Source: Ostrinia nubilalis
Taxonomy: Eukaryota; Arthropoda; Insecta; Lepidoptera; Crambidae
Assembly: GCF_963855985.1 (NCBI RefSeq)
Contig: NC_087105.1
Location: 870,501 to 934,500 of the forward strand
DNA length: 64,000 nt
Direction of reading: 5' to 3'
Shown here: positions 1 to 64,000 of the stretch, in pieces
How the letters are laid out: every line of letters begins with the position of its first letter
How positions within the stretch are numbered: the first letter of the stretch is position 1
The notes under the pieces: generated by a model
Told to the model about the DNA's origin: nothing
What the model saw: the letters and a program-made list of their open reading frames with translations, nothing else
The model's database searches: none
Position numbers and translations under genes: made by a program

Positions 1-3000
1 ACATGAACATACATACATACATACATACATAGCCTGTCAAAATCATAACCCTCCTTTTGCTTTGCCGTAGTCGGGTAAAAACTTAGAAAGTAACAAAAAA
101 CTTTAAAATGGGTAGTTGAAACAGACTACAGCTAATTTTCATAGTGGACTGTACTATACGATAAACATGTCAGTCAATTTGACAACCTTTGTCGGAAACA
201 TTATTCAATGAAAATATTGTCCGAACCCTTAGTATTTCTCTTCGATAAATACATTAACACACCGTGAACCACTTTTCTTTCACGACTATAAAAATATTTT
301 AGCAATTTAATTCACAAAATCAATTGCACACATTTAAAATAAAGTTTGTTTACACTTTGACAACAATAGACTGACATGCAAGGTGACATGTCAATGAAGT
401 TTTCAGTTACTGTTGCCATTAAAAGAAATTAGTACCATTAGTTTTCCGCAACATGGCGAGGGTTTTTATGTTCCTGGTCAGGCTATACTAAAAAATACTT
501 AAAGTTACTAAAATAACTTTTGACGAAACTGAAACCGAGCAACTCGTGGGAGTTAAGAGGTCTGATCGTCACATTCCATCAGGTGATTGAGATACAGGCC
601 AAGAGCTTCCTCGTTGTGGATAAAAACAAAACATAAGCATCGATGGAATTTGGAATGAAATATGGAATGCTAACAAACAAGCACATCGCAAATATGTAAT
701 CGTACCTATTTGTTGATCGATCGATAAGATGAATTCAGTCAGTCAGTAATCGCATTTGTTTATTTTCAGTCACGAAACAAAGTTCAAGAGGTGGACTTTA
801 AAGTTATGAGTATTCACAATAACTTTTTTATCTTTCCAAAAGTTATATCCAACTTTCAGAACTTCATGCAAATATTATACATTGATTAACGGAAAGTAAC
901 TACGACATCAAGCTTTACACAGACCGTCTTATGTAACGTAAGGTGCAAGAAAAAAGTATAGTAATATGCTGTACTGACTGTACGTTTGATCTCTAACTAA
1001 ACTCTGTTTTTGCGTCAATTCAAGGTACAATCATTGACGTATCATACGCGTGTTTTATTGTTAACAAAAAGGATATACGTTATACAACAATCCAGAACCA
1101 GTTGGTCCAGTTCGTGCATTTGAAGACCGCCTAGTTACGCGGCCAGTTTTCAAGGACTATAATTATGTGTTTACGTTACAAATACATAATAACTGTTTAC
1201 TATTTCTCAACCGCAGAGAACACCGCGCGTTATGAAGTAGGAAATACTTGGTTAACTCTTATAAGTGAGCTGTGCATAAGAAAATAACAAGCGAGATGAT
1301 TATTTGAGATGATTGCCTCCAGAATTACGAAGTCATCTTCCTAAGACAATAAGTGTAAGTGTCTAATAGTAGTACACTTGATTTCAGAGTTGCACTTGCA
1401 AGCAAAACCGTACAAATGGAAAGCTAAAATCTATAGTCACTATAGTGGATAGTGGACGAACACAGTAAATGCGCGACATTCTGACGTAACAAAATGACGT
1501 AAAAAAATTTAGTCTACGAGTTCCACGATTGCACAAGTGCCCTGGAAAGGGCCTAAGTACTAAATAAAATACTTGAATTTATTCTCGTTTTTATCTTCAT
1601 GAAAAACACAACAAAACCCATCTTTCCAGGCGATCGCATGCGTCCACGCGCGGAAGTTGTAGCCATATCCTGCTGCGCCTGCGCCGGAACAATTGCAGCA
1701 ACAATCAGTTTCAGAGGTCTGCGGAAGTATCTAGCTGCTTATTTTAGGAAGGTCATGCATGATCGTTCATGGAACACCTCGGTTTTTTATAAAGACAAGA
1801 AATATGTCTTGTACCGTTTAAATCAGCGACCTCTTGAAACAATTTATCTCAATTTTATGATACTTAAAAAGGATGTCTGTTTTATGTTTGTCTAATATGT
1901 ACAGTCAGAGTTTAAACCCACCTAACAGCACCCAGAGGTTAAAAAGTTAACAAATTTAACAAAACAACGTTATTCCCTGTAACGAATATGTGTTGCGAAC
2001 TTTTTGGCTACTTTGGGTGTCACGAACTAATTTGACACTGACAGTTCAGTCCACAATACATCTGACTATACACTACTATTACAAAAATTGCATCTAGGTA
2101 TTACAACTGAACAAGATACCACAATGTATAGCTGGATGTGCAGTTGCATATAACAAGGTCAAGCGCAGCCAGAGTGAGGAAAGAATGAACGCTTTTAACT
2201 GTTGTTGCAGAAATATTATTTAACGAAATAATTCACGCCACTTGATTTCAGCGCGGCATGCAATCTTCAGGAGTTCATAACAACCCTCAGTTGAAAACTC
2301 ATAAAAACTATTTTTATTTTTGTAAGTAGGCTTTTAAACGCACTTTTACACGTACCAATATTAACCCTACCACTGCTTCGGGACAACAAATGGGACAGTG
2401 CTGAGACGAAGCAGCGCAAGAAACTCAGTCACTATTGTAAAACATACCTTTCACGCTTATTGGCGTTGGACACAATGCCATCTTTATCGATGAAGGAGTT
2501 GATGCAAAACCAAAAAGAATAAAAATACCTACAGCTACAACATACAAAGACAATACAAAAACAACACACAACAATGACGATGTAATGATAGAAGTGGCGT
2601 TATGAATGAATATTATCAATGGCCTTCATGAATATTGAAAATTAGAAACACTGACGACGAAGAGGAAGGACGATGCCATTGTTGCACATCATAAAACGTT
2701 ATTGCAACTTTACTGCGTACTTTTTAGATGATTTTATAGAGAATACTTACAATGACATAAAAGTTTAATGTGCTAATCTAAATATTGATAACAATGTGTA
2801 AACAGCAAAAGAAATTCAGACTGCAAATGTACTTTTCCAATGATGATTATATGAAACAAATATGGATAAAACTTGGAAATCTTCGAAACAGAGATTTTCA
2901 ACACAATAAACAATGGGGTAAACCTAATCTAACCACTCAGTGACGTATATTTACAGAAGGAGATAGTATCTTCAAGTCTACTAAAACAACACGGAATTTG

Positions 3001-3354
3001 TACAATGTATTTGCTATTTTCAAGGTACTATTCAAAGTTTCAGCAACAGTGAACATTCTGAATGCGTTCTTAACTATTCAAAAGGCATGTCGACTTTTTT
3101 CAATCCGCAGATTAAGAAAAAGACAGCAATACTTTCGAAGAATCAAGCGATGTAACTAGAAACCACGTTCCAAAAAGTAGGATCGCAGTCCACTGCAACT
3201 GTTGGAATGGAAACAGACGTATGCATACACAAGTAACACGACAACGTTTGTACAAGAGAAAAGAAGCTACTTCCTTTTCGCTTCAGTGGAGAGCAAGCAT
3301 TACGAGAATCATTCACATAGACATGTTAATCAGCAGTACAGAACGTGGCTAGAC
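1..3354. other. AT-rich intergenic stretch, no gene recognised
   Basis: Positions 1-31 are a short ACAT microsatellite. Around 1530-1590 there is a short fragment (AAAGGGCCTAAGTAC followed by AATAAAATACTTGAATTT) that recurs in similar form near 43735-43785 and looks like the 3' end of a retroelement. The rest has no open frame with recognisable protein features and no splice-site pattern I could join into a gene. A 98-codon open frame at 1599-1895 (+) resembles nothing I recognise and is probably chance. Confidence 0.5.
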
Positions 3355-3568
3355 TATAGTCTGGTCCGGGACCACGTAGAATTTTGTCCAATGACCCCAA
3401 GCTACCCATCCTTATCGCTCGCGCATAATTATGTTGCTGTCGCGCTCGCCCACTCACTGCGGGCGCCCCTCGCACAGTCGTGACAGCAATATAATTACGC
3501 GCGAGCGAAAAGGATGGGTAGCTTGGGGTCATTGGACAAAATTCTACGTGCTCCCGGACCAGACTATA
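3355..3568. mobile_element. Fold-back MITE, family P (TATAGTCTGG subtype), full length
   Basis: A near-perfect palindrome about 214 bp long. Its ends read TATAGTCTGGTCC...GGACCAGACTATA, and each arm contains the block CCAATGACCCCAAGCTACCC or its complement. It has no coding capacity. At least 13 full or partial copies of this family occur in the window, so it is called family P here. Both arms carry open frames (for example 3202-3706) that are artefacts of the palindrome. Confidence 0.9.
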
Positions 3569-6500
3569 GAGAGTGCAAGAGCTAATAGACTCACACAACA
3601 CGGCACTTACACGGCTCCTCGACCTCTAAGTTGCCGTGCCTCAGCTTCAGGCTCAGTCTACCGACTACTTCGTGGCCTGTGGAACACAAGTTTTATCTCA
3701 TTTTAAAGACAGACATACAAAACCGACTGATTTATTTCTGATGGACATTCTGTTCACATCACGTCACCAGTCTCGGACATGCCGATGATTTTACACAGAA
3801 ATCTTTCGTTTGCAAAAAAAGAGAAGTTACTGTTATTACATTTAAAAGATAAATTCTAGTATTAACAAAATTATGGAGACATGATATCTGATGGCTACCA
3901 CCCACAAGATAGGGTACAACAGCACAAGAAAGCTCGAATATCAGCTTTATTGAAAATTATGCTAAGGTGTCACGAATGCGGATGGTGCTGCCAGTGATCG
4001 CAATAATTCTTTCCGATATGAACTTCAAGAATACTCTAAGTAGATCTGATATCCAGTCATCCGATATCCTGATAGTATAGCAATAGGTAGAGTTCAGCTA
4101 CATTTACAAATACAGGTGCAGAACCACAAAGAGTGATAAGAAAGTAAACACTAAGTAATAGATAATTGCAAATCGTCTTAATAAACAAAAACACAATTAA
4201 TATGCTGATAAGAATTGGCTACAATAATATTGATGAAAACATTTCTGAATGTCAGACAATAATTGGACGGATTCTTTTGGCATCCGTAGTCGTAGTCATT
4301 GTACATACGTTTGACCTCCCATTTGAGGCCTATGCCCTAATTGATGTATTGTGTGCTGCAATAGTAAACTGATTGATCAATTTGGACCGATTGCACTTTA
4401 TCCAATTCTATCGAAAACCACAAATCTTTTACTTTTTTTAATGGAATTTGTCATATGCATTGGAAAAACCTAAAAAGAAATACTGAAAATTAAGGCCCAT
4501 TATGATTACGAAATAAGACCTAGTTTCAATTCCAATAACTAGATGAATTACAGATTTAAATCCATTCTTATCTATTGATCAAACTAAAAAGACAAAGGCC
4601 AAAGATCTAGGTTGGAATCCATGTTATGCGGAAATAAGGAATCAAGGCCAATCACACCTCATGGTTTGGCTTGGGCGTTAACAAGGTTTCATATTAGCAA
4701 TACCGTAGAACTTGCCAAGGAGATGTAACGGAAGTTCAAGACAGTACCGTCTGGAATCATAATCTTCCATGATCAATTATGTTCCTAATATCATTGGCAA
4801 TAATGCCGCGAATGATAAAATTGGCAAACACCTTGAGAAAACATCTAGGTTTGGGCACATTGGGAATGGAAGCAGAAGCTGTGGCGCTTGAATTCAGCAG
4901 ATAGGTAAAAGGCCGATTAGATTGATTTTCGAATTATACGAATATGATTCATGTGACAATATTGACAAGTCCGATATCGCGTTGCATGAGACACGCAGTC
5001 AGCGTGACAGCACCTGGCGGAGCACCAACAATTAGGTAATGTCAATAACCTAGAACTGGCCGCTTGCCAATTTGTGGGCGTTCATAGAAAATATTTATTT
5101 CCGATTTATTTGCATACCGGTGCAGCAAGTCTGCCTAGGGGCTATTGTTGGAACCAGGTAAGAATCGGATTAGAAAGCTCATGATTACTTGTAGTATATT
5201 TTAATGCTTCTGCTATGACGCTTTTATCTTAACTTCCTGAAACTGTTTATTTGCTGGAAAAGTAATTTTTGTCACTTTGGGGATGCAAAGATCCCACCGC
5301 CGCTCGACTATTGTGGTGAGACCACTCGTAACACAAGCTCATTTAGCTTAACACGAGGGGCTAACGGGACTATCAGTAATTTGGGCAATACAAATTGCTA
5401 ATAATTTTAAAAAATATTTTACAAAAAATTTTTGGGACTCATTTGACGTGGTGATAACTTAACTTAGCGACACTTAACACCAATGCTAACAGTTTAAGAA
5501 GCAAGGCATTAATTAGTATCAATTAAATTGCATCAAGATTTGCCTAAAGATGTTGATTGATAAGATTTAGCGAACATTGTTCATGTTTGCCAGGTAATGA
5601 GATCACCTTTGCGGTGAGCATCACCCGATGTGCCTATTTGAAGAAGGCCAAACAACTCGTGACGTAAATTGAAAAACTTTTACCCGCAACACGAGCAGCC
5701 ACTACGCCCACCGACTCTTTTGCATGGGAGACTCAACGTTTCTACTTTTTAACGTTTTATAGCATTTGCCACCGCGCCTAGGCTATCATCACGCTAGGTC
5801 CGTTGTTATCGCTTTGTATCCAGCCAGATTTATTGGGTCAGTCCATGTCATACACTCATAGATCGCCGTCAGCTGCGTCGCTGGCACGTAATACAGGCAC
5901 GTCACGCGAGTGACACACATCTCTCTCGCTAATATTCTTGTCGAACATTCGCACTAAGCTCACGTGCGATGGGATATAAAACCCGAAGTATATGGCATAC
6001 ATTACACATTACACAGAGCAGCGGATGTTTAGGCATGCACGCGTCACTTTGCGAATGATAATGCACGCTAATCGTTGATTTAAAACAGGGAAAGGCTTTC
6101 TGAATCGTTGATGTTGCTACTCTGGCTGGATATACGAGTAGAAGAATCAACTTTCAAGAAAGTTTTCTTTTTGACCCAATGAATCTTCTAGGTTCTAAAT
6201 CTTAGCAAGTATGAAACAAAAACCTTTGCCTTTGAACGTGCTGTATGAAATTGTTATGACTGTCGACTTACGACATTCTTTCTAGGCTTGGTAGATTCTG
6301 CAATTCTAGTAATTTATCTAGCACGTTTCCATCCATTGCTCCTAATGCATATTTAACTTCCATCGGGCCTACAAGGCCGGCAGCCCGAGCATTCCGAGCG
6401 CCGACACTCGGTAAGGAATGGGCCATACTACCTGGCTAAGGCAAGGTCGACTGGTAGAGCTTTTTGTGGGCTGTTGAAATCCGGATGAAGATTTTGATCT

Positions 6501-9500
6501 AGGTATTCAGTATTAGTTAGGTTCTCATTATTGGTATGCTTCTCATTAAACGTTCTAGTATTTGAACTGGCAGATATCTGATGCCAAGGATAGATGATGT
6601 ATAAGATACATTTCTAGTTTCCTATTTATTGTCTGCCCAAGATCTAAGGCATATTGTGGGATAGCCTTATCATTATTGCTTTCCCTTCAATTCCGATGTA
6701 ATTAATATCAAATTATTCATGAAAATAAGTCATTCCAATGTAATCCTTCGTAAGTCTTTATTTCTCACGCCAAAGTTTTTCCGATTACGTATTCCATCCT
6801 TTGGCAACGATTCGGCTCTCCCGGTGGAATAATAATACAGAAACACATTAATCATCTATACCAAAATACTCGAATCAATCTGAACATAACTCAAGGATTG
6901 GTTTCACGCGTTCAACGCATTTGCGTTCTGGCATCGAATCAAAAGCACGAGAATGTTTGAGTGAGATAATAAAAGATTTTATATGAAAGGTTCGGTTTGG
7001 CTAATTTGTGTAAGTACGAGAGAAACGTACTGCCAAACCAACACGATCAGCCTGTTTGCGATGGCGACGGCGATCAATGCATTTTAGTCTGATCGCCATC
7101 GCCATGATGGGTATTAAATGAATTAACAAGGAACACGTTCATTTTACAACTAAAAGACTTAGCGATTTTATCCACTGCACTTTGAACGTGTATGGTGTGA
7201 ACGTTGTATGGTTTCCTAAAATGGGTCAAAGATTTGGATAGCGCCATTTTCTTGCCGGTTATCGGATTATAAGTTCAAAGCTGCTTAAAACGGTTATACT
7301 TACTAATAAATTCTGAAGAATTCTAGTTTTTGAACTTTTTGATACGTATTTTAAGTCAAAAGGCATCTGTCTGTGTAATAATAAAACGATAAAAGGGTTA
7401 ATTCTACTTTATCTTACAGAAAATACTATACAACTTATACTATATTAAAAAAATAAAAACTACATATAACTAATATTAATCAAATGGCATACTACTTCCG
7501 CGTATTTAGGAAATACCGGACTAATTCTTCCGTGACAAAAGTTAATAAATCAGCGTATATCGCTATGATAAGACGTTTGACTTTTCGGCAATCGTTATCA
7601 ATCAACTTTTGTGATCAACGGATCAAAAAGCAAGTAGGACTCTCTTTTTGCGAGTCATCGAATACTAATACGTATTTTCAAATGACACAAACATCTAAAA
7701 ATGGTGCCTACATGGGTATTGGTAAGTTTCTACTGCGTGCGTCCGGGAAATGAAAGCAAATAGGCCTATGATTTCAATAGCTAGTGTACACACACACACG
7801 AACTACTTAGTCGATGCTAAATGGTCTCTAATGGCGTAATGAGTTTGAAGACTTGTCGCAGACCGCAAGGTTTGTAAATACAATACAAAGAAAACTTAAA
7901 ACGTAAAAAGGTAATGAATAAGTATGATTGTGTTAATTCCCGTTTTCATTAGGGTAACAAAGATATAGGACGACGGAAAATAAAGGAAAACACTGACCCT
8001 TTATGCAGTTTTAACAAGTGTGATTTTCCAATAATAAGCATCTTCTGATGCTGTCAACAGCACGTTAAGGTCATGCGAGGATTAATTAAAACCATACAGG
8101 CAGATAATGAGGAAAATAAATTATAAAACCTTTTTAAACATATGGCTGGAGATGCTAAAAGGTCAACCAACTTGCAGGGTCAAAGATATTTTCGGAATAT
8201 GCCCTACGTAAATGTTAAGTATACATAAAGGTGAAAATTATGCTCAGCGTGGGTGAAATGGCGTAGGTCATGCCAAACTTTAACTGTGAGTACTGAGATG
8301 AGAGATGTAGATAACCAAAATCGATACAAATGGATGAGCAGAACTTTTTCAAAATTAAAAACATATAAATCAACAGATAATGCAACCTGCTTACGTAAAT
8401 AGTGAAAACAGTATCCCACTAAGTTACAATTACCTATCTTGCTCACATAATGTAAACCAGCTGATAGACAATGCAATGGTTTAACAGATAACATTATGAA
8501 ATAAAATTCAGTCAGAATTCAGAAATATTCTTCACCATCTTATCTGTAAAACAATAATTTGCAAACTTACAATGAAGAAATTGAATTTAAAAACCACACA
8601 TTTCATGAAATGCATCACTGGCAAAAGTTACATTTAAAAGATCAAATTTCAATCTGTGTGTGAAATAAGTAGGCTGTTATGTAATCATGGGCCATGGTTA
8701 AAATTTGGCTATTAAAAAAAACTACCTGAGTCTTGCATTGTTCAAGGAAGATAAGAAGTACTCAAGACTTATCAATAAAGCTACTGTTGGAAATAACTCA
8801 GGTAGTCACATAAAACAATAAAATGTTAATAACTTTTTTGAATAATACATTTTTATCATAATTTTGGCTTTTCTGTAGTCATACACAGTGGCCAGCACTT
8901 ATATTGATATTAATCAGGCTTAGTAGTTTGCCTTGGGCAGTCTTAGCCTGAATGATTTGATTCCTTTCTTTTGTGTGACCATGATCCCAGATGTTTCAAG
9001 TATAAAGGTTCTTATTAGAGCTATTGCCTATTGAAAGCAATGTACAGTCAGCCAAAACCACCATATTTATAGCAAAATATCACCTATCACCATTAAATAG
9101 GTGATTCTGTGTTTAGTTTAGTTATCTTGATTGAGTTGCTGTCTGTACCTTTTGTTTCTTTGTTAACCTTGGTAGTCTGATTTTAATCCAGTCCAGTCAA
9201 TCTCTTAAGTATGTATATTCTGAGCATTATCAGCTGGATCAAGTCTACAGAAAAACATTTGGTATGGGAAAATAGATGTTGCATAGATCCATTACCCAGT
9301 GTTATCAGGATTATTGTGTTATCATTTATGTTGCAAGATTTAGAAGCTAATAGAAGTAATAAGTTCAAGATAACATAATTTACTAAGGCTATAAATTAAA
9401 GATAAAGGCTACTAACTTGATATGAAATCTACAGATCTTGAAAAGAATATTTTGTTGTTTTGAAATGAATTGTATTACATTATCAGACTTAAAACCATTT

Positions 9501-10825
9501 CATTCAGTTGAAGACAACAAACAATAAGTCATCATTCATAAATCATTGACCTGTTCCTAATTAAATAACAAAGAAGTTTTGGATGTCATCAACAATTTTT
9601 ACAGCTGTTATTAACATAGGTATGTATGTTAATAAGGTGGTATCGAAACATGAATTATTGTGGATAATATAATCAATGAGTCTCGCAAATGGTTCGGCTT
9701 GTGCAACTGTGCATAAACACATGCCACAGTGAACTCTATGTGTTATAATGGTATCATTAAAATGTATTTCGGTGAGTGATTGACTATGTAGTATGTCCAG
9801 GGCCTACTTACATACATAGTTTACATTCTTTTTTTGGGGCTAAGTTATTCCTCTAAACATTTAAGTCAAGAATATGAAGACATGTCACAGGAAATGCACC
9901 TTAATTGTCACTGATAAATAAAAATAAAAATATTGCTGAATGTCCTCCTAAAGACAGATTGCAATAAAATGAGGAAAAAAACATTTAAGTCATATATTTT
10001 TGCTGTCAACACAACTAGAAGAAGAAGTCATTTTTTTTCTGGAGTAAGCCAGATTAAGACAATCAGAGTAAATATGTGCAACAATTATTATAAACAGTGC
10101 AAATAGAAAAAATATTTATAAAATCAAATGCATTATGAAACTATGCATATGTGAAAGATACTGAAAGGAATCATACAATTATTATACTCAATTGTGTTTA
10201 TAAATAAAAATAAACTAAAATCTTCAGCATTGTAAATGAAACTAGTTTCTAATGTGTGTTACTCCTCTAGTACTAAGTTTAATTAATGTCTTCAAACAAG
10301 CAGATACCAATTAGAGGTAATTAGCATCACAGGCTGCACATTCATGTCACAAGCCAGGGTACAGTTACAGCCTGTCTTAGAACCACATTTAATAGTAAAT
10401 TTTGACTAAATTGCTATGCACTATGTAATATTATTTCAGACTATGTAATATTTTACTTACAAGAAAAAATGTAAATTAATTTATTGTAAAATTTAAAGAA
10501 CAACAAAACACAAGTTAAAAGAAACTTTGACATAAAATATTCTTATTACATCATGTGAATACTAAATAAGAATGACTGTGCATTCTAAAATTCTTTCGAA
10601 GAAATTGAGATTTCATTGTTAGATAGTTAAAAGTTTTACAATGAAGTAAATAATAGGTGATATTTGTAGATCTGAAAGTGATGTTTTAAAAAGACAGTAC
10701 TAAAAAATTTTTTAAGTTGCAAGTAATGTTATTGTTTGAATGATAACAAAGCTATAAAATTTCTATTGGGAACAAATTGCCAGCAGAGCTCTGTGACTAG
10801 CAAATATTAAATAGATACTTCTTAC
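3569..10825. other. AT-rich intergenic stretch with one SINE fragment, no gene recognised
   Basis: More than 7 kb of AT-rich DNA without a recognisable gene. The open frames (up to 96 codons) are short and of low complexity. Small hairpins occur, for example ACTACCTGAGT with its complement at about 8723-8806, and GATCGCCATCGCCA-type arms near 7060-7105. If the candidate first exons at 10.9-11.3 kb are real, this stretch may be the large first intron of a minus-strand gene that continues to the left of the window. Confidence 0.4.
5285..5425 (+). mobile_element. tRNA-derived SINE fragment (family S)
   Basis: The segment matches the body and tail of the SINE at 61185-61384, with shared words such as GGGGCTAACGGGACTAT and ACCACTCGTAACACAAGC. 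It ends in an A-rich run. No open frame. It serves as an uninterrupted relative of the copy split at 36474-40760. Confidence 0.65.
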
Positions 10826-10947
10826 CATAAGCAGTGCAAAGTACAACACGTCTTGAGTGCTAAAGTGAACAGTAATTATGGCAATACGACGCACATAACC
10901 TCCGCGAGACACTGTTCACATAATTATTAAAACAAAAACATGAATAC

Positions 10948-10986
10948 CTGAATCGAGGCTCCTGTCCACGCCCCCAGTCATTTTCA
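10948..10986 (-). CDS. Candidate small exon of an unknown minus-strand gene
   Basis: On the minus strand a possible 3' splice site (AACAATAG) precedes TGAAAATGACTGGGGGC, and the segment ends at a GTATTC donor. Read with the preceding candidate exon (11220-11274) it continues in frame and gives VKMTGGVDRSLDS. Alternatively its internal ATG at 10981 is itself a start codon. No family was recognised. A possible further exon at 10826-10859 has a good GTAAGA donor, but its phase does not give a convincing protein. This is a guess from splice-like signals and local base composition. Confidence 0.22.
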
Positions 10987-11219
10987 CTATTGTTTGACGA
11001 CGTTAGTTTCACTTTAAAGCCACTGGCGGGAAACACACTTCAATCCTGGCCGACCAGCACCGTAATCCAGGCAGCAAATATAAAAAGAACCCAGTTTCAA
11101 TGTCACTGAGGTAACACGAGGGTAACTTGCGAGTTTAGGACGACCGTCAGCTCGCAGCCGTTGCCGCGATGCACTAACGAATTGCGCGCCCTACACAATA
11201 ATATTGCAACTTTATTTAC

Positions 11220-11274
11220 CTTCTCCCTCATGGAAATTAGATTCTTGGTGTTTATGTCCTTCGATATCAGCCAT
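11220..11274 (-). CDS. Candidate first coding exon of an unknown minus-strand gene
   Basis: An ATG in good context (GAACATGG) opens MADIEGHKHQESNFHEGE and runs to a GTAAAT splice donor, leaving one base of a codon. The neighbourhood (about 10850-11200) is richer in CpG than the surrounding DNA, as expected near a promoter. The rest of the gene would lie to the left, possibly outside the window. I do not recognise the protein. It may be non-coding. Confidence 0.3.
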
Positions 11275-11714
11275 GTTCAATTTATTTATTTCGAGACTTG
11301 ACTGAACATAGCGAACAAAATTTTTCCAACACGACGCAAGATGACAAACTTCATAGAAAAAAAATACGTGTCACTTGTCAAATTACGGTGTTGCAAACTT
11401 AATTCTAATTTTCCTACTATTATTTTTAATACCTCAATACTTTTATAATTTTTATCATCCTGAGCTTCATGAACCCCATCCAATACTCTTTAGGTACATT
11501 TCATTAGGTTATTGAATACTGAAAAAACTGTTAAAATAATTAACAGTCCAAAAATGGTAGAAAAAGTTCACCTTTTAGAATGTTTGTGGCAAAAAGAAAA
11601 CTAGTAACACTGTCTGCATCTGTCAATACTCTAGTGCTGCGATAAAAGTTATTTTATCGATAGCTAATATCGACGTTATTACAACAAATTGCCTTGTCCT
11701 TGAGACTACGTCTA

Positions 11715-12817
11715 CAGTGTGAGTCACGTTAAAGTGTACATATGAAAATAGATGAAACTAGACCTATTTTTATCGACAAAAAAGAGGTCAAAAAATTTTT
11801 GCGATTTTTTTTAAATTTTTTATAGAATTTTTTTTCTTCCAATTTCTTATTGTAAAGAAAACGTAATAACTTTTAAACTAAGCGGTATATCCTGATAAAA
11901 TAAAAACAGTAATAATGCTAAATAACAGACGATACTAAAAAAATACACAAAATACACAAAAAAGGCCAACAAATAATAAAAAATGATAATTTTTGAAAAA
12001 AATCTGCTTTTATTTTCGTGTTTTTTTGGTTATTTGATAAATTTCTCCAAAAAATGCCCGTTGAACCGGTGGTTTTTATTACTTTGTATTATTCTATATC
12101 GTATTACCTTCGTAAAACAAAAAATCGCATGTCTCTATACCTATCACAACGTTTGCAATGATCGTTTGAACTAAGCCTCTCCGGGCGCGCCATTCAACGC
12201 TTCGTTAACAACGAAACTGAAAATGGCTCTAGATTTGTAATTTTGATAAAAACAAGTTAGATTTCAAATAAAAACAAAAGATTTCAAAGTAAAATAAGCA
12301 TTTTAGTTAAAATTAAAATTGTCTCTACCTGTAGCGGAGAATAATGTTGTGGCAGGCCTTTGTTCAAACGATCATAGCAAATGTTGTGATAGAGATAGAG
12401 ACATGCGATTTTTGGTTTTACAAAGATAATACGATAAAGAATAATACAAAGTAATAAAAACCACCTGTTATAAGGGCATTTTTTGGAAAAATTTATCAAA
12501 TAACCAAAAAAACGCGAATTTAAAAGCAGATTTTTTTCAAAAAGTATCATTTTTTATTCTTTGTTGGCATTTTTTGTGTATTTTATGTATTTTTTTAGTA
12601 TTGCCTGTTATTTAGCATTATTACTGTTTTTATTTTATCAGGATATACCTCTTAGTTTAAAAGTTATTACGTTTTCTTTACAATAAGTAAATGGAAGAAA
12701 AAAAATTCTATAAAAAAATTAAAAAAAAACTCAAAAAATTTTGACCTCTTTTTTGTCGATAAAAATAGGTCTAGTTTCATCTATTTTCAAATGTACACTT
12801 TAACGTGGCTCACACTG
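11715..12817. mobile_element. 1.1-kb palindromic TIR element with TA target site
   Basis: Ends are CAGTGTGAGTCACGTTAAAG on the left and the near-complement on the right, flanked by TA on both sides. The arms are roughly 450 bp each and near-complementary; for example, the word CTTTACAATAAG appears inverted across the centre. The two open frames of 63 and 88 codons inside the arms are mirror images of each other and are not genes. The TA flank and terminal CAGTG suggest a Tc1/mariner-type non-autonomous element. Confidence 0.8.
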
Positions 12818-13594
12818 TATACTAAACAAATAAACGCCCATTCTCCGCACATTGTTTTGTTTCGGCAGTTGCAGATAAGATAGCCAGTTCCTCTGTAGTT
12901 GAGGATTCCGAGCCGAGTGAAGCTCGCTTTTCTACCTTCCACCTAATCATCAGTTTCCATGAGGTAAGATGCAGGTGAAGGGCAAGAGATTCCTTGTTGT
13001 GGTTAAAAAAACGTATCCCAATTATAAATAAATAAATCCTTTATTTAGCCAAGGTTACAACTTAGTATTTAGTGGTCCCTGAACTAGGTTACACCTGTCT
13101 CTTGGGGACTGGAGTACGAGGCTTAAAATTAAATGGCTTTGGCGTTGATGATTAGAATGATTACTAATTTTTATAACGTTGTCATATTATTATTGTAAAG
13201 AAAAAAGATATTTTGTATTTTGGTATTGTATTGCCTATTCAGGCTCCAAAACTACAGGATTGATTTGAAAAATTCTTTCACAAGAAATAATTATCAATAT
13301 TTTTTTCTAAAGAACAAAAATAATATTTTTTTACTAAATACCTATCATCTACCCATGCGAAGCCGGGGGGCGCCCGGGCGGGCCACTATAACTTAAATAA
13401 TAAAAAGAAAAAAAAAACCTTGCCCTTTTCTAAATATTTTTAATACACACACCTTTTTTTAAAATTAAATTTCATCGATATTTTTAGTTGGGATTAGCTG
13501 TACACCACACACCACTACATCTGTGACTCAGGTGTCAAATTTCCTTTCCAAAATATTGCATTTATTTTAATTGTTTGTGAATAAAACTAAGAAA
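12818..13594. other. Upstream region of PDCL3, with a retroelement tail
   Basis: Contains a fragment at about 13025-13125 (TTATTTAGCCAAGGTTACAA, ACACCTGTCTCTTGGGGACT) that recurs inverted at about 24600-24690. This is probably the 3' end of a LINE or SINE. The 5' UTR and promoter of PDCL3 should lie in the last few hundred bases, but no clear core promoter motif was identified. Confidence 0.5.
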
Positions 13595-14966
13595 ATGCAG
13601 GTAATTTTAAAGGTTTCATTAGCCCTGTAAACTAAAAAATTGTCTGATGGTCAACTTTTGTTAATTTACGGATTTTATTTTTAGAATCCCAATGAGGATA
13701 CTGAATGGAATGATGTCCTCCGGGCCAAAGGGATCCTGCCGCCCAAGGAGAAGGAGGTTTCTGAAGAAGAGATCGTGAATATGATCGAGCAGACAATTCT
13801 ACAAAAGCAGGTTGAAAGTGAGTATGGAGCAAGTTTGAGGTTATGGAAACACCTGAGATTATTTTTCTATTTTATTACTGAAATACTGATAATAGTGTTA
13901 AATAATGACATGAATTTTACTACACCATGCAATAATTTTGGCTTGATTTTGCTAAAATCGTAGTTTTTGTGTCATATTTGTGATTCAACTAATATAATTT
14001 GCATTGATGACTCATAACATTTATATTTATAAATCATGTTAATTTTAGAGGATAAACAACTGTCAGAACTGGACTTAGACGGTCTCGATGAGCTTGAGGA
14101 CTCTGAAGATGAAGCTGTTCTAGAAGAGTATAGAAGGAAACGGATAGCAGAGCTCAAAAAGTTGGCAGAGAAGCCTCGCTTCGGAGACGTGAGGGAGGTC
14201 TCGGGGCAGGACTACGTGCAGGAGGTCAATAAAGCTGGAGAGGGCATTTGGGTGGTCATACATTTGTATAAACAAGGGTAAGAAGTTCTAATTTAACTTA
14301 AACTTTGCACTGTAATACAAAAAACAATAATTTATTATGAGTTACAAAAAGTGCATTTTGAACTTACAAACTTTTACTTGCAGTATCCAGCAGTGTGCAC
14401 TCCTCAACCAACACATGAGGCAACTGGCAGCCAAGTTTCCGTACACCAAGTTCTTGAAGGCGGTGGCTCAGACCTGCATCCCCAACTACCCCGAGAGGAA
14501 CCTGCCCAGTGTGTTTGTGTACTTCGAAGGAGATATGAAAAAGCAGTTTATTGGTGTGGAGCTGAGAGGAACTGCTCTCACATGTGATGGTAAGATTTTG
14601 TTATTTTTATTGATAAAAATATCAAATGATTTGTAGGCCTTGTTCAAATAACTTTTGACCTGTGAACGAACTATTAAATATTTTTTATAATGAAGAAAAA
14701 CCAAACCAATCACAATTAGTAAAAAAAACTGTTTTATAGTGTAGTAGCTTTGTGTAGTAGATATTTTAAAAATTTGAACTTCTAGGCCCAGTTACAGTTA
14801 AGGTTTGAACTCCTATACATAATGTGACCATGAGTTTTTACTGTTTGTTCCAGAATTTGAGTTCCTACTAGGACAAGTAGGAGCAGTGGAAAGCACAATA
14901 AAAGAGGACCCCAAACCAAAGATCAAGGACAAAATGTTTGCAGACCTTGGCTCCAATGACTGGTGA
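13595..14966 (+). CDS. viaf: Phosducin-like protein 3 (PDCL3 / VIAF), complete, 5 exons
   Basis: Coding exons are 13595-13600, 13685-13817, 14049-14277, 14384-14589 and 14854-14966, all with GT-AG introns and matching phases, giving 228 residues (family members are about 240). The first exon encodes only Met-Gln before a GTAATT donor. The protein opens with the family's [20 protein letters not shown] segment. A helical acidic stretch follows (about 50-80, [17 protein letters not shown]), then a thioredoxin-like domain (about 95-205) with [12 protein letters not shown], the Phe-Pro-Tyr-Thr-Lys-Phe block, [11 protein letters not shown] and FVYFEG. It ends [11 protein letters not shown]. Known family role: a cytosolic co-chaperone that works with the CCT/TRiC chaperonin in folding actin and tubulin; the Drosophila orthologue was named viral IAP-associated factor. 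The codon use and GC of this gene are ordinary, unlike the convergent IntS1 gene. All expected parts are present. Confidence 0.95.
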
Positions 14967-15239
14967 TGTTTGTCATAGATGAATGCTTTTCATTTGTCTA
15001 TGATTTGTTAAGGAAGTGACAATAGACTTTGCTTGGGGTTGGTGGGTTCGATTGTAGCTTGTAATGCGAATATTTATTTATTTTCTGTTAAGTTACTAAC
15101 TAAAGATTACTTTGATAGTATTAAAATGAATGTATTTTGAATATGAATGAGATGTGAAATTTGGAAATTGTTATATGCAATTTACCTATCGACCTAAGTG
15201 CACAAATTACACCTTGGTTGAGTACAAGATGAAATATGT

Positions 15240-15245
15240 AATAAA
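15240..15245 (+). terminator. Poly(A) signal of PDCL3
   Basis: AATAAA lies 274 bases after the PDCL3 stop codon in AT-rich 3' UTR, followed by a T-rich stretch. It is the first canonical hexamer after the stop that I noticed. Confidence 0.65.
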
Positions 15246-15603
15246 TTTTAATATTTTTTACACTACAGTTATCTCTTGTATTCAATGTGTTTCTATATCC
15301 CTGTTTGTAGTCCCAGAATGACTTGTTATCAAAAATGAATCAAAAGTATAGAATTGAATTATCATTTTATTTCTGTAATGTCTTAAAACTAAAAATATTT
15401 ACATTCTTTTTTCTTTCTACCATAAAAGGTACAAATAAAATTATAGTTCTGGATCAAATCGGTACAGCCAGTCTTTTACACCAGCCTGTAAATTAAATCT
15501 TCAATCATCATCAATCATGTATGCAATACTTTAAACAATGTTGGCATGTAAGTGTTTTGCCTAAAAATAATTTTCAGTTCAGTAATCTTATTTTGAAGTA
15601 AGC

Positions 15604-15609
15604 TTTATT
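15604..15609 (-). terminator. Poly(A) signal of IntS1
   Basis: On the minus strand AATAAA lies about 145 bases after the IntS1 stop codon (15754-15756). With the PDCL3 signal at 15240 this places two convergent 3' ends within about 360 bp. Confidence 0.6.
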
Positions 15610-15753
15610 ATGATGACTGGCAAGGTCAGATATTGAGTTTATATTCGCAAAACGAAAGCAAAACCGAGAAATACGAGGCCGCAGCGTTTAGAGGGCAGTC
15701 CACGTTTGTTGTATCATGATGAGTGGTTGTGGAAGTAGCAACGGTCAGTCTGC

Positions 15754-15965
15754 CTAGCACCCTCGTAGCGTGTTGAGCGCAGCCACGGTGCGCGCCAGCG
15801 CGGATTCGGCGGGCAGGCGCGAGGCGAGCGCGAGCGCGAACGTTCGGCGCAGCAGCGTGCCCGCGTGCTCGGGAGCGGCGCACGCTAGCTCGGGCAGCGC
15901 GTCCAGCGCGCTCGCCGCTACTTCTGGCTGCCGCGACTCCAGGCACTCCAGGATCGCTTCTAGCC
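15754..15965 (-). CDS. IntS1: IntS1 exon 26 (terminal, with stop)
   Basis: Begins after a TTTCCCAG acceptor, completes a Gly codon with exon 25, and encodes LEAILECLESRQPEVAASAL through HAGTLLRRTFALALASR to a TAG stop. Residues 1384-1453 of the part in the window. The segment corresponds to the HEAT-like C-terminus of vertebrate INTS1. It is single copy. Confidence 0.92.
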
Positions 15966-18900
15966 CTGGGAAAGGATGATGCGGTCAGTAAATTGTTTAC
16001 GATATACGACGTAATTACATGTGACAGATTAGTCTGAAAAAAGTAAATGTTCTGAAAAACCTCTTCGGGATGATTTGCCTCCGTTTTCAACGAGACTCTC
16101 TAGCTCTGATTATTGTTTTGTAGCTGATAGTTTAGGGTTTACGGGCATGCTGCCGAGAAGGATATCATCTACTTGGAATACAGTGTTAACCTTAGTAGAT
16201 TCCTAAAAGTTCGTGTTGATGGCTGGCTTCCACTATGGCCACCAAATTATTTTTTTTACACGTAAATCTAGGCGCAGACTACAGATTTTTAACAGGCCGA
16301 TAGTTGGGCTCGATTCTAATTTGCATGAAAAATCGGCTGATCCAATGTGCGCACTTCCATACTGATTAACAGCCTGACTCAACTATCGGCCAACTAAAAG
16401 TCTAGTCTGCGGGCAGTCTTCCCAGCACACTTGACTCACCCGGGCGTGTATCAGCGACGGCAGGCAGCAGTTTAGGCAGCAGCGAGAGCGCGGCGGCGCG
16501 CAAGATGGCGGCCGCGTGTGCTGGCCCGTCCCAACGTTTATCCCACGCTTACGACTACGTTTAATACACAGCAGTCTCGACTCACCCGGGCGCGTGTCGG
16601 TGGTTACCCCACGCTTACGACTACGTTTTATACTCGCACTAAGCACACTCGACTTACCCGGGCGTGTGTCAGCGACGGCAGGCAGCAGTTTGGGCAGTAG
16701 CGAGAGCGCGGCGGCTCGTAGGGGCCCGCCCCAGGCCCCGCCCCGGCGTTTATCCCACGCTTACGACTACGTTTAATACACAGCAGTCTCGACTCACCCG
16801 GGTTTGTATCGGCGTTCACCCCACGTTTACGACTGCGTTTCATACTCGCACTAAGCACACTCGACTCACCCGGGCGTGTATCAGCGACAGCAGGCAGCAG
16901 TTTAGGCAGCAGCGAGAGCGCGGCGGCTCGTAGGGGCCCGTGCGAGGACGCACACAGCGGCGCGGCGGCGCGCAAGATGGCGGCCGCGTGCGCCGGCCCG
17001 CCCCAAGCACCGCCCCGGCGTTTATCCCACGCTTAATACTCGCACACAGCACACTCGACTCACCCGGGCGTGTATCAGCAACGGCAGGCAGCAGTTTGGG
17101 CAGCGCGCAAGATGGCGGCCGCGTTCGCCAGCCAGCCCCAGGCCCCGCCCCAGCTGTTATCCCACGCTTGCGACTACGCTTAATATTCGCACTAAGCACA
17201 CTCGACTCACCCGGGCGTGTATCAGCGACGGCAGGCAGTTGTTTGGGCAGTAACGAGAGCGTGGCGACACGCTATATGGCGACCGCGTAAACTGGACCGC
17301 CCCATGCCCCGCCCCGGCGTTTACCCCACGTTTACGATACGACTACGTTTCATACTTGCACTAAGCACACAGCACACTCGACTCACCCGGGCGCGTATCA
17401 GCGACGGCAGGCAGCAGTTTGGGCAGTAACGAGAGCGCGGCGGCTCGTAGAGGCCCGTGCGAGGACGCGCACAGCAGCGCGGCGGCGCGCAAGATGGCGG
17501 CCGCATAAACTGGGCCACCCCACGCACCGCCCCGGCGGTTATCCCACGCTTAATACTCGCACACACCACACTCGACTCACCCGGGCGTGTATCAGCAACG
17601 GCAGGCAGCATTTTGGGCAGCGCGCAAGATGGCGGCCGCGTGCGCCGGCCCGCCCCAGCTGTTATCCCACGCTTGCGACTACGCTTAATACTCGCACACA
17701 GCACATTCAACTCACCCGGGCGCGTGTCGGCGACGGCAGGTAGCAGTTTGGGCAGTAGCGAGAGCGCGGCGGCTCGTAGGGGCCCGTCCCAACGTTTATC
17801 CCACGCTTACGACTACGTTTAATACACAGCAGTCTCGACTCACCCGGGTGCGTGTCGGCGGTTACTCCACGTTTACGACTACGTTTTATACTCGCACTAA
17901 GCACACTCGACTCACCCGGGCGTGTATCAGCGACGGCAGGCAGTAGTTTGGGCAGTAGCGAGAGCGCGGCGGCTCGTAGAGGCCCGTGCGAGGACGCGCA
18001 CAGCGGCGCGGCGGCGCGCAAGATGACGGCCGCGTGCGCCGGCCCGCCCCAAGCATAGCCCCTCGTTTATCCCACGCTTAATACTCGCACACACCACACT
18101 TGACTCACCCGGGCGTGTATCAGCAACGGCAGGCAGCAGTTTGGGCAGCGCGCAAGATGGCGGCCGCGTAAACTGGACCGCCCCATGCCCCGCCCCGGCG
18201 TTTATCCCACGCTAACGACTACGTTTAATACACAGCCTTCTCGACTCACCCGGGCGCGTGTCGGAGGTTACCCCACGCTTACGACTACGCTTAATTCTCA
18301 CACTAAGCACACTCGACTCACCCGGGCGTGTATCAGCGACGGCAGGCAGTAGTTTGGGCAGTAGCGAGAGCGCGGCGGCTCGTAGAGGCCCGTGCGAGGA
18401 CGCGCACAGCGGCGCGGCGGCGCGCAAGATGGCGGCCGCGTGCGCCGGCCCGCCCCAAGCACCGCCCCTGCGGTTGCCCCACGCTTCGATCTCCTATGAG
18501 CAAATAACACAGAGTTTATTTATTTATTTTATTTTATTCGGAAAACCAACAGCAATACAATACAAATAATGGGACCTTAAATTATGTATCTGCTTAGCCA
18601 TTTATAGGTAATCGCAAATGGAAGTTTAGGCAAATAGATCTTTCATATGGAATTACAGGACAGATGTGTCACTCCAAGAAATTTTGACAAAAAATGCGAA
18701 GGATCAAAACATTAATTTAGAATTCCAAAATTAAGTTACGAACTCGCAAAGTTACACGAATTCGAATACGAATTCCGCTTGACAAGTCATCAGCCACAGT
18801 GATTTTTGGTGACTTGCCAAATCGCTGGTTTTGAGAAGACTTACCTGCAGCAGCTAGTTGCAGCCACAATTACTTAGCAAATGATACATAGATCTTTCGT

Positions 18901-21900
18901 ATATGTAACAACGAGACACGTGCGTGCTATGCTGGTTACAGTTGCACGAAGGTGTTGCGGCCAGCCGGGCGCGGGTGCGCGCCGTGATATACTTTTATCG
19001 ACGTCAAAATGTTATGGGCAAAATCGATAAAATGGCGTGATAACCGCTTATCCTGGCGCACGTAGAATTTTGTCCAATGACCCCAAGCTACCCATCCTTA
19101 TCGCTCGCGAGTAATTATATTGCTGTCGCGACTGTGCGACGGGCGCCCGCAGTGAGTGTGCGAGCGTGACAGCAACATAATTACGTGTTCGCAGACCAGG
19201 CTTTAGTTGTGAAGAGCCGTAGAAAACTCACCTGCAGCGACCAATGTAGTTGCGCGGGCGGCTCGCTGCGGCGCTGTAGTTGGAGCAGCGCGTGCGGCGG
19301 CGGCGCGGCCGACGCGGGCGCCGACACGTCACCGCCGCTCAGCGCGCTCAATGCTGGCGTGCTCCTGTAAACACATAAATAAAATAATAAATAAAAATAA
19401 AAAGCTTTTATTTCCACAAATTTACAATTTTATAAATTAAGTTAGAAGCATTTGTCTTCACTCTTGTGGCACCCCTGTATGGGCAAAAGCCTCCTCCATT
19501 CCGCTCCATTTCTTCCTGTCCTGAGCTAGGTCGAGCCAATTTTCTCCCGCTACTCTCATTATATCATCAGCCCACCTTTCTTTGGGTCTCCCAACATTCC
19601 TCTTCCCCTTCGGTCCCTTCCATTCTGTTGATGTTATAGTCCATCTTCTATCTTTGTACCTTGCTAGGTGTCCAGCCCACTGCCATTTTAGTTTTAAAGC
19701 TTTTTGGAGGGCATCTGTTAGTTTTGTTTGTTGTCTAATTTTGTTGTTTCTGATTTTTTGAATTTTTCTTATTTTCAGAATGCTCCTCTCCATCGCATGT
19801 TGACATGATTCTATTTTTGCTCTATTTTTGGTCTGGTACACCCAAGTTTGGCTCCCGTATAGTAAGCATGGTAGTAGGCAGGTTTCGACTACGGTTCTTT
19901 TCAGGTGGAAGCTATAGTTGCCTTTCAGGATCTCTTTGTGCGACCAGAACTTTTTCCAGGTGATGTTTATCCTTCTGCTTATTTCCTCTTCGTTGCTATC
20001 TTTGTTGAATGAGACCTGTTTTCCCAGGTATATGTAGTCCTCGACATATTCTATGCATTTTCCATGTACCCATGTTGGTGTTTTGAGACTGTTCGTCATT
20101 ATTTTTGTCTTTGACATGTTCATAGCTAAACCTGTTTTTATGCTTTCTTCTGCCAGTTCGCATATAAACACATAAGCACATTAAATAGACACAGTTCAAC
20201 AGTATTGTGGGAGTGGGAGGTAAACTGACGACTGACAGGTATGCGAAAAGCACCCGGGTCGTAGAGCTGATGGCTGTGTAGCGATGCGCTAGCGCAGAGT
20301 CTCGGCCGCTCTGCTGCTTCGTGTTCAGGGAGCCGTCCTGTGTCTAGAGGGAGCCACTCACGCGACGGTCTCGCGGTGCGGGCGGCGCGCGGTGTAGCGG
20401 CGGACGAGCGCGCACACGCGGTGCACTAGCGCAGAGTCTCGGCCGCTCTGCTGCTTCGTGTTCAGGGAGCCGTCCTGTGTCTAGAGGGAGCCACTCACGC
20501 GACGGTCTCGCGGTGCGCGGCCAGCAGCGCGGCGGCGCGGTGCGGGCGGCGCGCGGTGTAGCGGCGGACGAGCGCGCACACGCGGTGCGCTAGCGCAGAG
20601 TCTCGGCCGCTCTGCTGCTTCGTGTTCAGGGAGCCGTCCTGTGTCTAGAGGGAGCCACTCACGCGACGGTCTCGCGGTGCGCGGCCAGCAGCGCGGCGGC
20701 GCGGTGCGGGCGGCGCGCGGTGTAGCGGCGGACGAGCGCGCACACGCGGTGCGCTAGCGCAGAGTCTCGGCCGCTCTGCTGCTTCGTGTTCAGGGAGCCG
20801 TCCTGTGTCTAGAGGGAGCCACTCACGCGACGGTCTCGCGGTGCGCGGCCAGCAGCGCGGCGGCGCGGTGCGGGCGGCGCGCGGTGTAGCGGCGGACGAG
20901 CGCGCACACGCGGTGCGCTAGCGCAGAGTCTCGGCCGCTCTGCTGCTTCGTGTTCAGGGAGCCGTCCTGTGTCTAGAGGGAGCCACTCACGCGACGGTCT
21001 CGCGGTGCGCGGCCAGCAGCGCGGCGGCGCGGTGCGGGCGGCGCGCGGTGTAGCGGCGGACGAGCGCGCACACGCGGTGCGCTAGCGCAGAGTCTCGGCC
21101 GCTCTGCTGCTTCGTGTTCAGGGAGCCGTCCTGTGTCTAGAGGGAGCCACTCACGCGACGGTCTCGCGGTGCGCGGCCAGCAGCGCGGCGGCGCGGTGCG
21201 GGCGGCGCGCGGTGTAGCGGCGGACGAGCGCGCACACGCGGTGCGCTAGCGCAGAGTCTCGGCCGCTCTGCTGCTTCGTGTTCAGGGAGCCGTCCTGTGT
21301 CTAGAGGGAGCCACTCACGCGACGGTCTCGCGGTGCGCGGCCAGCAGCGCGGCGGCGCGGTGCGGGCGGCGCGCGGTGTAGCGGCGGACGAGCGCGCACA
21401 CGCGGTGCGCTAGCGCAGAGTCTCGGCCGCTCTGCTGCTTCGTGTTCAGGGAGCCGTCCTGTGTCTAGAGGGAGCCACTCACGCGACGGTCTCGCGGTGC
21501 GCGGCCAGCAGCGCGGCGGCGCGGTGCGGGCGGCGCGCGGTGTAGCGGCGGACGAGCGCGCACACGCGGTGCGCTAGCGCAGAGTCTCGGCCGCTCTGCT
21601 GCTTCGTGTTCAGGGAGCCGTCCTGTGTCTAGAGGGAGCCACTCACGCGACGGTCTCGCGGTGCGCGGCCAGCAGCGCGGCGGCGCGGTGCGGGCGGCGC
21701 GCGGTGTAGCGGCGGACGAGCGCGCACACGCGGTGCGCTAGCGCAGAGTCTCGGCCGCTCTGCTGCTTCGTGTTCAGGGAGCCGTCCTGTGTCTAGAGGG
21801 AGCCACTCACGCGACGGTCTCGCGGTGCGCGGCCAGCAGCGCGGCGGCGCGGTGCGGGCGGCGCGCGGTGTAGCGGCGGACGAGCGCGCACACGCGGTGC

Positions 21901-24900
21901 GCTAGCGCAGAGTCTCGGCCGCTCTGCTGCTTCGTCATGTTCAGGAAGCAGTCCAGGATGCCGTGGATCTCCTCACTGAAAATATACAAGACTTTATTTG
22001 AGTAAAGTACAATAAATTCTAGTCTGTTTAGTGCCACTTCTCGCCCGTTATCGACGTGAAGTCGCGCTGGTCCTTCGCAACTTCATCTTCTCAGCGCTAC
22101 CTGGAACGAGTGACGGTTACTTGGTTTCCCAAGTACGCTTTCTTCACCACATGATCTTCTTTCTTTCCAGGTGTCGTAAGCCAAATCTCCACTTAGGCAG
22201 CTTGTTGCTCGACACACGGCTGCTAAAATGGAGACGCTGCCTCAACCTAAGGCACGATTTCGTCGCCGCTGACAGAGCCACCTTTTGTCGCTCGACCCGA
22301 GGCCGCCTCTGTGTGTACTCGCCTCTCGAACAGGTCGTGGTCGGGCACGAGGCCGCCTCTAGAGCGCGCTGTGTACTCGCCTCTCGAACAGGTCGTGGTC
22401 GGGCAGCACCTCGAGCGCGCCAGCAGGTGTGGTGTGGCGGCGGGACACGAGGCCGCCTCTAGTGCGCGCTGTGTACTCGCACAAAATATAACAGAAGGTA
22501 AACTTCATACTAAGAGCGCTCGAGCCACGCACACATAGACACCGCTCACGTACGAGTTATCAAGACTGTCTTGGACGAATGCGAGGCGCGACTGCGTTCG
22601 CTTGAGTGACGCTGCTCACGCGTTTGTAAAATTATTTTGTTTGTGCGAAAATGAGTGAACAACAAAAAAGGGGTTAAGTAGACGGTTGCTTATACTCAAC
22701 ATTAAAAACTAAATTTTCGTTTTTTAACAACACCAATATTGGGGCACCATGATTGTGTCAGAAGAAAATCGTTAGAGTTCGCGTCGCGGAAGGTGCGGTT
22801 TATTTGATGTTGAGTATATTTTGTGGTACTCGCCTCTCGAACAGGTCGTGGTCGGGCAGCACCTCGAGCGCGGCCAGCAGATGGTGGTGGTGGCGGGCGG
22901 GTGCTCCGCGCAGCAATGCGGCGGCGAGCGGCAGCGCGCGCGCGCCGGCGCCCCATACGCGCGCCCAGACCGCGCGAACGGACGCCTCCATGCGGGACAG
23001 CCTGTTGAAGCGAGAAACGTTTTAGCAAAACTATATTGGGAGATCAATGAGGGCTATCGTTTTAGCGCTCACCAGTTAGCGCCACTGTAGAGTAAGGTCC
23101 TGTCACTTGCTAGTAGCGAAGACAGTGGCACCAACTGGTGAGCGCGAAAGTGGTAGGAGGACTATCGCATTTGCACTTATCAAGATGGCGCCACTGTAGA
23201 GTAAGGTCCTGTCAATCGCCAGGGGTGCCAACTGTTACGTATAAAAACGATAGCCCTCATTGATAAATCTATCCGTCTCTACTACAGACATGAACTCCTC
23301 GACATGTCCACAACAAACATTATAAAAGTTAAGCTATTGGAAAAGATTTTCAATGAACAGTGAGACGACCCAGGGGGAGCTACTCCAAAAATCGTGATCC
23401 GAAGTTTCGAATGCTGCCATTTCTCACACGCATAGCGAGATATCAGAATGAGCGACGGTGACAGATAGACCCGAAACTACGTAAACAGTGTTTCAGAGTA
23501 GCCCCCCAGGACCGAGTCGCCTGATACGGAGGGCCAATCCCAAATAAAATGAGAATGAGCCAGGCAAAGAAGAACTTTTGGGTTCCCTACGTTTTATGGA
23601 AAGTCGTTTCACTTCTTTTCGTCTCCTGTTCTTCATCTGCTTTTCTTCGACTCTTCTTCTTCTCATGTTCTTCTTTCTTCTTCTTTTTCCTTCTTTCTTT
23701 TTCTCTTTTCTCGAAGAAGAAGCGACAGAAAATGAAGATGGGAAGAAGAAGAATAGCAAGAAAATGAGAAGACGAAGACGATGACTAATACAATACCTAC
23801 ATACATAACCTTTCGATGCTACGGCATTCGACGTTTCGTCCATTTAATGAAACGGCATTCAATGTTTCGTACATTCGAGATTATGAGCATTCGATGAAAC
23901 GGCTTCGATAAAACGACATTCGATGAAAGACTTTCGATAAAACGTAGGGAGCCCTGTGCGGCTAGCACGAAAAACTTTCGAGTTCGAATAGTTTGCGTAT
24001 TCGAATCGCCATCAAAAGATTTAGTACGAAAACTACAACAGCTCCCTTGTGAACATGTCGTAAAGTGAACTTAGTATGAGAAATGGTTGCACGAAACTTA
24101 TTTTGAGAATCAAAATTGTTAAGTTATCGTTTAATTTGCCAAGGAAAAAAATTGTGAAATGGCTCCTCCCCCTACAGTACAATGAAGTGGAGCAACTATT
24201 AAGAACACCCGTCTGACGGTCAACACCAAACAGATGTTGTCTCCACCTATCTTCCAGCGGTGTCTTTTAGCAAGCACTGATCCCAAGCAAGTTTAACTTA
24301 CGCAGGGCTGAAGATAAGAAGATATGTAGATGAGATAATATGTAGTACTACTACTACATTATGGTTTCACTCACATCACATACACTCACTATCGCACTCA
24401 TAAATAATACATACACACACATACACTCTCATAAAACACACACTCTTACACATAAAGTAAAGACTTTCTTATTGGGCATATTATTAGTTTTTTTTCCTTA
24501 CATTTTTTTTTGTGTTTACGATGGCATAGGTGGCTTTTCAAACTTAAATTGTGTTTATTTATTTTGTTGTTACTAGTATAAAGTGCATTTACAACGCCAT
24601 TTAACTTCAAGCCCCAAGAGACAGGTGTAACCTAGTATGGGGACCACTAGCAATACTAAGTTGTAACCTTGGTTAAATAAAGGATCTATTATTATTATAA
24701 TTCCAAGGTTGAGTATCGAATTTTGTCGAATACGCAAACGATTCGAAGACGAAAGTTGTTCATGCTAGAGGTACATAAGTTTCGACTGACTTGTGCGCGT
24801 GCTCCTTCCCGTGGTGCGGCTGGTGCGCCAGCGCGGTGAGCAGCGTGTGCGCCACGCGGTCCGTCGCGCTGGTGCACGCCGCCGCCGCCGCGCGCACGCC

Positions 24901-27900
24901 CGGCGCGACAGCAACATAATTACGCGCGAGCGATAGGGATGGGTAGCTTGGGGTCATTGGACGGGATTCTACCAGGCCTGGCTCACTCCGCGCGGTACAT
25001 CCGATAATTACCTACAGCGAAGCGCCCCGCCGGCGGGTATTATATCAGTCGAGTGTCACGCGCGCGCCCATCAGGACGCTGGCGTGCGTTGTAGTACGTA
25101 CCTAATTCTATGATCGAAGTATTATTTAAAAATGGACAAAGAGAAATAAATATTGTGCGGCGTTCGGGTGTTTAAATTCGAAAAGAAATCTACCGGATTT
25201 ATCTTCGCTTCCCAAAGATGCTGAAAGGTGTGTTGGCCATGTAGGTAATCAATAATTCTTAGGATAGTATAGGAACCTAACCTACCATGACTACTGCTCA
25301 GAATGCGTTCGTTCGTTTCAGCCAAATGACGTCTACTGCTGGACAAAGGCCTCTCCCAAGGTTTTCCATAATGGATGCGTACTTGCATACATACGTACCT
25401 CATGACATATAAGTAGATTAATTATTTTTTTACTAGACAGCAACCCTAACAGCGTAAGAAGGGTTCAGAGGCACGCGATAGAAAGAGACAAAACTTGTAG
25501 GTGAATAAAATTGTAGGTACGTAGTGCTATGCGAGCTGAATTCCACTGTATCGCGTCGCAGCAAGACTCGCATTTATTTAAATCGTCTTGCGGAGTAATC
25601 CTTCTGTACCTGTACTATTACTTATTCTGTGATTCTACGTGCTCACGGACCAGGCTTTACATAAGTTTCGACTGACTTGTGCGCGTGCTCCTTCCCGTGG
25701 TGCGGCTGGTGCGCCAGCGCGGTGAGCAGCGTGTGCGCCACGCGGTCCGTCGCGCTGGTGCACGCCGCCGCCGCCGCGCGCACGCCGGGCGCGTCGCCTA
25801 GGGCAGAGCCCACGCCGCACCACGCCGGCCGGCGGGACTCGCTCGACCAGAGGAGTTGTTGGATCGCTGGCACCTGGGGAGAGGAAAAAAATCTGACATA
25901 AAACTGTTTTTTTATCCACAACGAAAAAGCTTTTGGCCAGTATCTCACCTGATGGTAAGTGATGATCACGCCGAAGGTGGAAGCGAGCTTCACCCGGAAT
26001 CCTCAACCACGGAGGAACTGGTTATCTTACCTCTAACTGCCAGAACACAACTGTACGGGCGGGAGGCAGTGGTTGTAAGGCACCGCTCCCGTGCCCGGGA
26101 TATGCGGTCAGGAAGGGAACTAACTCCCTAGTGAGCCTAGAGTCCCTATTCCCTAAGACACTAAGTCCCTAGAGCCCTAGCCCTGCCTAACAATAGATAC
26201 TTAGACATAATAAGGGTTTGATAGGAAGGAAGCTGTGCCCAGGTCGCCCAGGGCAGCAGCGTTAGGACGGCAGGTAGGCGGCGGGGACCCGCTGCCAGCC
26301 CGGCAGACTCACCGGACTGATCATAGCGACGGCTAAGGGTGTCTTGGCCGCAGCGGGGGGAAATGAGACACAACGACGGACGGTTGATATCTGTTTTATT
26401 GCTGTTAACTATTGCTATTTATACTTATTTTATTTAGTGTACACAGTTACATGTTTATGCTAGTGTGCCGTCGGTGTAGAGAGCCGACGGTGCACGTTGA
26501 GGGTTCATGGGTCGCCCGGCGGTCGATGCTGACGGTGCAGCAGGATGTACGATCGTGCTCGTACATATTGGCATCTCGCAGAAGAAGAAGGCGCGAAGGA
26601 TGCTGCACGTGACTGCCCTGCTGCCCGATGACCGTAGACCTTGGCTGCCGGTGACTCCATGAGCGGCTGATGGCCCAGGTGGTGGACCTCTGGTTGGTTG
26701 TCCACTTGGTGTCCACCTGGCTGGTTGGTTGACCAGGCAGCTCGCGGGCCTGGCTCCTGGTGCATGACCTGGCTGCTGTGTGTCCAGGCTGCAGTCTCCT
26801 GGCTGCTTGTTGTCCAGGGTGCAGTGTCCTGGCTGCTTGGTGTCCAGGTTGCAGTCCTCTTGGTTATCGATGATGATGGTTGGTAGTTGATGGTAGTCGA
26901 TGTTACTTGATAATTGTAGTTGTCGTTGCTTGATGATAGGATAGGTGTTGGTGTAGAAGGTATTAATAATTTGATATTTGAGGACAACAGAACTGATAAA
27001 TGTTTTTGATAAGGCTAGCGGAGTTGAGTTGAATATACGCTGCCTGATGTTATGTTATGTTATGATGTTATAATTTCCCCCACCCATATTGCTAACTACA
27101 CTGCCTATGATTAAGTTGACCTACTTTGAAACGTAATAAAATGTTTGTTACTTGATAATGTCATTGACTGCAAAATGCTCACGTTTGCAGAAAGTTGAAA
27201 CAATGCGAGTATCGCTGATGCTAAGAAATGCGCTTGCAATGCAGCAAAGTATGATAATGTAAAAAATGATGTTTTTGTGGCAATGCACAAGCCACAATGT
27301 AAATGATAAATGATAATGTTTAGTGATACCGTACGGGCCACAATGTTAATGTTATATGTTTGTTTGTAAGTAGCACCGTACGGACCACGATGTTTAGTTG
27401 TAGCCTCTTGCTTAGGTACTACAACTTGATAAAATGATATGTTAGGATCAGTAGCGTCTTGATTGCCACTTTGTTGATCTTGTTTGCTTGTTTTGTAGCG
27501 TCTTGATTGCTACTTGTTTGATAATAAGTTATGTAGACTCTTGATTGCTACGTAACCTTGATAATGATAAAGTTGATAGCTTTCTTGGTTGCTACCATTT
27601 GATGATTTGATAATGATGATGTTAAGACCGCGCTCAGTGAAAATGTTAATTCACGAGTTGGTCAGTTTTGCTACATTGCTCGCGAAGTGTTATGAATGAA
27701 TGATATTACGTAACAAATAATAATGTTACTGAAATTAATTGATATTCCCGATTGATATGGGATTGGAAGACCAAATAATGTCGATGTCTTGATAATGCTA
27801 AATGTTGTAAGAAATGCTTGAGCAGTCGGGATTTGGAGTGGTTGTAAGGCACCCCTTCCCGACGCCAAGTAAAGAAACTGATAAGACCGACTGTAGGGTC

Positions 27901-30900
27901 CTGAAGGTTACTGATGATAATGATCCGGCTCGAAGATGTACGGGCGGGAGGCAGTGGTTGTAAGGCACCGCTCCCGTGCCCGGGATATGCGGTCAGGAAG
28001 GGAACTAACTCCCTAGTGAGCCTAGAGTCCCAGCCAGGTGGACACCAAGTGGACAGCCAACCAGAGGTCCACCACCTGGGCCATCAGCCGATCATGGAGT
28101 CACCGGCAGCCAAGGTCTACGGTCATCGGGCAGCAGGGCAACCACGTGCAGCATCCTCCGCGTCTTCTTCTTCTGCGAGATGCCAATATGTACGAGCACG
28201 ATCATACATCCTGCTGCACCGTCAGCATCGACCGCCGGGCGACCCATGAACCCTCAACGTGCACCGTCGGCACTCTACACCGACGGCACACTAGCAAATA
28301 CTTATAAATGTGTACAATCAATAACTTATGTATAAATAGCAATAGCATTACAACAATAAACAGATATCAACCGTCCGTCGTTGTGTCTCATTTCCCCCCG
28401 CTGCGGCCAAGACACCCTTGCCGTCGCTATGATCAGTCCGGTGAGTCTGCCGGGCTGGCAGCGGGTCCCCGCCGCCTACCTGCCGTCCTAACGCTGCTGC
28501 CCTGGGCGACCTGGGCACAGCTTCCTTCCTATCAAACCTTATTATGTCTAAGTATCTATTGTTAGGCAGGGCTAGGGCTCTAGGGACTTAGTGTCTTAGG
28601 GAATAGGGACTCTAGGCTCACTAGGGAGTTAGTTCCCTTCCTGACCGCATATCCCGGGCACGGGAGCGGTGCCTTACAACCACTGCCTCCCGCCCGTACA
28701 ACAACAATGCTGTTAACATTGTTTTTATGGCGACAGACTTAGGTAAGATGGTGGTAGCTAGCCAGGCGGACTTAGAACAAGCCCTATACACCAACCAAAC
28801 CGAATAGAAAAATCTGCCCCGACTGGGAATCGAACCCGGGACCTCTGCGTCTGGAGCAGGTGGTCTTACCACTAGACCACAGAAGCGGTTATGTCGTTTC
28901 CAATTAAAAGAGATCGTGACAGTTTCCAGTACTCTTCCCAGGTCAATGGATCAACATCAAATGGTTAATGAGCTATGAACTGGCGGGCTCAAAAACTGAA
29001 CTCCGACAAACGTTACTTCGACATTACGTTACTCCGACACTACTGAATATCGACATGACTTTACTTCGATACTACACTACTTAGACAAAGGCGAATATCC
29101 TTTGTCGGAGTAGTGTAGTGTCGAAGTAAAGTCATGTCGATATTCAGTAGTGTCGGAGTAACGTAATGTCGAAGTAACGTTTGTCGGAGTTCAGTTTTTG
29201 AGCCGAACTGGCGCAGTGCGCTGGCGTGCCTCTATCTTGTCAAAGATCAGGACTATTCCCTCCTCTCGTTCGCACCGCTGCAACTCATGTGTAGCCAGGA
29301 TCTACAGTTTGATCGCCAATAGAAACCCAAACAGTGAAGGTCAAGTTTGTCCCCGGGGAAAGCTAAACTGTCACTGTGTACCATTCTAGACTGCATCCCA
29401 CTTAACGCCAGGTGCGATTGTGGAGAAATACCTGTCTTGTTATGCATACAAAAACGATATTAATCAAAAGAACAAAGTCAAAGTCAAAATTTCTTTATTT
29501 GTTTAGACTAATAAATCGTTCTTACAAATCGTCATTTTGCTCTTAAGGAACCTAGGAGAAGTTCGAAGTTTAGGTTCGATTTCCCCCCAGTGCAAAGATC
29601 ATGTTAACTTTCGTTTGCGACAGATCTAACAGTTGATTGATGGTGTCATCATGTCTATCATGGTCTACGATAATGATTCTGATGTCTAAAGCCCGGTCTC
29701 CGAGCACGTAGAATTTTGTCCAATGACCCCAAGCTACCCATCCTTATCGCTCGCGCGTTGTTGCTGTCGTGCTCGCACACTCACTGCGGGCACCCGACGC
29801 ACAGTCGCGACAGCAATAAGTCAAAAGTCAAAGTCAAAATTTCTTTATTTGTTTAGACTAATAAATAGTTCTTACAAATCGTCATATGCTCTTAAGGAGC
29901 CTCTACATGTCTCATAATCTTTAGATCGGCTACCAGACTATAGACAGATACAAGCTTCTCAGCACTTGCCAAATGTTGGTCTCGAAGCGCTGGTAGGGTA
30001 AAAAGATTATGAGACATGTAGAGGCTCCTTAAGAGCAAAATGACGATTTGTAAGAACTATTTATTAGTCTAAACAAATTAAGAAAAGACAATGCCGGAAA
30101 TTGGCGTCTTTTTTTTTTCGCGCGGCCATCGACCAAACTTTGTTTTTTGATTACAAAATAGTGTAACAAACCAAACTTACTATGGCATGTATACCTCTAA
30201 ACTCAGTCTGAACTGAGTTACGAGTATTAGAAGTTTGATGATTTTCATACTAGATTTGCTTTTTGCGCGCAAAGTTTTGTAAGAAATTGCAACAAAATAG
30301 TGAGATTGTATGTGTAAACAAACAATATCATCCATTAAAGGCTCCAGACATCAGTATGGAGCAGAATCAGCGCAATAAAAAAATAGCGCAATATTTTGTT
30401 GCAATTTCTTACAAAACTTGCGCACAAAAAGCAAATCTAGTATGAAAATCATCAAACTTCTAATGCTCGTAACTCAGTTCAGACTGAGTTAAGAGGTATA
30501 CATGCCATAGTAACTTTAGTTTATTACACTATTTTGTAATCAAAAAACAAAGTTTGGTCGATGGCCGCGCGAAAAAAAAAAGACGCCACTTTCCATACAA
30601 AATCTGGCATTGCCATTTTGACTTTGACTTAAGCTCCGGTACCTTGGTATATAACAGCAGCAGCAGCACAGGATGCACCCTCGCAGGCAGCGCAGCAGCC
30701 AGCAGCGCGGGCTCGGAAGGACAGCAGCGCAGCACCAGCGTCAGGCGCGCCTCCATACGCCTGCGGAGAGCCTCCGCGCCCGCCGCGGAAGTTGGATTCA
30801 TGAAATGTTTCATCTGTCTAGAAGATACAAAGCTATACCTTGGTATACAGCAGCAGCAGCAGCACAGGGTGCACCCTCGCAGGCAGCGCAGCAGCCAGCA

Positions 30901-33900
30901 GCGCGGGCTCGGAAGGACAGCAGCGCAGCACCAGCGTCAGGCGCGCCTCCATACGCCTGCGGAGAGCCTCCGCGCCCGCCGCGGAAGTTGGATTCATGAA
31001 ATGTTTCATCTGTCTAGAAGATACAAAGCTATACCTTGGTATACAGCAGCAGCAGCAGCACAGGGTGCACCCTCGCAGGCAGCGCAGCAGCCAGCAGCGC
31101 GGGCTCGGAAGGACAGCAGCGCAGCACCAGCGTCAGGCGCGCCTCCATACGCCTGCGGAGAGCCTCCGCGCCCGCCGCGGGAGTTGGATTCATGAAATGT
31201 TTCATCTGTCTAGAAGATACAAAGCTATACCTTGGTATACAGCAGCAGCAGCAGCACAGGATGCACCCTCGCAGGCAGCGCAGCAGCCAGCAGCGCGGGC
31301 TCGGAAGGACAGCAGCGCAGCACCAGCGTCAGGCGCGCCTCCATACGCCTGCGGAGAGCCTCCGCGCCCGCCGCGGGAGTTGGATTCATGAAATGTTTCA
31401 TCTGTCTAGAAGATACAAAGCTATACCTTGGTATACAGCAGCAGCAGCAGCACAGGATGCACCCTCGCAGGCAGCGCAGCAGCCAGCAGCGCGGGCTCGG
31501 AAGGACAGCAGCGCAGCACCAGCGTCAGGCGCGCCTCCATACGCCTGCGGAGAGCCTCCGCGCCCGCTGCGCCGCCGCCCGCGGCTACCGACGCCGCCTC
31601 CGCCTCTTCTACTATGTAGCCGATCAGCACTTCCAGCTGCAACGACGATATACGTGAGAAGATTTCATAGAAACTAAACAAGCTATTCAGAATAAGGATT
31701 GTACACACGGCCACACTTTTAACTATCCATTTCCGTTTTTGCTCTCGCTTTAATCAAATGGCGATTCTTTGCGATAGAACGAGATGACATGACTGCCAAT
31801 GGGCAGTTAACACTGTTGCCGATAGTACAACAGTCTCATTAAGAGATAATTTAAGTTTGTTAAGTAATTTTGTACGAGCAAGCACATACATTACGCCGCA
31901 TCATCAACATTTTGACCTACTTTTGTAAATACGCGTAAATTACTTTGTGTCCAAATTACTTCGGTTCCCATACATCACACCATTAAGTCGCGCATTCTCA
32001 CCCTACCATCAATATCCATATCTAGCATAACAGTTTAAAATACAAGTTTTTACCTTATAAACTTACAACTTTGATAAGGTTAATTTGGAATGATAGAAAA
32101 TCCCTATCAAATCATATAATATACGGCAACCCCGTACAAGTTTTATTTGAATGTCGACAAAGTTACATTGTTTTGTATGTAAACTTCGTACGCATCTATT
32201 ACACTACGCCGCCGTAGTCAGTAACACTTAAGAGTATAGAACCTTGATTGCGCGAGTCGTCCTCGCACTTGACTTGTTTTTAAAAGCGTCCAAAATCGGA
32301 TTTCCAGTAGAGGCAACCTTGGGTCGAGCAGTTGCTTCATCTTGGGGACAAAATGTGGCTCGGTCCACGCCAACGAAAGCCTCGCAACGAGTCGTGCCTC
32401 AGGTTGAGGCGGTTGATCAGTCCGAGGCTGCCTCTAATTGAGATCCGGCTGCAGATTATGAGCGTGACTGACCTGCTTATGCGTGAGGCGCAGCGTGTCG
32501 TCATCAGGCGCGTGCTTAGAAGGGCTGCGGTCGCGGCCCTGCCACACGCGCGGCGAGTCCACCAGCGTCGCGCAGAACTCCACCACCGAGCTGGCAGCCC
32601 ACTTCCTACAACATAGAAGAAGGGTTGACATTATTTTCTCTCAAATCCGTGAATAATATACAGGGTGTCCCGTAATGTAACGTCAAGCCGGAACTGGGTG
32701 TTGAGGCAAGTTGTGCTGGTTATCAGAAAAATATAAAAAAAATCTATGTGGCATATTTTAAAAATAATAGGCATTTAAAAAAAATCAAAAAATTCTACTC
32801 CAGGTGACGGTCCTTTTGCTCGTGTTGCCACAAATCTTCGCTTTTTCCCAATTTTTTTTTGTTATGTAACCCTGAATAATGCTTCTCTAAATTGTTATCA
32901 AAATTACAAAACCAGCTGCTCCAGCTTGGATGAAAAAAATACATTATTCCCAAAAAAAAATTCAAAATAAAAATTTTGCCTAGTTTAAACTGACTGTACT
33001 GAAAAAAAAAATGTACTACGCGAGTGTGGCATGGTCATAATTTGGCGCATTTAGTACCTAAGGATTCCAAAATGGTATAACACTTGGTAAATTTTTGCTG
33101 TAATTGTCGACAATTTTTGTTTTTTTTGGAAATAGTCCCGTTTTTAACTTTATCTACCTTGGTTAAAAAATATTATTCTAATGTGCCCAAAATTCAAGTT
33201 TCTGTGACTGACTACCGTACAGTCAGTCACAGAAACTTTTGTCACCATGACAGTAATTAGTAGTTGACATACTGTGATAAAAGTCACCCGTGCGCGCGCG
33301 CCTTTACTACCTGCTCTGCCTGCACTTGTACTTGGTAACAGGGATAATAAGGATATGAAGTTTCGGTTATGGATACGGTTACGGATATTAGAATAATATT
33401 ATACCGGTTTCGGTTACGGTCACGGATATGAAATCATTTCGGATTATCCGAAAGTCTCGGATAATTTTTGTTACGGAATTATTAGAATTTCAAAAATGTA
33501 GGTATAATGCTGCGGCGTGTATACTGCAGATTTCATAGAGTTTTGCAGTTTGGTCTTTATCCGAAACTATCCGTAACTTTTGAATCACTTTCGGTTACGG
33601 ACATTTTTTTATTTCGGATATCCGATAGTTTCGGTTACGGTTACGGATATCCATAACATCCCTGCTTGGTAAGATGGCCCTCTTCGTCCCGCTCATACCT
33701 TTTAAAATGGCTTCTCCATCTCACTTAAGCCAGAAACTTGAATTTTGGGCACATTAGAATAATATTTTTAACCAAGGTAGATAAAGTTAAAAACGGGATT
33801 ATTTCCAATAAACAAAAATTGTCGACAATTACAGCAAGATTTTACAAAGTGTTATACCATTTTGGAATCCTTACTAAATGCGCCAAATTATGACGTCACT

Positions 33901-36900
33901 TGCCACACTCGCGTAGTACAATTTTTTTTCAGTACAGTCAGTTTAAACTAGGCAAAATTTTTATTTTGATATTTTTTTTGGGAATAATCTATTTTTTTCA
34001 TCTAAGTTGGAGCAGCTGGTTTTGTAATTTTGATAACAATTTAGAGAAGCATTATTCAGGGTTACATTAACAAAAAAAAAATTTGGAAAAAGTGAAGATT
34101 TGTGGCAACACGAGTAAAAGGACCGTCACACTATGGAGCGAAATTGCGATTTATGGACATAACGATTTTTTTCACAATTTCTATTTGAAAAAAATACCTA
34201 TCGATAGGTTACGTTATTCTGATGAATAAATGCTGCACAAGTTTTTCTCTAAAACCAATAGTTTGACTGGAAAAAAATATTTTCCATTTTCGTTGTATGG
34301 AATGAAACATAAAGTGGTCGATTTCGACTAAGCCTTGACAGATCTTGCTTTGAAACTACTTGAGCCTTGTTCTATGGCTTGTTGACTGTAATCCTACGCT
34401 ATCAGCGCGCATCCAAAGTTGCCCGTTCACAAGTTATGAGGTTCTGAAAAATTAAAAAAAAGTAAGTAAAAGTGACTTTTTTTTTGGATGTCTTTAAAGA
34501 TTTAACAAAAATATAAAGATTTTATACGTTAATAATGTAAATTAACCTTAAATTACTGCTAAAAACACATTTTAATAAACTTAAAGGAATTAAATCACCG
34601 ATTTTTTTTTCACAATTTCTGTTTAAAAAAAATACCTATCGATAGGGTATGTTATTCTGATGAATAAATATTATGAACGTTTTTCTCTAAAACCAATAGT
34701 TTGGCTGGAAAAAAATATTTTCCATTTTCGTTGTATGGAATGAAACATAAAGTGGTCGATTTCGACTAAGCCTTGACAGATTTTGCTTTGAAACTACTTG
34801 AGCCTTGTTTTATGGCTTGTTGACTATAATCCTGCACTAACAGCGCGCGCCCAAAGTTGCCCGTTCAGAAGTTATGAGGTTCCGAAAAATGAAAATTAAA
34901 GTACGTAAAATTGACTTTTCTTTAGATAAAACGACAAGAGAAAGGTTAATTACATTATTAAAGTATATAATTTTCATGTTTTAGTTGAATCTTTAAAGAT
35001 TTATACCCAAAAAAAGATACTTTTACTTACTTTAATTTTCATTTTTCGGAACCTCATAACTTCTGAACGGGCAACTTTGGGCGCGCGCTGTTAGTGCAGG
35101 ATTATAGTCAACAAGCCATAAAACAAGGCTCAAGTAGTTTCAAAGCAAAATCTGTCAAGGCTTAGTCAAAATCGACCACTTTATGTTTCATTCCATACAA
35201 CGAAAATGGAAAATATTTTTTTCCAGCCAAACTATTGGTTTTAGAGAAAAACGTTCATAATATTTATTCATCAGAATAACATACCCTATCGATAGGTATT
35301 TTTTTTAAACAGAAATTGTGAAAAAAAAAATCGGTGATTTAATTCCTTTTAAGTTTATTAAAATGTGTTTTTAGCAGTAATTTAAGGTTAATTTACATTA
35401 TTAACGTATAAAATCTTTATATTTTTGTTAAATCTTTAAAGATATCCAAAAAAAAAGTCACTTTTACTTACTTTTTTTTAATTTTTCAGAACCTCATAAC
35501 TTGTGAACGGGCAACTTTGGATGCGCGCTGATAGCGTAGGATTACAGTCAACAAGCCATAGAACAAGGCTCAAGTAGTTTCAAAGCAAGATCTGTCAAGG
35601 CTTAGTCAAAATCGACCACTTTATGTTTCATTCCATACAACGAAAATGGAAAATATTTTTTTCCAGTCAAACTATTGGTTTTAGAGAAAAACTTGTGCAG
35701 CATTTATTCATCAGAATAACGTAACCTATCGATAGGTATTTTTTTCAAATCGAAATTGTGAAAAATATCGCTATGTCCATAAATCGCAATTTCGCTCCAT
35801 AGTGCGTCACCTGGAGTAGAATTTTTTGATTTTTTTTAAATGCCTATTATTTTTAAAATATGCCACATAGATTTTTTTTTATATTTTTCTGATAACCAGC
35901 ACAACTTGCCTCAACACCCAGTTCCGGCTTGACGTTACATTACGGGACACCCTGTATATCATCCTCTAATATGCCGCAGATAACTAGAGTATTTCGCTTA
36001 TACTCCCCACGCGGATTTTTGCATATTTTCGCGTAATTGCCTTTTACGACCACTACGGGAAGAGTGATGGTGGTTTAGTCTACTCTATGGGATACACCAC
36101 TAGTCAATAAAAATATTTTTTATGAAACGTAAAAGAACACGCAAGCGCTGCGCTGACGCTCAATAGGCTAGTTTCCTAAAAAAATTTTTTTTGTCCGTCA
36201 ATTTTAATATCGAAAAATATTGGACACGTATATTTTTAATTGTCAACCAAACAAATAATTACAAAGTTATGGTGCGTTGAAGTTCCGCGCGACGTCACAA
36301 AGTGCTACATTTTTAAGCACTCATTGTCATCACGGGCCTTTTCTTTAGAACTTAGGCACGTTTTATCTCTTTACATTTTCATTAGTTTCAATAAGTGAAA
36401 AATACGTGTCGAGTATTTTTTGATAAGCTAACTGACGGACTAATTAAAACTCTTGCTTTTTTACTCAGGAAACATCCCTATTATTGTGGAGAGCTCACTG
36501 GTGACACAAGCATTATTTAACTGAGTACCCAAGTAGCAACAGATTATCTTCATAAGGCATTGAAGATATCTTGAAGACTAGTAGCCCAATTCCAGCCGTT
36601 GTCTTGGCCAAGACTATAGTCGCACTCAAGAAATCTTGAAGTTATCCCCCAAGACAATGGTAAGCATAAAAGGGCACAATCCTTTGGAAATCACAGAGAC
36701 AGAGTTAAGACAACGCTTAAGGCAGACTTAAACCCTAATTAAGAGTGTAGTTTTAAGAATTTCTAAACAAGTACTATAATATATCTTGTAGTATGACTGT
36801 AGACAAGGAAATAGAGTTGAAGATATCTTGAATACTTATTTAAGACTAATAATAATTTTTACAGCTAAGGTTTATTTAACTTCATGAAGAACTATGTAAG

Positions 36901-39900
36901 ACACTTTTTATTAAAGAGGAACTTAATTTAGAAAACATTGTGATCTTTAACACTAAATCAACTTTAGATAAAGGTTAATGAAAATGGCGATTAAATTATT
37001 TTAATAACTAATTTATATTATGTCTAGAAAAGACCTTGAATGTCATTTTTGCATAGGAAATAAAAAACGCATTGTGGTTTCTCGTGTAAAATCAATCAAT
37101 AATGCTATAAAACAGGAGGGCCTTGAAAAAACCCTAATAAGATCAATAAAATATTACGAAATTGTATTGCATAAAGAAAACTTTGAGGTTATAAAATAAT
37201 ATTTTATTTTATGCAAACGTTCTTAGACATTTATGCAACTAGAAAAAGTGTAACAAAGACATACTTCAATTTAAATGTCCTCTTGTTATGATATTATTGG
37301 TTAATTTATGATTATTTTTTTGTTACACATAGCTCATAATGGCGGTAATTCTAATTTGTCTTAATGTAGCAAGAGTATAGAAGATTTTGAATTTATAAGT
37401 TTAGTAAAGAAAGAGTTGAGTCAAGTTATGCTTTACATAGTATTAGTTTAGAAACATTAGATTTAACTTACACTTAAAATTCACTTGATGAAGTATTACT
37501 TAGGTGCATGTGGTATCAAGTAGATCTTTAGTTTTATTTAGTTAAGACTAGATAGGTTTCATTCTATCTTAGTCTTGCTAAATTATTGGTGCTGCTATAC
37601 ATTAGAGAACAATTCATTTACTAACTTATTTATTAATTACATGATTTCTCCCTAGACTTTGTCCGTGTGGAAGTCGAAAATGGTTCTAATAGGACTAATT
37701 GGTTTTTACGTTTTTAGTTTTGTTATAACATATAGGGGAAAGTTCGGTATATTGTACTGGCGGGTAAATTGCACCACTCTCATATTTCGTAAAGTATTTT
37801 GAACTCTGTAATTGCAACACAACAATTAATTGAATATCGGCCATATGATTTTTGCCATGTTAATGAACACAGTCATGACGTATTTTATTGAAAAGTTTTT
37901 ATGGAACTTTTGACAATTTGTAATTTTGTTAAATTTAATCACACTGTGTTTCTGCTTTATTAAATGAGAAGATTGAGAAGCGTAAATTAGTGTGGATTAC
38001 AATTATTAGAAATATTTTTTAGAGATGAAACGGATATCCGGTAACTATCCGGTAGGCCGGATATTCGGCCTAAATTTACTATTCGGCCGGATACCGGATA
38101 GTAACTCACTATCCGGCCGGATACCGGATATTAAAAATAGTAGTTTTCACTTGCGAGCAAAAGTATGGAATCACTTACATGAAGTTGTTTCCACGCGATC
38201 TAGTGTACTAACAAATTTGTTAGGAACAAAAAAGTGGCACCATTTTAAAGATTAAAGGACATCATCCACGTTTCATATATTTTTGGTCCAAAATCAAAAG
38301 TGCCGGCCAACAAAAAAAAGTGCTGTATTCTGACAGAATACGTCTGCCTTAGCATTTGTTACTATGGCACCAAAGCCGTAGCTCCACTGTGCGTCGAGTA
38401 TTTGAGATCTAAAAGTCATCGATTATTCATACATTTTTTGTTCAAAATCAAAAGTGTCGGCCAATAAAAAAAAAAGTGCTGTGTTCTGACAGAATACGTC
38501 CGCCTTAGCATTTGTTACTATGGCACCAAAGCTGTAGCACCACTGTGCGTCGAGTATTTGAGATCTAAAATTCATCGACGATTCATACATTTTTTGTTCA
38601 AAATCAAAAGTGTCGGCCAATAACAAAAAGTGCTGTCTTCTGACAGAATACGTCCGCCTTAGCATTTGTTACTATGGCACCAAAGCTGTAGCACCACTGT
38701 GCGTCGAGTATTTGAGATCTAAAATTCATCGACGATTCATACATTTTTTGTTCAAAATCAAAAATGTCGGCCAATAAAAAAAAAAGTGCTGTATTCTGAC
38801 AGAATACGTCCGCCTTAGTATTTGTTACTATGGCACCAAAGCTGTAGCACCACTGTGCATCGTAGTATTTGAGATCAAAGTCAGTCGTTTCATATATTTT
38901 TAGAGCTCAAATACTACGATGCACAGTGGTGCTACAGCTTTGGTGCCATAGTAATAAATGCTAAGGCGGACGTATTCTATCAGAATACAGCACTTTTATT
39001 TTTTGGCCGGCACTTTTGATTTTGGACCAAAATGGATGATGTCCTTTTTATCTTTAAATTGATACCAAATTCATTTAAATCACACCAGTATTTAAAAAGA
39101 TATCCTGCCTGATGTGAAGAAGTAAGGTAAAAGACAGGTATCAACTGTTTGATACGTCGCGAGTTGTGGCTTATTTACCCCCTATAAAAGCACGTGTTTT
39201 CGGATTTTTGCTTTCACACGTTGATCCATACACATCTTCGCTTCTTTTGACACTTTAACTGGGATTCTACACCTTCAAAAGCAGCACAAATCGTTGCACT
39301 ATTGCAAGAAGGGCTCAGCCAGCGAGCTGTCGCACGTCAGCTCCACATAAGCCAGTCCTGGGTTTCGAAAGTTTTAAGACGCTTTCGGGAGACTGGTGGC
39401 TTTATCCCGAGACCAAGTTCTGAACAGCGCCCGTGCACATCGCAGAGGGATGACCATTTTTTCATGTCAACCTCTCTTTGAAATCGTCATTTGACTGGTA
39501 TCGACGTCCAGCAAGAGCTCAGAAATGTTAGTAGGATAGCTGTTACAAATGGACAGTTCGTCTAAGATATAAGCAATAGAATTTAACTCCAAAAAGGCCT
39601 GCCACAGGCTCGAACTGACGGCTGATCACCGATAAATAGTAAATATTTGTTAAGTCGAAATATTGCCAAATAAAATAGGCGATCATTTTTTCACTGATGG
39701 TCTGATGTCATGATGCAGTTCAGTCAGATTATGCAGCAAGTAAACTAATTTAATTTTCGCTATTCAATTACACACTCACGATGGTAACCGAAATCACCTG
39801 AATTGATCTGCCCCCTAGATAAGTGGCAAAATCTGATATTCTATTCGGACTGATTCGATTTTCGATAAGTGTGACTAGTCTAGTCTTCTAATACAATAGA

Positions 39901-42900
39901 CCCACTGATCGCGTTCGAAGCACCTGTGCGGCGCTAAACTCGTCACGACATGCAACGAGACAATGGGCCAACTATCCGGCCGCCGGATATCCGGCTATCC
40001 GGCCTAGCAGCTGGCCGGATATCCGGTATCCGGCCAAACAACTATCCGTTTCATCTCTAATATTTTTCGGCAGTTATTATGTTAAGATTTTTTAAAAGTA
40101 CCTACTGTCACGTAGTTAGTAAAGTTGTATAATATTATCATGTTGTACGCAACCTTACCATATAATTTCAAAAATATTTTAGACAATATTTTAGTAAATC
40201 TTGGCGTGCATTACCTTGAATTAATAGGCGTGATTCTGTTTTATCGAAATCGTCCCGTTAAGTGTATTTTTTCTCAAAATCTAATAATTCTAGTAAAAAA
40301 GTAATTAACTTAATCTTCAAAAAACTATTTCTAGGATAATGGCCTATAAAAAGTCCTAAGTAATTCTACGAATACTTTATTTACTTTGCAACACTTAAAT
40401 AATACTTCACCTATACTATTTAGTATTAAGTGAGCATACAAAAAATCTAAATTAAGTAAAATAAGATTTTTTAATCTTAAGCTAAGAATAACTTAAGACC
40501 AAATTATCTAAAGAATACTTAACTTGGTTTTGGGTATTCTTAATTTGCTTAAGTAGCGCTCGATGAAGAATATAAAGTCTTAAAGAAAAATATCTCTATT
40601 GTAAGTTTATTTGGTTTTAGCTTAAGTGTAAATTTAGATAGAGTTAAGACAAGTAAGATTTTGCCATTAATACCAATTGCTACTTGGGTACGGGTGGCTA
40701 ACGGGACTATTAGTAATTGGTGCAAAAATAAATTACTAATATCCTTTAAAAAACATAATATTCAATCAAATCCAAAGCACCACAAACCGGTCAGGGTTCA
40801 GCAGCGCTCGTAGACAGGTGTGCAGCGTGCGCCACGACGCGCGGTGCGCCAGCTGCGTCACCAGCTGCGGCCGCCAGCGCGCGCAGCCCGCACTGAACAT
40901 CAGGCGCATCTGCCCAACATACGTAGAACACACTTTAAATTCAAATTTTATTGCATGCCACATGGGTAAGGGTTGGTAAAACCTGGTCCGTGAGCACGTA
41001 GAATCCCGTCCAATGACCCCAAGCTACCCATCCCTATCGCTCGCGCGTAATTATGTTGCTGTTGCGCTCGCACACTCACTGCGGGCGCCCGTCGCACAGT
41101 CGCGACAGCAATATAATTACGCGCGAGCGATAGGGATGGGTAGCTAGGGGTCATTGGACGGGATTCAGCCGCATCTGCAATATACCAAAGTAACAACATT
41201 TTTAAAGACAAACGTGGCGTGCAGTCTGACAAAAGCAGACGCAATGAGGGTTTTCGCGAATGAAAGATCCGCTAGATGGCAGGACATGGATGTGGGGTCT
41301 GACTGCTGCGTGATTGGTGGATTTTGACATATCTGTCAATGTCATGTCAAAAATAACCAATCATGCAGCATTTGGACCTCGCGTCTACGTATTGCCATCT
41401 GGCGGATTTTTCATTCGCGAAAACCCTCATTACGCACCCCCGTCCTCTTAAGATTCGGCAATATCGACGCGTTCAGCTTGCAAACGCAAGCTGCTATTGC
41501 AGACGCAGAGTGAACGTGAATTGGTTTGGCCCGAAGCTTTATTCGACAAGATATAACCGTTAAATTGATATGGTCATGAAAAAGTCAATTAGAGTCTATT
41601 GCTGCACTTCAATTTACGAGGTAAAATATTTTCAGGTAAACTTTATTAAGGCTAGAACCACGCGTCATCGGTTGCGCTATCGCGAGCTCTGTAGAGAATA
41701 GTTGTAATTTGCGTTTTTGAGTCGTTCCTTGACCTCCGCTGGTAAGTGACCACGGAAACCTGACAAACGGGTTTATGGTACATAGATCCTTGTACCTGTC
41801 TCTCGGGCTGCGGGCCCAGCGTCTCCTGTTGAAGCTCAGACAGCCAGTCCAGCAGCAAACCGCAGCCTAGACTGCCTCGCGCGAACAGCGGCGCCTCTAC
41901 CAAGCGCCCCTCGCTTTTTATCTGGACAAATACACAAACACATACATTAAAATGGAACGCGAAAATTTAAAATCTTATACACATACATTGTTATAACCTC
42001 AGCTACACATCACGCTTCAATAAAATACCGAAGTCAGTCGAATAGTTTCGTCAGAGATTACGCGTTCAAGCTTCGGAACGCTTCAAACTCTTTGATTCGG
42101 GCGCAATAACGATAATAATCGGAAGTCGGGCAGGCGAGGCGAGGTTGCTCGAAGTTAAGTGTGTTTACACTATCTTATTGGCCAATTTCCGAAGTAGTAT
42201 AGGTTAGGTATTACATCTTTATGCAAGCACAGATTAGTGCAGCAGCCGCTAGATAAACAGACTGTAAACTTTTTGTTGGCAAATAAAATACTTTTTACTT
42301 TTTTTTAGGCAATGTTAATTTTCTAATTGACAGTTACGATCCTACGAATCTGTACCTTGGTCTCGTAGCAGCCGTCCTGGTTCTTCTCCAGCAGATGCGA
42401 GATAACGTCGACGACCATCTCGGTGCTCTGCGTCTCTATGATCTTGTTGCCGATCGCTTCTAGCGTGCTTGCGGTCGCGCTCTCCAGTACTGAGGATAGA
42501 AACGTGATTTATTTATTTGGTCGATTTTCAAACGATGTTTGTTAGCAAGCGCAACCGCTACTGGTATGTGACAGGATCTCATTTGACTATAGTCTGGTCT
42601 GCGAGCACGTAGAATTTTGTCCAATGACCCCAAGCTACCCATCCTTATCGGTGGCGCGTAATTATGTTGCTGTTGCGCTCGCACACTCACTGCGGGCGCC
42701 CGTCGCAGTCGCGACAGCAATATTACGCGCGAGCGATAAGGATGGGTAGCTTGGGGTCATTGGACAAAGTTCTACGTGCTTGCAGACCAGACTATAGAAC
42801 GGACAGCCGTTGGGAATCTTTGTGGCACCTTTATCGTAGGCAACTTTCCCACTCTTTCGGGTTCCCCAGGTGGTATACTCACTGGCCACCAGGTGGTATA

Positions 42901-45900
42901 CTCACTGGCCACCAGGTGGTATACTCACTGGCCACCAGGTGGTCTCTGGTCGGCGCGGGTGGTAGCGCGGGCAGGCGATCGGGCTCGCGCTTGCCTCGCG
43001 CGGGCTGCACTAGAGCCTTCAGCGCGCCCACCAAAGGCCCGCCCACGTATGTATACTGCTGTAGTAGGGCTTCCGCTATCTGTGGACAGAGTGTAGAGCT
43101 TACTATTTGTAAGTTAAAATGGAGGAATCTGACCAAAATCTGACAAATCGACACAACAAATTGGTCAAGAGAAAATAGTAAGAGTAAATTATTGTCTTTG
43201 CTACTACCTAGTTTATGTATGCATTCTTCAGCTGTTTGAGTGTTATCGGTACACGCTAATTATCCATGAAAATACACGCACACTACAATAAATTCGCGAC
43301 TGACGCTCGGACAAAACTACCCGCTCCCTGCGCTTCCCTCGACCAAAAATCGGTGGGGCGCGTCTTCGCGTATGGAACGATCTATACTCATATGAACAAG
43401 CCTGTCCTTATGTCATCACTGGCAACACACACTAGTCAGACTTTTGTTTTAAGACTGCGGTATTCCTGACGTAAATATCGCGAAGCTTTCCTAATACTGG
43501 CCAGCTGAGCAGGATTCTACAATATAATACTTATTAAATGACAAGAGTGTGTGGATTTTACCTGCCTAGCTCGCACTTATTGCGTGTCATGTAAAGTATA
43601 AATTACATACTGTATTTTATTGAAAAAGAGGCTGACAAAGGTGACTAAGTTTCTTCCGCCACTTCTTCTCAGCACCAGTCCATATGTTGTCCCGAAGTGG
43701 TGGTAGGGCAAGCTATGTATATTTGGGACGTGTATAAGTGCCCCGGAAAGGACCTATGTAATGAAAAAAATATTTGAATTTGAATTGAATATGTTATTAT
43801 TATTTACCTCAGCAACACGCGGGTTGTTAGCAGGCTGCAGCGCACGCAGTAACGCGGCAGCTCGAGCGGCGTGCGTGGGCAACGCCGCGGCCGCCGCGCC
43901 CTCACTGGCGTGCTTCAAGTATGCGCACACGCGTTCTAGGTAAGGGTACGCGCCGCCGCTTGAAGCGCTGTAGCGCTTGGTTTCTGATGACAGCGCCTGT
44001 GGAAGACGTTAAACTTATTATTTACCCTATTGTTAAAAACTATGGAAGTGTCTCTAAAGCCTGGTCCGTGAGCACGTAGAATCCCGTCCAATGACCCCAA
44101 GCTACCCATCCTTATCGCTCGCGCGTAATTATATTGCTGTCGCGACTGTGCGACGCGCGCCCGCAGTGAGTGTGCGAGCCAGGACCAGGCTTTAAGAAAT
44201 CGAATACGAAAAATACAACTGAAACACTGTCGGAAATCGGTCAATGGTTCGGTTGAAATTTCGCGCTCAGGGTCGTTTTGAATGAGTGACGGATGTGGTT
44301 TTACAAATTTTAAGTACATCACATTCTTTCGGGCAACGGTTAAATAAGTGACATAATATTTATTTTTTTACCCATCAGAAAAAAAGGAAAATATTAAGAA
44401 TCCTTTCAGAACAAACGTTAATAGAATAATACAACATCTAATGACGACACTAGACGTCATGCGTAGTAGAGGCCTCTCGGACGATCAACTCACCGCAATA
44501 AGGTGCGTGAGCGCAGTGTCCACGTCTCCAGGCGTTTTTATAATGTGAAGGCGTGCATCCGCTGTCACATAGTATGACATTTTCGGCAGCGCGTCAGTCG
44601 CGCATTTGTCGCGCTGCTAAATCGCCTAAATGTGAAATATCTCTAAGTTGATTAACCGCTATAAGATGCGTGAGCGCAGTGTCGACGTCTCCATGGAAAG
44701 GCGCGCCCTCGAAGCAAGCGGCCAGCAGCTGCGGCACCAGCGCCAGCGGGGCCTAAAGGCTCCTAGGGAAGCTCCTCGGGACTGAATAGTGTTCTAAAGC
44801 TCGCACACTCACTGCGGGCGCGCGTCGCACAGTCGCGACAATATAATTACGCGCGAGCGATAAGGATGGGTAGCTTGGGGTCATTGGACAAAATTCTACG
44901 TGCTCGCAGACCAGACTATAGTAAAGTAGGACCTCTAGAGAGGCCTCCTGAACCATCGACTTACCGCAATGAGGTGCGTGAGCGCAGTGTCGACGTCTCC
45001 AGGGAAAGGCGCGCCCTCGAAGCAAGCGCTCAGCAGCGGCGGCACCAGCGGCAGCGGCGGCGCCGGCGGGGGCGCGGCCGGCGCCGCCCACGCGTCTAGA
45101 GGCTCTGGGGGCAGCTCCTCGGGACTGAATAGTGTTCTAGTAGACTAGGACCTCTAGAGAAGCCTCCTGAACCATCATCGCGCTCTAAAAAGGCCTCTTA
45201 GAGCGCTTTCATATTAGGGCGTTAGTAGCGCGACTGCAGTTGGGCAGCGGCGTTTTTATAATGTGAAGGCACGCATCCGCTGTCACATAGTATGAAATTT
45301 TCGGCAGCGCGTCTGTCGCGCGTTTGACGCGCTGCTAAATCGCCTAAATGTGAAAGCGCTCTCAATCAACTCACCGCTATAAGATGCGTGAGCGCAGTAT
45401 CCACGTCTCCAGGGAAAGGAGCGCCCTCGAAGCAAGCAACCAGCAGCTCACACTTCACATACCTACACACTTGTTAGAAAAAGCCGCTCACCGCAATCAG
45501 CAAGGTCCTTTAGAAAAAAAAAACCTAGAGCGGCCTCTCGCAAGATCAACTCACCGCAATAAGATGCGTGAGCGCAGTGTCCACGTCTCCAGGGAAAGGC
45601 GCGCCCTCGAAGCAAGCGCTCAGCAGCTGCGGCACCAGCGCCAGCGGCGGCGCCGGCGGGGGCGCGGCCGGCGCCGCCCACGCGTCTAGAGGCTCCGGCG
45701 GCAGCTCCTCAGGACTGAATAGTGTTGTAGTAGACTAGGACCACTAGAGAGGCCTCCTGCACATCAACTCACCGCAATGAGGTGTGTGAGCGCAGTGTCG
45801 ACGTCTCCATGGAAGGGTGCGCCTTCGAAGCAAGCGCTCAGCAGCTGCGGCACCAGCGCCAGCGGCGGCGCCGGCGGGGGCGCGGCCGGCGCCGCCCACG

Positions 45901-48900
45901 CGTCTAGAGGCTCCGGCGGCAGCTCCTCAGGACTGAATAGTGTTCTAAAGCCTGGTCCGTGAGCACGTAGAATCCCGTCCAATGACTCCAAGCTACCCAT
46001 CCTTATCGCTCGCGCGTAATTATATTGCTGTCGCGACTGTGCGACGCGCGCCCGCAGTGAGTGTGCGAGCGCGAGAGCAACATAATTACGTGCGAGCGAC
46101 AAGGATGGGTAGCTTGGGGTCATTGGACAAAATTCTATGTGCTCGTAGACCAGACTACAGTAAAGTGGGACCTCTAGAGAGGCCTCTTCCATCAACTCAC
46201 CGCAATAAGATGCGTGAGCGCAGTGTCGACGTCTCCAGGGAAGGGCGCGCCCTCGAAGCAAGCGCTCAGCAGCTGCGGCACCAGCGCCAGCGGCGACGCC
46301 GGCGGGGGCGCGGCCGGCGCCGCCCACGCGTCTAGAGGCTCCGGCGGCAGCTCCTCAGGACTGAATAGTGTTGTAGTAGACTAGGACCACTAGAGAGGCC
46401 TCCTGCACATCAACTCACCGCAATGAGGTGTGTGAGCGCAGTGTCGACGTCTCCATGGAAGGGTGCGCCTTCGAAGCAAGCGCTCAGCAGCTGCGGCACC
46501 AGCGCCAGCGGCGGCGCCGGCGGGGGCGCGGCCGGCGCCGCCCACGCGTCTAGAGGCTCCGGCGGCAGCTCCTCAGGACCGAATAGAAGCTCGTCTGGAA
46601 AAGTGTGGAAGCGATCGTTGAAGAAACTGTACTAAAACGTCAAGTAGCAAATATCGCAACTAATAACTCAACATTGATAGTAGTGCCCTCCTGTGAATGT
46701 CATAATTTTATGGGACTCTTCAGTGTCGTCAAACGTGGCCAAAAGCGGAACTGATAACTCAGTATGATAGTAGTGCCCTCTTATCATATCTTGGACACTG
46801 GAGTGTTTTGCAGCTATATTTTGTTATAGGTTTAGCGCTTAACTCAGTCAATACCTGAGGTATGGTAGTGGTAAAGGATTTTATTGCTTCACCACATTAG
46901 CATTTAGCATATAGGTCTTACAATTCAAGCAGATCAATGTGGACTCAGTTATGCGCTAGAGCTATACAGGGTGGAAACGATAAGTGATCTCGTTGGATTA
47001 TTTCTAAACCATACAAGAATTTGAAAAACTGGTTACTGATCCTGAAAGTGCTTCACAAGTTCTATCCAACGGTACCCATAAAAGGTTACAGAATTAACTG
47101 GATTTATTCGAAAATTAAATGTTTTCAACCTCCATACTAAATGTATGCTAGCTAAACAATATTAGAAGTTTTTTTTAATTTATTAAATAATAAACACTTA
47201 AAATGAACTCGTAAATTCATTATTATTTAAAATTATTCTTGGAAAACATTGGTTTTAGGCTTTTACTTTATTTATTTATTAACACTAACAAGACATACAC
47301 CATTTTAGACAATACTAGCTGACCCGGCGAACTTTGTTCCGCCTTAATGGCAATAAATAAGCAGACTTTTTTTTTTAATTTCGAACGGGATAAAAAGTAT
47401 CCTATGTCCTTCTCCTGGCTCTAAACTACCTCCCTGACAATTTTCAGCTAAATCGGTTCAGCCGTTCTTGAGTTATAAGTGGAGTAACTAACACGACTTT
47501 CTTTTATATATATAGATTATACATGCTTATAGAATAGGTTAAGTGCTATCTTAATTATAGGCGTTACACAAAAGAAATTGAATTAACGTAGCACAGAACA
47601 TTAGCGAATTTTAAATTGAAATTTTACTTGCAGTAATATTATCAAGACATGAGTGCCATGACTGTGGCTGTACTAAATGTATGGAACCTATTATTGGTAT
47701 CGTCGGATAGAGCTCGTGAAGCACTTTCAGAATTAGTAATATTTTTTTCAATATCTTGTATAAATACCTGCCTTGTCTAGCATAAAAAAAATAGTTTAGA
47801 AATAATCGAGTGAGATCACTTAACGTTTCCACCCTGTATAGTGATGCACTGACCGGGCGGCAGCTGCGGCGGCGCGAGCTGCAGCGCGGCGGCGAAGGCG
47901 GCGCCGCCGCGGGCCCCGCGCGCGCGTTGCACGCGCAGCAGCTGCGCCATGTACGCGCGCTCCACGCCCAGCCGCACCACCGCGCCCGCCGGGCACGCGT
48001 CCAGCGCGCTCAGTAACGCCCTGGAGAGGATATGTCATTAGTCATCATCATCATTTCAGCCATAGGACGTCCACTGCTGAACATAGGCCTCCCCTAATGC
48101 TTTCCACGTTGATCGATTGGTAGCGGCATGCGTCCAGCGTTTCCCTGCTACCTTTACGATGTCGTCGGTCCACCTTGTAGGTGGACGTCCCACGCTGCGC
48201 CTTCCGGTACGCGGCCTCCATTCCAGAACCTTGCTGCCCCATCGGCCGTCAGTTCTGCGTACTATGTGACCTGCCCGTAAGTCATTTACTTTCTGCAAAT
48301 AAGCCTTATAGACTAAGAGCTGGTGAGCTGCTACGTCATTTTATTAAAAGCTGAAAGTTTGTCATCAGATTTTATGGTATAACGTAAGTAGAATTACAGT
48401 CTATTAAATATTTTATTTTATTAGGAAAACCAACAGAAATACAAATAATGAAATCTAAAATTATGTATCCGCTTAGCCATTTGGTAATCGCAAATGGAAG
48501 TCAAGATGCAAATACTTAGACCATACGCTGCTACAAGTCATTAGTCATTTATCTTCTGCAAATAAGCCTTTGGTTAGTCAAAGCAGAGCGGCGACGTCAC
48601 GACTGCGCGGCAAACACGAGGCGAAAACTCTAGACGGAAACGTTGCGCATCAGAACGTTTGTAATCCGCCAGTGTGGCAAGGCCCTTAGAGCCACATCAC
48701 ACATTGTAACTTCTAGCATCGGCGAACGGCTTTTAGCCGCTTTTAAGAAATTGAATGCAGCGACCACACCACATACTTAATAACGCCAAACGCGGTGATT
48801 GAGTGGCTTTTTGGAAGCATGACGCAGTAAAATGCGCGATCCTGATACCGCCTCCGAACGCATGAAGTCGCGAAGTCGCGTTGTTCCATCGATGCAAAAT

Positions 48901-51900
48901 TGCCCATGCTAAAAGAAGCATGTTTGCTGTGGGCCTTATAAAGTGCTTTTACACCTATTGCTTTACTCCCACTACATCGGGCGTATAAATAGTCCAGTAC
49001 TAAGAAAAAGCATCATGAAAAATTCGCCGAGTACACAGGACGATGCACCGCTCCGATCGCATGCAGCACGTCCACATAAGATCGAGCACCTGAGGGCGTC
49101 GCGCAATGGATTGATCACCAAGGTAAAAGTCATTAAATATTTTTAAGCTTTAACGCAGTAAGTACTTCAAAGGGTATCAACAAGCCAAACGACTGTCAAG
49201 GTTTTCTTATGTGAAGAGAAACATGGTAACATAATGGGTATCAACAAGCCAAATAACTGTCAAGGTTTTCTTATATAGAAAGAGACATGGTAACATAATA
49301 CTCACGACATAGCTTGCACGGGCATGCCAAACGTCTGTATAAACAGCGCCAGCTTATGAGCCGGCATGCCTCTCAGGCCCGCTTCCAGTAGCGCCGGCCT
49401 GGCAGACCGCACCAGGTGCAGGCGCAGCCAGTCAGGCAGCAGTGCCTCTTCAGCCGCCGCCACCCCCGCCGCCCCCGCCACCCCCGCGGCGCCCGGGAGT
49501 AAGGCTACAGCGCTGGGCGCGTCGCTGCCGAACCAGGTGGCTAGTAACCAGGAGTACATCTCTTGGTTCGTGTCGTCTGGGGACAGATTGGTGTTATTCA
49601 TGATGGGCGAATAAAATTAAGAACATAATTCTTCATCAAAAATATAAAGTCAAGCAATGCTTAAAGCACAACGAAAATGTTTGACAATCCGGCTCGAAGG
49701 ATCAAAAAATTTAAGTGTTATCAGGCCTGTTCATCTCCGCGAGTTTACATCGAAAACAAAACACGCACGATTGCCCCCTACAAGAGTACTATTCGACAAG
49801 GCCTCACATACGAGCGAACATTGACTCACGCACGCGTATTCTTGTGTATGATTGAAAAAAATAAAGAAAATGGTGTACTAAATACTGTGCAGTATTTAAC
49901 TGCCTAAATAATAATAAAAACACAGAATGTACTTTTTTAAGTTGCCTGAAGACACTGAGAGGTAAATAAGTAGTTAATATTATTCATGATAATTCATGCT
50001 AAATCATGTATTTCCTCCGCCATTTTCTGCAGATTGGCACCTCACGTCACATCATTTTACCGAAGTCAGCCCTATAGCTTCGGCGCAGTACCGATCACTG
50101 ACGTTTGTCAACAAAACTTCTGACAAACTTGCTTGACTCTTGAGACAAGCTAAATTACACCATATTGTTAATGACATTGAGCATACATTTTTTTAAATAC
50201 CTTCGCGAAGTAAAGTAGTACTTATTATTCTGTGGTGTTATTGATAATGAGGAATAGGTTTACTCAGAAGAACTCTCAGAACGCTGAAATTAATTAAAAA
50301 AAATAGGACACATTCGAATGCTACTAATATTATACCCAAATTCTTTTACAAAATTTATAATCAGCGTATCGAAATCACAATGTTTTTACGCTGAAATATA
50401 ACGTGAACGTAATTTCTCACCAGCAGCACCAGCAAATGCCTTCTCATTCCAAATCTTGTGTAAGATCACAAGATTTGGAGACAATCTTCTTACATCAAGT
50501 GTAAGAAGTATAAAGAAGTGAAATGAAATGAGAAAAAGAAAATATGTACTTACAAATTGATGGTCCATAGCAGAGCAGCTTCAAATTAGCCTGCGCGATC
50601 AGAACATGTAGGGTAGACGTAGACCCGTTCCCCCACTGTAGCATGAGGCGCGGGCCGCCGCTCCACGCGCTCTCTGCTCCGGCCGGCGCTTCGCCCTCGG
50701 TCTCCTGGCTGTCTTCGTCTTGCGGATCGTCCTTGAGGGCGCGGACCTGTGATTGAGAGCATTGAGTAAAGATCGGCTTGTTATAACAATGAAGTATTGG
50801 TTCTTTCTAAATGAAGGAGTGAAAACGATTTCTTCAGCAATATTTTCAATGTCAGATTCAAACTGTTAACGACAGTGTTCTCTGTGGATTGGACTGGTAT
50901 GTGACGTAATTTAGTCGAGTAACAAGTTATTTAGTAGCTAAACGTGCCTGAACACCAAAAAACTAGTCGAGTAGATTACAATCGATTAGTCAAGTCAATC
51001 CATTTTGCTCTATTTTGACAGGCGAGTAGCACCTTTACCATCTCCTCCTTCACCTCCCAGCGGTGCACTAATTACTTGTAAACTATACTCATCCAAAGTG
51101 CAAACGGTTTTTGGTCAGTAGTGATTAGTTTAGTTACTTTACTAAAGGCGAGTTGTTTTACTAAATTACTCAACTAGTGCGAACAAGGCTCAAGTGATAT
51201 TTGGTCTACTGATTGTGCCAGGCCTGTTCATCTCCGCGAGTTTACATCGAAAACAAAACACGCACGATGGCCCACCTACAGGATACTATTCGACAAGGCC
51301 TCACATACGAGCGAACATTGACTCACGCACGCGTATTCTTGTGTATGATGGAAGAAAATAAAGAAAATGGTGTACTAAATACTGTGCAGTATTTAACTGC
51401 TTAAATAATAATAAAAACACAGAATGTACTTTTTTAAGTTGCCTCAAGACACTGAGAGGTAAATAAGTAGTTAATATTATTCATGATAATTCATGCTAAA
51501 TCATGTATTTCCTCCGCCATTTTCCGCAGTTTGGCACCTCACGTCACATCATTTTACCGAAGTCAGCCTTATAGCTTCGGCGCAGTGCCGATCACTGACG
51601 TTTGTCAACAAAATGGTGCTTGACTGTTGAGACAGGCTAAATTACACCATATTGTTAATGACATTGAGCATACATTTTTTTTAAATACCTTCGCGAAGTA
51701 AAACTTCTGTACGTAGTACTTATTATTATTCTGTGATTGTGCTGGCACGTGACGTCATGTTTAACTTACCGCGCGCATATGCGCGTGCAGTATGGCGGTG
51801 AGCGCGTGCAAGGCACGATGTTGGGCGCGCTGCGGCGCGGGCGCGGGCTCGCGCTGCTCGGCCGGCGGCAGCACGGCCTGCATCACCGTCGTGCGCTCCA

Positions 51901-54900
51901 TCAGCACTTGGCTGAGGTCCTGTGTAGAGATGAGACGTATTTACTAGAACAGATCCACACACTAGGTATTTTACAGTACTAGGCGGCACCTATTCCATTT
52001 TTTAAAATACTTGATCCACCTAGTATTTTATAAATTACACGATTTCCGACCCTATACTGAAAGTAATAGAGGTTATTATTGCGTAATCCGTAGTCGTGTA
52101 TTACGCGCACCTAGTATTTCTCGCTAAGCTTATGTGCGAACGTAGAGATTCACTCCGTCTCTGTCTGACCAAACAAATTTGAGCGCGACGAAGCAAACGC
52201 ACACAAACGTAGTCAAACCATATTCATGTAAATAAGAAAAAAGTATGTAAATATTTTTATGAAATTGATATCTTTTAAATACGCCAACTTTTAAGTTGAC
52301 AGTCCAAAGCCTGTTGAAGTATGAAGGGAGGAATTATATTATTATTCTACTTCAAATTGCATTATTCATACTACGGTTGTATCTTTTCAAAGAAAATTGT
52401 ATTTTAAAGTCATATTACTTGGATTAGTCCGCACTAGTCGCGTCAAGTATGCTAAATTACTACGTACTAGGTGGAACAGGTATTTGGATCGAGTATTAAT
52501 AAATACTTGGAATAGGTGCACCTAGTATCAAAACCTAGTATAACCCATCTCTAGTCCTGTGGGAGAGTGGACTGTAGGTTATGGAATACGACATTAAGGC
52601 CGCTTCCTGACTTGACGGTGCTGTATCGGTACGATTTCGTTTCGATATACCGCATCGGTCACGCCTATATTTGAATGCACGCTTCCTGATTGGCGCGGCA
52701 TGTGCGGCAGCGGCGCGGCACAGTCTCAATCAGGAACGCTCCATTGAAATATAGGCGCTCGGTAAGCTCTCGGTACCGCGTATACAGAGTATACCAATGC
52801 CGCGCCACTACCGCACCTACAAGTCAGGAAACGGCCTTAAGAGCCTCCGCGGGAACTGATATAGGCACACAACAACAGCGTACTATAACGCGCATGCGTG
52901 TCACAACGTTTCCACACGCACGACCGAGGACGGGTGCACGCTACGAGCGTGTAATAGGCGGGCGCACGCGGATTTCCGTTCCGTGCTATCTTTTAAGTTC
53001 TAGCTTAGGCCCTTATGGGTGTCACACCCCAGTAAAATATAAACTAAAATTGATTATTTTTTTGAAATATTCACAAATGCTCCAGCGCCGCGTGCGCAGG
53101 GTATGCAACATTTTATTTTATACGTCATTCAGGCATGCTAAGACTTCTCTGTAGTCTTCTACGATCTTTGAAAAAAATAAGCGCTTATAGCTATGGTAGC
53201 TCATCATAATATACGCTTTATGAATGAGTCAATAATTGAACATTGCGTGTTAGTTTCTGATCTGTAACGGCAAAACCTCTAACAATAACTGCAATCTGCG
53301 GTCCAATTTTGCAGCTCCTACAGCATGCTAACCTATCACTCACCAGCACCAGGTCGGTGGCGGGCCGCGGCGGCTCGGCCTGGTGGTGGCGCGCCAGGAA
53401 GCCGAAGTACGCCGCCACGTAGCGCGGCACGCACTCCGCCAGGCACGCGGCGCGGATGCGGACCACTACTGCTCGGACCGCGGTCCGTGACCGGCTGCCA
53501 TCACTCACCAGCACCAGGTCGGTGGCGGGCCGCGGCGGCTCGGCCTGGTGGTGGCGCGCCAGGAAGCCGAAGTACGCCGCCACGTAGCGCGGCACGCACT
53601 CCGCCAGGCACGCGGCGCGGATGCGGACCACTACTGCTCGGACCGCGGTCCGTGACCGGCTGCCATCACTCACCAGCACCAGGTCGGTGGCGGGCCGCGG
53701 CGGCTCGGCCTGGTGGTGGCGCGCCAGGAAGCCGAAGTACGCCGCCACGTAGCGCGGCACGCACTCCGCCAGGCACGCGGCGCGGATGCGGACCACTACT
53801 GCTCGGACCGCGGTCCGTGACCGGCTGCCATCACTCACCAGCACCAGGTCGGTGGCGGGCCGCGGCGGCTCGGCCTGGTGGTGGCGCGCCAGGAAGCCGA
53901 AGTACGCCGCCACGTAGCGCGGCACGCACTCCGCCAGGCACGCGGCGCGGATTCGGACCACTACTTCTGCTCGGACCGCGTTCCAGTGGCGGAGCTCCCA
54001 CAGTAGGCCCAGCCATTCGCTGCGGGTGATGGTGAATACATTAAGACCAGACTAGTGCGAGACAAACTCGGACGAAGAGTTCCTTGCCATCATACAAGAA
54101 TTGTCATTATCATTGTCATTATTAAATAGAACACAAAATAAAGGCTGAAAACATATTTCTTATGCATATTATAAACAATCGGTAATATAAAAAAAAAAGT
54201 AGAAAATCACTCACTCTGGGCTAACGTCAGCGTTGTAGTCCATTTCGATCGATTCATCTGTCGATTGTGTAAGCACCAATTTTAGGCCCTGCAAAAAATA
54301 AAAATATATTAGAATTCACATCACTGAGAGTGACTCTTTCTACTTTGAAGGTTTATTTATACTTTTGCACATTGCACAAGGTTCTGGGTTTAATTTCTAG
54401 ATGGGACAACTACAAATCAAATCAAATCAAATTTCTTTATTTGCGTCTACAGATCTTATCGCCTCGTTGTCCGCCATTACTGACCCTGGAAGCCGAGGCC
54501 CTGGTGGGCGCGTGCGGGTGCGCGAGCCGCTGCAGGTAGTAGTGCAGCACGGCGCGCGCGCCCGCCTCGCTGTCGGCCACTGTGCGTCGCAGGTGCGCGC
54601 ATAGTTCCCCTGCCTTCCCTGCTTCTCCCGCCCCGCCCGCCCCTCCCCCCGCGGAAAGAAACTCGCAGAGACACTGCACTGGTAGCACGCTGGAAGAATA
54701 ACACAATGTCAAGACGCTGCTCGGATTTTTTTGCGAGAATGTGAAGTGTCATTTTAGGCAATTTTGTTTTTATTAAGTTTCGTCAACGAAATCATAATGT
54801 AAAGATGTCTCATTCAGTTAAGTGCTCAATTTTATTTAAACTGAAGGGAAGCTAAAGCCCGGTCGCCGAGCACGTAGAATTTCGTCCAATGACCCCAAGC

Positions 54901-57900
54901 TATCCAACTTTATCGCTCGCGCATAATTACATTGCTGTCGCTGTGGCGTGCTCGGCGACCGGTCAATCATCATTTCATCCACAGGACGTTCACTGCTGAA
55001 CATAAACATCCCTCAAGAATTTCCATATTGCCCGGTTGGTAGCGGCTTGCATCCAGCGCTTTCTTGCTACTTTTATTAGGTCTTCGGTCCAGTCGGTCTG
55101 GTCAATAGCTGCGTCCACCCTAGGCCTCGCGAGCCAAGTTTGTTATCCTGCTCGCTCAAGAACAGGGTAAGCAGAATGACTCGCTCGCTAGTCCATGAGC
55201 CCGGTGCTAAATCATCTCGCATTCAGCAGCAGGCGGCCCCGTGCTGTCCCGGCCGGTTACCTCAGCTCCAGGCGGTCGTGGCGCAGCAGCTGGTGCAGCC
55301 AGGGCATGGCGCGGCGCGTGCCGTGGCGCTCCACCAGCTCGAGCAGCAGCGCGGGCTGGCGGCCCAGCAGGCGGCCCGTGCTGTCCCGGCCGGTTACCTC
55401 AGCTCCAGGCGGTCGTGGCGCAGCAGCTGGTGCAGCCAGGGCATGGCGCGGCGCGTGCCGTGGCGCTCCACCAGCTCGAGCAGCAGCGCGGGCTGGCGGC
55501 CCAGCAGGCGGCCCGTGCTGTCCCGGCCGGTTACCTCAGCTCCAGGCGGTCGTGGCGCAGCAGCTGGTGCAGCCAGGGCATGGCGCGGCGCGTGCCGTGG
55601 CGCTCCACCAGCTCGAGCAGCAGCGCGGGCTGGCGGCCCAGCAGGCGGCCCGTGCTGTCCCGGCCGGTTACCTCAGCTCCAGGCGGTCGTGGCGCAGCAG
55701 CTGGTGCAGCCAGGGCATGGCGCGGCGCGTGCCGTGGCGCTCCACCAGCTCGAGCAGCAGCGCGGGCTGGCGGCCCAGCAGGCGGCCCGTGCTGTCCCGG
55801 CCGGTTACCTCAGCTCCAGGCGGTCGTGGCGCAGCAGCTGGTGCAGCCAGGGCATGGCGCGGCGCGTGCCGTGGCGCTCCACCAGCTCGAGCAGCAGCGC
55901 GGGCTGGCGGCCCAGCAGGCGGCCCGTGCTGTCCCGGCCGGTTACCTCAGCTCCAGGCGGTCGTGGCGCAGCAGCTGGTGCAGCCAGGGCATGGCGCGGC
56001 GCGTGCCGTGGCGCTCCACCAGCTCGAGCAGCAGCGCGGGCTGGCGGCCCAGCAGGCGGCCCGTGCTGTCCCGGCCGGTTACCTCAGCTCCAGGCGGTCG
56101 TGGCGCAGCAGCTGGTGCAGCCAGGGCATGGCGCGGCGCGTGCCGTGGCGCTCCACCAGCTCGAGCAGCAGCGCGGGCTGGCGGCCCAGCAGGCGGCCCG
56201 TGCTGTCCCGGCCGGTTACCTCAGCTCCAGGCGGTCGTGGCGCAGCAGCTGGTGCAGCCAGGGCATGGCGCGGCGCGTGCCGTGGCGCTCCACCAGCTCG
56301 AGCAGCAGCGCGGGCTGGCGGCCCAGCAGGCGGCCCGTGCTGTCCCGGCCGGTTACCTCAGCTCCAGGCGGTCGTGGCGCAGCAGCTGGTGCAGCCAGGG
56401 CATGGCGCGGCGCGTGCCGTGGCGCTCCACCAGCTCGAGCAGCAGCGCGGGCTGGCGGCCCAGCAGGCGGCCCGTGCTGTCCCGGCCGGTTACCTCAGCT
56501 CCAGGCGGTCGTGGCGCAGCAGCTGGTGCAGCCAGGGCATGGCGCGGCGCGTGCCGTGGCGCTCCACCAGCTCGAGCAGCAGCGCGGGCTGGCGGCCCAG
56601 CAGGCGGCCCGTGCTGTCCCGGCCGGTTACCTCAGCTCCAGGCGGTCGTGGCGCAGCAGCTGGTGCAGCCAGGGCATGGCGCGGCGCGTGCCGTGGCGCT
56701 CCACCAGCTCGAGCAGCAGCGCGGGCTGGCGGCACAGCAGGCGGCCCAGGCGCAGCTGTCCGCTCAGCGCTTGCAGCGTCTCCAGCACGCCGGCTGGTGG
56801 TTTGCGCGCCGGGCCCAGCGGGTCCATAGTCGTGAGCTAAGGGGACACAAAAAGCTTTATCAAAAATGCAAAGTTGCTTTCTTAGGTTTGATTTCCTCCT
56901 ACGCTGACGTCGGTCGCGTACATCGGTCGAGCGTACGAATAAACACAATGTTCTATGAAGCACCGCACTGCAACGCCGTCGTCAGCGGGAGATGATTACA
57001 TAGAACTAGTGTGTAACCGTGCGCGCCGCTGATGTCGGTCACAAATGTCAGCCTAATCAAGCCTTAAGCTTCTTGCACATAACCTGCGCAAGCGCAGCGT
57101 GATGTTTCGACTCCAATTGACAGCCCTAAACTCGTGCGTGTGTAACAATACAGCTTTGCATAAAGCACCGTATGTTCAATGGAATATTTTGCACTGCCAA
57201 TCTATTGAAATACTTTATCGTGAACTGTCAATGAGGGCTTATCGTTTTTATACTTAACAGTTGGCACCCCTGGCGATTGACAGGACCTTACTCTACAGTG
57301 GCGCCATCTTGATGAGTGCAAATGCGATAGTCCTCCTACCACTTTAGCGCTCACCAGTTGGTGCCACTGTCTTCGCTACTAGCAAGTGACAGGAGCTTAC
57401 TCTACAGTGGCGTTAACTGGTGAGCGCTAAAACGATAGCCCTCATTGGCTTCCCCTTGTACCTGGCTAAGCAGACGCGAGGAGTGTTCAGTGAGCGGCAG
57501 CTTGGCGTTAGAAGCGGCCGCCAAGTGTGTCTCCAACTGCAGGATGGCGGCGCGCTCGGCCTCCGCCCGCTCTGCCTCCGCCGCTGGGTTGGTGTTCCAC
57601 TCTATGCTCGGTTTTCTGAGGGGCATAGATTATGAAACTTATTTTAAATCTATACTAATATTATAAAGAGGAAAGATTTGTACCTACCTATTTTTGTATG
57701 TTTGTAATGAATAGGCTCAAAAACCACTGAACGGATTTTGATGATACTTTACAGTATTATTGTTCATAATCCAGAATAACATATAGGCTATAATTTATGA
57801 CGATCTGTGACAAACGAAATTTCACGCGTGCGAAGCCGCGGGCGGAAAGCTAGTGGGTTATACATAAATGCAGATTGTCCCAAAATTAACATGTCACACT

Positions 57901-60900
57901 AACACTAGAGATAGATAAGCCTAAGTGCATCTTCAAATTACTACTGTAGTTTACAATACTAGTTTCCATACAATATCTAGAAGCACAACAGCCGCACGTC
58001 TTTGTTACACTGTCACTTCCGTAGTGGCGCTGCAACTGCGCATTTAAAATTGTATGAAAACTATGAGTGACGCAACAAGCTCTCCACAATGCTGCCACTG
58101 CAGCGCTTCCTCGCGCGTCTAATTTGTAGGCGCCCTAAGACACATATTCACGCCCGTATTCACAAACATTACTATGAGGTCTCGTGCGCGTAGACGCACA
58201 GGTTTACACGTGAACCAATCACAGAGCTCTATTCAACGCTGTGTGTTAGATTTGCTGCGTCACTTGAGCAAACATCGTTTGTGAATACGGGTGTCAGTCG
58301 TGCTAATTTTGGCACATCCTGGATAAAAAAGAAATAATCTTTTCATGTTGAGCTATATTCTTTAGGAGTGGCAGCGACAGCGACGTATAGCAATAACGTC
58401 ACTTATGCAATTTTTTTAAAAACTCAACTGATTATGAGAAAATACTCAAATCTACCTCTTTACTTGGTTTACTTTGATTCAGTTAAGTTTTGAAAAAAAT
58501 TGCATAAGTGACGTTATTGCACCGTAGGTGTGGTATAGATGACCCACGCTGAACTGTCCCACCAAACTCAATGACAGGGGGGCGCTACCATCGTTCAACT
58601 ATATGGTTTCCAACATGGCAAAAATCGGAACCAGCGACCCGGTATTGACGGTGGCGCCCCACTGTCAATGTCATGCATAGGACAGTTCAGTATTTTGGAA
58701 CTATACAGGGTGGAAACGATAAGTGATCTCACTCAATTATTTCTAAACTATACAAGATATCAATAAACTAGTTACTGATCCTGAAAGTACTTCATGAGCT
58801 CTATCAAACGGTATTAATAATAGGTTACAGAATAAACTGGATCCATGCGAAAATTCAATATTTTCAGCTTCCATACATCTAGTAAAGTCACATTATTTTA
58901 AAAACTACACAAGATATCGTAAAACTGATTTCTGATTCCAAAAGTGCTTCACAAGTTCGATCCAATGGTATCAATAATAGGTTACAGAATAAACTGGATG
59001 TATCCAAAAATGCAATGTTTCCTTCTTCCATACATTTAGTACTACCACAGTGATGGCACTCATCTCTTGACAATATTATAGCAAGTAAAGCCTAAAACCA
59101 ATGTTTTCCATGAATCATTTTAAATAATAATACAATTCACGACTTTATTTTAAGAGTTTATTATTAAATAAAAAAAATTACACTTCTAATATTGTGTGTC
59201 TGGCATACATTTAGTATGGAAGCTGGAAACATTGAATTTTCAGATAGATCCAGTTTATTCTGTAACCTATTATTGGTACCGTTTGAAAGAGCTCATGAAG
59301 CACTTTCAGGATCAGTAACCAGTTTTTCAATATCTTGTATAGTTTAGAAATAATCGAGTGAGATCACTTAACGTTTCCACCCTGTATACTGATGATGATA
59401 ATGATGCTGACATGTTCACTGACCCGGTGATGCATGTCTCGATGAGCGCTCGCAGCGTGGGGTACGTGGCGGCGGCTCGCTCGGCGAACGACTGCGGGTT
59501 GTGTGCCGCCAGCATCGCCAGCAGCACCCAGCCGCGCCAGTACAGAGATGTGATGGCCAGCGCGGGAGGCGTGTACCTGGTGGAAAGATCAGTGCCATTG
59601 AAAGAAAGAAAGAAACATTTATTGCCATGGACATCACAAAAGACAAAAGATGTAAAATAAAAAAAAAAGCAAATAAGACAGAGGTGACATAAAACATACA
59701 ATGAAAGAGCAAGTAAACTAAACAGTGCCACCCTGTCGCACAGCGATGCCCATCGCAATGGGACCCCACTCAGCATATGCCGTGGCCCCCGGTGAGGGAG
59801 GCCACGACGCTGGTTTTCAGTGTGCCCCATGCCGAGTGAGAGTCACGGACACTAACCGACTAACTAACCATTGGTTAGTGAGGGCACTTGCCAGTTGACG
59901 TCAATCTGGTGAGTGAGACCCTGATACTCGCCAGCTAGCGGCATTGACAATCGAATAAATGTCACTCGTCAGTTGGCGCCGTCGCGTCGTCGAATAAGTT
60001 CCTGTCACTAAAGCCTGGTCCGTGAGCACGTAGAATTTTGTCCAATGACCCCAAACTACCCATCCTTATTGCTCGCGCGTAATTATGTTGCTGTCGCGCT
60101 CGCACACTCACTGCGGGCGCCCGTCGCACAGTCGCGACAGCAATATAATTACGCGCGAGCGATAAGGATGGGTAGCTTGGGGTCATTGGACAAAATTCTA
60201 CGTGCTCACGGACTAGGCTTTAGTCAGTTGCCGCCACTGGCGAACAAGTCCTTGCACTCGTCAGTTGACGTCATTGGCGAGTTAAGTTTAGTGACTCGAA
60301 GATTGGGGTTAGTTAGGGGCAAGTTAAATTCTGTCATTCGTCAGGTGCCACTAGCGAGGCCCTGTTAAAACTCAGTTGGCACCATTGGCGAGAAGTTTTG
60401 TCATTAGCCACTTAGCGCAAACAGCGATATGTTCTTCTAACGCACACTAAATGGCATCCGGTGACACGTAGTCATAAAAATAGATCAAAATATCAGGATA
60501 AATATAACTACATATATCAAATCTACCTAAGCATTGATTCATCCATCATACCTAAGCTAAGACAATAACATTAAATCCAGATCAATTTAACTTAACTCAC
60601 CCGGCAGGCAGCGTGATGTTCTCTGGCGGGGAGAACTGGCACAGCTGGAACACATATTCGGCCAGCTCGAGCTTGTCCACATGCAGAGGGTTGTCTTCGG
60701 GTGGTAGTGCGCAGGCTCTTCGTACCAACTGCTCTACAAGTTCTAGGGCTTCGGCTGGAGCCACTGGAATGTCCTGGGGGAAAACTGTTAGGTGAGGAGC
60801 TGTTTGGAGGGTACATATTTCAAGTAATGAGTAAAACTTTAGCTCATAATTTGACATTTTAGTCATAGGACTGCTTAAGACTCCCTCAATGATTTCCAGA

Positions 60901-62223
60901 TTAGTTAGTTGAAGAAGCTTGCATCCAGTGCTTTCGTGCAACCTTCTTAGATCTGTATTTTGACGGATTCAGATCGGACTTAGTGCGAAACTGCACTGAA
61001 GACCTACGCTGAAACTTGAGCGGGCGCATGCACTAGAAAGTATAGAATGAGCACTATGAGCAGCGCAGTGTGGAGCGGACGCGTGAGAAGTGTTTGGCGG
61101 ACGCAAGTCGCGAGAGTGTATCGGTAGACGCTACCCGCCCGCTACAAACCTTAGGAGCGTCCGCTCAATGCGCATTTTTTACTGTATTTTTTTTAAAGAT
61201 TACTAGTAATTTGTTATTGCACAAATTAATTACTAATAGTCCCGTTAGCCCCTCGCTACTAAGCCAAATATGCTTGTCACGAGTGAGCTCATCACAATAC
61301 TCGGTCGCGGCGGGGACCGATCCCGCGTTCTCCAGATCACGAGTCGGCCAGTCCGACCCCTTCACCGTTCGGCTATCGTAGCTTGGTGGTATTGTACAGC
61401 ACTGCGCAGTACCTTGGACAGCCCGATGAAGATGATGCGCAGCAGGTTGTGCTGCGGCAGCGGCGCCTCGCAGCACACGCGGTGCGCCAGCGCGCGCTCG
61501 CACTCCGGCGGCCAGTTGTCCGCCTTGCTGTCCGCCTGCTCTCCACGAACATCATCCGACACAGACACTGCGCAGTACCTTGGACAGCCCGATGAAGATG
61601 ATGCGCAGCAGGTTGTGCTGCGGCAGCGGCGCCTCGCAGCACACGCGGTGCGCCAGCGCGCGCTCGCACTCCGGCGGCCAGTTGTCCGCCTTGCTGTCCG
61701 CCTGCTCTCCACGAACATCATCCGACACAGACACTGCGCAGTACCTTGGACAGCCCGATGAAGATGATGCGCAGCAGGTTGTGCTGCGGCAGCGGCGCCT
61801 CGCAGCACACGCGGTGCGCCAGCGCGCGCTCGCACTCCGGCGGCCAGTTGTCCGCCTTGCTGTCCGCCTGCTCTCCACGAACATCATCCGACACAGACAC
61901 TGCGCAGTACCTTGGACAGCCCGATGAAGATGATGCGCAGCAGGTTGTGCTGCGGCAGCGGCGCCTCGCAGCACACGCGGTGCGCCAGCGCGCGCTCGCA
62001 CTCCGGCGGCCAGTTGTCCGCCTTGCTGTCCGCCTGCTCTCCACGAACATCATCCGACACAGACACTGCGCAGTACCTTGGACAGCCCGATGAAGATGAT
62101 GCGCAGCAGGTTGTGCTGCGGCAGCGGCGCCTCGCAGCACACGCGGTGCGCCAGCGCGCGCTCGCACTCCGGCGGCCAGTTGTCCGCCTTGCTGTACGCC
62201 TCCGCGCTCTCCACGAACATTAT
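15754..62223 (-). CDS. IntS1: Integrator complex subunit 1 (IntS1), C-terminal 1453 residues, 26 exons (gene overview)
   Basis: Twenty-six exons, listed separately below, join with no phase conflict to 4362 coding bases ending in TAG. Vertebrate INTS1 is about 2190 residues, so roughly the first third is missing and should lie to the right of 62223. Diagnostic segments, in the same order as in vertebrate INTS1 as I remember it, include ESAEAYSKADNWP, SPPENITLP, ITSLYW, ETHLAAAS, SRLLSQLTTMDPLGP, LLCRQPALLLELVERHGT, AMPWL, SVLPVQCLCEFL, LLPDWLRLHLVRS, VERAYMAQLLRVQRARG, LLLDWLSEL and VWQGRDRSP. IntS1 is the large alpha-helical scaffold of the nuclear Integrator complex, which cleaves snRNA and nascent mRNA transcripts at RNA polymerase II. 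Many exons are extremely GC-rich (alanine-, arginine- and leucine-rich, with G or C in nearly every third position) while introns are AT-rich. About ten exons have partial tandem copies just downstream, described under repeats and findings. Confidence 0.95.
16430..18321 (-). repeat. Degenerate array of partial copies of IntS1 exon 25
   Basis: Roughly 8 to 15 rearranged pieces of exon 25 lie downstream of it in transcription. Most keep the exon's 3' end (a version of LPKLLPAVADTRPG) followed by the same GTGAGTC donor. Some pieces keep only the last few bases plus the donor. Between them lie spacer words such as TTTATCCCACGCTTACGACT. None keeps the CTCATAG acceptor of the true exon. The many short open frames here on both strands are by-products. 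Confidence 0.85.
18322..18493 (-). CDS. IntS1: IntS1 exon 25
   Basis: Acceptor TTTGCTCATAG, donor GTGAGTC, 172 nt, entering in phase 0 and leaving one base. Encodes EIEAWGNRRGGAWGGPAH, then ILRAAAPLCASS and ALSLLPKLLPAVADTRP. It is the only copy in the local array with an acceptor. The first 15 residues are less certain, since an alternative acceptor nearby would break the frame. Confidence 0.82.
19056..19207. mobile_element. Fold-back MITE, family P, internally shortened
   Basis: Left end CACGTAGAATTTTGTCCAAT and right end CAGACCAGGCTTTA match family P. The second inner arm is largely missing. It ends 25 bp from the splice donor of IntS1 exon 24. Confidence 0.8.
19232..19364 (-). CDS. IntS1: IntS1 exon 24
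   Basis: Acceptor TGTTTACAG, donor GTGAGTTT. Completes an Ala codon and encodes STPALSALSGGDVSAPAS and ALLQLQRRSEPPAQLHWSLQ. Residues 1282-1326 of the visible part. An alanine/proline-rich linker followed by a conserved helix. Single copy. Confidence 0.9.
19395..20171 (-). mobile_element. 5'-truncated LINE (RTE-like), reverse transcriptase C-terminal part
   Basis: The minus strand encodes 237 open residues (19458-20171) typical of the end of lepidopteran endonuclease-reverse transcriptases: VEDYIYLGKQVSF, LLPCLLYGSQTWV, WQWAGHLARYKDRRW and GRPKERWADDIMRVAG. Catalytic RT motifs and the endonuclease are absent, so this is a dead 5' truncation. The 3' tail (19380-19457) is A/T-rich. It lies in the IntS1 intron between exons 23 and 24, in the same orientation as the gene. 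Confidence 0.88.
20282..21805 (-). repeat. 164-bp array: ten decoy copies of IntS1 exon 23
   Basis: The junction word TGTCTAGAGG recurs at 20341, 20478, 20642, 20806, 20970, 21134, 21298, 21462, 21626 and 21790: a constant 164-bp period except the first step of 137. Each unit holds the exon from about its Lys-Gln-Gln-Ser-Gly codons to the GTGAGTGG donor plus about 29 bases of spacer. The exon's start and TATTTTCAG acceptor are missing. The copy furthest downstream lacks the donor. Units appear identical by eye over most of their length. Confidence 0.93.
21811..21975 (-). CDS. IntS1: IntS1 exon 23
   Basis: Acceptor TATATTTTCAG, donor GTGAGTGG, 165 nt, completing a Ser codon. Encodes EEIHGILDCFLNMTKQQSG, then ALAHRVCALVRRYTARRP and AALLAAHRETVA. 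This is the intact, 5'-most member of the 164-bp array. The HEAT-like helices resemble the vertebrate C-terminal half. Confidence 0.92.
22296..22480 (-). repeat. Partial copies of the 3' end of IntS1 exon 22
   Basis: Two pieces of the exon end (about 22315-22346 and 22375-22445) and one piece with only the donor (about 22470-22480), joined by AGGCCGCCTCTAG-type spacers. All carry the GCGAGT donor of the true exon rather than GTGAGT. No acceptor. Confidence 0.8.
22834..23001 (-). CDS. IntS1: IntS1 exon 22, with a GC splice donor
   Basis: Acceptor CTTCAACAG, 168 nt. Encodes LSRMEASVRAVWARVWGAG, then ALPLAAALLRGAPARHHHH and LAALEVLPDHDLFE. The exon end reads GAGAG followed by GCGAGT. Only a GC donor there gives the two leftover bases needed to make Ser with exon 23. 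The nearby GT would break the frame. Confidence 0.88.
23044..23263. mobile_element. MITE with TCAATGAGGGC termini, copy 1
   Basis: About 220 bp with terminal inverted repeats TCAATGAGGGCTATCGTTTT and ACGATAGCCCTCATTGA. Inside are CACCAGTTAGCGCCACTGTA and related words. An inverted second copy is at 57228-57447. It lies 43 bp upstream of the exon 22 acceptor. Confidence 0.85.
23590..23790. repeat. Pyrimidine/purine-rich low-complexity tract
   Basis: Dominated by TTCTTC and TTTCTT on the plus strand, then GAAGAAGAA. Open frames here are low complexity and not genes. It is followed (23817-23945) by scattered degenerate repeats of CATTCGATGAAACG. Confidence 0.7.
24782..24903 (-). repeat. Partial copy of IntS1 exon 21 (3' part plus donor)
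   Basis: Repeats the 3' two-thirds of exon 21, including the GTCAGTCGAAAC donor context, and then joins abruptly at 24904 to half of a family P MITE. It looks identical to the exon over about 120 bp by eye. Confidence 0.85.
24904..24980. mobile_element. Half of a family P MITE fused to the exon 21 copy
   Basis: Starts inside the element (CGACAGCAACATAATTACGC) and ends near GGATTCTACCAGGCCTGG. The other half is missing. Confidence 0.8.
25632..25660. mobile_element. Terminal fragment of a family P MITE next to exon 21
   Basis: The bases ATTCTACGTGCTCACGGACC and the following AGGCTTTA are the last 28 or so of family P. The fragment ends about 16 bp from the exon 21 donor. Confidence 0.75.
25677..25873 (-). 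CDS. IntS1: IntS1 exon 21
   Basis: Acceptor CTCTCCCCAG, donor GTCAGTCG, 197 nt. Encodes VPAIQQLLWSSESRRPAW, then GVRAAAAACTSATDRVAHTL and HQPHHGKEHAHK. Enters in phase 0 and leaves two bases that complete Lys with exon 22. Confidence 0.9.
26052..28700. mobile_element. Inverted pair of a TGTACGGGCG element around a 1.2-kb centre
   Basis: 26052-26725 is the reverse complement of 28030-28700, close to identical by eye. A third piece (27938-28030) repeats the first 93 bases directly, so 27938-28700 is a 763-bp unit with 93-bp inverted ends TGTACGGGCGGGAGGCAGTG. The units contain TATAAAT- and AATAAA-like words, suggesting LTR-derived material, but no coding domain was found. The centre holds a 33-bp tandem repeat (CTGGCTGCTT...GTCCAGG, about 26765-26865) and recurrent GTAGCGTCTTGATTGCTAC words (27450-27590). 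Confidence 0.75.
28735..28890 (-). mobile_element. tRNA-derived SINE fragment
   Basis: On the minus strand a polymerase III A box (TGGTCTAGTGG, 28869-28879) and a perfect B box (GGTTCGATTCC, 28826-28836) are spaced as in a tRNA. The acceptor stem does not pair and position 33 of the anticodon loop is not U, so it is not a functional tRNA. This head is followed by GGGGCAGATTTTTCTATTCGG. Confidence 0.75.
28986..29204. mobile_element. 219-bp palindromic MITE with a 9-bp target duplication
   Basis: Perfect flanking direct repeats GAACTGGCG (28977-28985 and 29205-29213). Termini GGCTCAAAAACTGAACTCCG. The whole element is a hairpin built from repeated words TTCGACA, CTCCGACA and TATCGACATG. The TSD length is in the range of Mutator-like or fold-back elements. 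Confidence 0.88.
29693..29818. mobile_element. Half copy of family P MITE
   Basis: GCCCGGTCTCCGAGCACGTA to CAGTCGCGACAGCAATA, then it stops abruptly at a retroelement tail (AGTCAAAGTCAAAATTTCTT) that occurs at 29475, at 29825 and inverted near 30010-30080. Confidence 0.8.
30103..30587. mobile_element. 485-bp palindromic MITE (GGCGTCTTTTTTTTTTCGCG ends)
   Basis: Long arms, complementary from GGCGTC(T)nCGCGCGGCCATC inward to about 30295 and 30395, where the unpaired loop lies. It is inserted in a repeat whose sequence resumes with CATTGCCATTTTGACTTTGA. Confidence 0.85.
30637..31420 (-). repeat. 196-bp array: four decoy copies of IntS1 exon 20
   Basis: The exon end (CTGTATACCAAG then GTATAG) recurs at an exact 196-bp step (30833, 31029, 31225, 31421). 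Each decoy keeps the exon from its GCGGGCGCGGAGGCTC codons to the donor. The exon's first 60 or so bases are replaced by a 50-bp spacer ending in ATGAATCCAACTTCC. No true acceptor. The large plus-strand open frames across this array (up to 213 codons) are artefacts. Confidence 0.93.
31427..31636 (-). CDS. IntS1: IntS1 exon 20
   Basis: Acceptor TCGTCGTTGCAG, donor GTATAGC, 210 nt, phase 0 at both ends. Encodes LEVLIGYIVEEAEAASVAAG, then RRRMEARLTLVLRCCPSEP and HPVLLLLLYTK. Corresponds to the vertebrate LVELIL...EAETRS region. Intact, 5'-most member of the 196-bp array. Confidence 0.92.
32473..32605 (-). CDS. IntS1: IntS1 exon 19
   Basis: Acceptor TATGTTGTAG, donor GTCAGTCA. Encodes KWAASSVVEFCATLVDSP, RVWQGRDRSPSKH and DDTLRLTHKQ. 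The VWQGRD motif is shared with vertebrate INTS1. Single copy. Confidence 0.93.
33339..33664. mobile_element. hAT-type MITE with 8-bp target duplication
   Basis: Perfect direct repeats CTTGGTAA (33331-33338 and 33665-33672) flank ends CAGGGATAATAAGGATAT...ATCCATAACATCCCTG. The interior has many CGGTTACGGATA words, like transposase-binding subterminal repeats. An 8-bp TSD and CAGGG ends are typical of hAT. Confidence 0.85.
34129..35808. mobile_element. 1.7-kb palindrome made of four copies of one module
   Basis: Ends CACTATGGAGCG and CGCTCCATAGTG, flanked by a CGTCA duplication inside the outer element. Each arm contains two direct copies of a ~300-450-bp module (AATACCTATCGATAGG...CCAATAGTTTG...TTGCCCGTTC), so the order is forward, forward, reverse, reverse. 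A unique centre lies at about 34905-35025. Non-coding. Confidence 0.85.
36171..36473. mobile_element. 303-bp MITE with GTTTCCT/AGGAAAC termini
   Basis: Inverted arms include TGTCCGTCAATTTTAATATC and its degenerate complement near 36395-36455. It abuts the 5' side of the split SINE. Confidence 0.7.
38260..39040. repeat. ~158-bp tandem repeat, four copies plus one inverted
   Basis: The unit contains TTTTGTTCAAAATCAAAAGT, TGACAGAATACGTCCGCCTT and ACCAAAGCTGTAGCACCACT. Four direct copies run to about 38880, followed by an inverted copy at about 38905-39040. Confidence 0.85.
39275..39560 (+). pseudogene. Tc1-like transposase fragment (N-terminal HTH), broken
   Basis: One frame gives AAQIVALLQEGLSQRAVARQ, then SQSWVSKVLRRFRETGGF, the paired-like helix-turn-helix and linker of Tc1 transposases, and stops at a TGA near 39480. 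After a frameshift the next segment reads HLTGIDVQQELRNV, also typical. The DDE catalytic domain is absent. Confidence 0.8.
40788..40909 (-). CDS. IntS1: IntS1 exon 18
   Basis: Acceptor GTTGGGCAG, donor GTTTGTGG (weak), 122 nt. Encodes MRLMFSAGCARWRPQLVTQL and HRASWRTLHTCLRALLNPD. Corresponds to vertebrate QLRLLF...SWPTLHQCIRVLL. Leaves two bases that make Arg with exon 19. Confidence 0.92.
40978..41166. mobile_element. Family P MITE, full palindrome lacking one terminus
   Basis: ACCTGGTCCGTGAGCACGTA to CATTGGACGGGATTC. The terminal GTGCTC...GGCTTTA of the right end is missing. Confidence 0.85.
41243..41431. mobile_element. 189-bp MITE with AATGAGGGTTTTCGCGAATG termini
   Basis: Terminal inverted repeats of about 30 bp, AATGAGGGTTTTCGCGAATG...CATTCGCGAAAACCCTCATT. 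Its 69-bp centre contains a second small inverted pair (ATTGGTGGATTTTGACAT...ATGTCAAAAATAACCAAT). Non-coding. Confidence 0.88.
41796..41921 (-). CDS. IntS1: IntS1 exon 17
   Basis: Acceptor TTTGTCCAG, donor GTACAAGG, 126 nt, phase 0 both sides. Encodes IKSEGRLVEAPLFARGSLG, CGLLLDWLSELQQE and LGPQPERQ. LLLDWLS matches the vertebrate GLLVDWLEML segment. Confidence 0.93.
42356..42489 (-). CDS. IntS1: IntS1 exon 16
   Basis: Acceptor TTCTATCCTCAG, donor GTACAGAT, 134 nt. Encodes LESATASTLEAIGNKIIETQ and EMVVDVISHLLEKNQDG, ending in ETK. Two leading bases complete Ile with exon 15, using the donor at 42928. Confidence 0.92.
42588..42796. mobile_element. Family P MITE, full length (TATAGTCTGG subtype)
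   Basis: Palindrome with ends TATAGTCTGGTCTGCGAGCA and TGCAGACCAGACTATA, located in the intron between exons 15 and 16. Confidence 0.88.
42866..42934 (-). repeat. Triplicated 23-bp splice-donor unit of IntS1 exon 15
   Basis: The unit CTCACTGGCCACCAGGTGGT(ATA) occurs three times, placing identical GTGAGT donors (complement ACTCAC) at 42923-42928, 42900-42905 and 42877-42882. Only the first (42923-42928) keeps phase with exon 16; use of the others would add 23 or 46 bases and shift the frame. Confidence 0.9.
42929..43079 (-). CDS. IntS1: IntS1 exon 15
   Basis: Acceptor CTCTGTCCACAG, 151 nt. Encodes IAEALLQQYTYVGGPLVGAL, KALVQPARGKREPDRLP and TRDHLVA. Leaves one base. Its donor is the first of three identical donors 23 bp apart. 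Confidence 0.92.
43590..43790. mobile_element. Retroelement 3' end fragment
   Basis: AGTGCCCCGGAAAGGACCTA followed by ATTTGAATTTGAATT resembles the tail at about 1535-1590. The upstream part (CCACTTCTTCTCAGCACCAG) has no intact frame. Confidence 0.45.
43808..43996 (-). CDS. IntS1: IntS1 exon 14
   Basis: Acceptor GTCTTCCACAG, donor GTAAATAA, 189 nt, phase 0 both sides. Encodes ALSSETKRYSASSGGAYPYL, RVCAYLKHASEG and AALLRALQPANNPRVAE. Single copy. Codon use here is less extreme than in exon 13. Confidence 0.92.
44055..44194. mobile_element. Family P MITE, internally shortened
   Basis: TAAAGCCTGGTCCGTGAGCA to AGGACCAGGCTTTA; most of the second arm is deleted. Confidence 0.82.
44794..44920. mobile_element. 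Family P MITE, 5'-deleted, inside the exon 13 array
   Basis: Starts TAAAGCTCGCACACTCACTG and ends GCAGACCAGACTATA. It sits in the spacer between exon 13 copies. Confidence 0.85.
45209..45360. mobile_element. ~150-bp MITE (TTTCA-type ends), second partial copy at 44535-44635
   Basis: Ends TTTCATATTAGGGCGTTAGT and CGCTGCTAAATCGCCTAAAT, followed by GTGAAA. The shared interior ATAATGTGAAGGC...TGTCACATAGTATGA also occurs at 44538-44635, where the left end is missing. Confidence 0.75.
45946..46158. mobile_element. Family P MITE, full length, inside the exon 13 array
   Basis: Palindrome from TAAAGCCTGGTCCGTGAGCA to CGTAGACCAGACTACA. Comparison with neighbouring spacers that lack it shows it was inserted into the GTTCTAGTA spacer after the array had formed. 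Confidence 0.87.
46419..46594 (-). CDS. IntS1: IntS1 exon 13
   Basis: Acceptor CACACTTTTCCAG, donor GTGAGTTG, 176 nt. Completes Asp and encodes ELLFGPEELPPEPLDAWAAP, then ALVPQLLSACFEGAPFHGD and VDTALTHLIA. Intact, 5'-most member of the exon 13 array. Confidence 0.92.
46967..47836. mobile_element. 0.87-kb palindromic element (CAGGGTGGAAACG ends), copy 1
   Basis: TA-flanked ends CAGGGTGGAAACGATAAGTG and TTAACGTTTCCACCCTG. A LINE-like fragment (about 47322-47517: GACCCGGCGAACTTTGTTCC ... ATCGGTTCAGCCGTTCTTGA) lies inside. The element ends 17 bp from the exon 12 donor. Confidence 0.85.
47322..47517. mobile_element. RTE-like LINE 3' fragment
   Basis: CTGACCCGGCGAACTTTG, ATCGGTTCAGCCGTTCTTGA and the terminal TATATATAGAT form a repeat that is very common in Lepidoptera. 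Classification as an RTE 3' end is from memory. Confidence 0.6.
47854..48020 (-). CDS. IntS1: IntS1 exon 12
   Basis: Acceptor ATCCTCTCCAG, donor GTCAGTGC, 167 nt. Encodes ALLSALDACPAGAVVRLG, VERAYMAQLLRVQRARGARG and FAAALQLAPPQLPPG. The AYMAQLLRVQRARG block corresponds to vertebrate NYMAHLVEVQHERG. Confidence 0.94.
48049..48298 (-). mobile_element. RTE-like LINE fragment (C-terminal reverse transcriptase region)
   Basis: One minus frame reads RAGHIVRRTDGRWGSKVLEW, then GRPPTRWTDDIVKVAGKRW and TWKALGEAYVQQW, the end of lepidopteran RTE polyproteins. The upstream coding part is missing. Confidence 0.85.
48421..48530. mobile_element. Retroelement tail fragment shared with 18520-18640
   Basis: TTATTAGGAAAACCAACAGAA and ATGTATCCGCTTAGCCATTT occur in similar form at 18530-18610. 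Probably the 3' end of a LINE. Confidence 0.5.
49306..49576 (-). CDS. IntS1: IntS1 exon 11
   Basis: Acceptor CTGTCCCCAG, donor GTGAGTAT, 271 nt, the longest exon. Encodes DTNQEMYSWLLATWFGSDAP, an Ala/Gly-rich insert, EEALLPDWLRLHLVRSARPA and LALFIQTFGMPVQAM. LLPDWL and the QTFGMPV stretch match vertebrate INTS1. Confidence 0.95.
49722..50234 (+). repeat. 513-bp repeat with small open frame, copy 1
   Basis: Direct repeat of 51219-51735, about 90% or more alike by eye. Each copy starts at CAGGCCTGTTCATCTCCGCG and ends ATTATTCTGTG. A plus-strand open frame (49677-49907; shared part about 57 codons, VYIENKTRT...RQGLTYERTLTHARVFLCM) ends at the same TAA-type stop in both. No known domain recognised. 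Confidence 0.8.
50554..50746 (-). CDS. IntS1: IntS1 exon 10
   Basis: Acceptor CTCAATCACAG, donor GTAAGTAC, 193 nt. Encodes an acidic stretch ALKDDPQDEDSQETEGEAP, then LMLQWGNGSTSTLHVLIAQ and KLLCYGPSI. Corresponds to vertebrate FLRWSSGETATMHILVVHA. It is flanked on both sides by the 513-bp direct repeats. Confidence 0.94.
51219..51735 (+). repeat. 517-bp repeat with small open frame, copy 2
   Basis: Partner of 49722-50234. The open frame (51213-51404) differs by several substitutions (TMAHLQDTIRQ versus TIAPYKSTIRQ; MEENKE versus IEKNKE) yet remains open with the same ending QYLTA. It ends 34 bp from the exon 9 donor. Confidence 0.8.
51770..51919 (-). CDS. IntS1: IntS1 exon 9
   Basis: Acceptor CTCTACACAG, donor GTAAGTTA, 150 nt, phase 0 both sides. 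Encodes DLSQVLMERTTVMQAVLPP, a short Pro/Ala-rich linker and HRALHALTAILHAHMRA. ERTTVM corresponds to vertebrate ERSTIM. Confidence 0.93.
51958..52545. mobile_element. ~590-bp element with ACTAGGT-type inverted ends
   Basis: CACCTATTCC, AAATACTTGATCCACCTAGTA and ACTAGGTGGAACAGG...AATAGGTGCACCTAGTATC form mirrored subterminal blocks at both ends. The boundaries are approximate. It lies about 40 bp upstream of the exon 9 acceptor. Confidence 0.6.
52598..52836. mobile_element. 239-bp MITE with TTAA target duplication (piggyBac-like)
   Basis: TTAA at 52594-52597 and 52837-52840 flanks inverted ends GGCCGCTTCCTGACTTG and CAAGTCAGGAAACGGCC. The interior has further inverted words (GCGGCATTGG/CGCGGCA). 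TTAA duplication is the mark of piggyBac-type transposition. Confidence 0.82.
53336..53830 (-). repeat. 165-bp array: three decoy copies of IntS1 exon 8, open in frame
   Basis: The donor context TCACTCACCA recurs at 53336, 53501, 53666 and 53831, exactly 165 bp (55 codons) apart. Each decoy repeats VVRIRAACLAECVPRYVAAY to the DLVL end and the GTGAGT donor, then a 13-residue linker (VSDGSRSRTAVRA) if translated. The first 50 or so bases of the exon and its acceptor are missing. The minus frame is open through the whole array. Confidence 0.94.
53839..54019 (-). CDS. IntS1: IntS1 exon 8
   Basis: Acceptor CATCACCCGCAG, donor GTGAGTGA, 181 nt. Completes Asp and encodes EWLGLLWELRHWNAVRAEV, RIRAACLAECVPRYVAAYFG and FLARHHQ to DLVL. 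Intact, 5'-most member of the 165-bp array. Confidence 0.92.
54215..54288 (-). CDS. IntS1: IntS1 exon 7
   Basis: Acceptor TATTTTTTGCAG, donor GTGAGTGA, only 74 nt. Encodes GLKLVLTQSTDESIEMDYNA and DVSP. GLKLVL corresponds to vertebrate GLSLVL. Unlike most exons of this gene it has ordinary, AT-richer codons and no downstream copies. Confidence 0.92.
54485..54689 (-). CDS. IntS1: IntS1 exon 6
   Basis: Acceptor TTATTCTTCCAG, donor GTCAGTAA, 205 nt. Completes Ser and encodes VLPVQCLCEFLSAGGGAGG, ELCAHLRRTVADSEAGARAV and LHYYLQRLAHPHAPTRASAS. The SxxVLPVQCLCEFL motif is one of the strongest identifiers of INTS1. Confidence 0.96.
54853..54962. mobile_element. Family P MITE, one arm only
   Basis: TAAAGCCCGGTCGCCGAGCA through ATCGCTCGCGCATAATTACA, then a short GTGCTCGGCGACCGG end; the middle is deleted. 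Confidence 0.8.
54966..55140 (-). mobile_element. RTE-like LINE fragment (short)
   Basis: ATCATTTCATCCACAGGACG, TCACTGCTGAACATAAACAT and GGTAGCGGCTTGCATCCAGC match the repeat at 48049-48298 with many substitutions. Confidence 0.7.
55241..56610 (-). repeat. 137-bp array: ten decoy copies of IntS1 exon 5
   Basis: The spacer start GTGCTGTCCCGGCCGGTTAC occurs at 55241 and every 137 bp to 56611 (ten exact periods). Each unit holds the last ~117 bases of exon 5 (GRLLGRQPALLLELVERHGT to DRLELR codons), the GTAACC donor and 20 bases of spacer. Decoys read GGCCGCCAG where the true exon reads TGCCGCCAG. No acceptor. Three overlapping plus-strand frames of 544-584 codons here are repeat artefacts. Confidence 0.94.
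56631..56836 (-). CDS. IntS1: IntS1 exon 5
   Basis: Acceptor TGTCCCCTTAG, donor GTAACCGG, 206 nt. Encodes LTTMDPLGPARKPPAGVL, GRLLCRQPALLLELVERHGT and RAMPWLHQLLRHDRLEL. Joined to exon 4 it gives LLSQLTTMDPLGP, matching vertebrate LLSQLTSLDPQGP. Intact, 5'-most member of the 137-bp array. Confidence 0.96.
57228..57447. mobile_element. MITE with TCAATGAGGGC termini, copy 2
   Basis: Inverted copy of 23044-23263 with the same ends and interior (CAGTTGGCACCCCTGGCGAT, CACTTTAGCGCTCACCAGTT). It ends 14 bp from the exon 4 donor, so almost the whole start of that intron is transposon. Confidence 0.85.
57462..57615 (-). CDS. IntS1: IntS1 exon 4
   Basis: Acceptor TATGCCCCTCAG, donor GTACAAGG, 154 nt. 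Completes Gly and encodes KPSIEWNTNPAAEAERAEAE, ILQLETHLAAASNAKLPLTE and SSRLLSQ. Matches vertebrate EGHLAAAS...ITESSSLLLSQ. Single copy. Confidence 0.95.
57649..57853 (+). mobile_element. Helitron-like non-autonomous element
   Basis: Starts TCTATACTAATATTATAAAG and ends GCGGGCGGAAAGCTAG, lying between A (57648) and T (57854) with no target duplication, as Helitrons do (5' TC, 3' CTAG, A^T site). Interior AAAACCACTGAACGGATTTT is a common lepidopteran word. Confidence 0.75.
58153..58291. mobile_element. 139-bp MITE with CCCGTATTCACAAACA termini
   Basis: Inverted ends CCCGTATTCACAAACATTAC and GTTTGTGAATACGGG. Non-coding. Confidence 0.8.
58390..58520. mobile_element. 131-bp hairpin MITE
   Basis: Arms GCAATAACGTCACTTATGCA and TGCATAAGTGACGTTATTGC are perfectly complementary, continuing into T/A runs. 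The loop is about 75 bp. Confidence 0.8.
58548..58672. mobile_element. 125-bp MITE with CTGAACTGTCC termini
   Basis: Perfect 11-bp inverted ends CTGAACTGTCC...GGACAGTTCAG and inner complementary blocks GACAGGGGGGCGC / GGCGCCCCACTGTC. Confidence 0.72.
58706..59384. mobile_element. 0.68-kb palindromic element (CAGGGTGGAAACG ends), copy 2
   Basis: Second member of the family at 46967-47836, TA-flanked, without the internal LINE fragment. It ends 39 bp from the exon 3 donor. Confidence 0.87.
59424..59576 (-). CDS. IntS1: IntS1 exon 3
   Basis: Acceptor CTTTCCACCAG, donor GTCAGTGA, 153 nt. Completes Gly and encodes YTPPALAITSLYWRGWVLL, AMLAAHNPQSFAERAAATYP and TLRALIETCIT. Matches vertebrate AISTLYWKAW...YPTLKMLMEM. 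Single copy. Confidence 0.96.
59600..59870 (-). mobile_element. Probable retroelement 3' end
   Basis: On the minus strand a short frame (GHTENQRRGLPHRGPRHM, then GVPLRWASLCDRVALFSLL) precedes an AATAAATGTTTCTTTCTTTC tail. This looks like the end of a LINE, but no RT domain is present. Confidence 0.45.
59880..60420. repeat. Degenerate ~45-bp tandem repeat (CAGTTGRCGYCATTGGCGAG), split by a MITE
   Basis: Words such as CAGTTGACGTCAATCTGGTG, CAGTTGGCGCCGTCG, CAGTTGCCGCCACTGGCGA, CAGTTGACGTCATTGGCGAG, CAGGTGCCACTAGCGAG and CAGTTGGCACCATTGGCGAG recur at 40-60-bp steps. The family P MITE at 60009-60222 interrupts the array. Confidence 0.65.
60009..60222. mobile_element. Family P MITE, full length (TAAAGCCTGG subtype)
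   Basis: Near-perfect 214-bp palindrome from TAAAGCCTGGTCCGTGAGCA to ACGGACTAGGCTTTA. One of the best-preserved copies. Confidence 0.92.
60601..60773 (-). CDS. IntS1: IntS1 exon 2
   Basis: Acceptor TTTTCCCCCAG, donor GTGAGTTA, 173 nt. Encodes DIPVAPAEALELVEQLVRRA, PEDNPLHVDKLELAEYVFQL and CQFSPPENITLPAG. Matches vertebrate LADHLVKRA...LCTYHHPENIQLPPG. GC content is ordinary. Single copy. Confidence 0.96.
61185..61384 (-). mobile_element. tRNA-derived SINE (family S), most complete copy
   Basis: Minus strand: a tRNA-like head with TAGCCGAACGGTGAAGG (A-box like) and GCGGGATCGGTCCCCGCC (degenerate B box), a body with GCGAGGGGCTAACGGGACTA, and an A-rich tail. It lies directly downstream of the exon 1 array. 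Confidence 0.7.
61401..62070 (-). repeat. 166-bp array: four decoy copies of IntS1 exon 1 (as numbered here)
   Basis: The donor context CAGTACCTTGG recurs at 61407, 61573, 61739, 61905 and 62071, exactly 166 bp apart. Here the duplicated unit includes the exon start, but the acceptor TGTGTCAG has become TGTGTCGG and the following codons carry a small deletion (AGCAGGCGGACAGC instead of AGCGCGGAGGCGTACAGC), which breaks the frame. The donor is kept in every copy. Confidence 0.94.
62077..62223 (-). CDS. IntS1: IntS1 exon 1 of those visible (internal exon of the gene)
   Basis: Acceptor GTGTCTGTGTCAG, donor GTACTGCG, 147 nt, phase 0 both sides. Encodes IMFVESAEAYSKADNWPPE, ALAHRVCCEAPLPQHNLL and RIIFIGLSK. 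ESAEAYSK.DNWP is diagnostic of INTS1. The gene continues to the right, but no further exon was recognised up to 64000. Confidence 0.95.
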
Positions 62224-62426
62224 CTGACACAGACACGTTCATTATGTATTTTATATCTTCAATAAGGTTTTTTTTAAGGGACGCGCGCTCGTAACTTGGA
62301 GAGCTTTTCCAGCTTCACCGGGCAGAGTGGTCATTAGCCACTTAGCGAGAGTGGTCGGTCGCAGACCGACGTTCGCGATCGGGCCGTATCGAGCGCATAA
62401 GGCGCCCAATCAGTGGCGAACCCAAC
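62224..62426. other. Intron sequence upstream of the first visible IntS1 exon
   Basis: Nothing coding recognised. Includes ATTAGCCACTTAGCG, also present near 60405, and a mixed GC-rich stretch (GGTCGGTCGCAGACCGACGT). Confidence 0.5.
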
Positions 62427-62638
62427 TAAAGCCCGGACCGTGAGCACGTAGAATTTTGTCCAATGACCCCTAGCTACCCATCCTTATCACTCGCGCGTAA
62501 TTATATTGCTGTCGTGACTGTGCGACTGACACTCGCAGTGAGTGTGCGAGCGCGATAGCACTAATTACGCGCGAGCGATAAGGATGGGTAGCTAGGGGTC
62601 ATTGGACAAAATTCTACGTGCTCACGAATCAGACTATA
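62427..62638. mobile_element. Family P MITE, full length (mixed ends)
   Basis: TAAAGCCCGGACCGTGAGCA to CACGAATCAGACTATA: the left end belongs to the TAAAGCC subtype and the right end to the TATAGTC subtype. Confidence 0.88.
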
Positions 62639-63122
62639 CAGGGTGGCCAAAACAGTGAGGTCTAAAAGAAAAATTTAGATTCCTTACATCAAGGTGTACC
62701 TAAATCACCCCCATGTATATAATACGATTGTGCTTAGTTCAGGAAATAGAGTTAATTTTGTGATATTTTTAAATTTTATGACCTAGTAGGCTTTAAACAT
62801 TTTTATCTTTTTTTTGGGTTGACTTTTTTCAGATTTCTTTTTTTCGACAGATTTGTTATGAATTGCAGATGTTTGAAAAAAATAATCACCTTCCTATCTT
62901 TGATTCAAGATACAAAAGTTTTGCTAGAAACATTAAAATTATACTTTTATCGGAACACTATCAAATTTTCAACTTAAAAGTTTAAGCAAAAAAAAGAACT
63001 TCCATAGGTCCAAAACCATTTTAAAAACTGCGCCGTTTCCTGAACATTCATAATAATACGATGTTTGCGCTCGCTGCTCGGCCGTTATTTATTGTGAAAT
63101 TTGTCAAATAATACAATCCAAG
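62639..63122 (+). other. Probable 5' UTR of the LINE, or flanking element
   Basis: Starts CAGGGTGGCCAAAACAGTGA directly after the MITE. AT-rich, no open frame, and leads into the ORF1 start. Whether it belongs to the LINE cannot be decided from one copy. Confidence 0.4.
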
Positions 63123-64000
63123 ATGTTCAACTGTCCATTGTGTAACAATAACTGCTCGGACGGTGTTAGATGCTCGAAGTGCACTGTGTCATACTGTTTC
63201 TCGTGTGCAAACATAACTGAAGCTAACTATCGTAAACTTGGGCCGGCACGACAAGCCAGCATCCAATGTACCAGTTGCAAGACCAACCAATCTCATGTGG
63301 CTGCGATGTCCCCTGGAGTGCCGTCACCTTCCTCTGCTGCGACCCTTGATCTTGTCCTACAGGAGTTGCGCAGCGGTATTAATGGAATAAATCACCGCCT
63401 TGAGCAGCTACCGTCCATCGTTCAAGATATAAAAAACATGAAGGATAACTTACAAAATCTCGAATTATCGTTGAGTGGCATAAGTCAAGAAGTATCTGGA
63501 AACACAATTAAACTGGCGAAAGTTGAGGAAAGAGTAAATAATCTGGAAAAACGCCCCCAAGCTGATACAGACTACCCTCAGCTACGGGCTGAAATTACCA
63601 AATTATCTAATGATCTCACTATCAAGGACCAATTGTTGAGATTTAACAACATAGAAATCAAGGGAATCCCACAGAAAAAAAACGAGAATTTGTTTGAGGT
63701 ACTGTGTAAAATTGGGAACGCACTAGGCCAACACATTGATAAAAATGACATCAATTTTATAACCCGTGCGCGCTCCACAACCCAACAGAAGCCAATTATA
63801 GTGGGTTTCTTAGTCAGATATAAGAAACAAGACTTTGTGGCCTCCGCCAGGCTACGCAGACCAGGCCTGACGGCCGAGGACCTGGGCTTCGCGGGAGACC
63901 CGACCAAGATCTACGTAAACGACCACCTAACAAAAGAAAACAAGCAACTTCTCACCAAAACCAAGAGGATAGCCGCTGAACGGGGATATAACTATGTATG
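63123..64000 (+). mobile_element. LINE ORF1 protein (PHD-like finger, coiled coil), open to the window edge
   Basis: 292 codons from the ATG at 63123 without a stop. Residues 4-52 form a PHD-like zinc finger with Cys pairs 4/7, 17/20, 25/28 and 49/52 (Cys25 stands where PHD fingers usually have His). Residues about 78-165 are heptad-rich (INGINHRLEQLPSIVQDIKN, VEERVNNLEK), indicating a coiled coil. The C-terminal part (LRFNNIEIKGIPQKKNENLF, then PIIVGFLVRYKKQDF and GDPTKIYVNDHLTKENKQLL) is typical of ORF1 proteins of insect non-LTR retrotransposons of the Jockey/CR1 type. ORF1 proteins bind the element's RNA. Being open for 878 bases, it may be recent. The reverse transcriptase frame should follow beyond the edge. 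A Kozak-like AAGATGTTC surrounds the start. Not a host gene. Confidence 0.85.

Follow-up and report, generated by a model that had tools for sequence, protein, structure and literature searches.

What places partial copies of an exon, each carrying the 3′ part of the exon and its 5′ splice site, in the intron behind so many exons of one moth gene, and why on that side of the exon only? The question is raised by a window of 64,000 nucleotides of the Ostrinia nubilalis genome (C18:870501-934500), which was studied together with 50 kb upstream, giving a locus of 113.9 kb within a genome of 495 Mb and 52 contigs; positions below are those of the window. A minus-strand draft protein from window open reading frames matches human Integrator subunit 1 (7cun_A, E = 6e-95) as well as lepidopteran IntS1 proteins. 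The spliced IntS1 model, whose exon borders were inferred from mapped homologous proteins (with exons 8, 9, 22 and 23 adjusted by hand), has 35 coding exons on the minus strand and encodes 2010 amino acids without an internal stop; it is 88.4% identical over the aligned length to IntS1 of the crambid moth Loxostege sticticalis and 72.7–76.7% identical to four other moth proteins. The start codon lies at 80026 on the window scale, that is, outside the window, and the stop codon ends at 15754; the window thus covers exons 10–35, with exons 1–9 outside. The exons numbered 1, 5, 8, 13, 15, 20, 21, 22, 23 and 25 in a preliminary description of the window correspond to exons 10, 14, 17, 22, 24, 29, 30, 31, 32 and 34 in the numbering used here. 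A neighbouring plus-strand gene (exons at 13685-14633), phosducin-like by eye, is low in GC, and TRF and the repeat search gave no arrays of note there.

Arrays were detected with TRF and a repeat search, followed by blastn of the 35 exons, each extended by 600 nt of flank, against the 113.9 kb locus. By blastn, 12 of the 34 donor-bearing exons (7, 8, 9, 10, 14, 17, 22, 29, 30, 31, 32 and 34) have downstream copies, between 1 and 12 per exon, each comprising the 3′ part of the exon and its donor. The copies hold 68–231 nt of exon, and the array units, of 89–220 bp, are arranged head-to-tail; where units are adjacent (exons 7, 10, 14, 17, 22, 29 and 32), they consist mostly of exon and include just 8–51 nt of intron past the donor.

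Within the window, where all of these features are on the minus strand and the intact exons are those of the spliced model, exon 10 (62077..62223) is followed by four copies with a donor at a period of 166 (61396..62066), exon 14 (56631..56836) by ten copies running from nt 90 to the donor plus 20 nt at a period of 137 (55227..56610), and exon 17 (53839..54019) by three copies that start at nt 36, include the donor, have a period of 165 and are both frame-preserving and open (53335..53816). Exon 29 (31427..31636) has four copies from nt 66 with a donor at a period of 196 (30640..31375), exon 32 (21811..21975) has nine copies with a donor and one partial copy at a period of 164 (20281..21787), and exon 34 (18322..18493) has a complex, diverged array with ten decoy donors (16423..18213); these six arrays were recovered by TRF, blastn and the donor scan described below. 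By blastn and the scan, the hand-adjusted exon 22 (46419..46594) has seven partly diverged copies with a donor (44468..46368), exon 30 (25677..25873) has one copy, lying 770 nt into the intron, from nt 81 to 19 nt past the donor (24772..24907), and exon 31 (22834..23001) has two short copies of its end (22310..22444). The donor of exon 31, at 22834, is GC in the model (GAG|GCGAGT), and GC is kept in both downstream copies. Exon 24 has a 23-bp array of 3.4 units over its donor only (42866..42943; TRF and scan), and the last coding exon, 35, which contains the stop codon (15754..15965), has no copies by blastn. The partial copies with a donor that had been described behind nine exons of the window were thus all recovered, and the tenth case, exon 24, proved to be this short donor array, with no exon copy. 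About 20–21 of the 34 donor-bearing exons have neither a copy nor a 23-bp array.

Other repeats lie among these arrays. A dispersed repeat of about 145 bp (16268-16411) next to the array of exon 34 has dozens of matches on other contigs, and a repeat family that recurs every few kilobases (at 19037, 29683, 40973, 42584, 44051, 45942, 54849, 60005 and 62423) has, by eye, the inverted halves of a foldback-MITE-like element; half of one such repeat directly adjoins the exon 30 copy at 24907. An AT-richer array in intron 27 (38262-38876; 156/310-bp) matches no IntS1 exon, and two open reading frames, at 19461-20180 (-) and 63057-63998 (+), resemble by eye a piece of a reverse transcriptase and a piece of a mobile-element zinc-finger protein.

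The copies were said to lie always downstream of the intact exon, which is true and yet uninformative, given that any donor-side tandem duplication must, by geometry, take this position; the asymmetry that counts lies between donor side and acceptor side. An ungapped scan of the whole locus, using the final 24 bases of each exon and the 6 intron bases after them, gave 71 decoy donors, 69 behind the 12 array exons and 2 behind exon 24. Every one of them is in the following intron, with 0 in the preceding intron and 0 elsewhere in the locus, and 70 of the 71 have GT or GC. The matching acceptor scan gave four sites, all behind exon 10, where the copies extend through the last 12 nt before the exon and the AG reads GG in 4/4. 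Exon 10 is the sole case in which units cross an acceptor: units start at exon nt 8–106, the nearest being 8–9 nt from the acceptor, and none crosses a live one. The earlier statement that the copies lack a working 3′ splice site thus holds, with the qualification that those of exon 10 include the (dead) acceptor region. Blastn of the 35 exons against the 113.9 kb found no copy of an exon 5′ part in the preceding intron for any of them, in agreement with the reported lack of acceptor-side duplication, and the donor-side polarity extends to exons 7, 8 and 9, beyond the window first described. Within IntS1 the count of 12 donor-side versus 0 acceptor-side exons gives P = 0.0005 (two-sided).

The pattern had been presented as a feature of one gene, a view that fails in the same genome at kinase and HECT loci. 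A Pkinase search of the genome, in which 125 of 666 candidates were scored, gave at least 138 matches, and three match pairs among the matches listed are donor-side arrays, confirmed in the DNA: one at an exon with 13 copies, one at an exon of a second kinase with 4, and one at an exon with 7 counted. The first and third of these genes we take, from sequence resemblance, to be PAK-like and DRAK-like. A HECT search (68 matches) led to two further donor-side arrays confirmed in the DNA, with 9 and 8 decoy donors; a candidate at C8 (L049) was rejected, as the DNA holds no repeat, and matches at C17 and C3 (overlapping ranges, stops) were left out of the count. These three kinase and two HECT exons were chosen because they looked repeated. 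A further sample was therefore taken of 28 kinase exons, in list order, with short open reading frames, chosen blind to repeats and omitting the three known cases, with flanks of 3 kb for 20 exons and 2 kb for 8. Donor-side copies were found at 6 of the 28 (L056, L060, L062, L063, L069 and L071) and acceptor-side copies at 0 of the 28; three neighbour exons in the sampled loci are also donor-side (L064, L066 and L068), L068 being the least certain case, with its intact first exon beyond the DNA piece examined. In this sample, 0 of 8 exons with GC below 0.50 have arrays versus 6 of 20 at 0.50 or above. Among 30 further kinase loci (L014-L043), mostly with long open reading frames, no donor- or acceptor-side array touches an exon; the L030/L031 matches are neighbouring paralogs rather than arrays, and an array at L055, which by eye looked intronic and repeat-like, was left out. 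The donor- versus acceptor-side count that the preliminary description called for in other genes thus came to 14 exons against 0, and the total to 26 against 0 (12 + 3 + 2 + 6 + 3), drawn from both strands of one genome, at IntS1 and 14 further loci, the genes besides IntS1 being kinase and HECT genes.

Gene models from other Lepidoptera suggest that this is not peculiar to Ostrinia. Near-exact internal repeats are present in 10 of 54 IntS1-matching proteins. The 3′ part of an exon is repeated in models of Helicoverpa armigera (exon 9; another model of this species, P0006, has no insertion), Tuta (exon 22), Phthorimaea (exon 23), Chrysodeixis (exon 14) and Choristoneura (exons 14, 17 and 28), and, by our reading, a Parnassius apollo model would repeat that of exon 23. 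The in-frame extra copy in the Choristoneura model derives from an exon 17 part that is also repeated at 53335-54019 in Ostrinia. Exons 9, 14, 17 and 22 are affected both in Ostrinia and in models of other species. Isoform X1 of Helicoverpa zea differs from X2 in carrying the end of exon 12 two more times, in frame, together with seven residues that resemble intron read-through, as would result from use of a third donor. Repeats in Spodoptera littoralis exon 19 and Choristoneura exon 23 were not assigned to either side. At the level of gene models, the search in related species that had been proposed bore out the donor-side repeats, with one case of the other kind: in the Chilo suppressalis model P0035, the 5′ part of exon 34 is repeated with an apparent acceptor (residues about 1200–1300). 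This is the only acceptor-side-looking case met, and the other Chilo model (P0002) has no repeat; judging from this one predicted protein, acceptor-side duplication can probably occur.

Could misassembly have inflated or invented the arrays? Copies of exons 7, 10, 14, 17, 29 and 32 are mostly 97–100% alike, and several arrays with copies 98–100% identical are what such an artefact might yield. However, the arrays of exons 8, 22 and 34 hold diverged copies (10–12% different from the exon in the anchor sequence), periods vary between exons, the same kind of repeat appears in gene models from the assemblies of other species, and an artefact would have no reason to avoid acceptors; we regard this explanation as hardly credible. 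The copies of exons 10, 17 and 32 have common changes that are not present in the exon, which indicates that they multiplied from a copy.

Starting from what is directly observed (the copies, their position, the missing or dead acceptors and the polarity of 26 to 0), we suggest, with slightly better than even confidence, that frequent local tandem duplication and selection on splicing together left donor-side copies behind many exons. Tandem duplications would arise around exons in several registers, and presumably more often in GC-rich DNA. A duplication within the exon would break the protein, one carrying the acceptor would put a decoy acceptor before the true acceptor, and one with both splice sites would make an extra exon, and all three would mostly be lost. 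After a duplication from inside the exon to past the donor, the intact exon and its true donor would come first in the transcript, with that donor nearest to the acceptor across the exon; exon definition would then select the true donor, and the copies, confined to the intron, could expand and homogenise like a minisatellite and perhaps serve as donors now and then, as the Helicoverpa isoform suggests. In the portions of PMC9225289 drawn on here, minigenes that offered two identical 5′ splice sites in a context of long flanking introns used the upstream site exclusively, the upstream preference of competing human 3′ sites was reduced under exon definition, and, in its authors' summary, exon definition favours the sites closest across the exon at both ends. 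Because the decoy follows the true site in a donor-side duplication and precedes it in an acceptor-side one, the asymmetry is predicted in part; the prediction is weakened in that exon definition, as described in those portions (PMC9225289), would also protect the true acceptor, and a further cause, for example the order of transcription, may have contributed.

Several observations speak for such selection. No unit crosses a live acceptor, and the sole crossing case (exon 10) has a dead AG; the polarity is the same at all 26 exons, across genes and on both strands; the Chilo model indicates that the acceptor-side type can probably arise; and repeat arrays are also present away from known exons, both in the window and at the loci sampled. 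The reading frame is kept by 23 of the 71 decoys, which is the chance value and thus rejects selection for in-frame decoys; a random frame is as expected if the copies are spliced out. Introns under 250 nt follow exons 2, 3, 4, 15 and 16, and the absence of arrays there (0/5 versus 12/29 for the others, a small count in which the arrays themselves lengthen introns) is in the direction expected under selection. A length test for acceptor avoidance was weak, with P = 0.07 when all internal exons served as the comparison and no signal (0.71) on shuffling within the array exons, and the relation of unit length to exon length was not significant. Among the three options raised in the preliminary description (a local mutational mechanism, tolerance of donor-side duplications only, and functional decoys), tolerance fits best.

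Alternatively, the polarity may have been created by mutation that accompanies transcription or acts at the 5′ splice site (for example, through R-loops, a paused polymerase, or nick and fill-in) rather than by selection. Such a mechanism would accommodate the lack of any acceptor-side array among the 26 cases in the genome, units that are mostly exon with a short piece of intron past the donor, and the recurrence of exons 9, 14, 17 and 22 in several species. The array exons of IntS1 are also GC-rich (0.715 versus 0.629, P = 0.004), the part of the mutational proposal in the preliminary description that stood. The R-loop part did not, given that the coding strand is not G-rich: in 11 of the 12 array exons its GC skew over the 3′ half is below zero, and a skew near zero or negative is opposite to the expectation for R-loops. 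The two exon halves are alike in GC (mean 0.72 for the 3′ half and 0.71 for the 5′ half), which led us to reject within-exon GC asymmetry as a cause of the polarity. A mutational bias would moreover leave unexplained the dead AG in the only acceptor-crossing unit, and the one Chilo model looks acceptor-side; on balance, we consider this origin unlikely. Its bolder form, that transcription- or splicing-coupled mutation seeded donor arrays behind about one fifth of internal exons and that 5′ splice sites would thus be hotspots of amplification, seems to us less likely still.

A third possibility is that the decoys are functional, either by binding U1 snRNP and so damping early polyadenylation or through unproductive splicing that tunes output. 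The preservation of GT or GC in all but one of the 71 IntS1 decoys and the decoy used in the Helicoverpa zea isoform model are compatible with this, as is the observation that diverged copies have fewer changes in the terminal exon bases and the GT than at an average position of the exon. GT is kept in more than 122 of the 130 copies counted (including 4/4 copies at L045; two copies at L046 have it shifted by one base), and in the diverged arrays it is changed in 4 of 54 copies versus a mean of 10.5 per exon window. However, 10 of 39 exon windows are equally kept, which makes donor conservation nothing special; copy number and site differ between exons and between species models, and about 20–21 of the 34 donor-bearing exons have no such donors. 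Only 3 of 71 decoys, all at exon 17, would maintain an open frame, and read-through there (53335-54019) would insert whole repeats into the protein. Function as proposed earlier is thus unproven and, in our view, highly doubtful; to judge from their sequences, the decoys give neither proof of function nor a sign of being purged.

If duplication filtered by splicing is the correct explanation, genomes may hold very many natural replicas of the duplicated-splice-site minigene experiment, in which donors after the true one are tolerated and acceptors before the true one are not, and first-come or cross-exon rules of splice-site pairing would become testable genome-wide. Such filtering would also explain repeat-laden predicted proteins of Lepidoptera, and would offer a route for intron growth and a supply of ready alternative donors.

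As to their class, the arrays are minisatellites in that they consist of head-to-tail units of tens to hundreds of base pairs. They resemble minisatellites and VNTRs in their units of 89–220 bp and their near-identical or diverged copies, and are unlike them in that the unit of the IntS1 type is an exon end plus a 5′ splice site and that the arrays occur on one side of the exon only. Tandem exon duplication, as in mutually exclusive exons, repeats exon sequence in tandem within one gene; the moth copies differ in that they have no working acceptor and would not be exons, since in 12/12 IntS1 array exons they either start within the exon or read GG in place of AG, and in none of the 12 do both splice sites work. 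An introner-type mobile element does not fit either, as within the locus no exon or donor copy lies behind any exon but its own, and in a genome-wide search with the end of exon 34 (skipping very common words) the array part matched IntS1 only. Nor has a new intron entered the coding sequence: the copies are inside existing introns, and the 35-exon model is collinear with its homologs. In searches of the open PMC literature, outside which most subscription papers lie, neither the pattern nor its explanation by splicing filter or by mutation was found. Intron gain by tandem duplication, in the parts of PMC4974935 compared here, likewise involves local tandem duplication that copies splice signals; however, a new intron results there (in potato, one that has a working acceptor), whereas the moth copies are inside an existing intron, have no working acceptor and make no new intron or exon. 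Formation of stwintrons in Lipomyces, as far as the account in PMC7138796 was drawn upon, similarly duplicates a working 5′ donor where an intron begins, but over 4–7 nt, in one copy and with nested introns as the outcome, in contrast to moth arrays with 68–231 nt of exon, up to 13 copies and many loci. The arrays of dual-specific splice sites in polyubiquitin UBC, in the corresponding parts of PMC10809524, share with the moth arrays a splice site in each repeat unit; there, the repeats belong to the coding sequence and their sites serve as either donor or acceptor, whereas the moth copies are intronic and donor-only.
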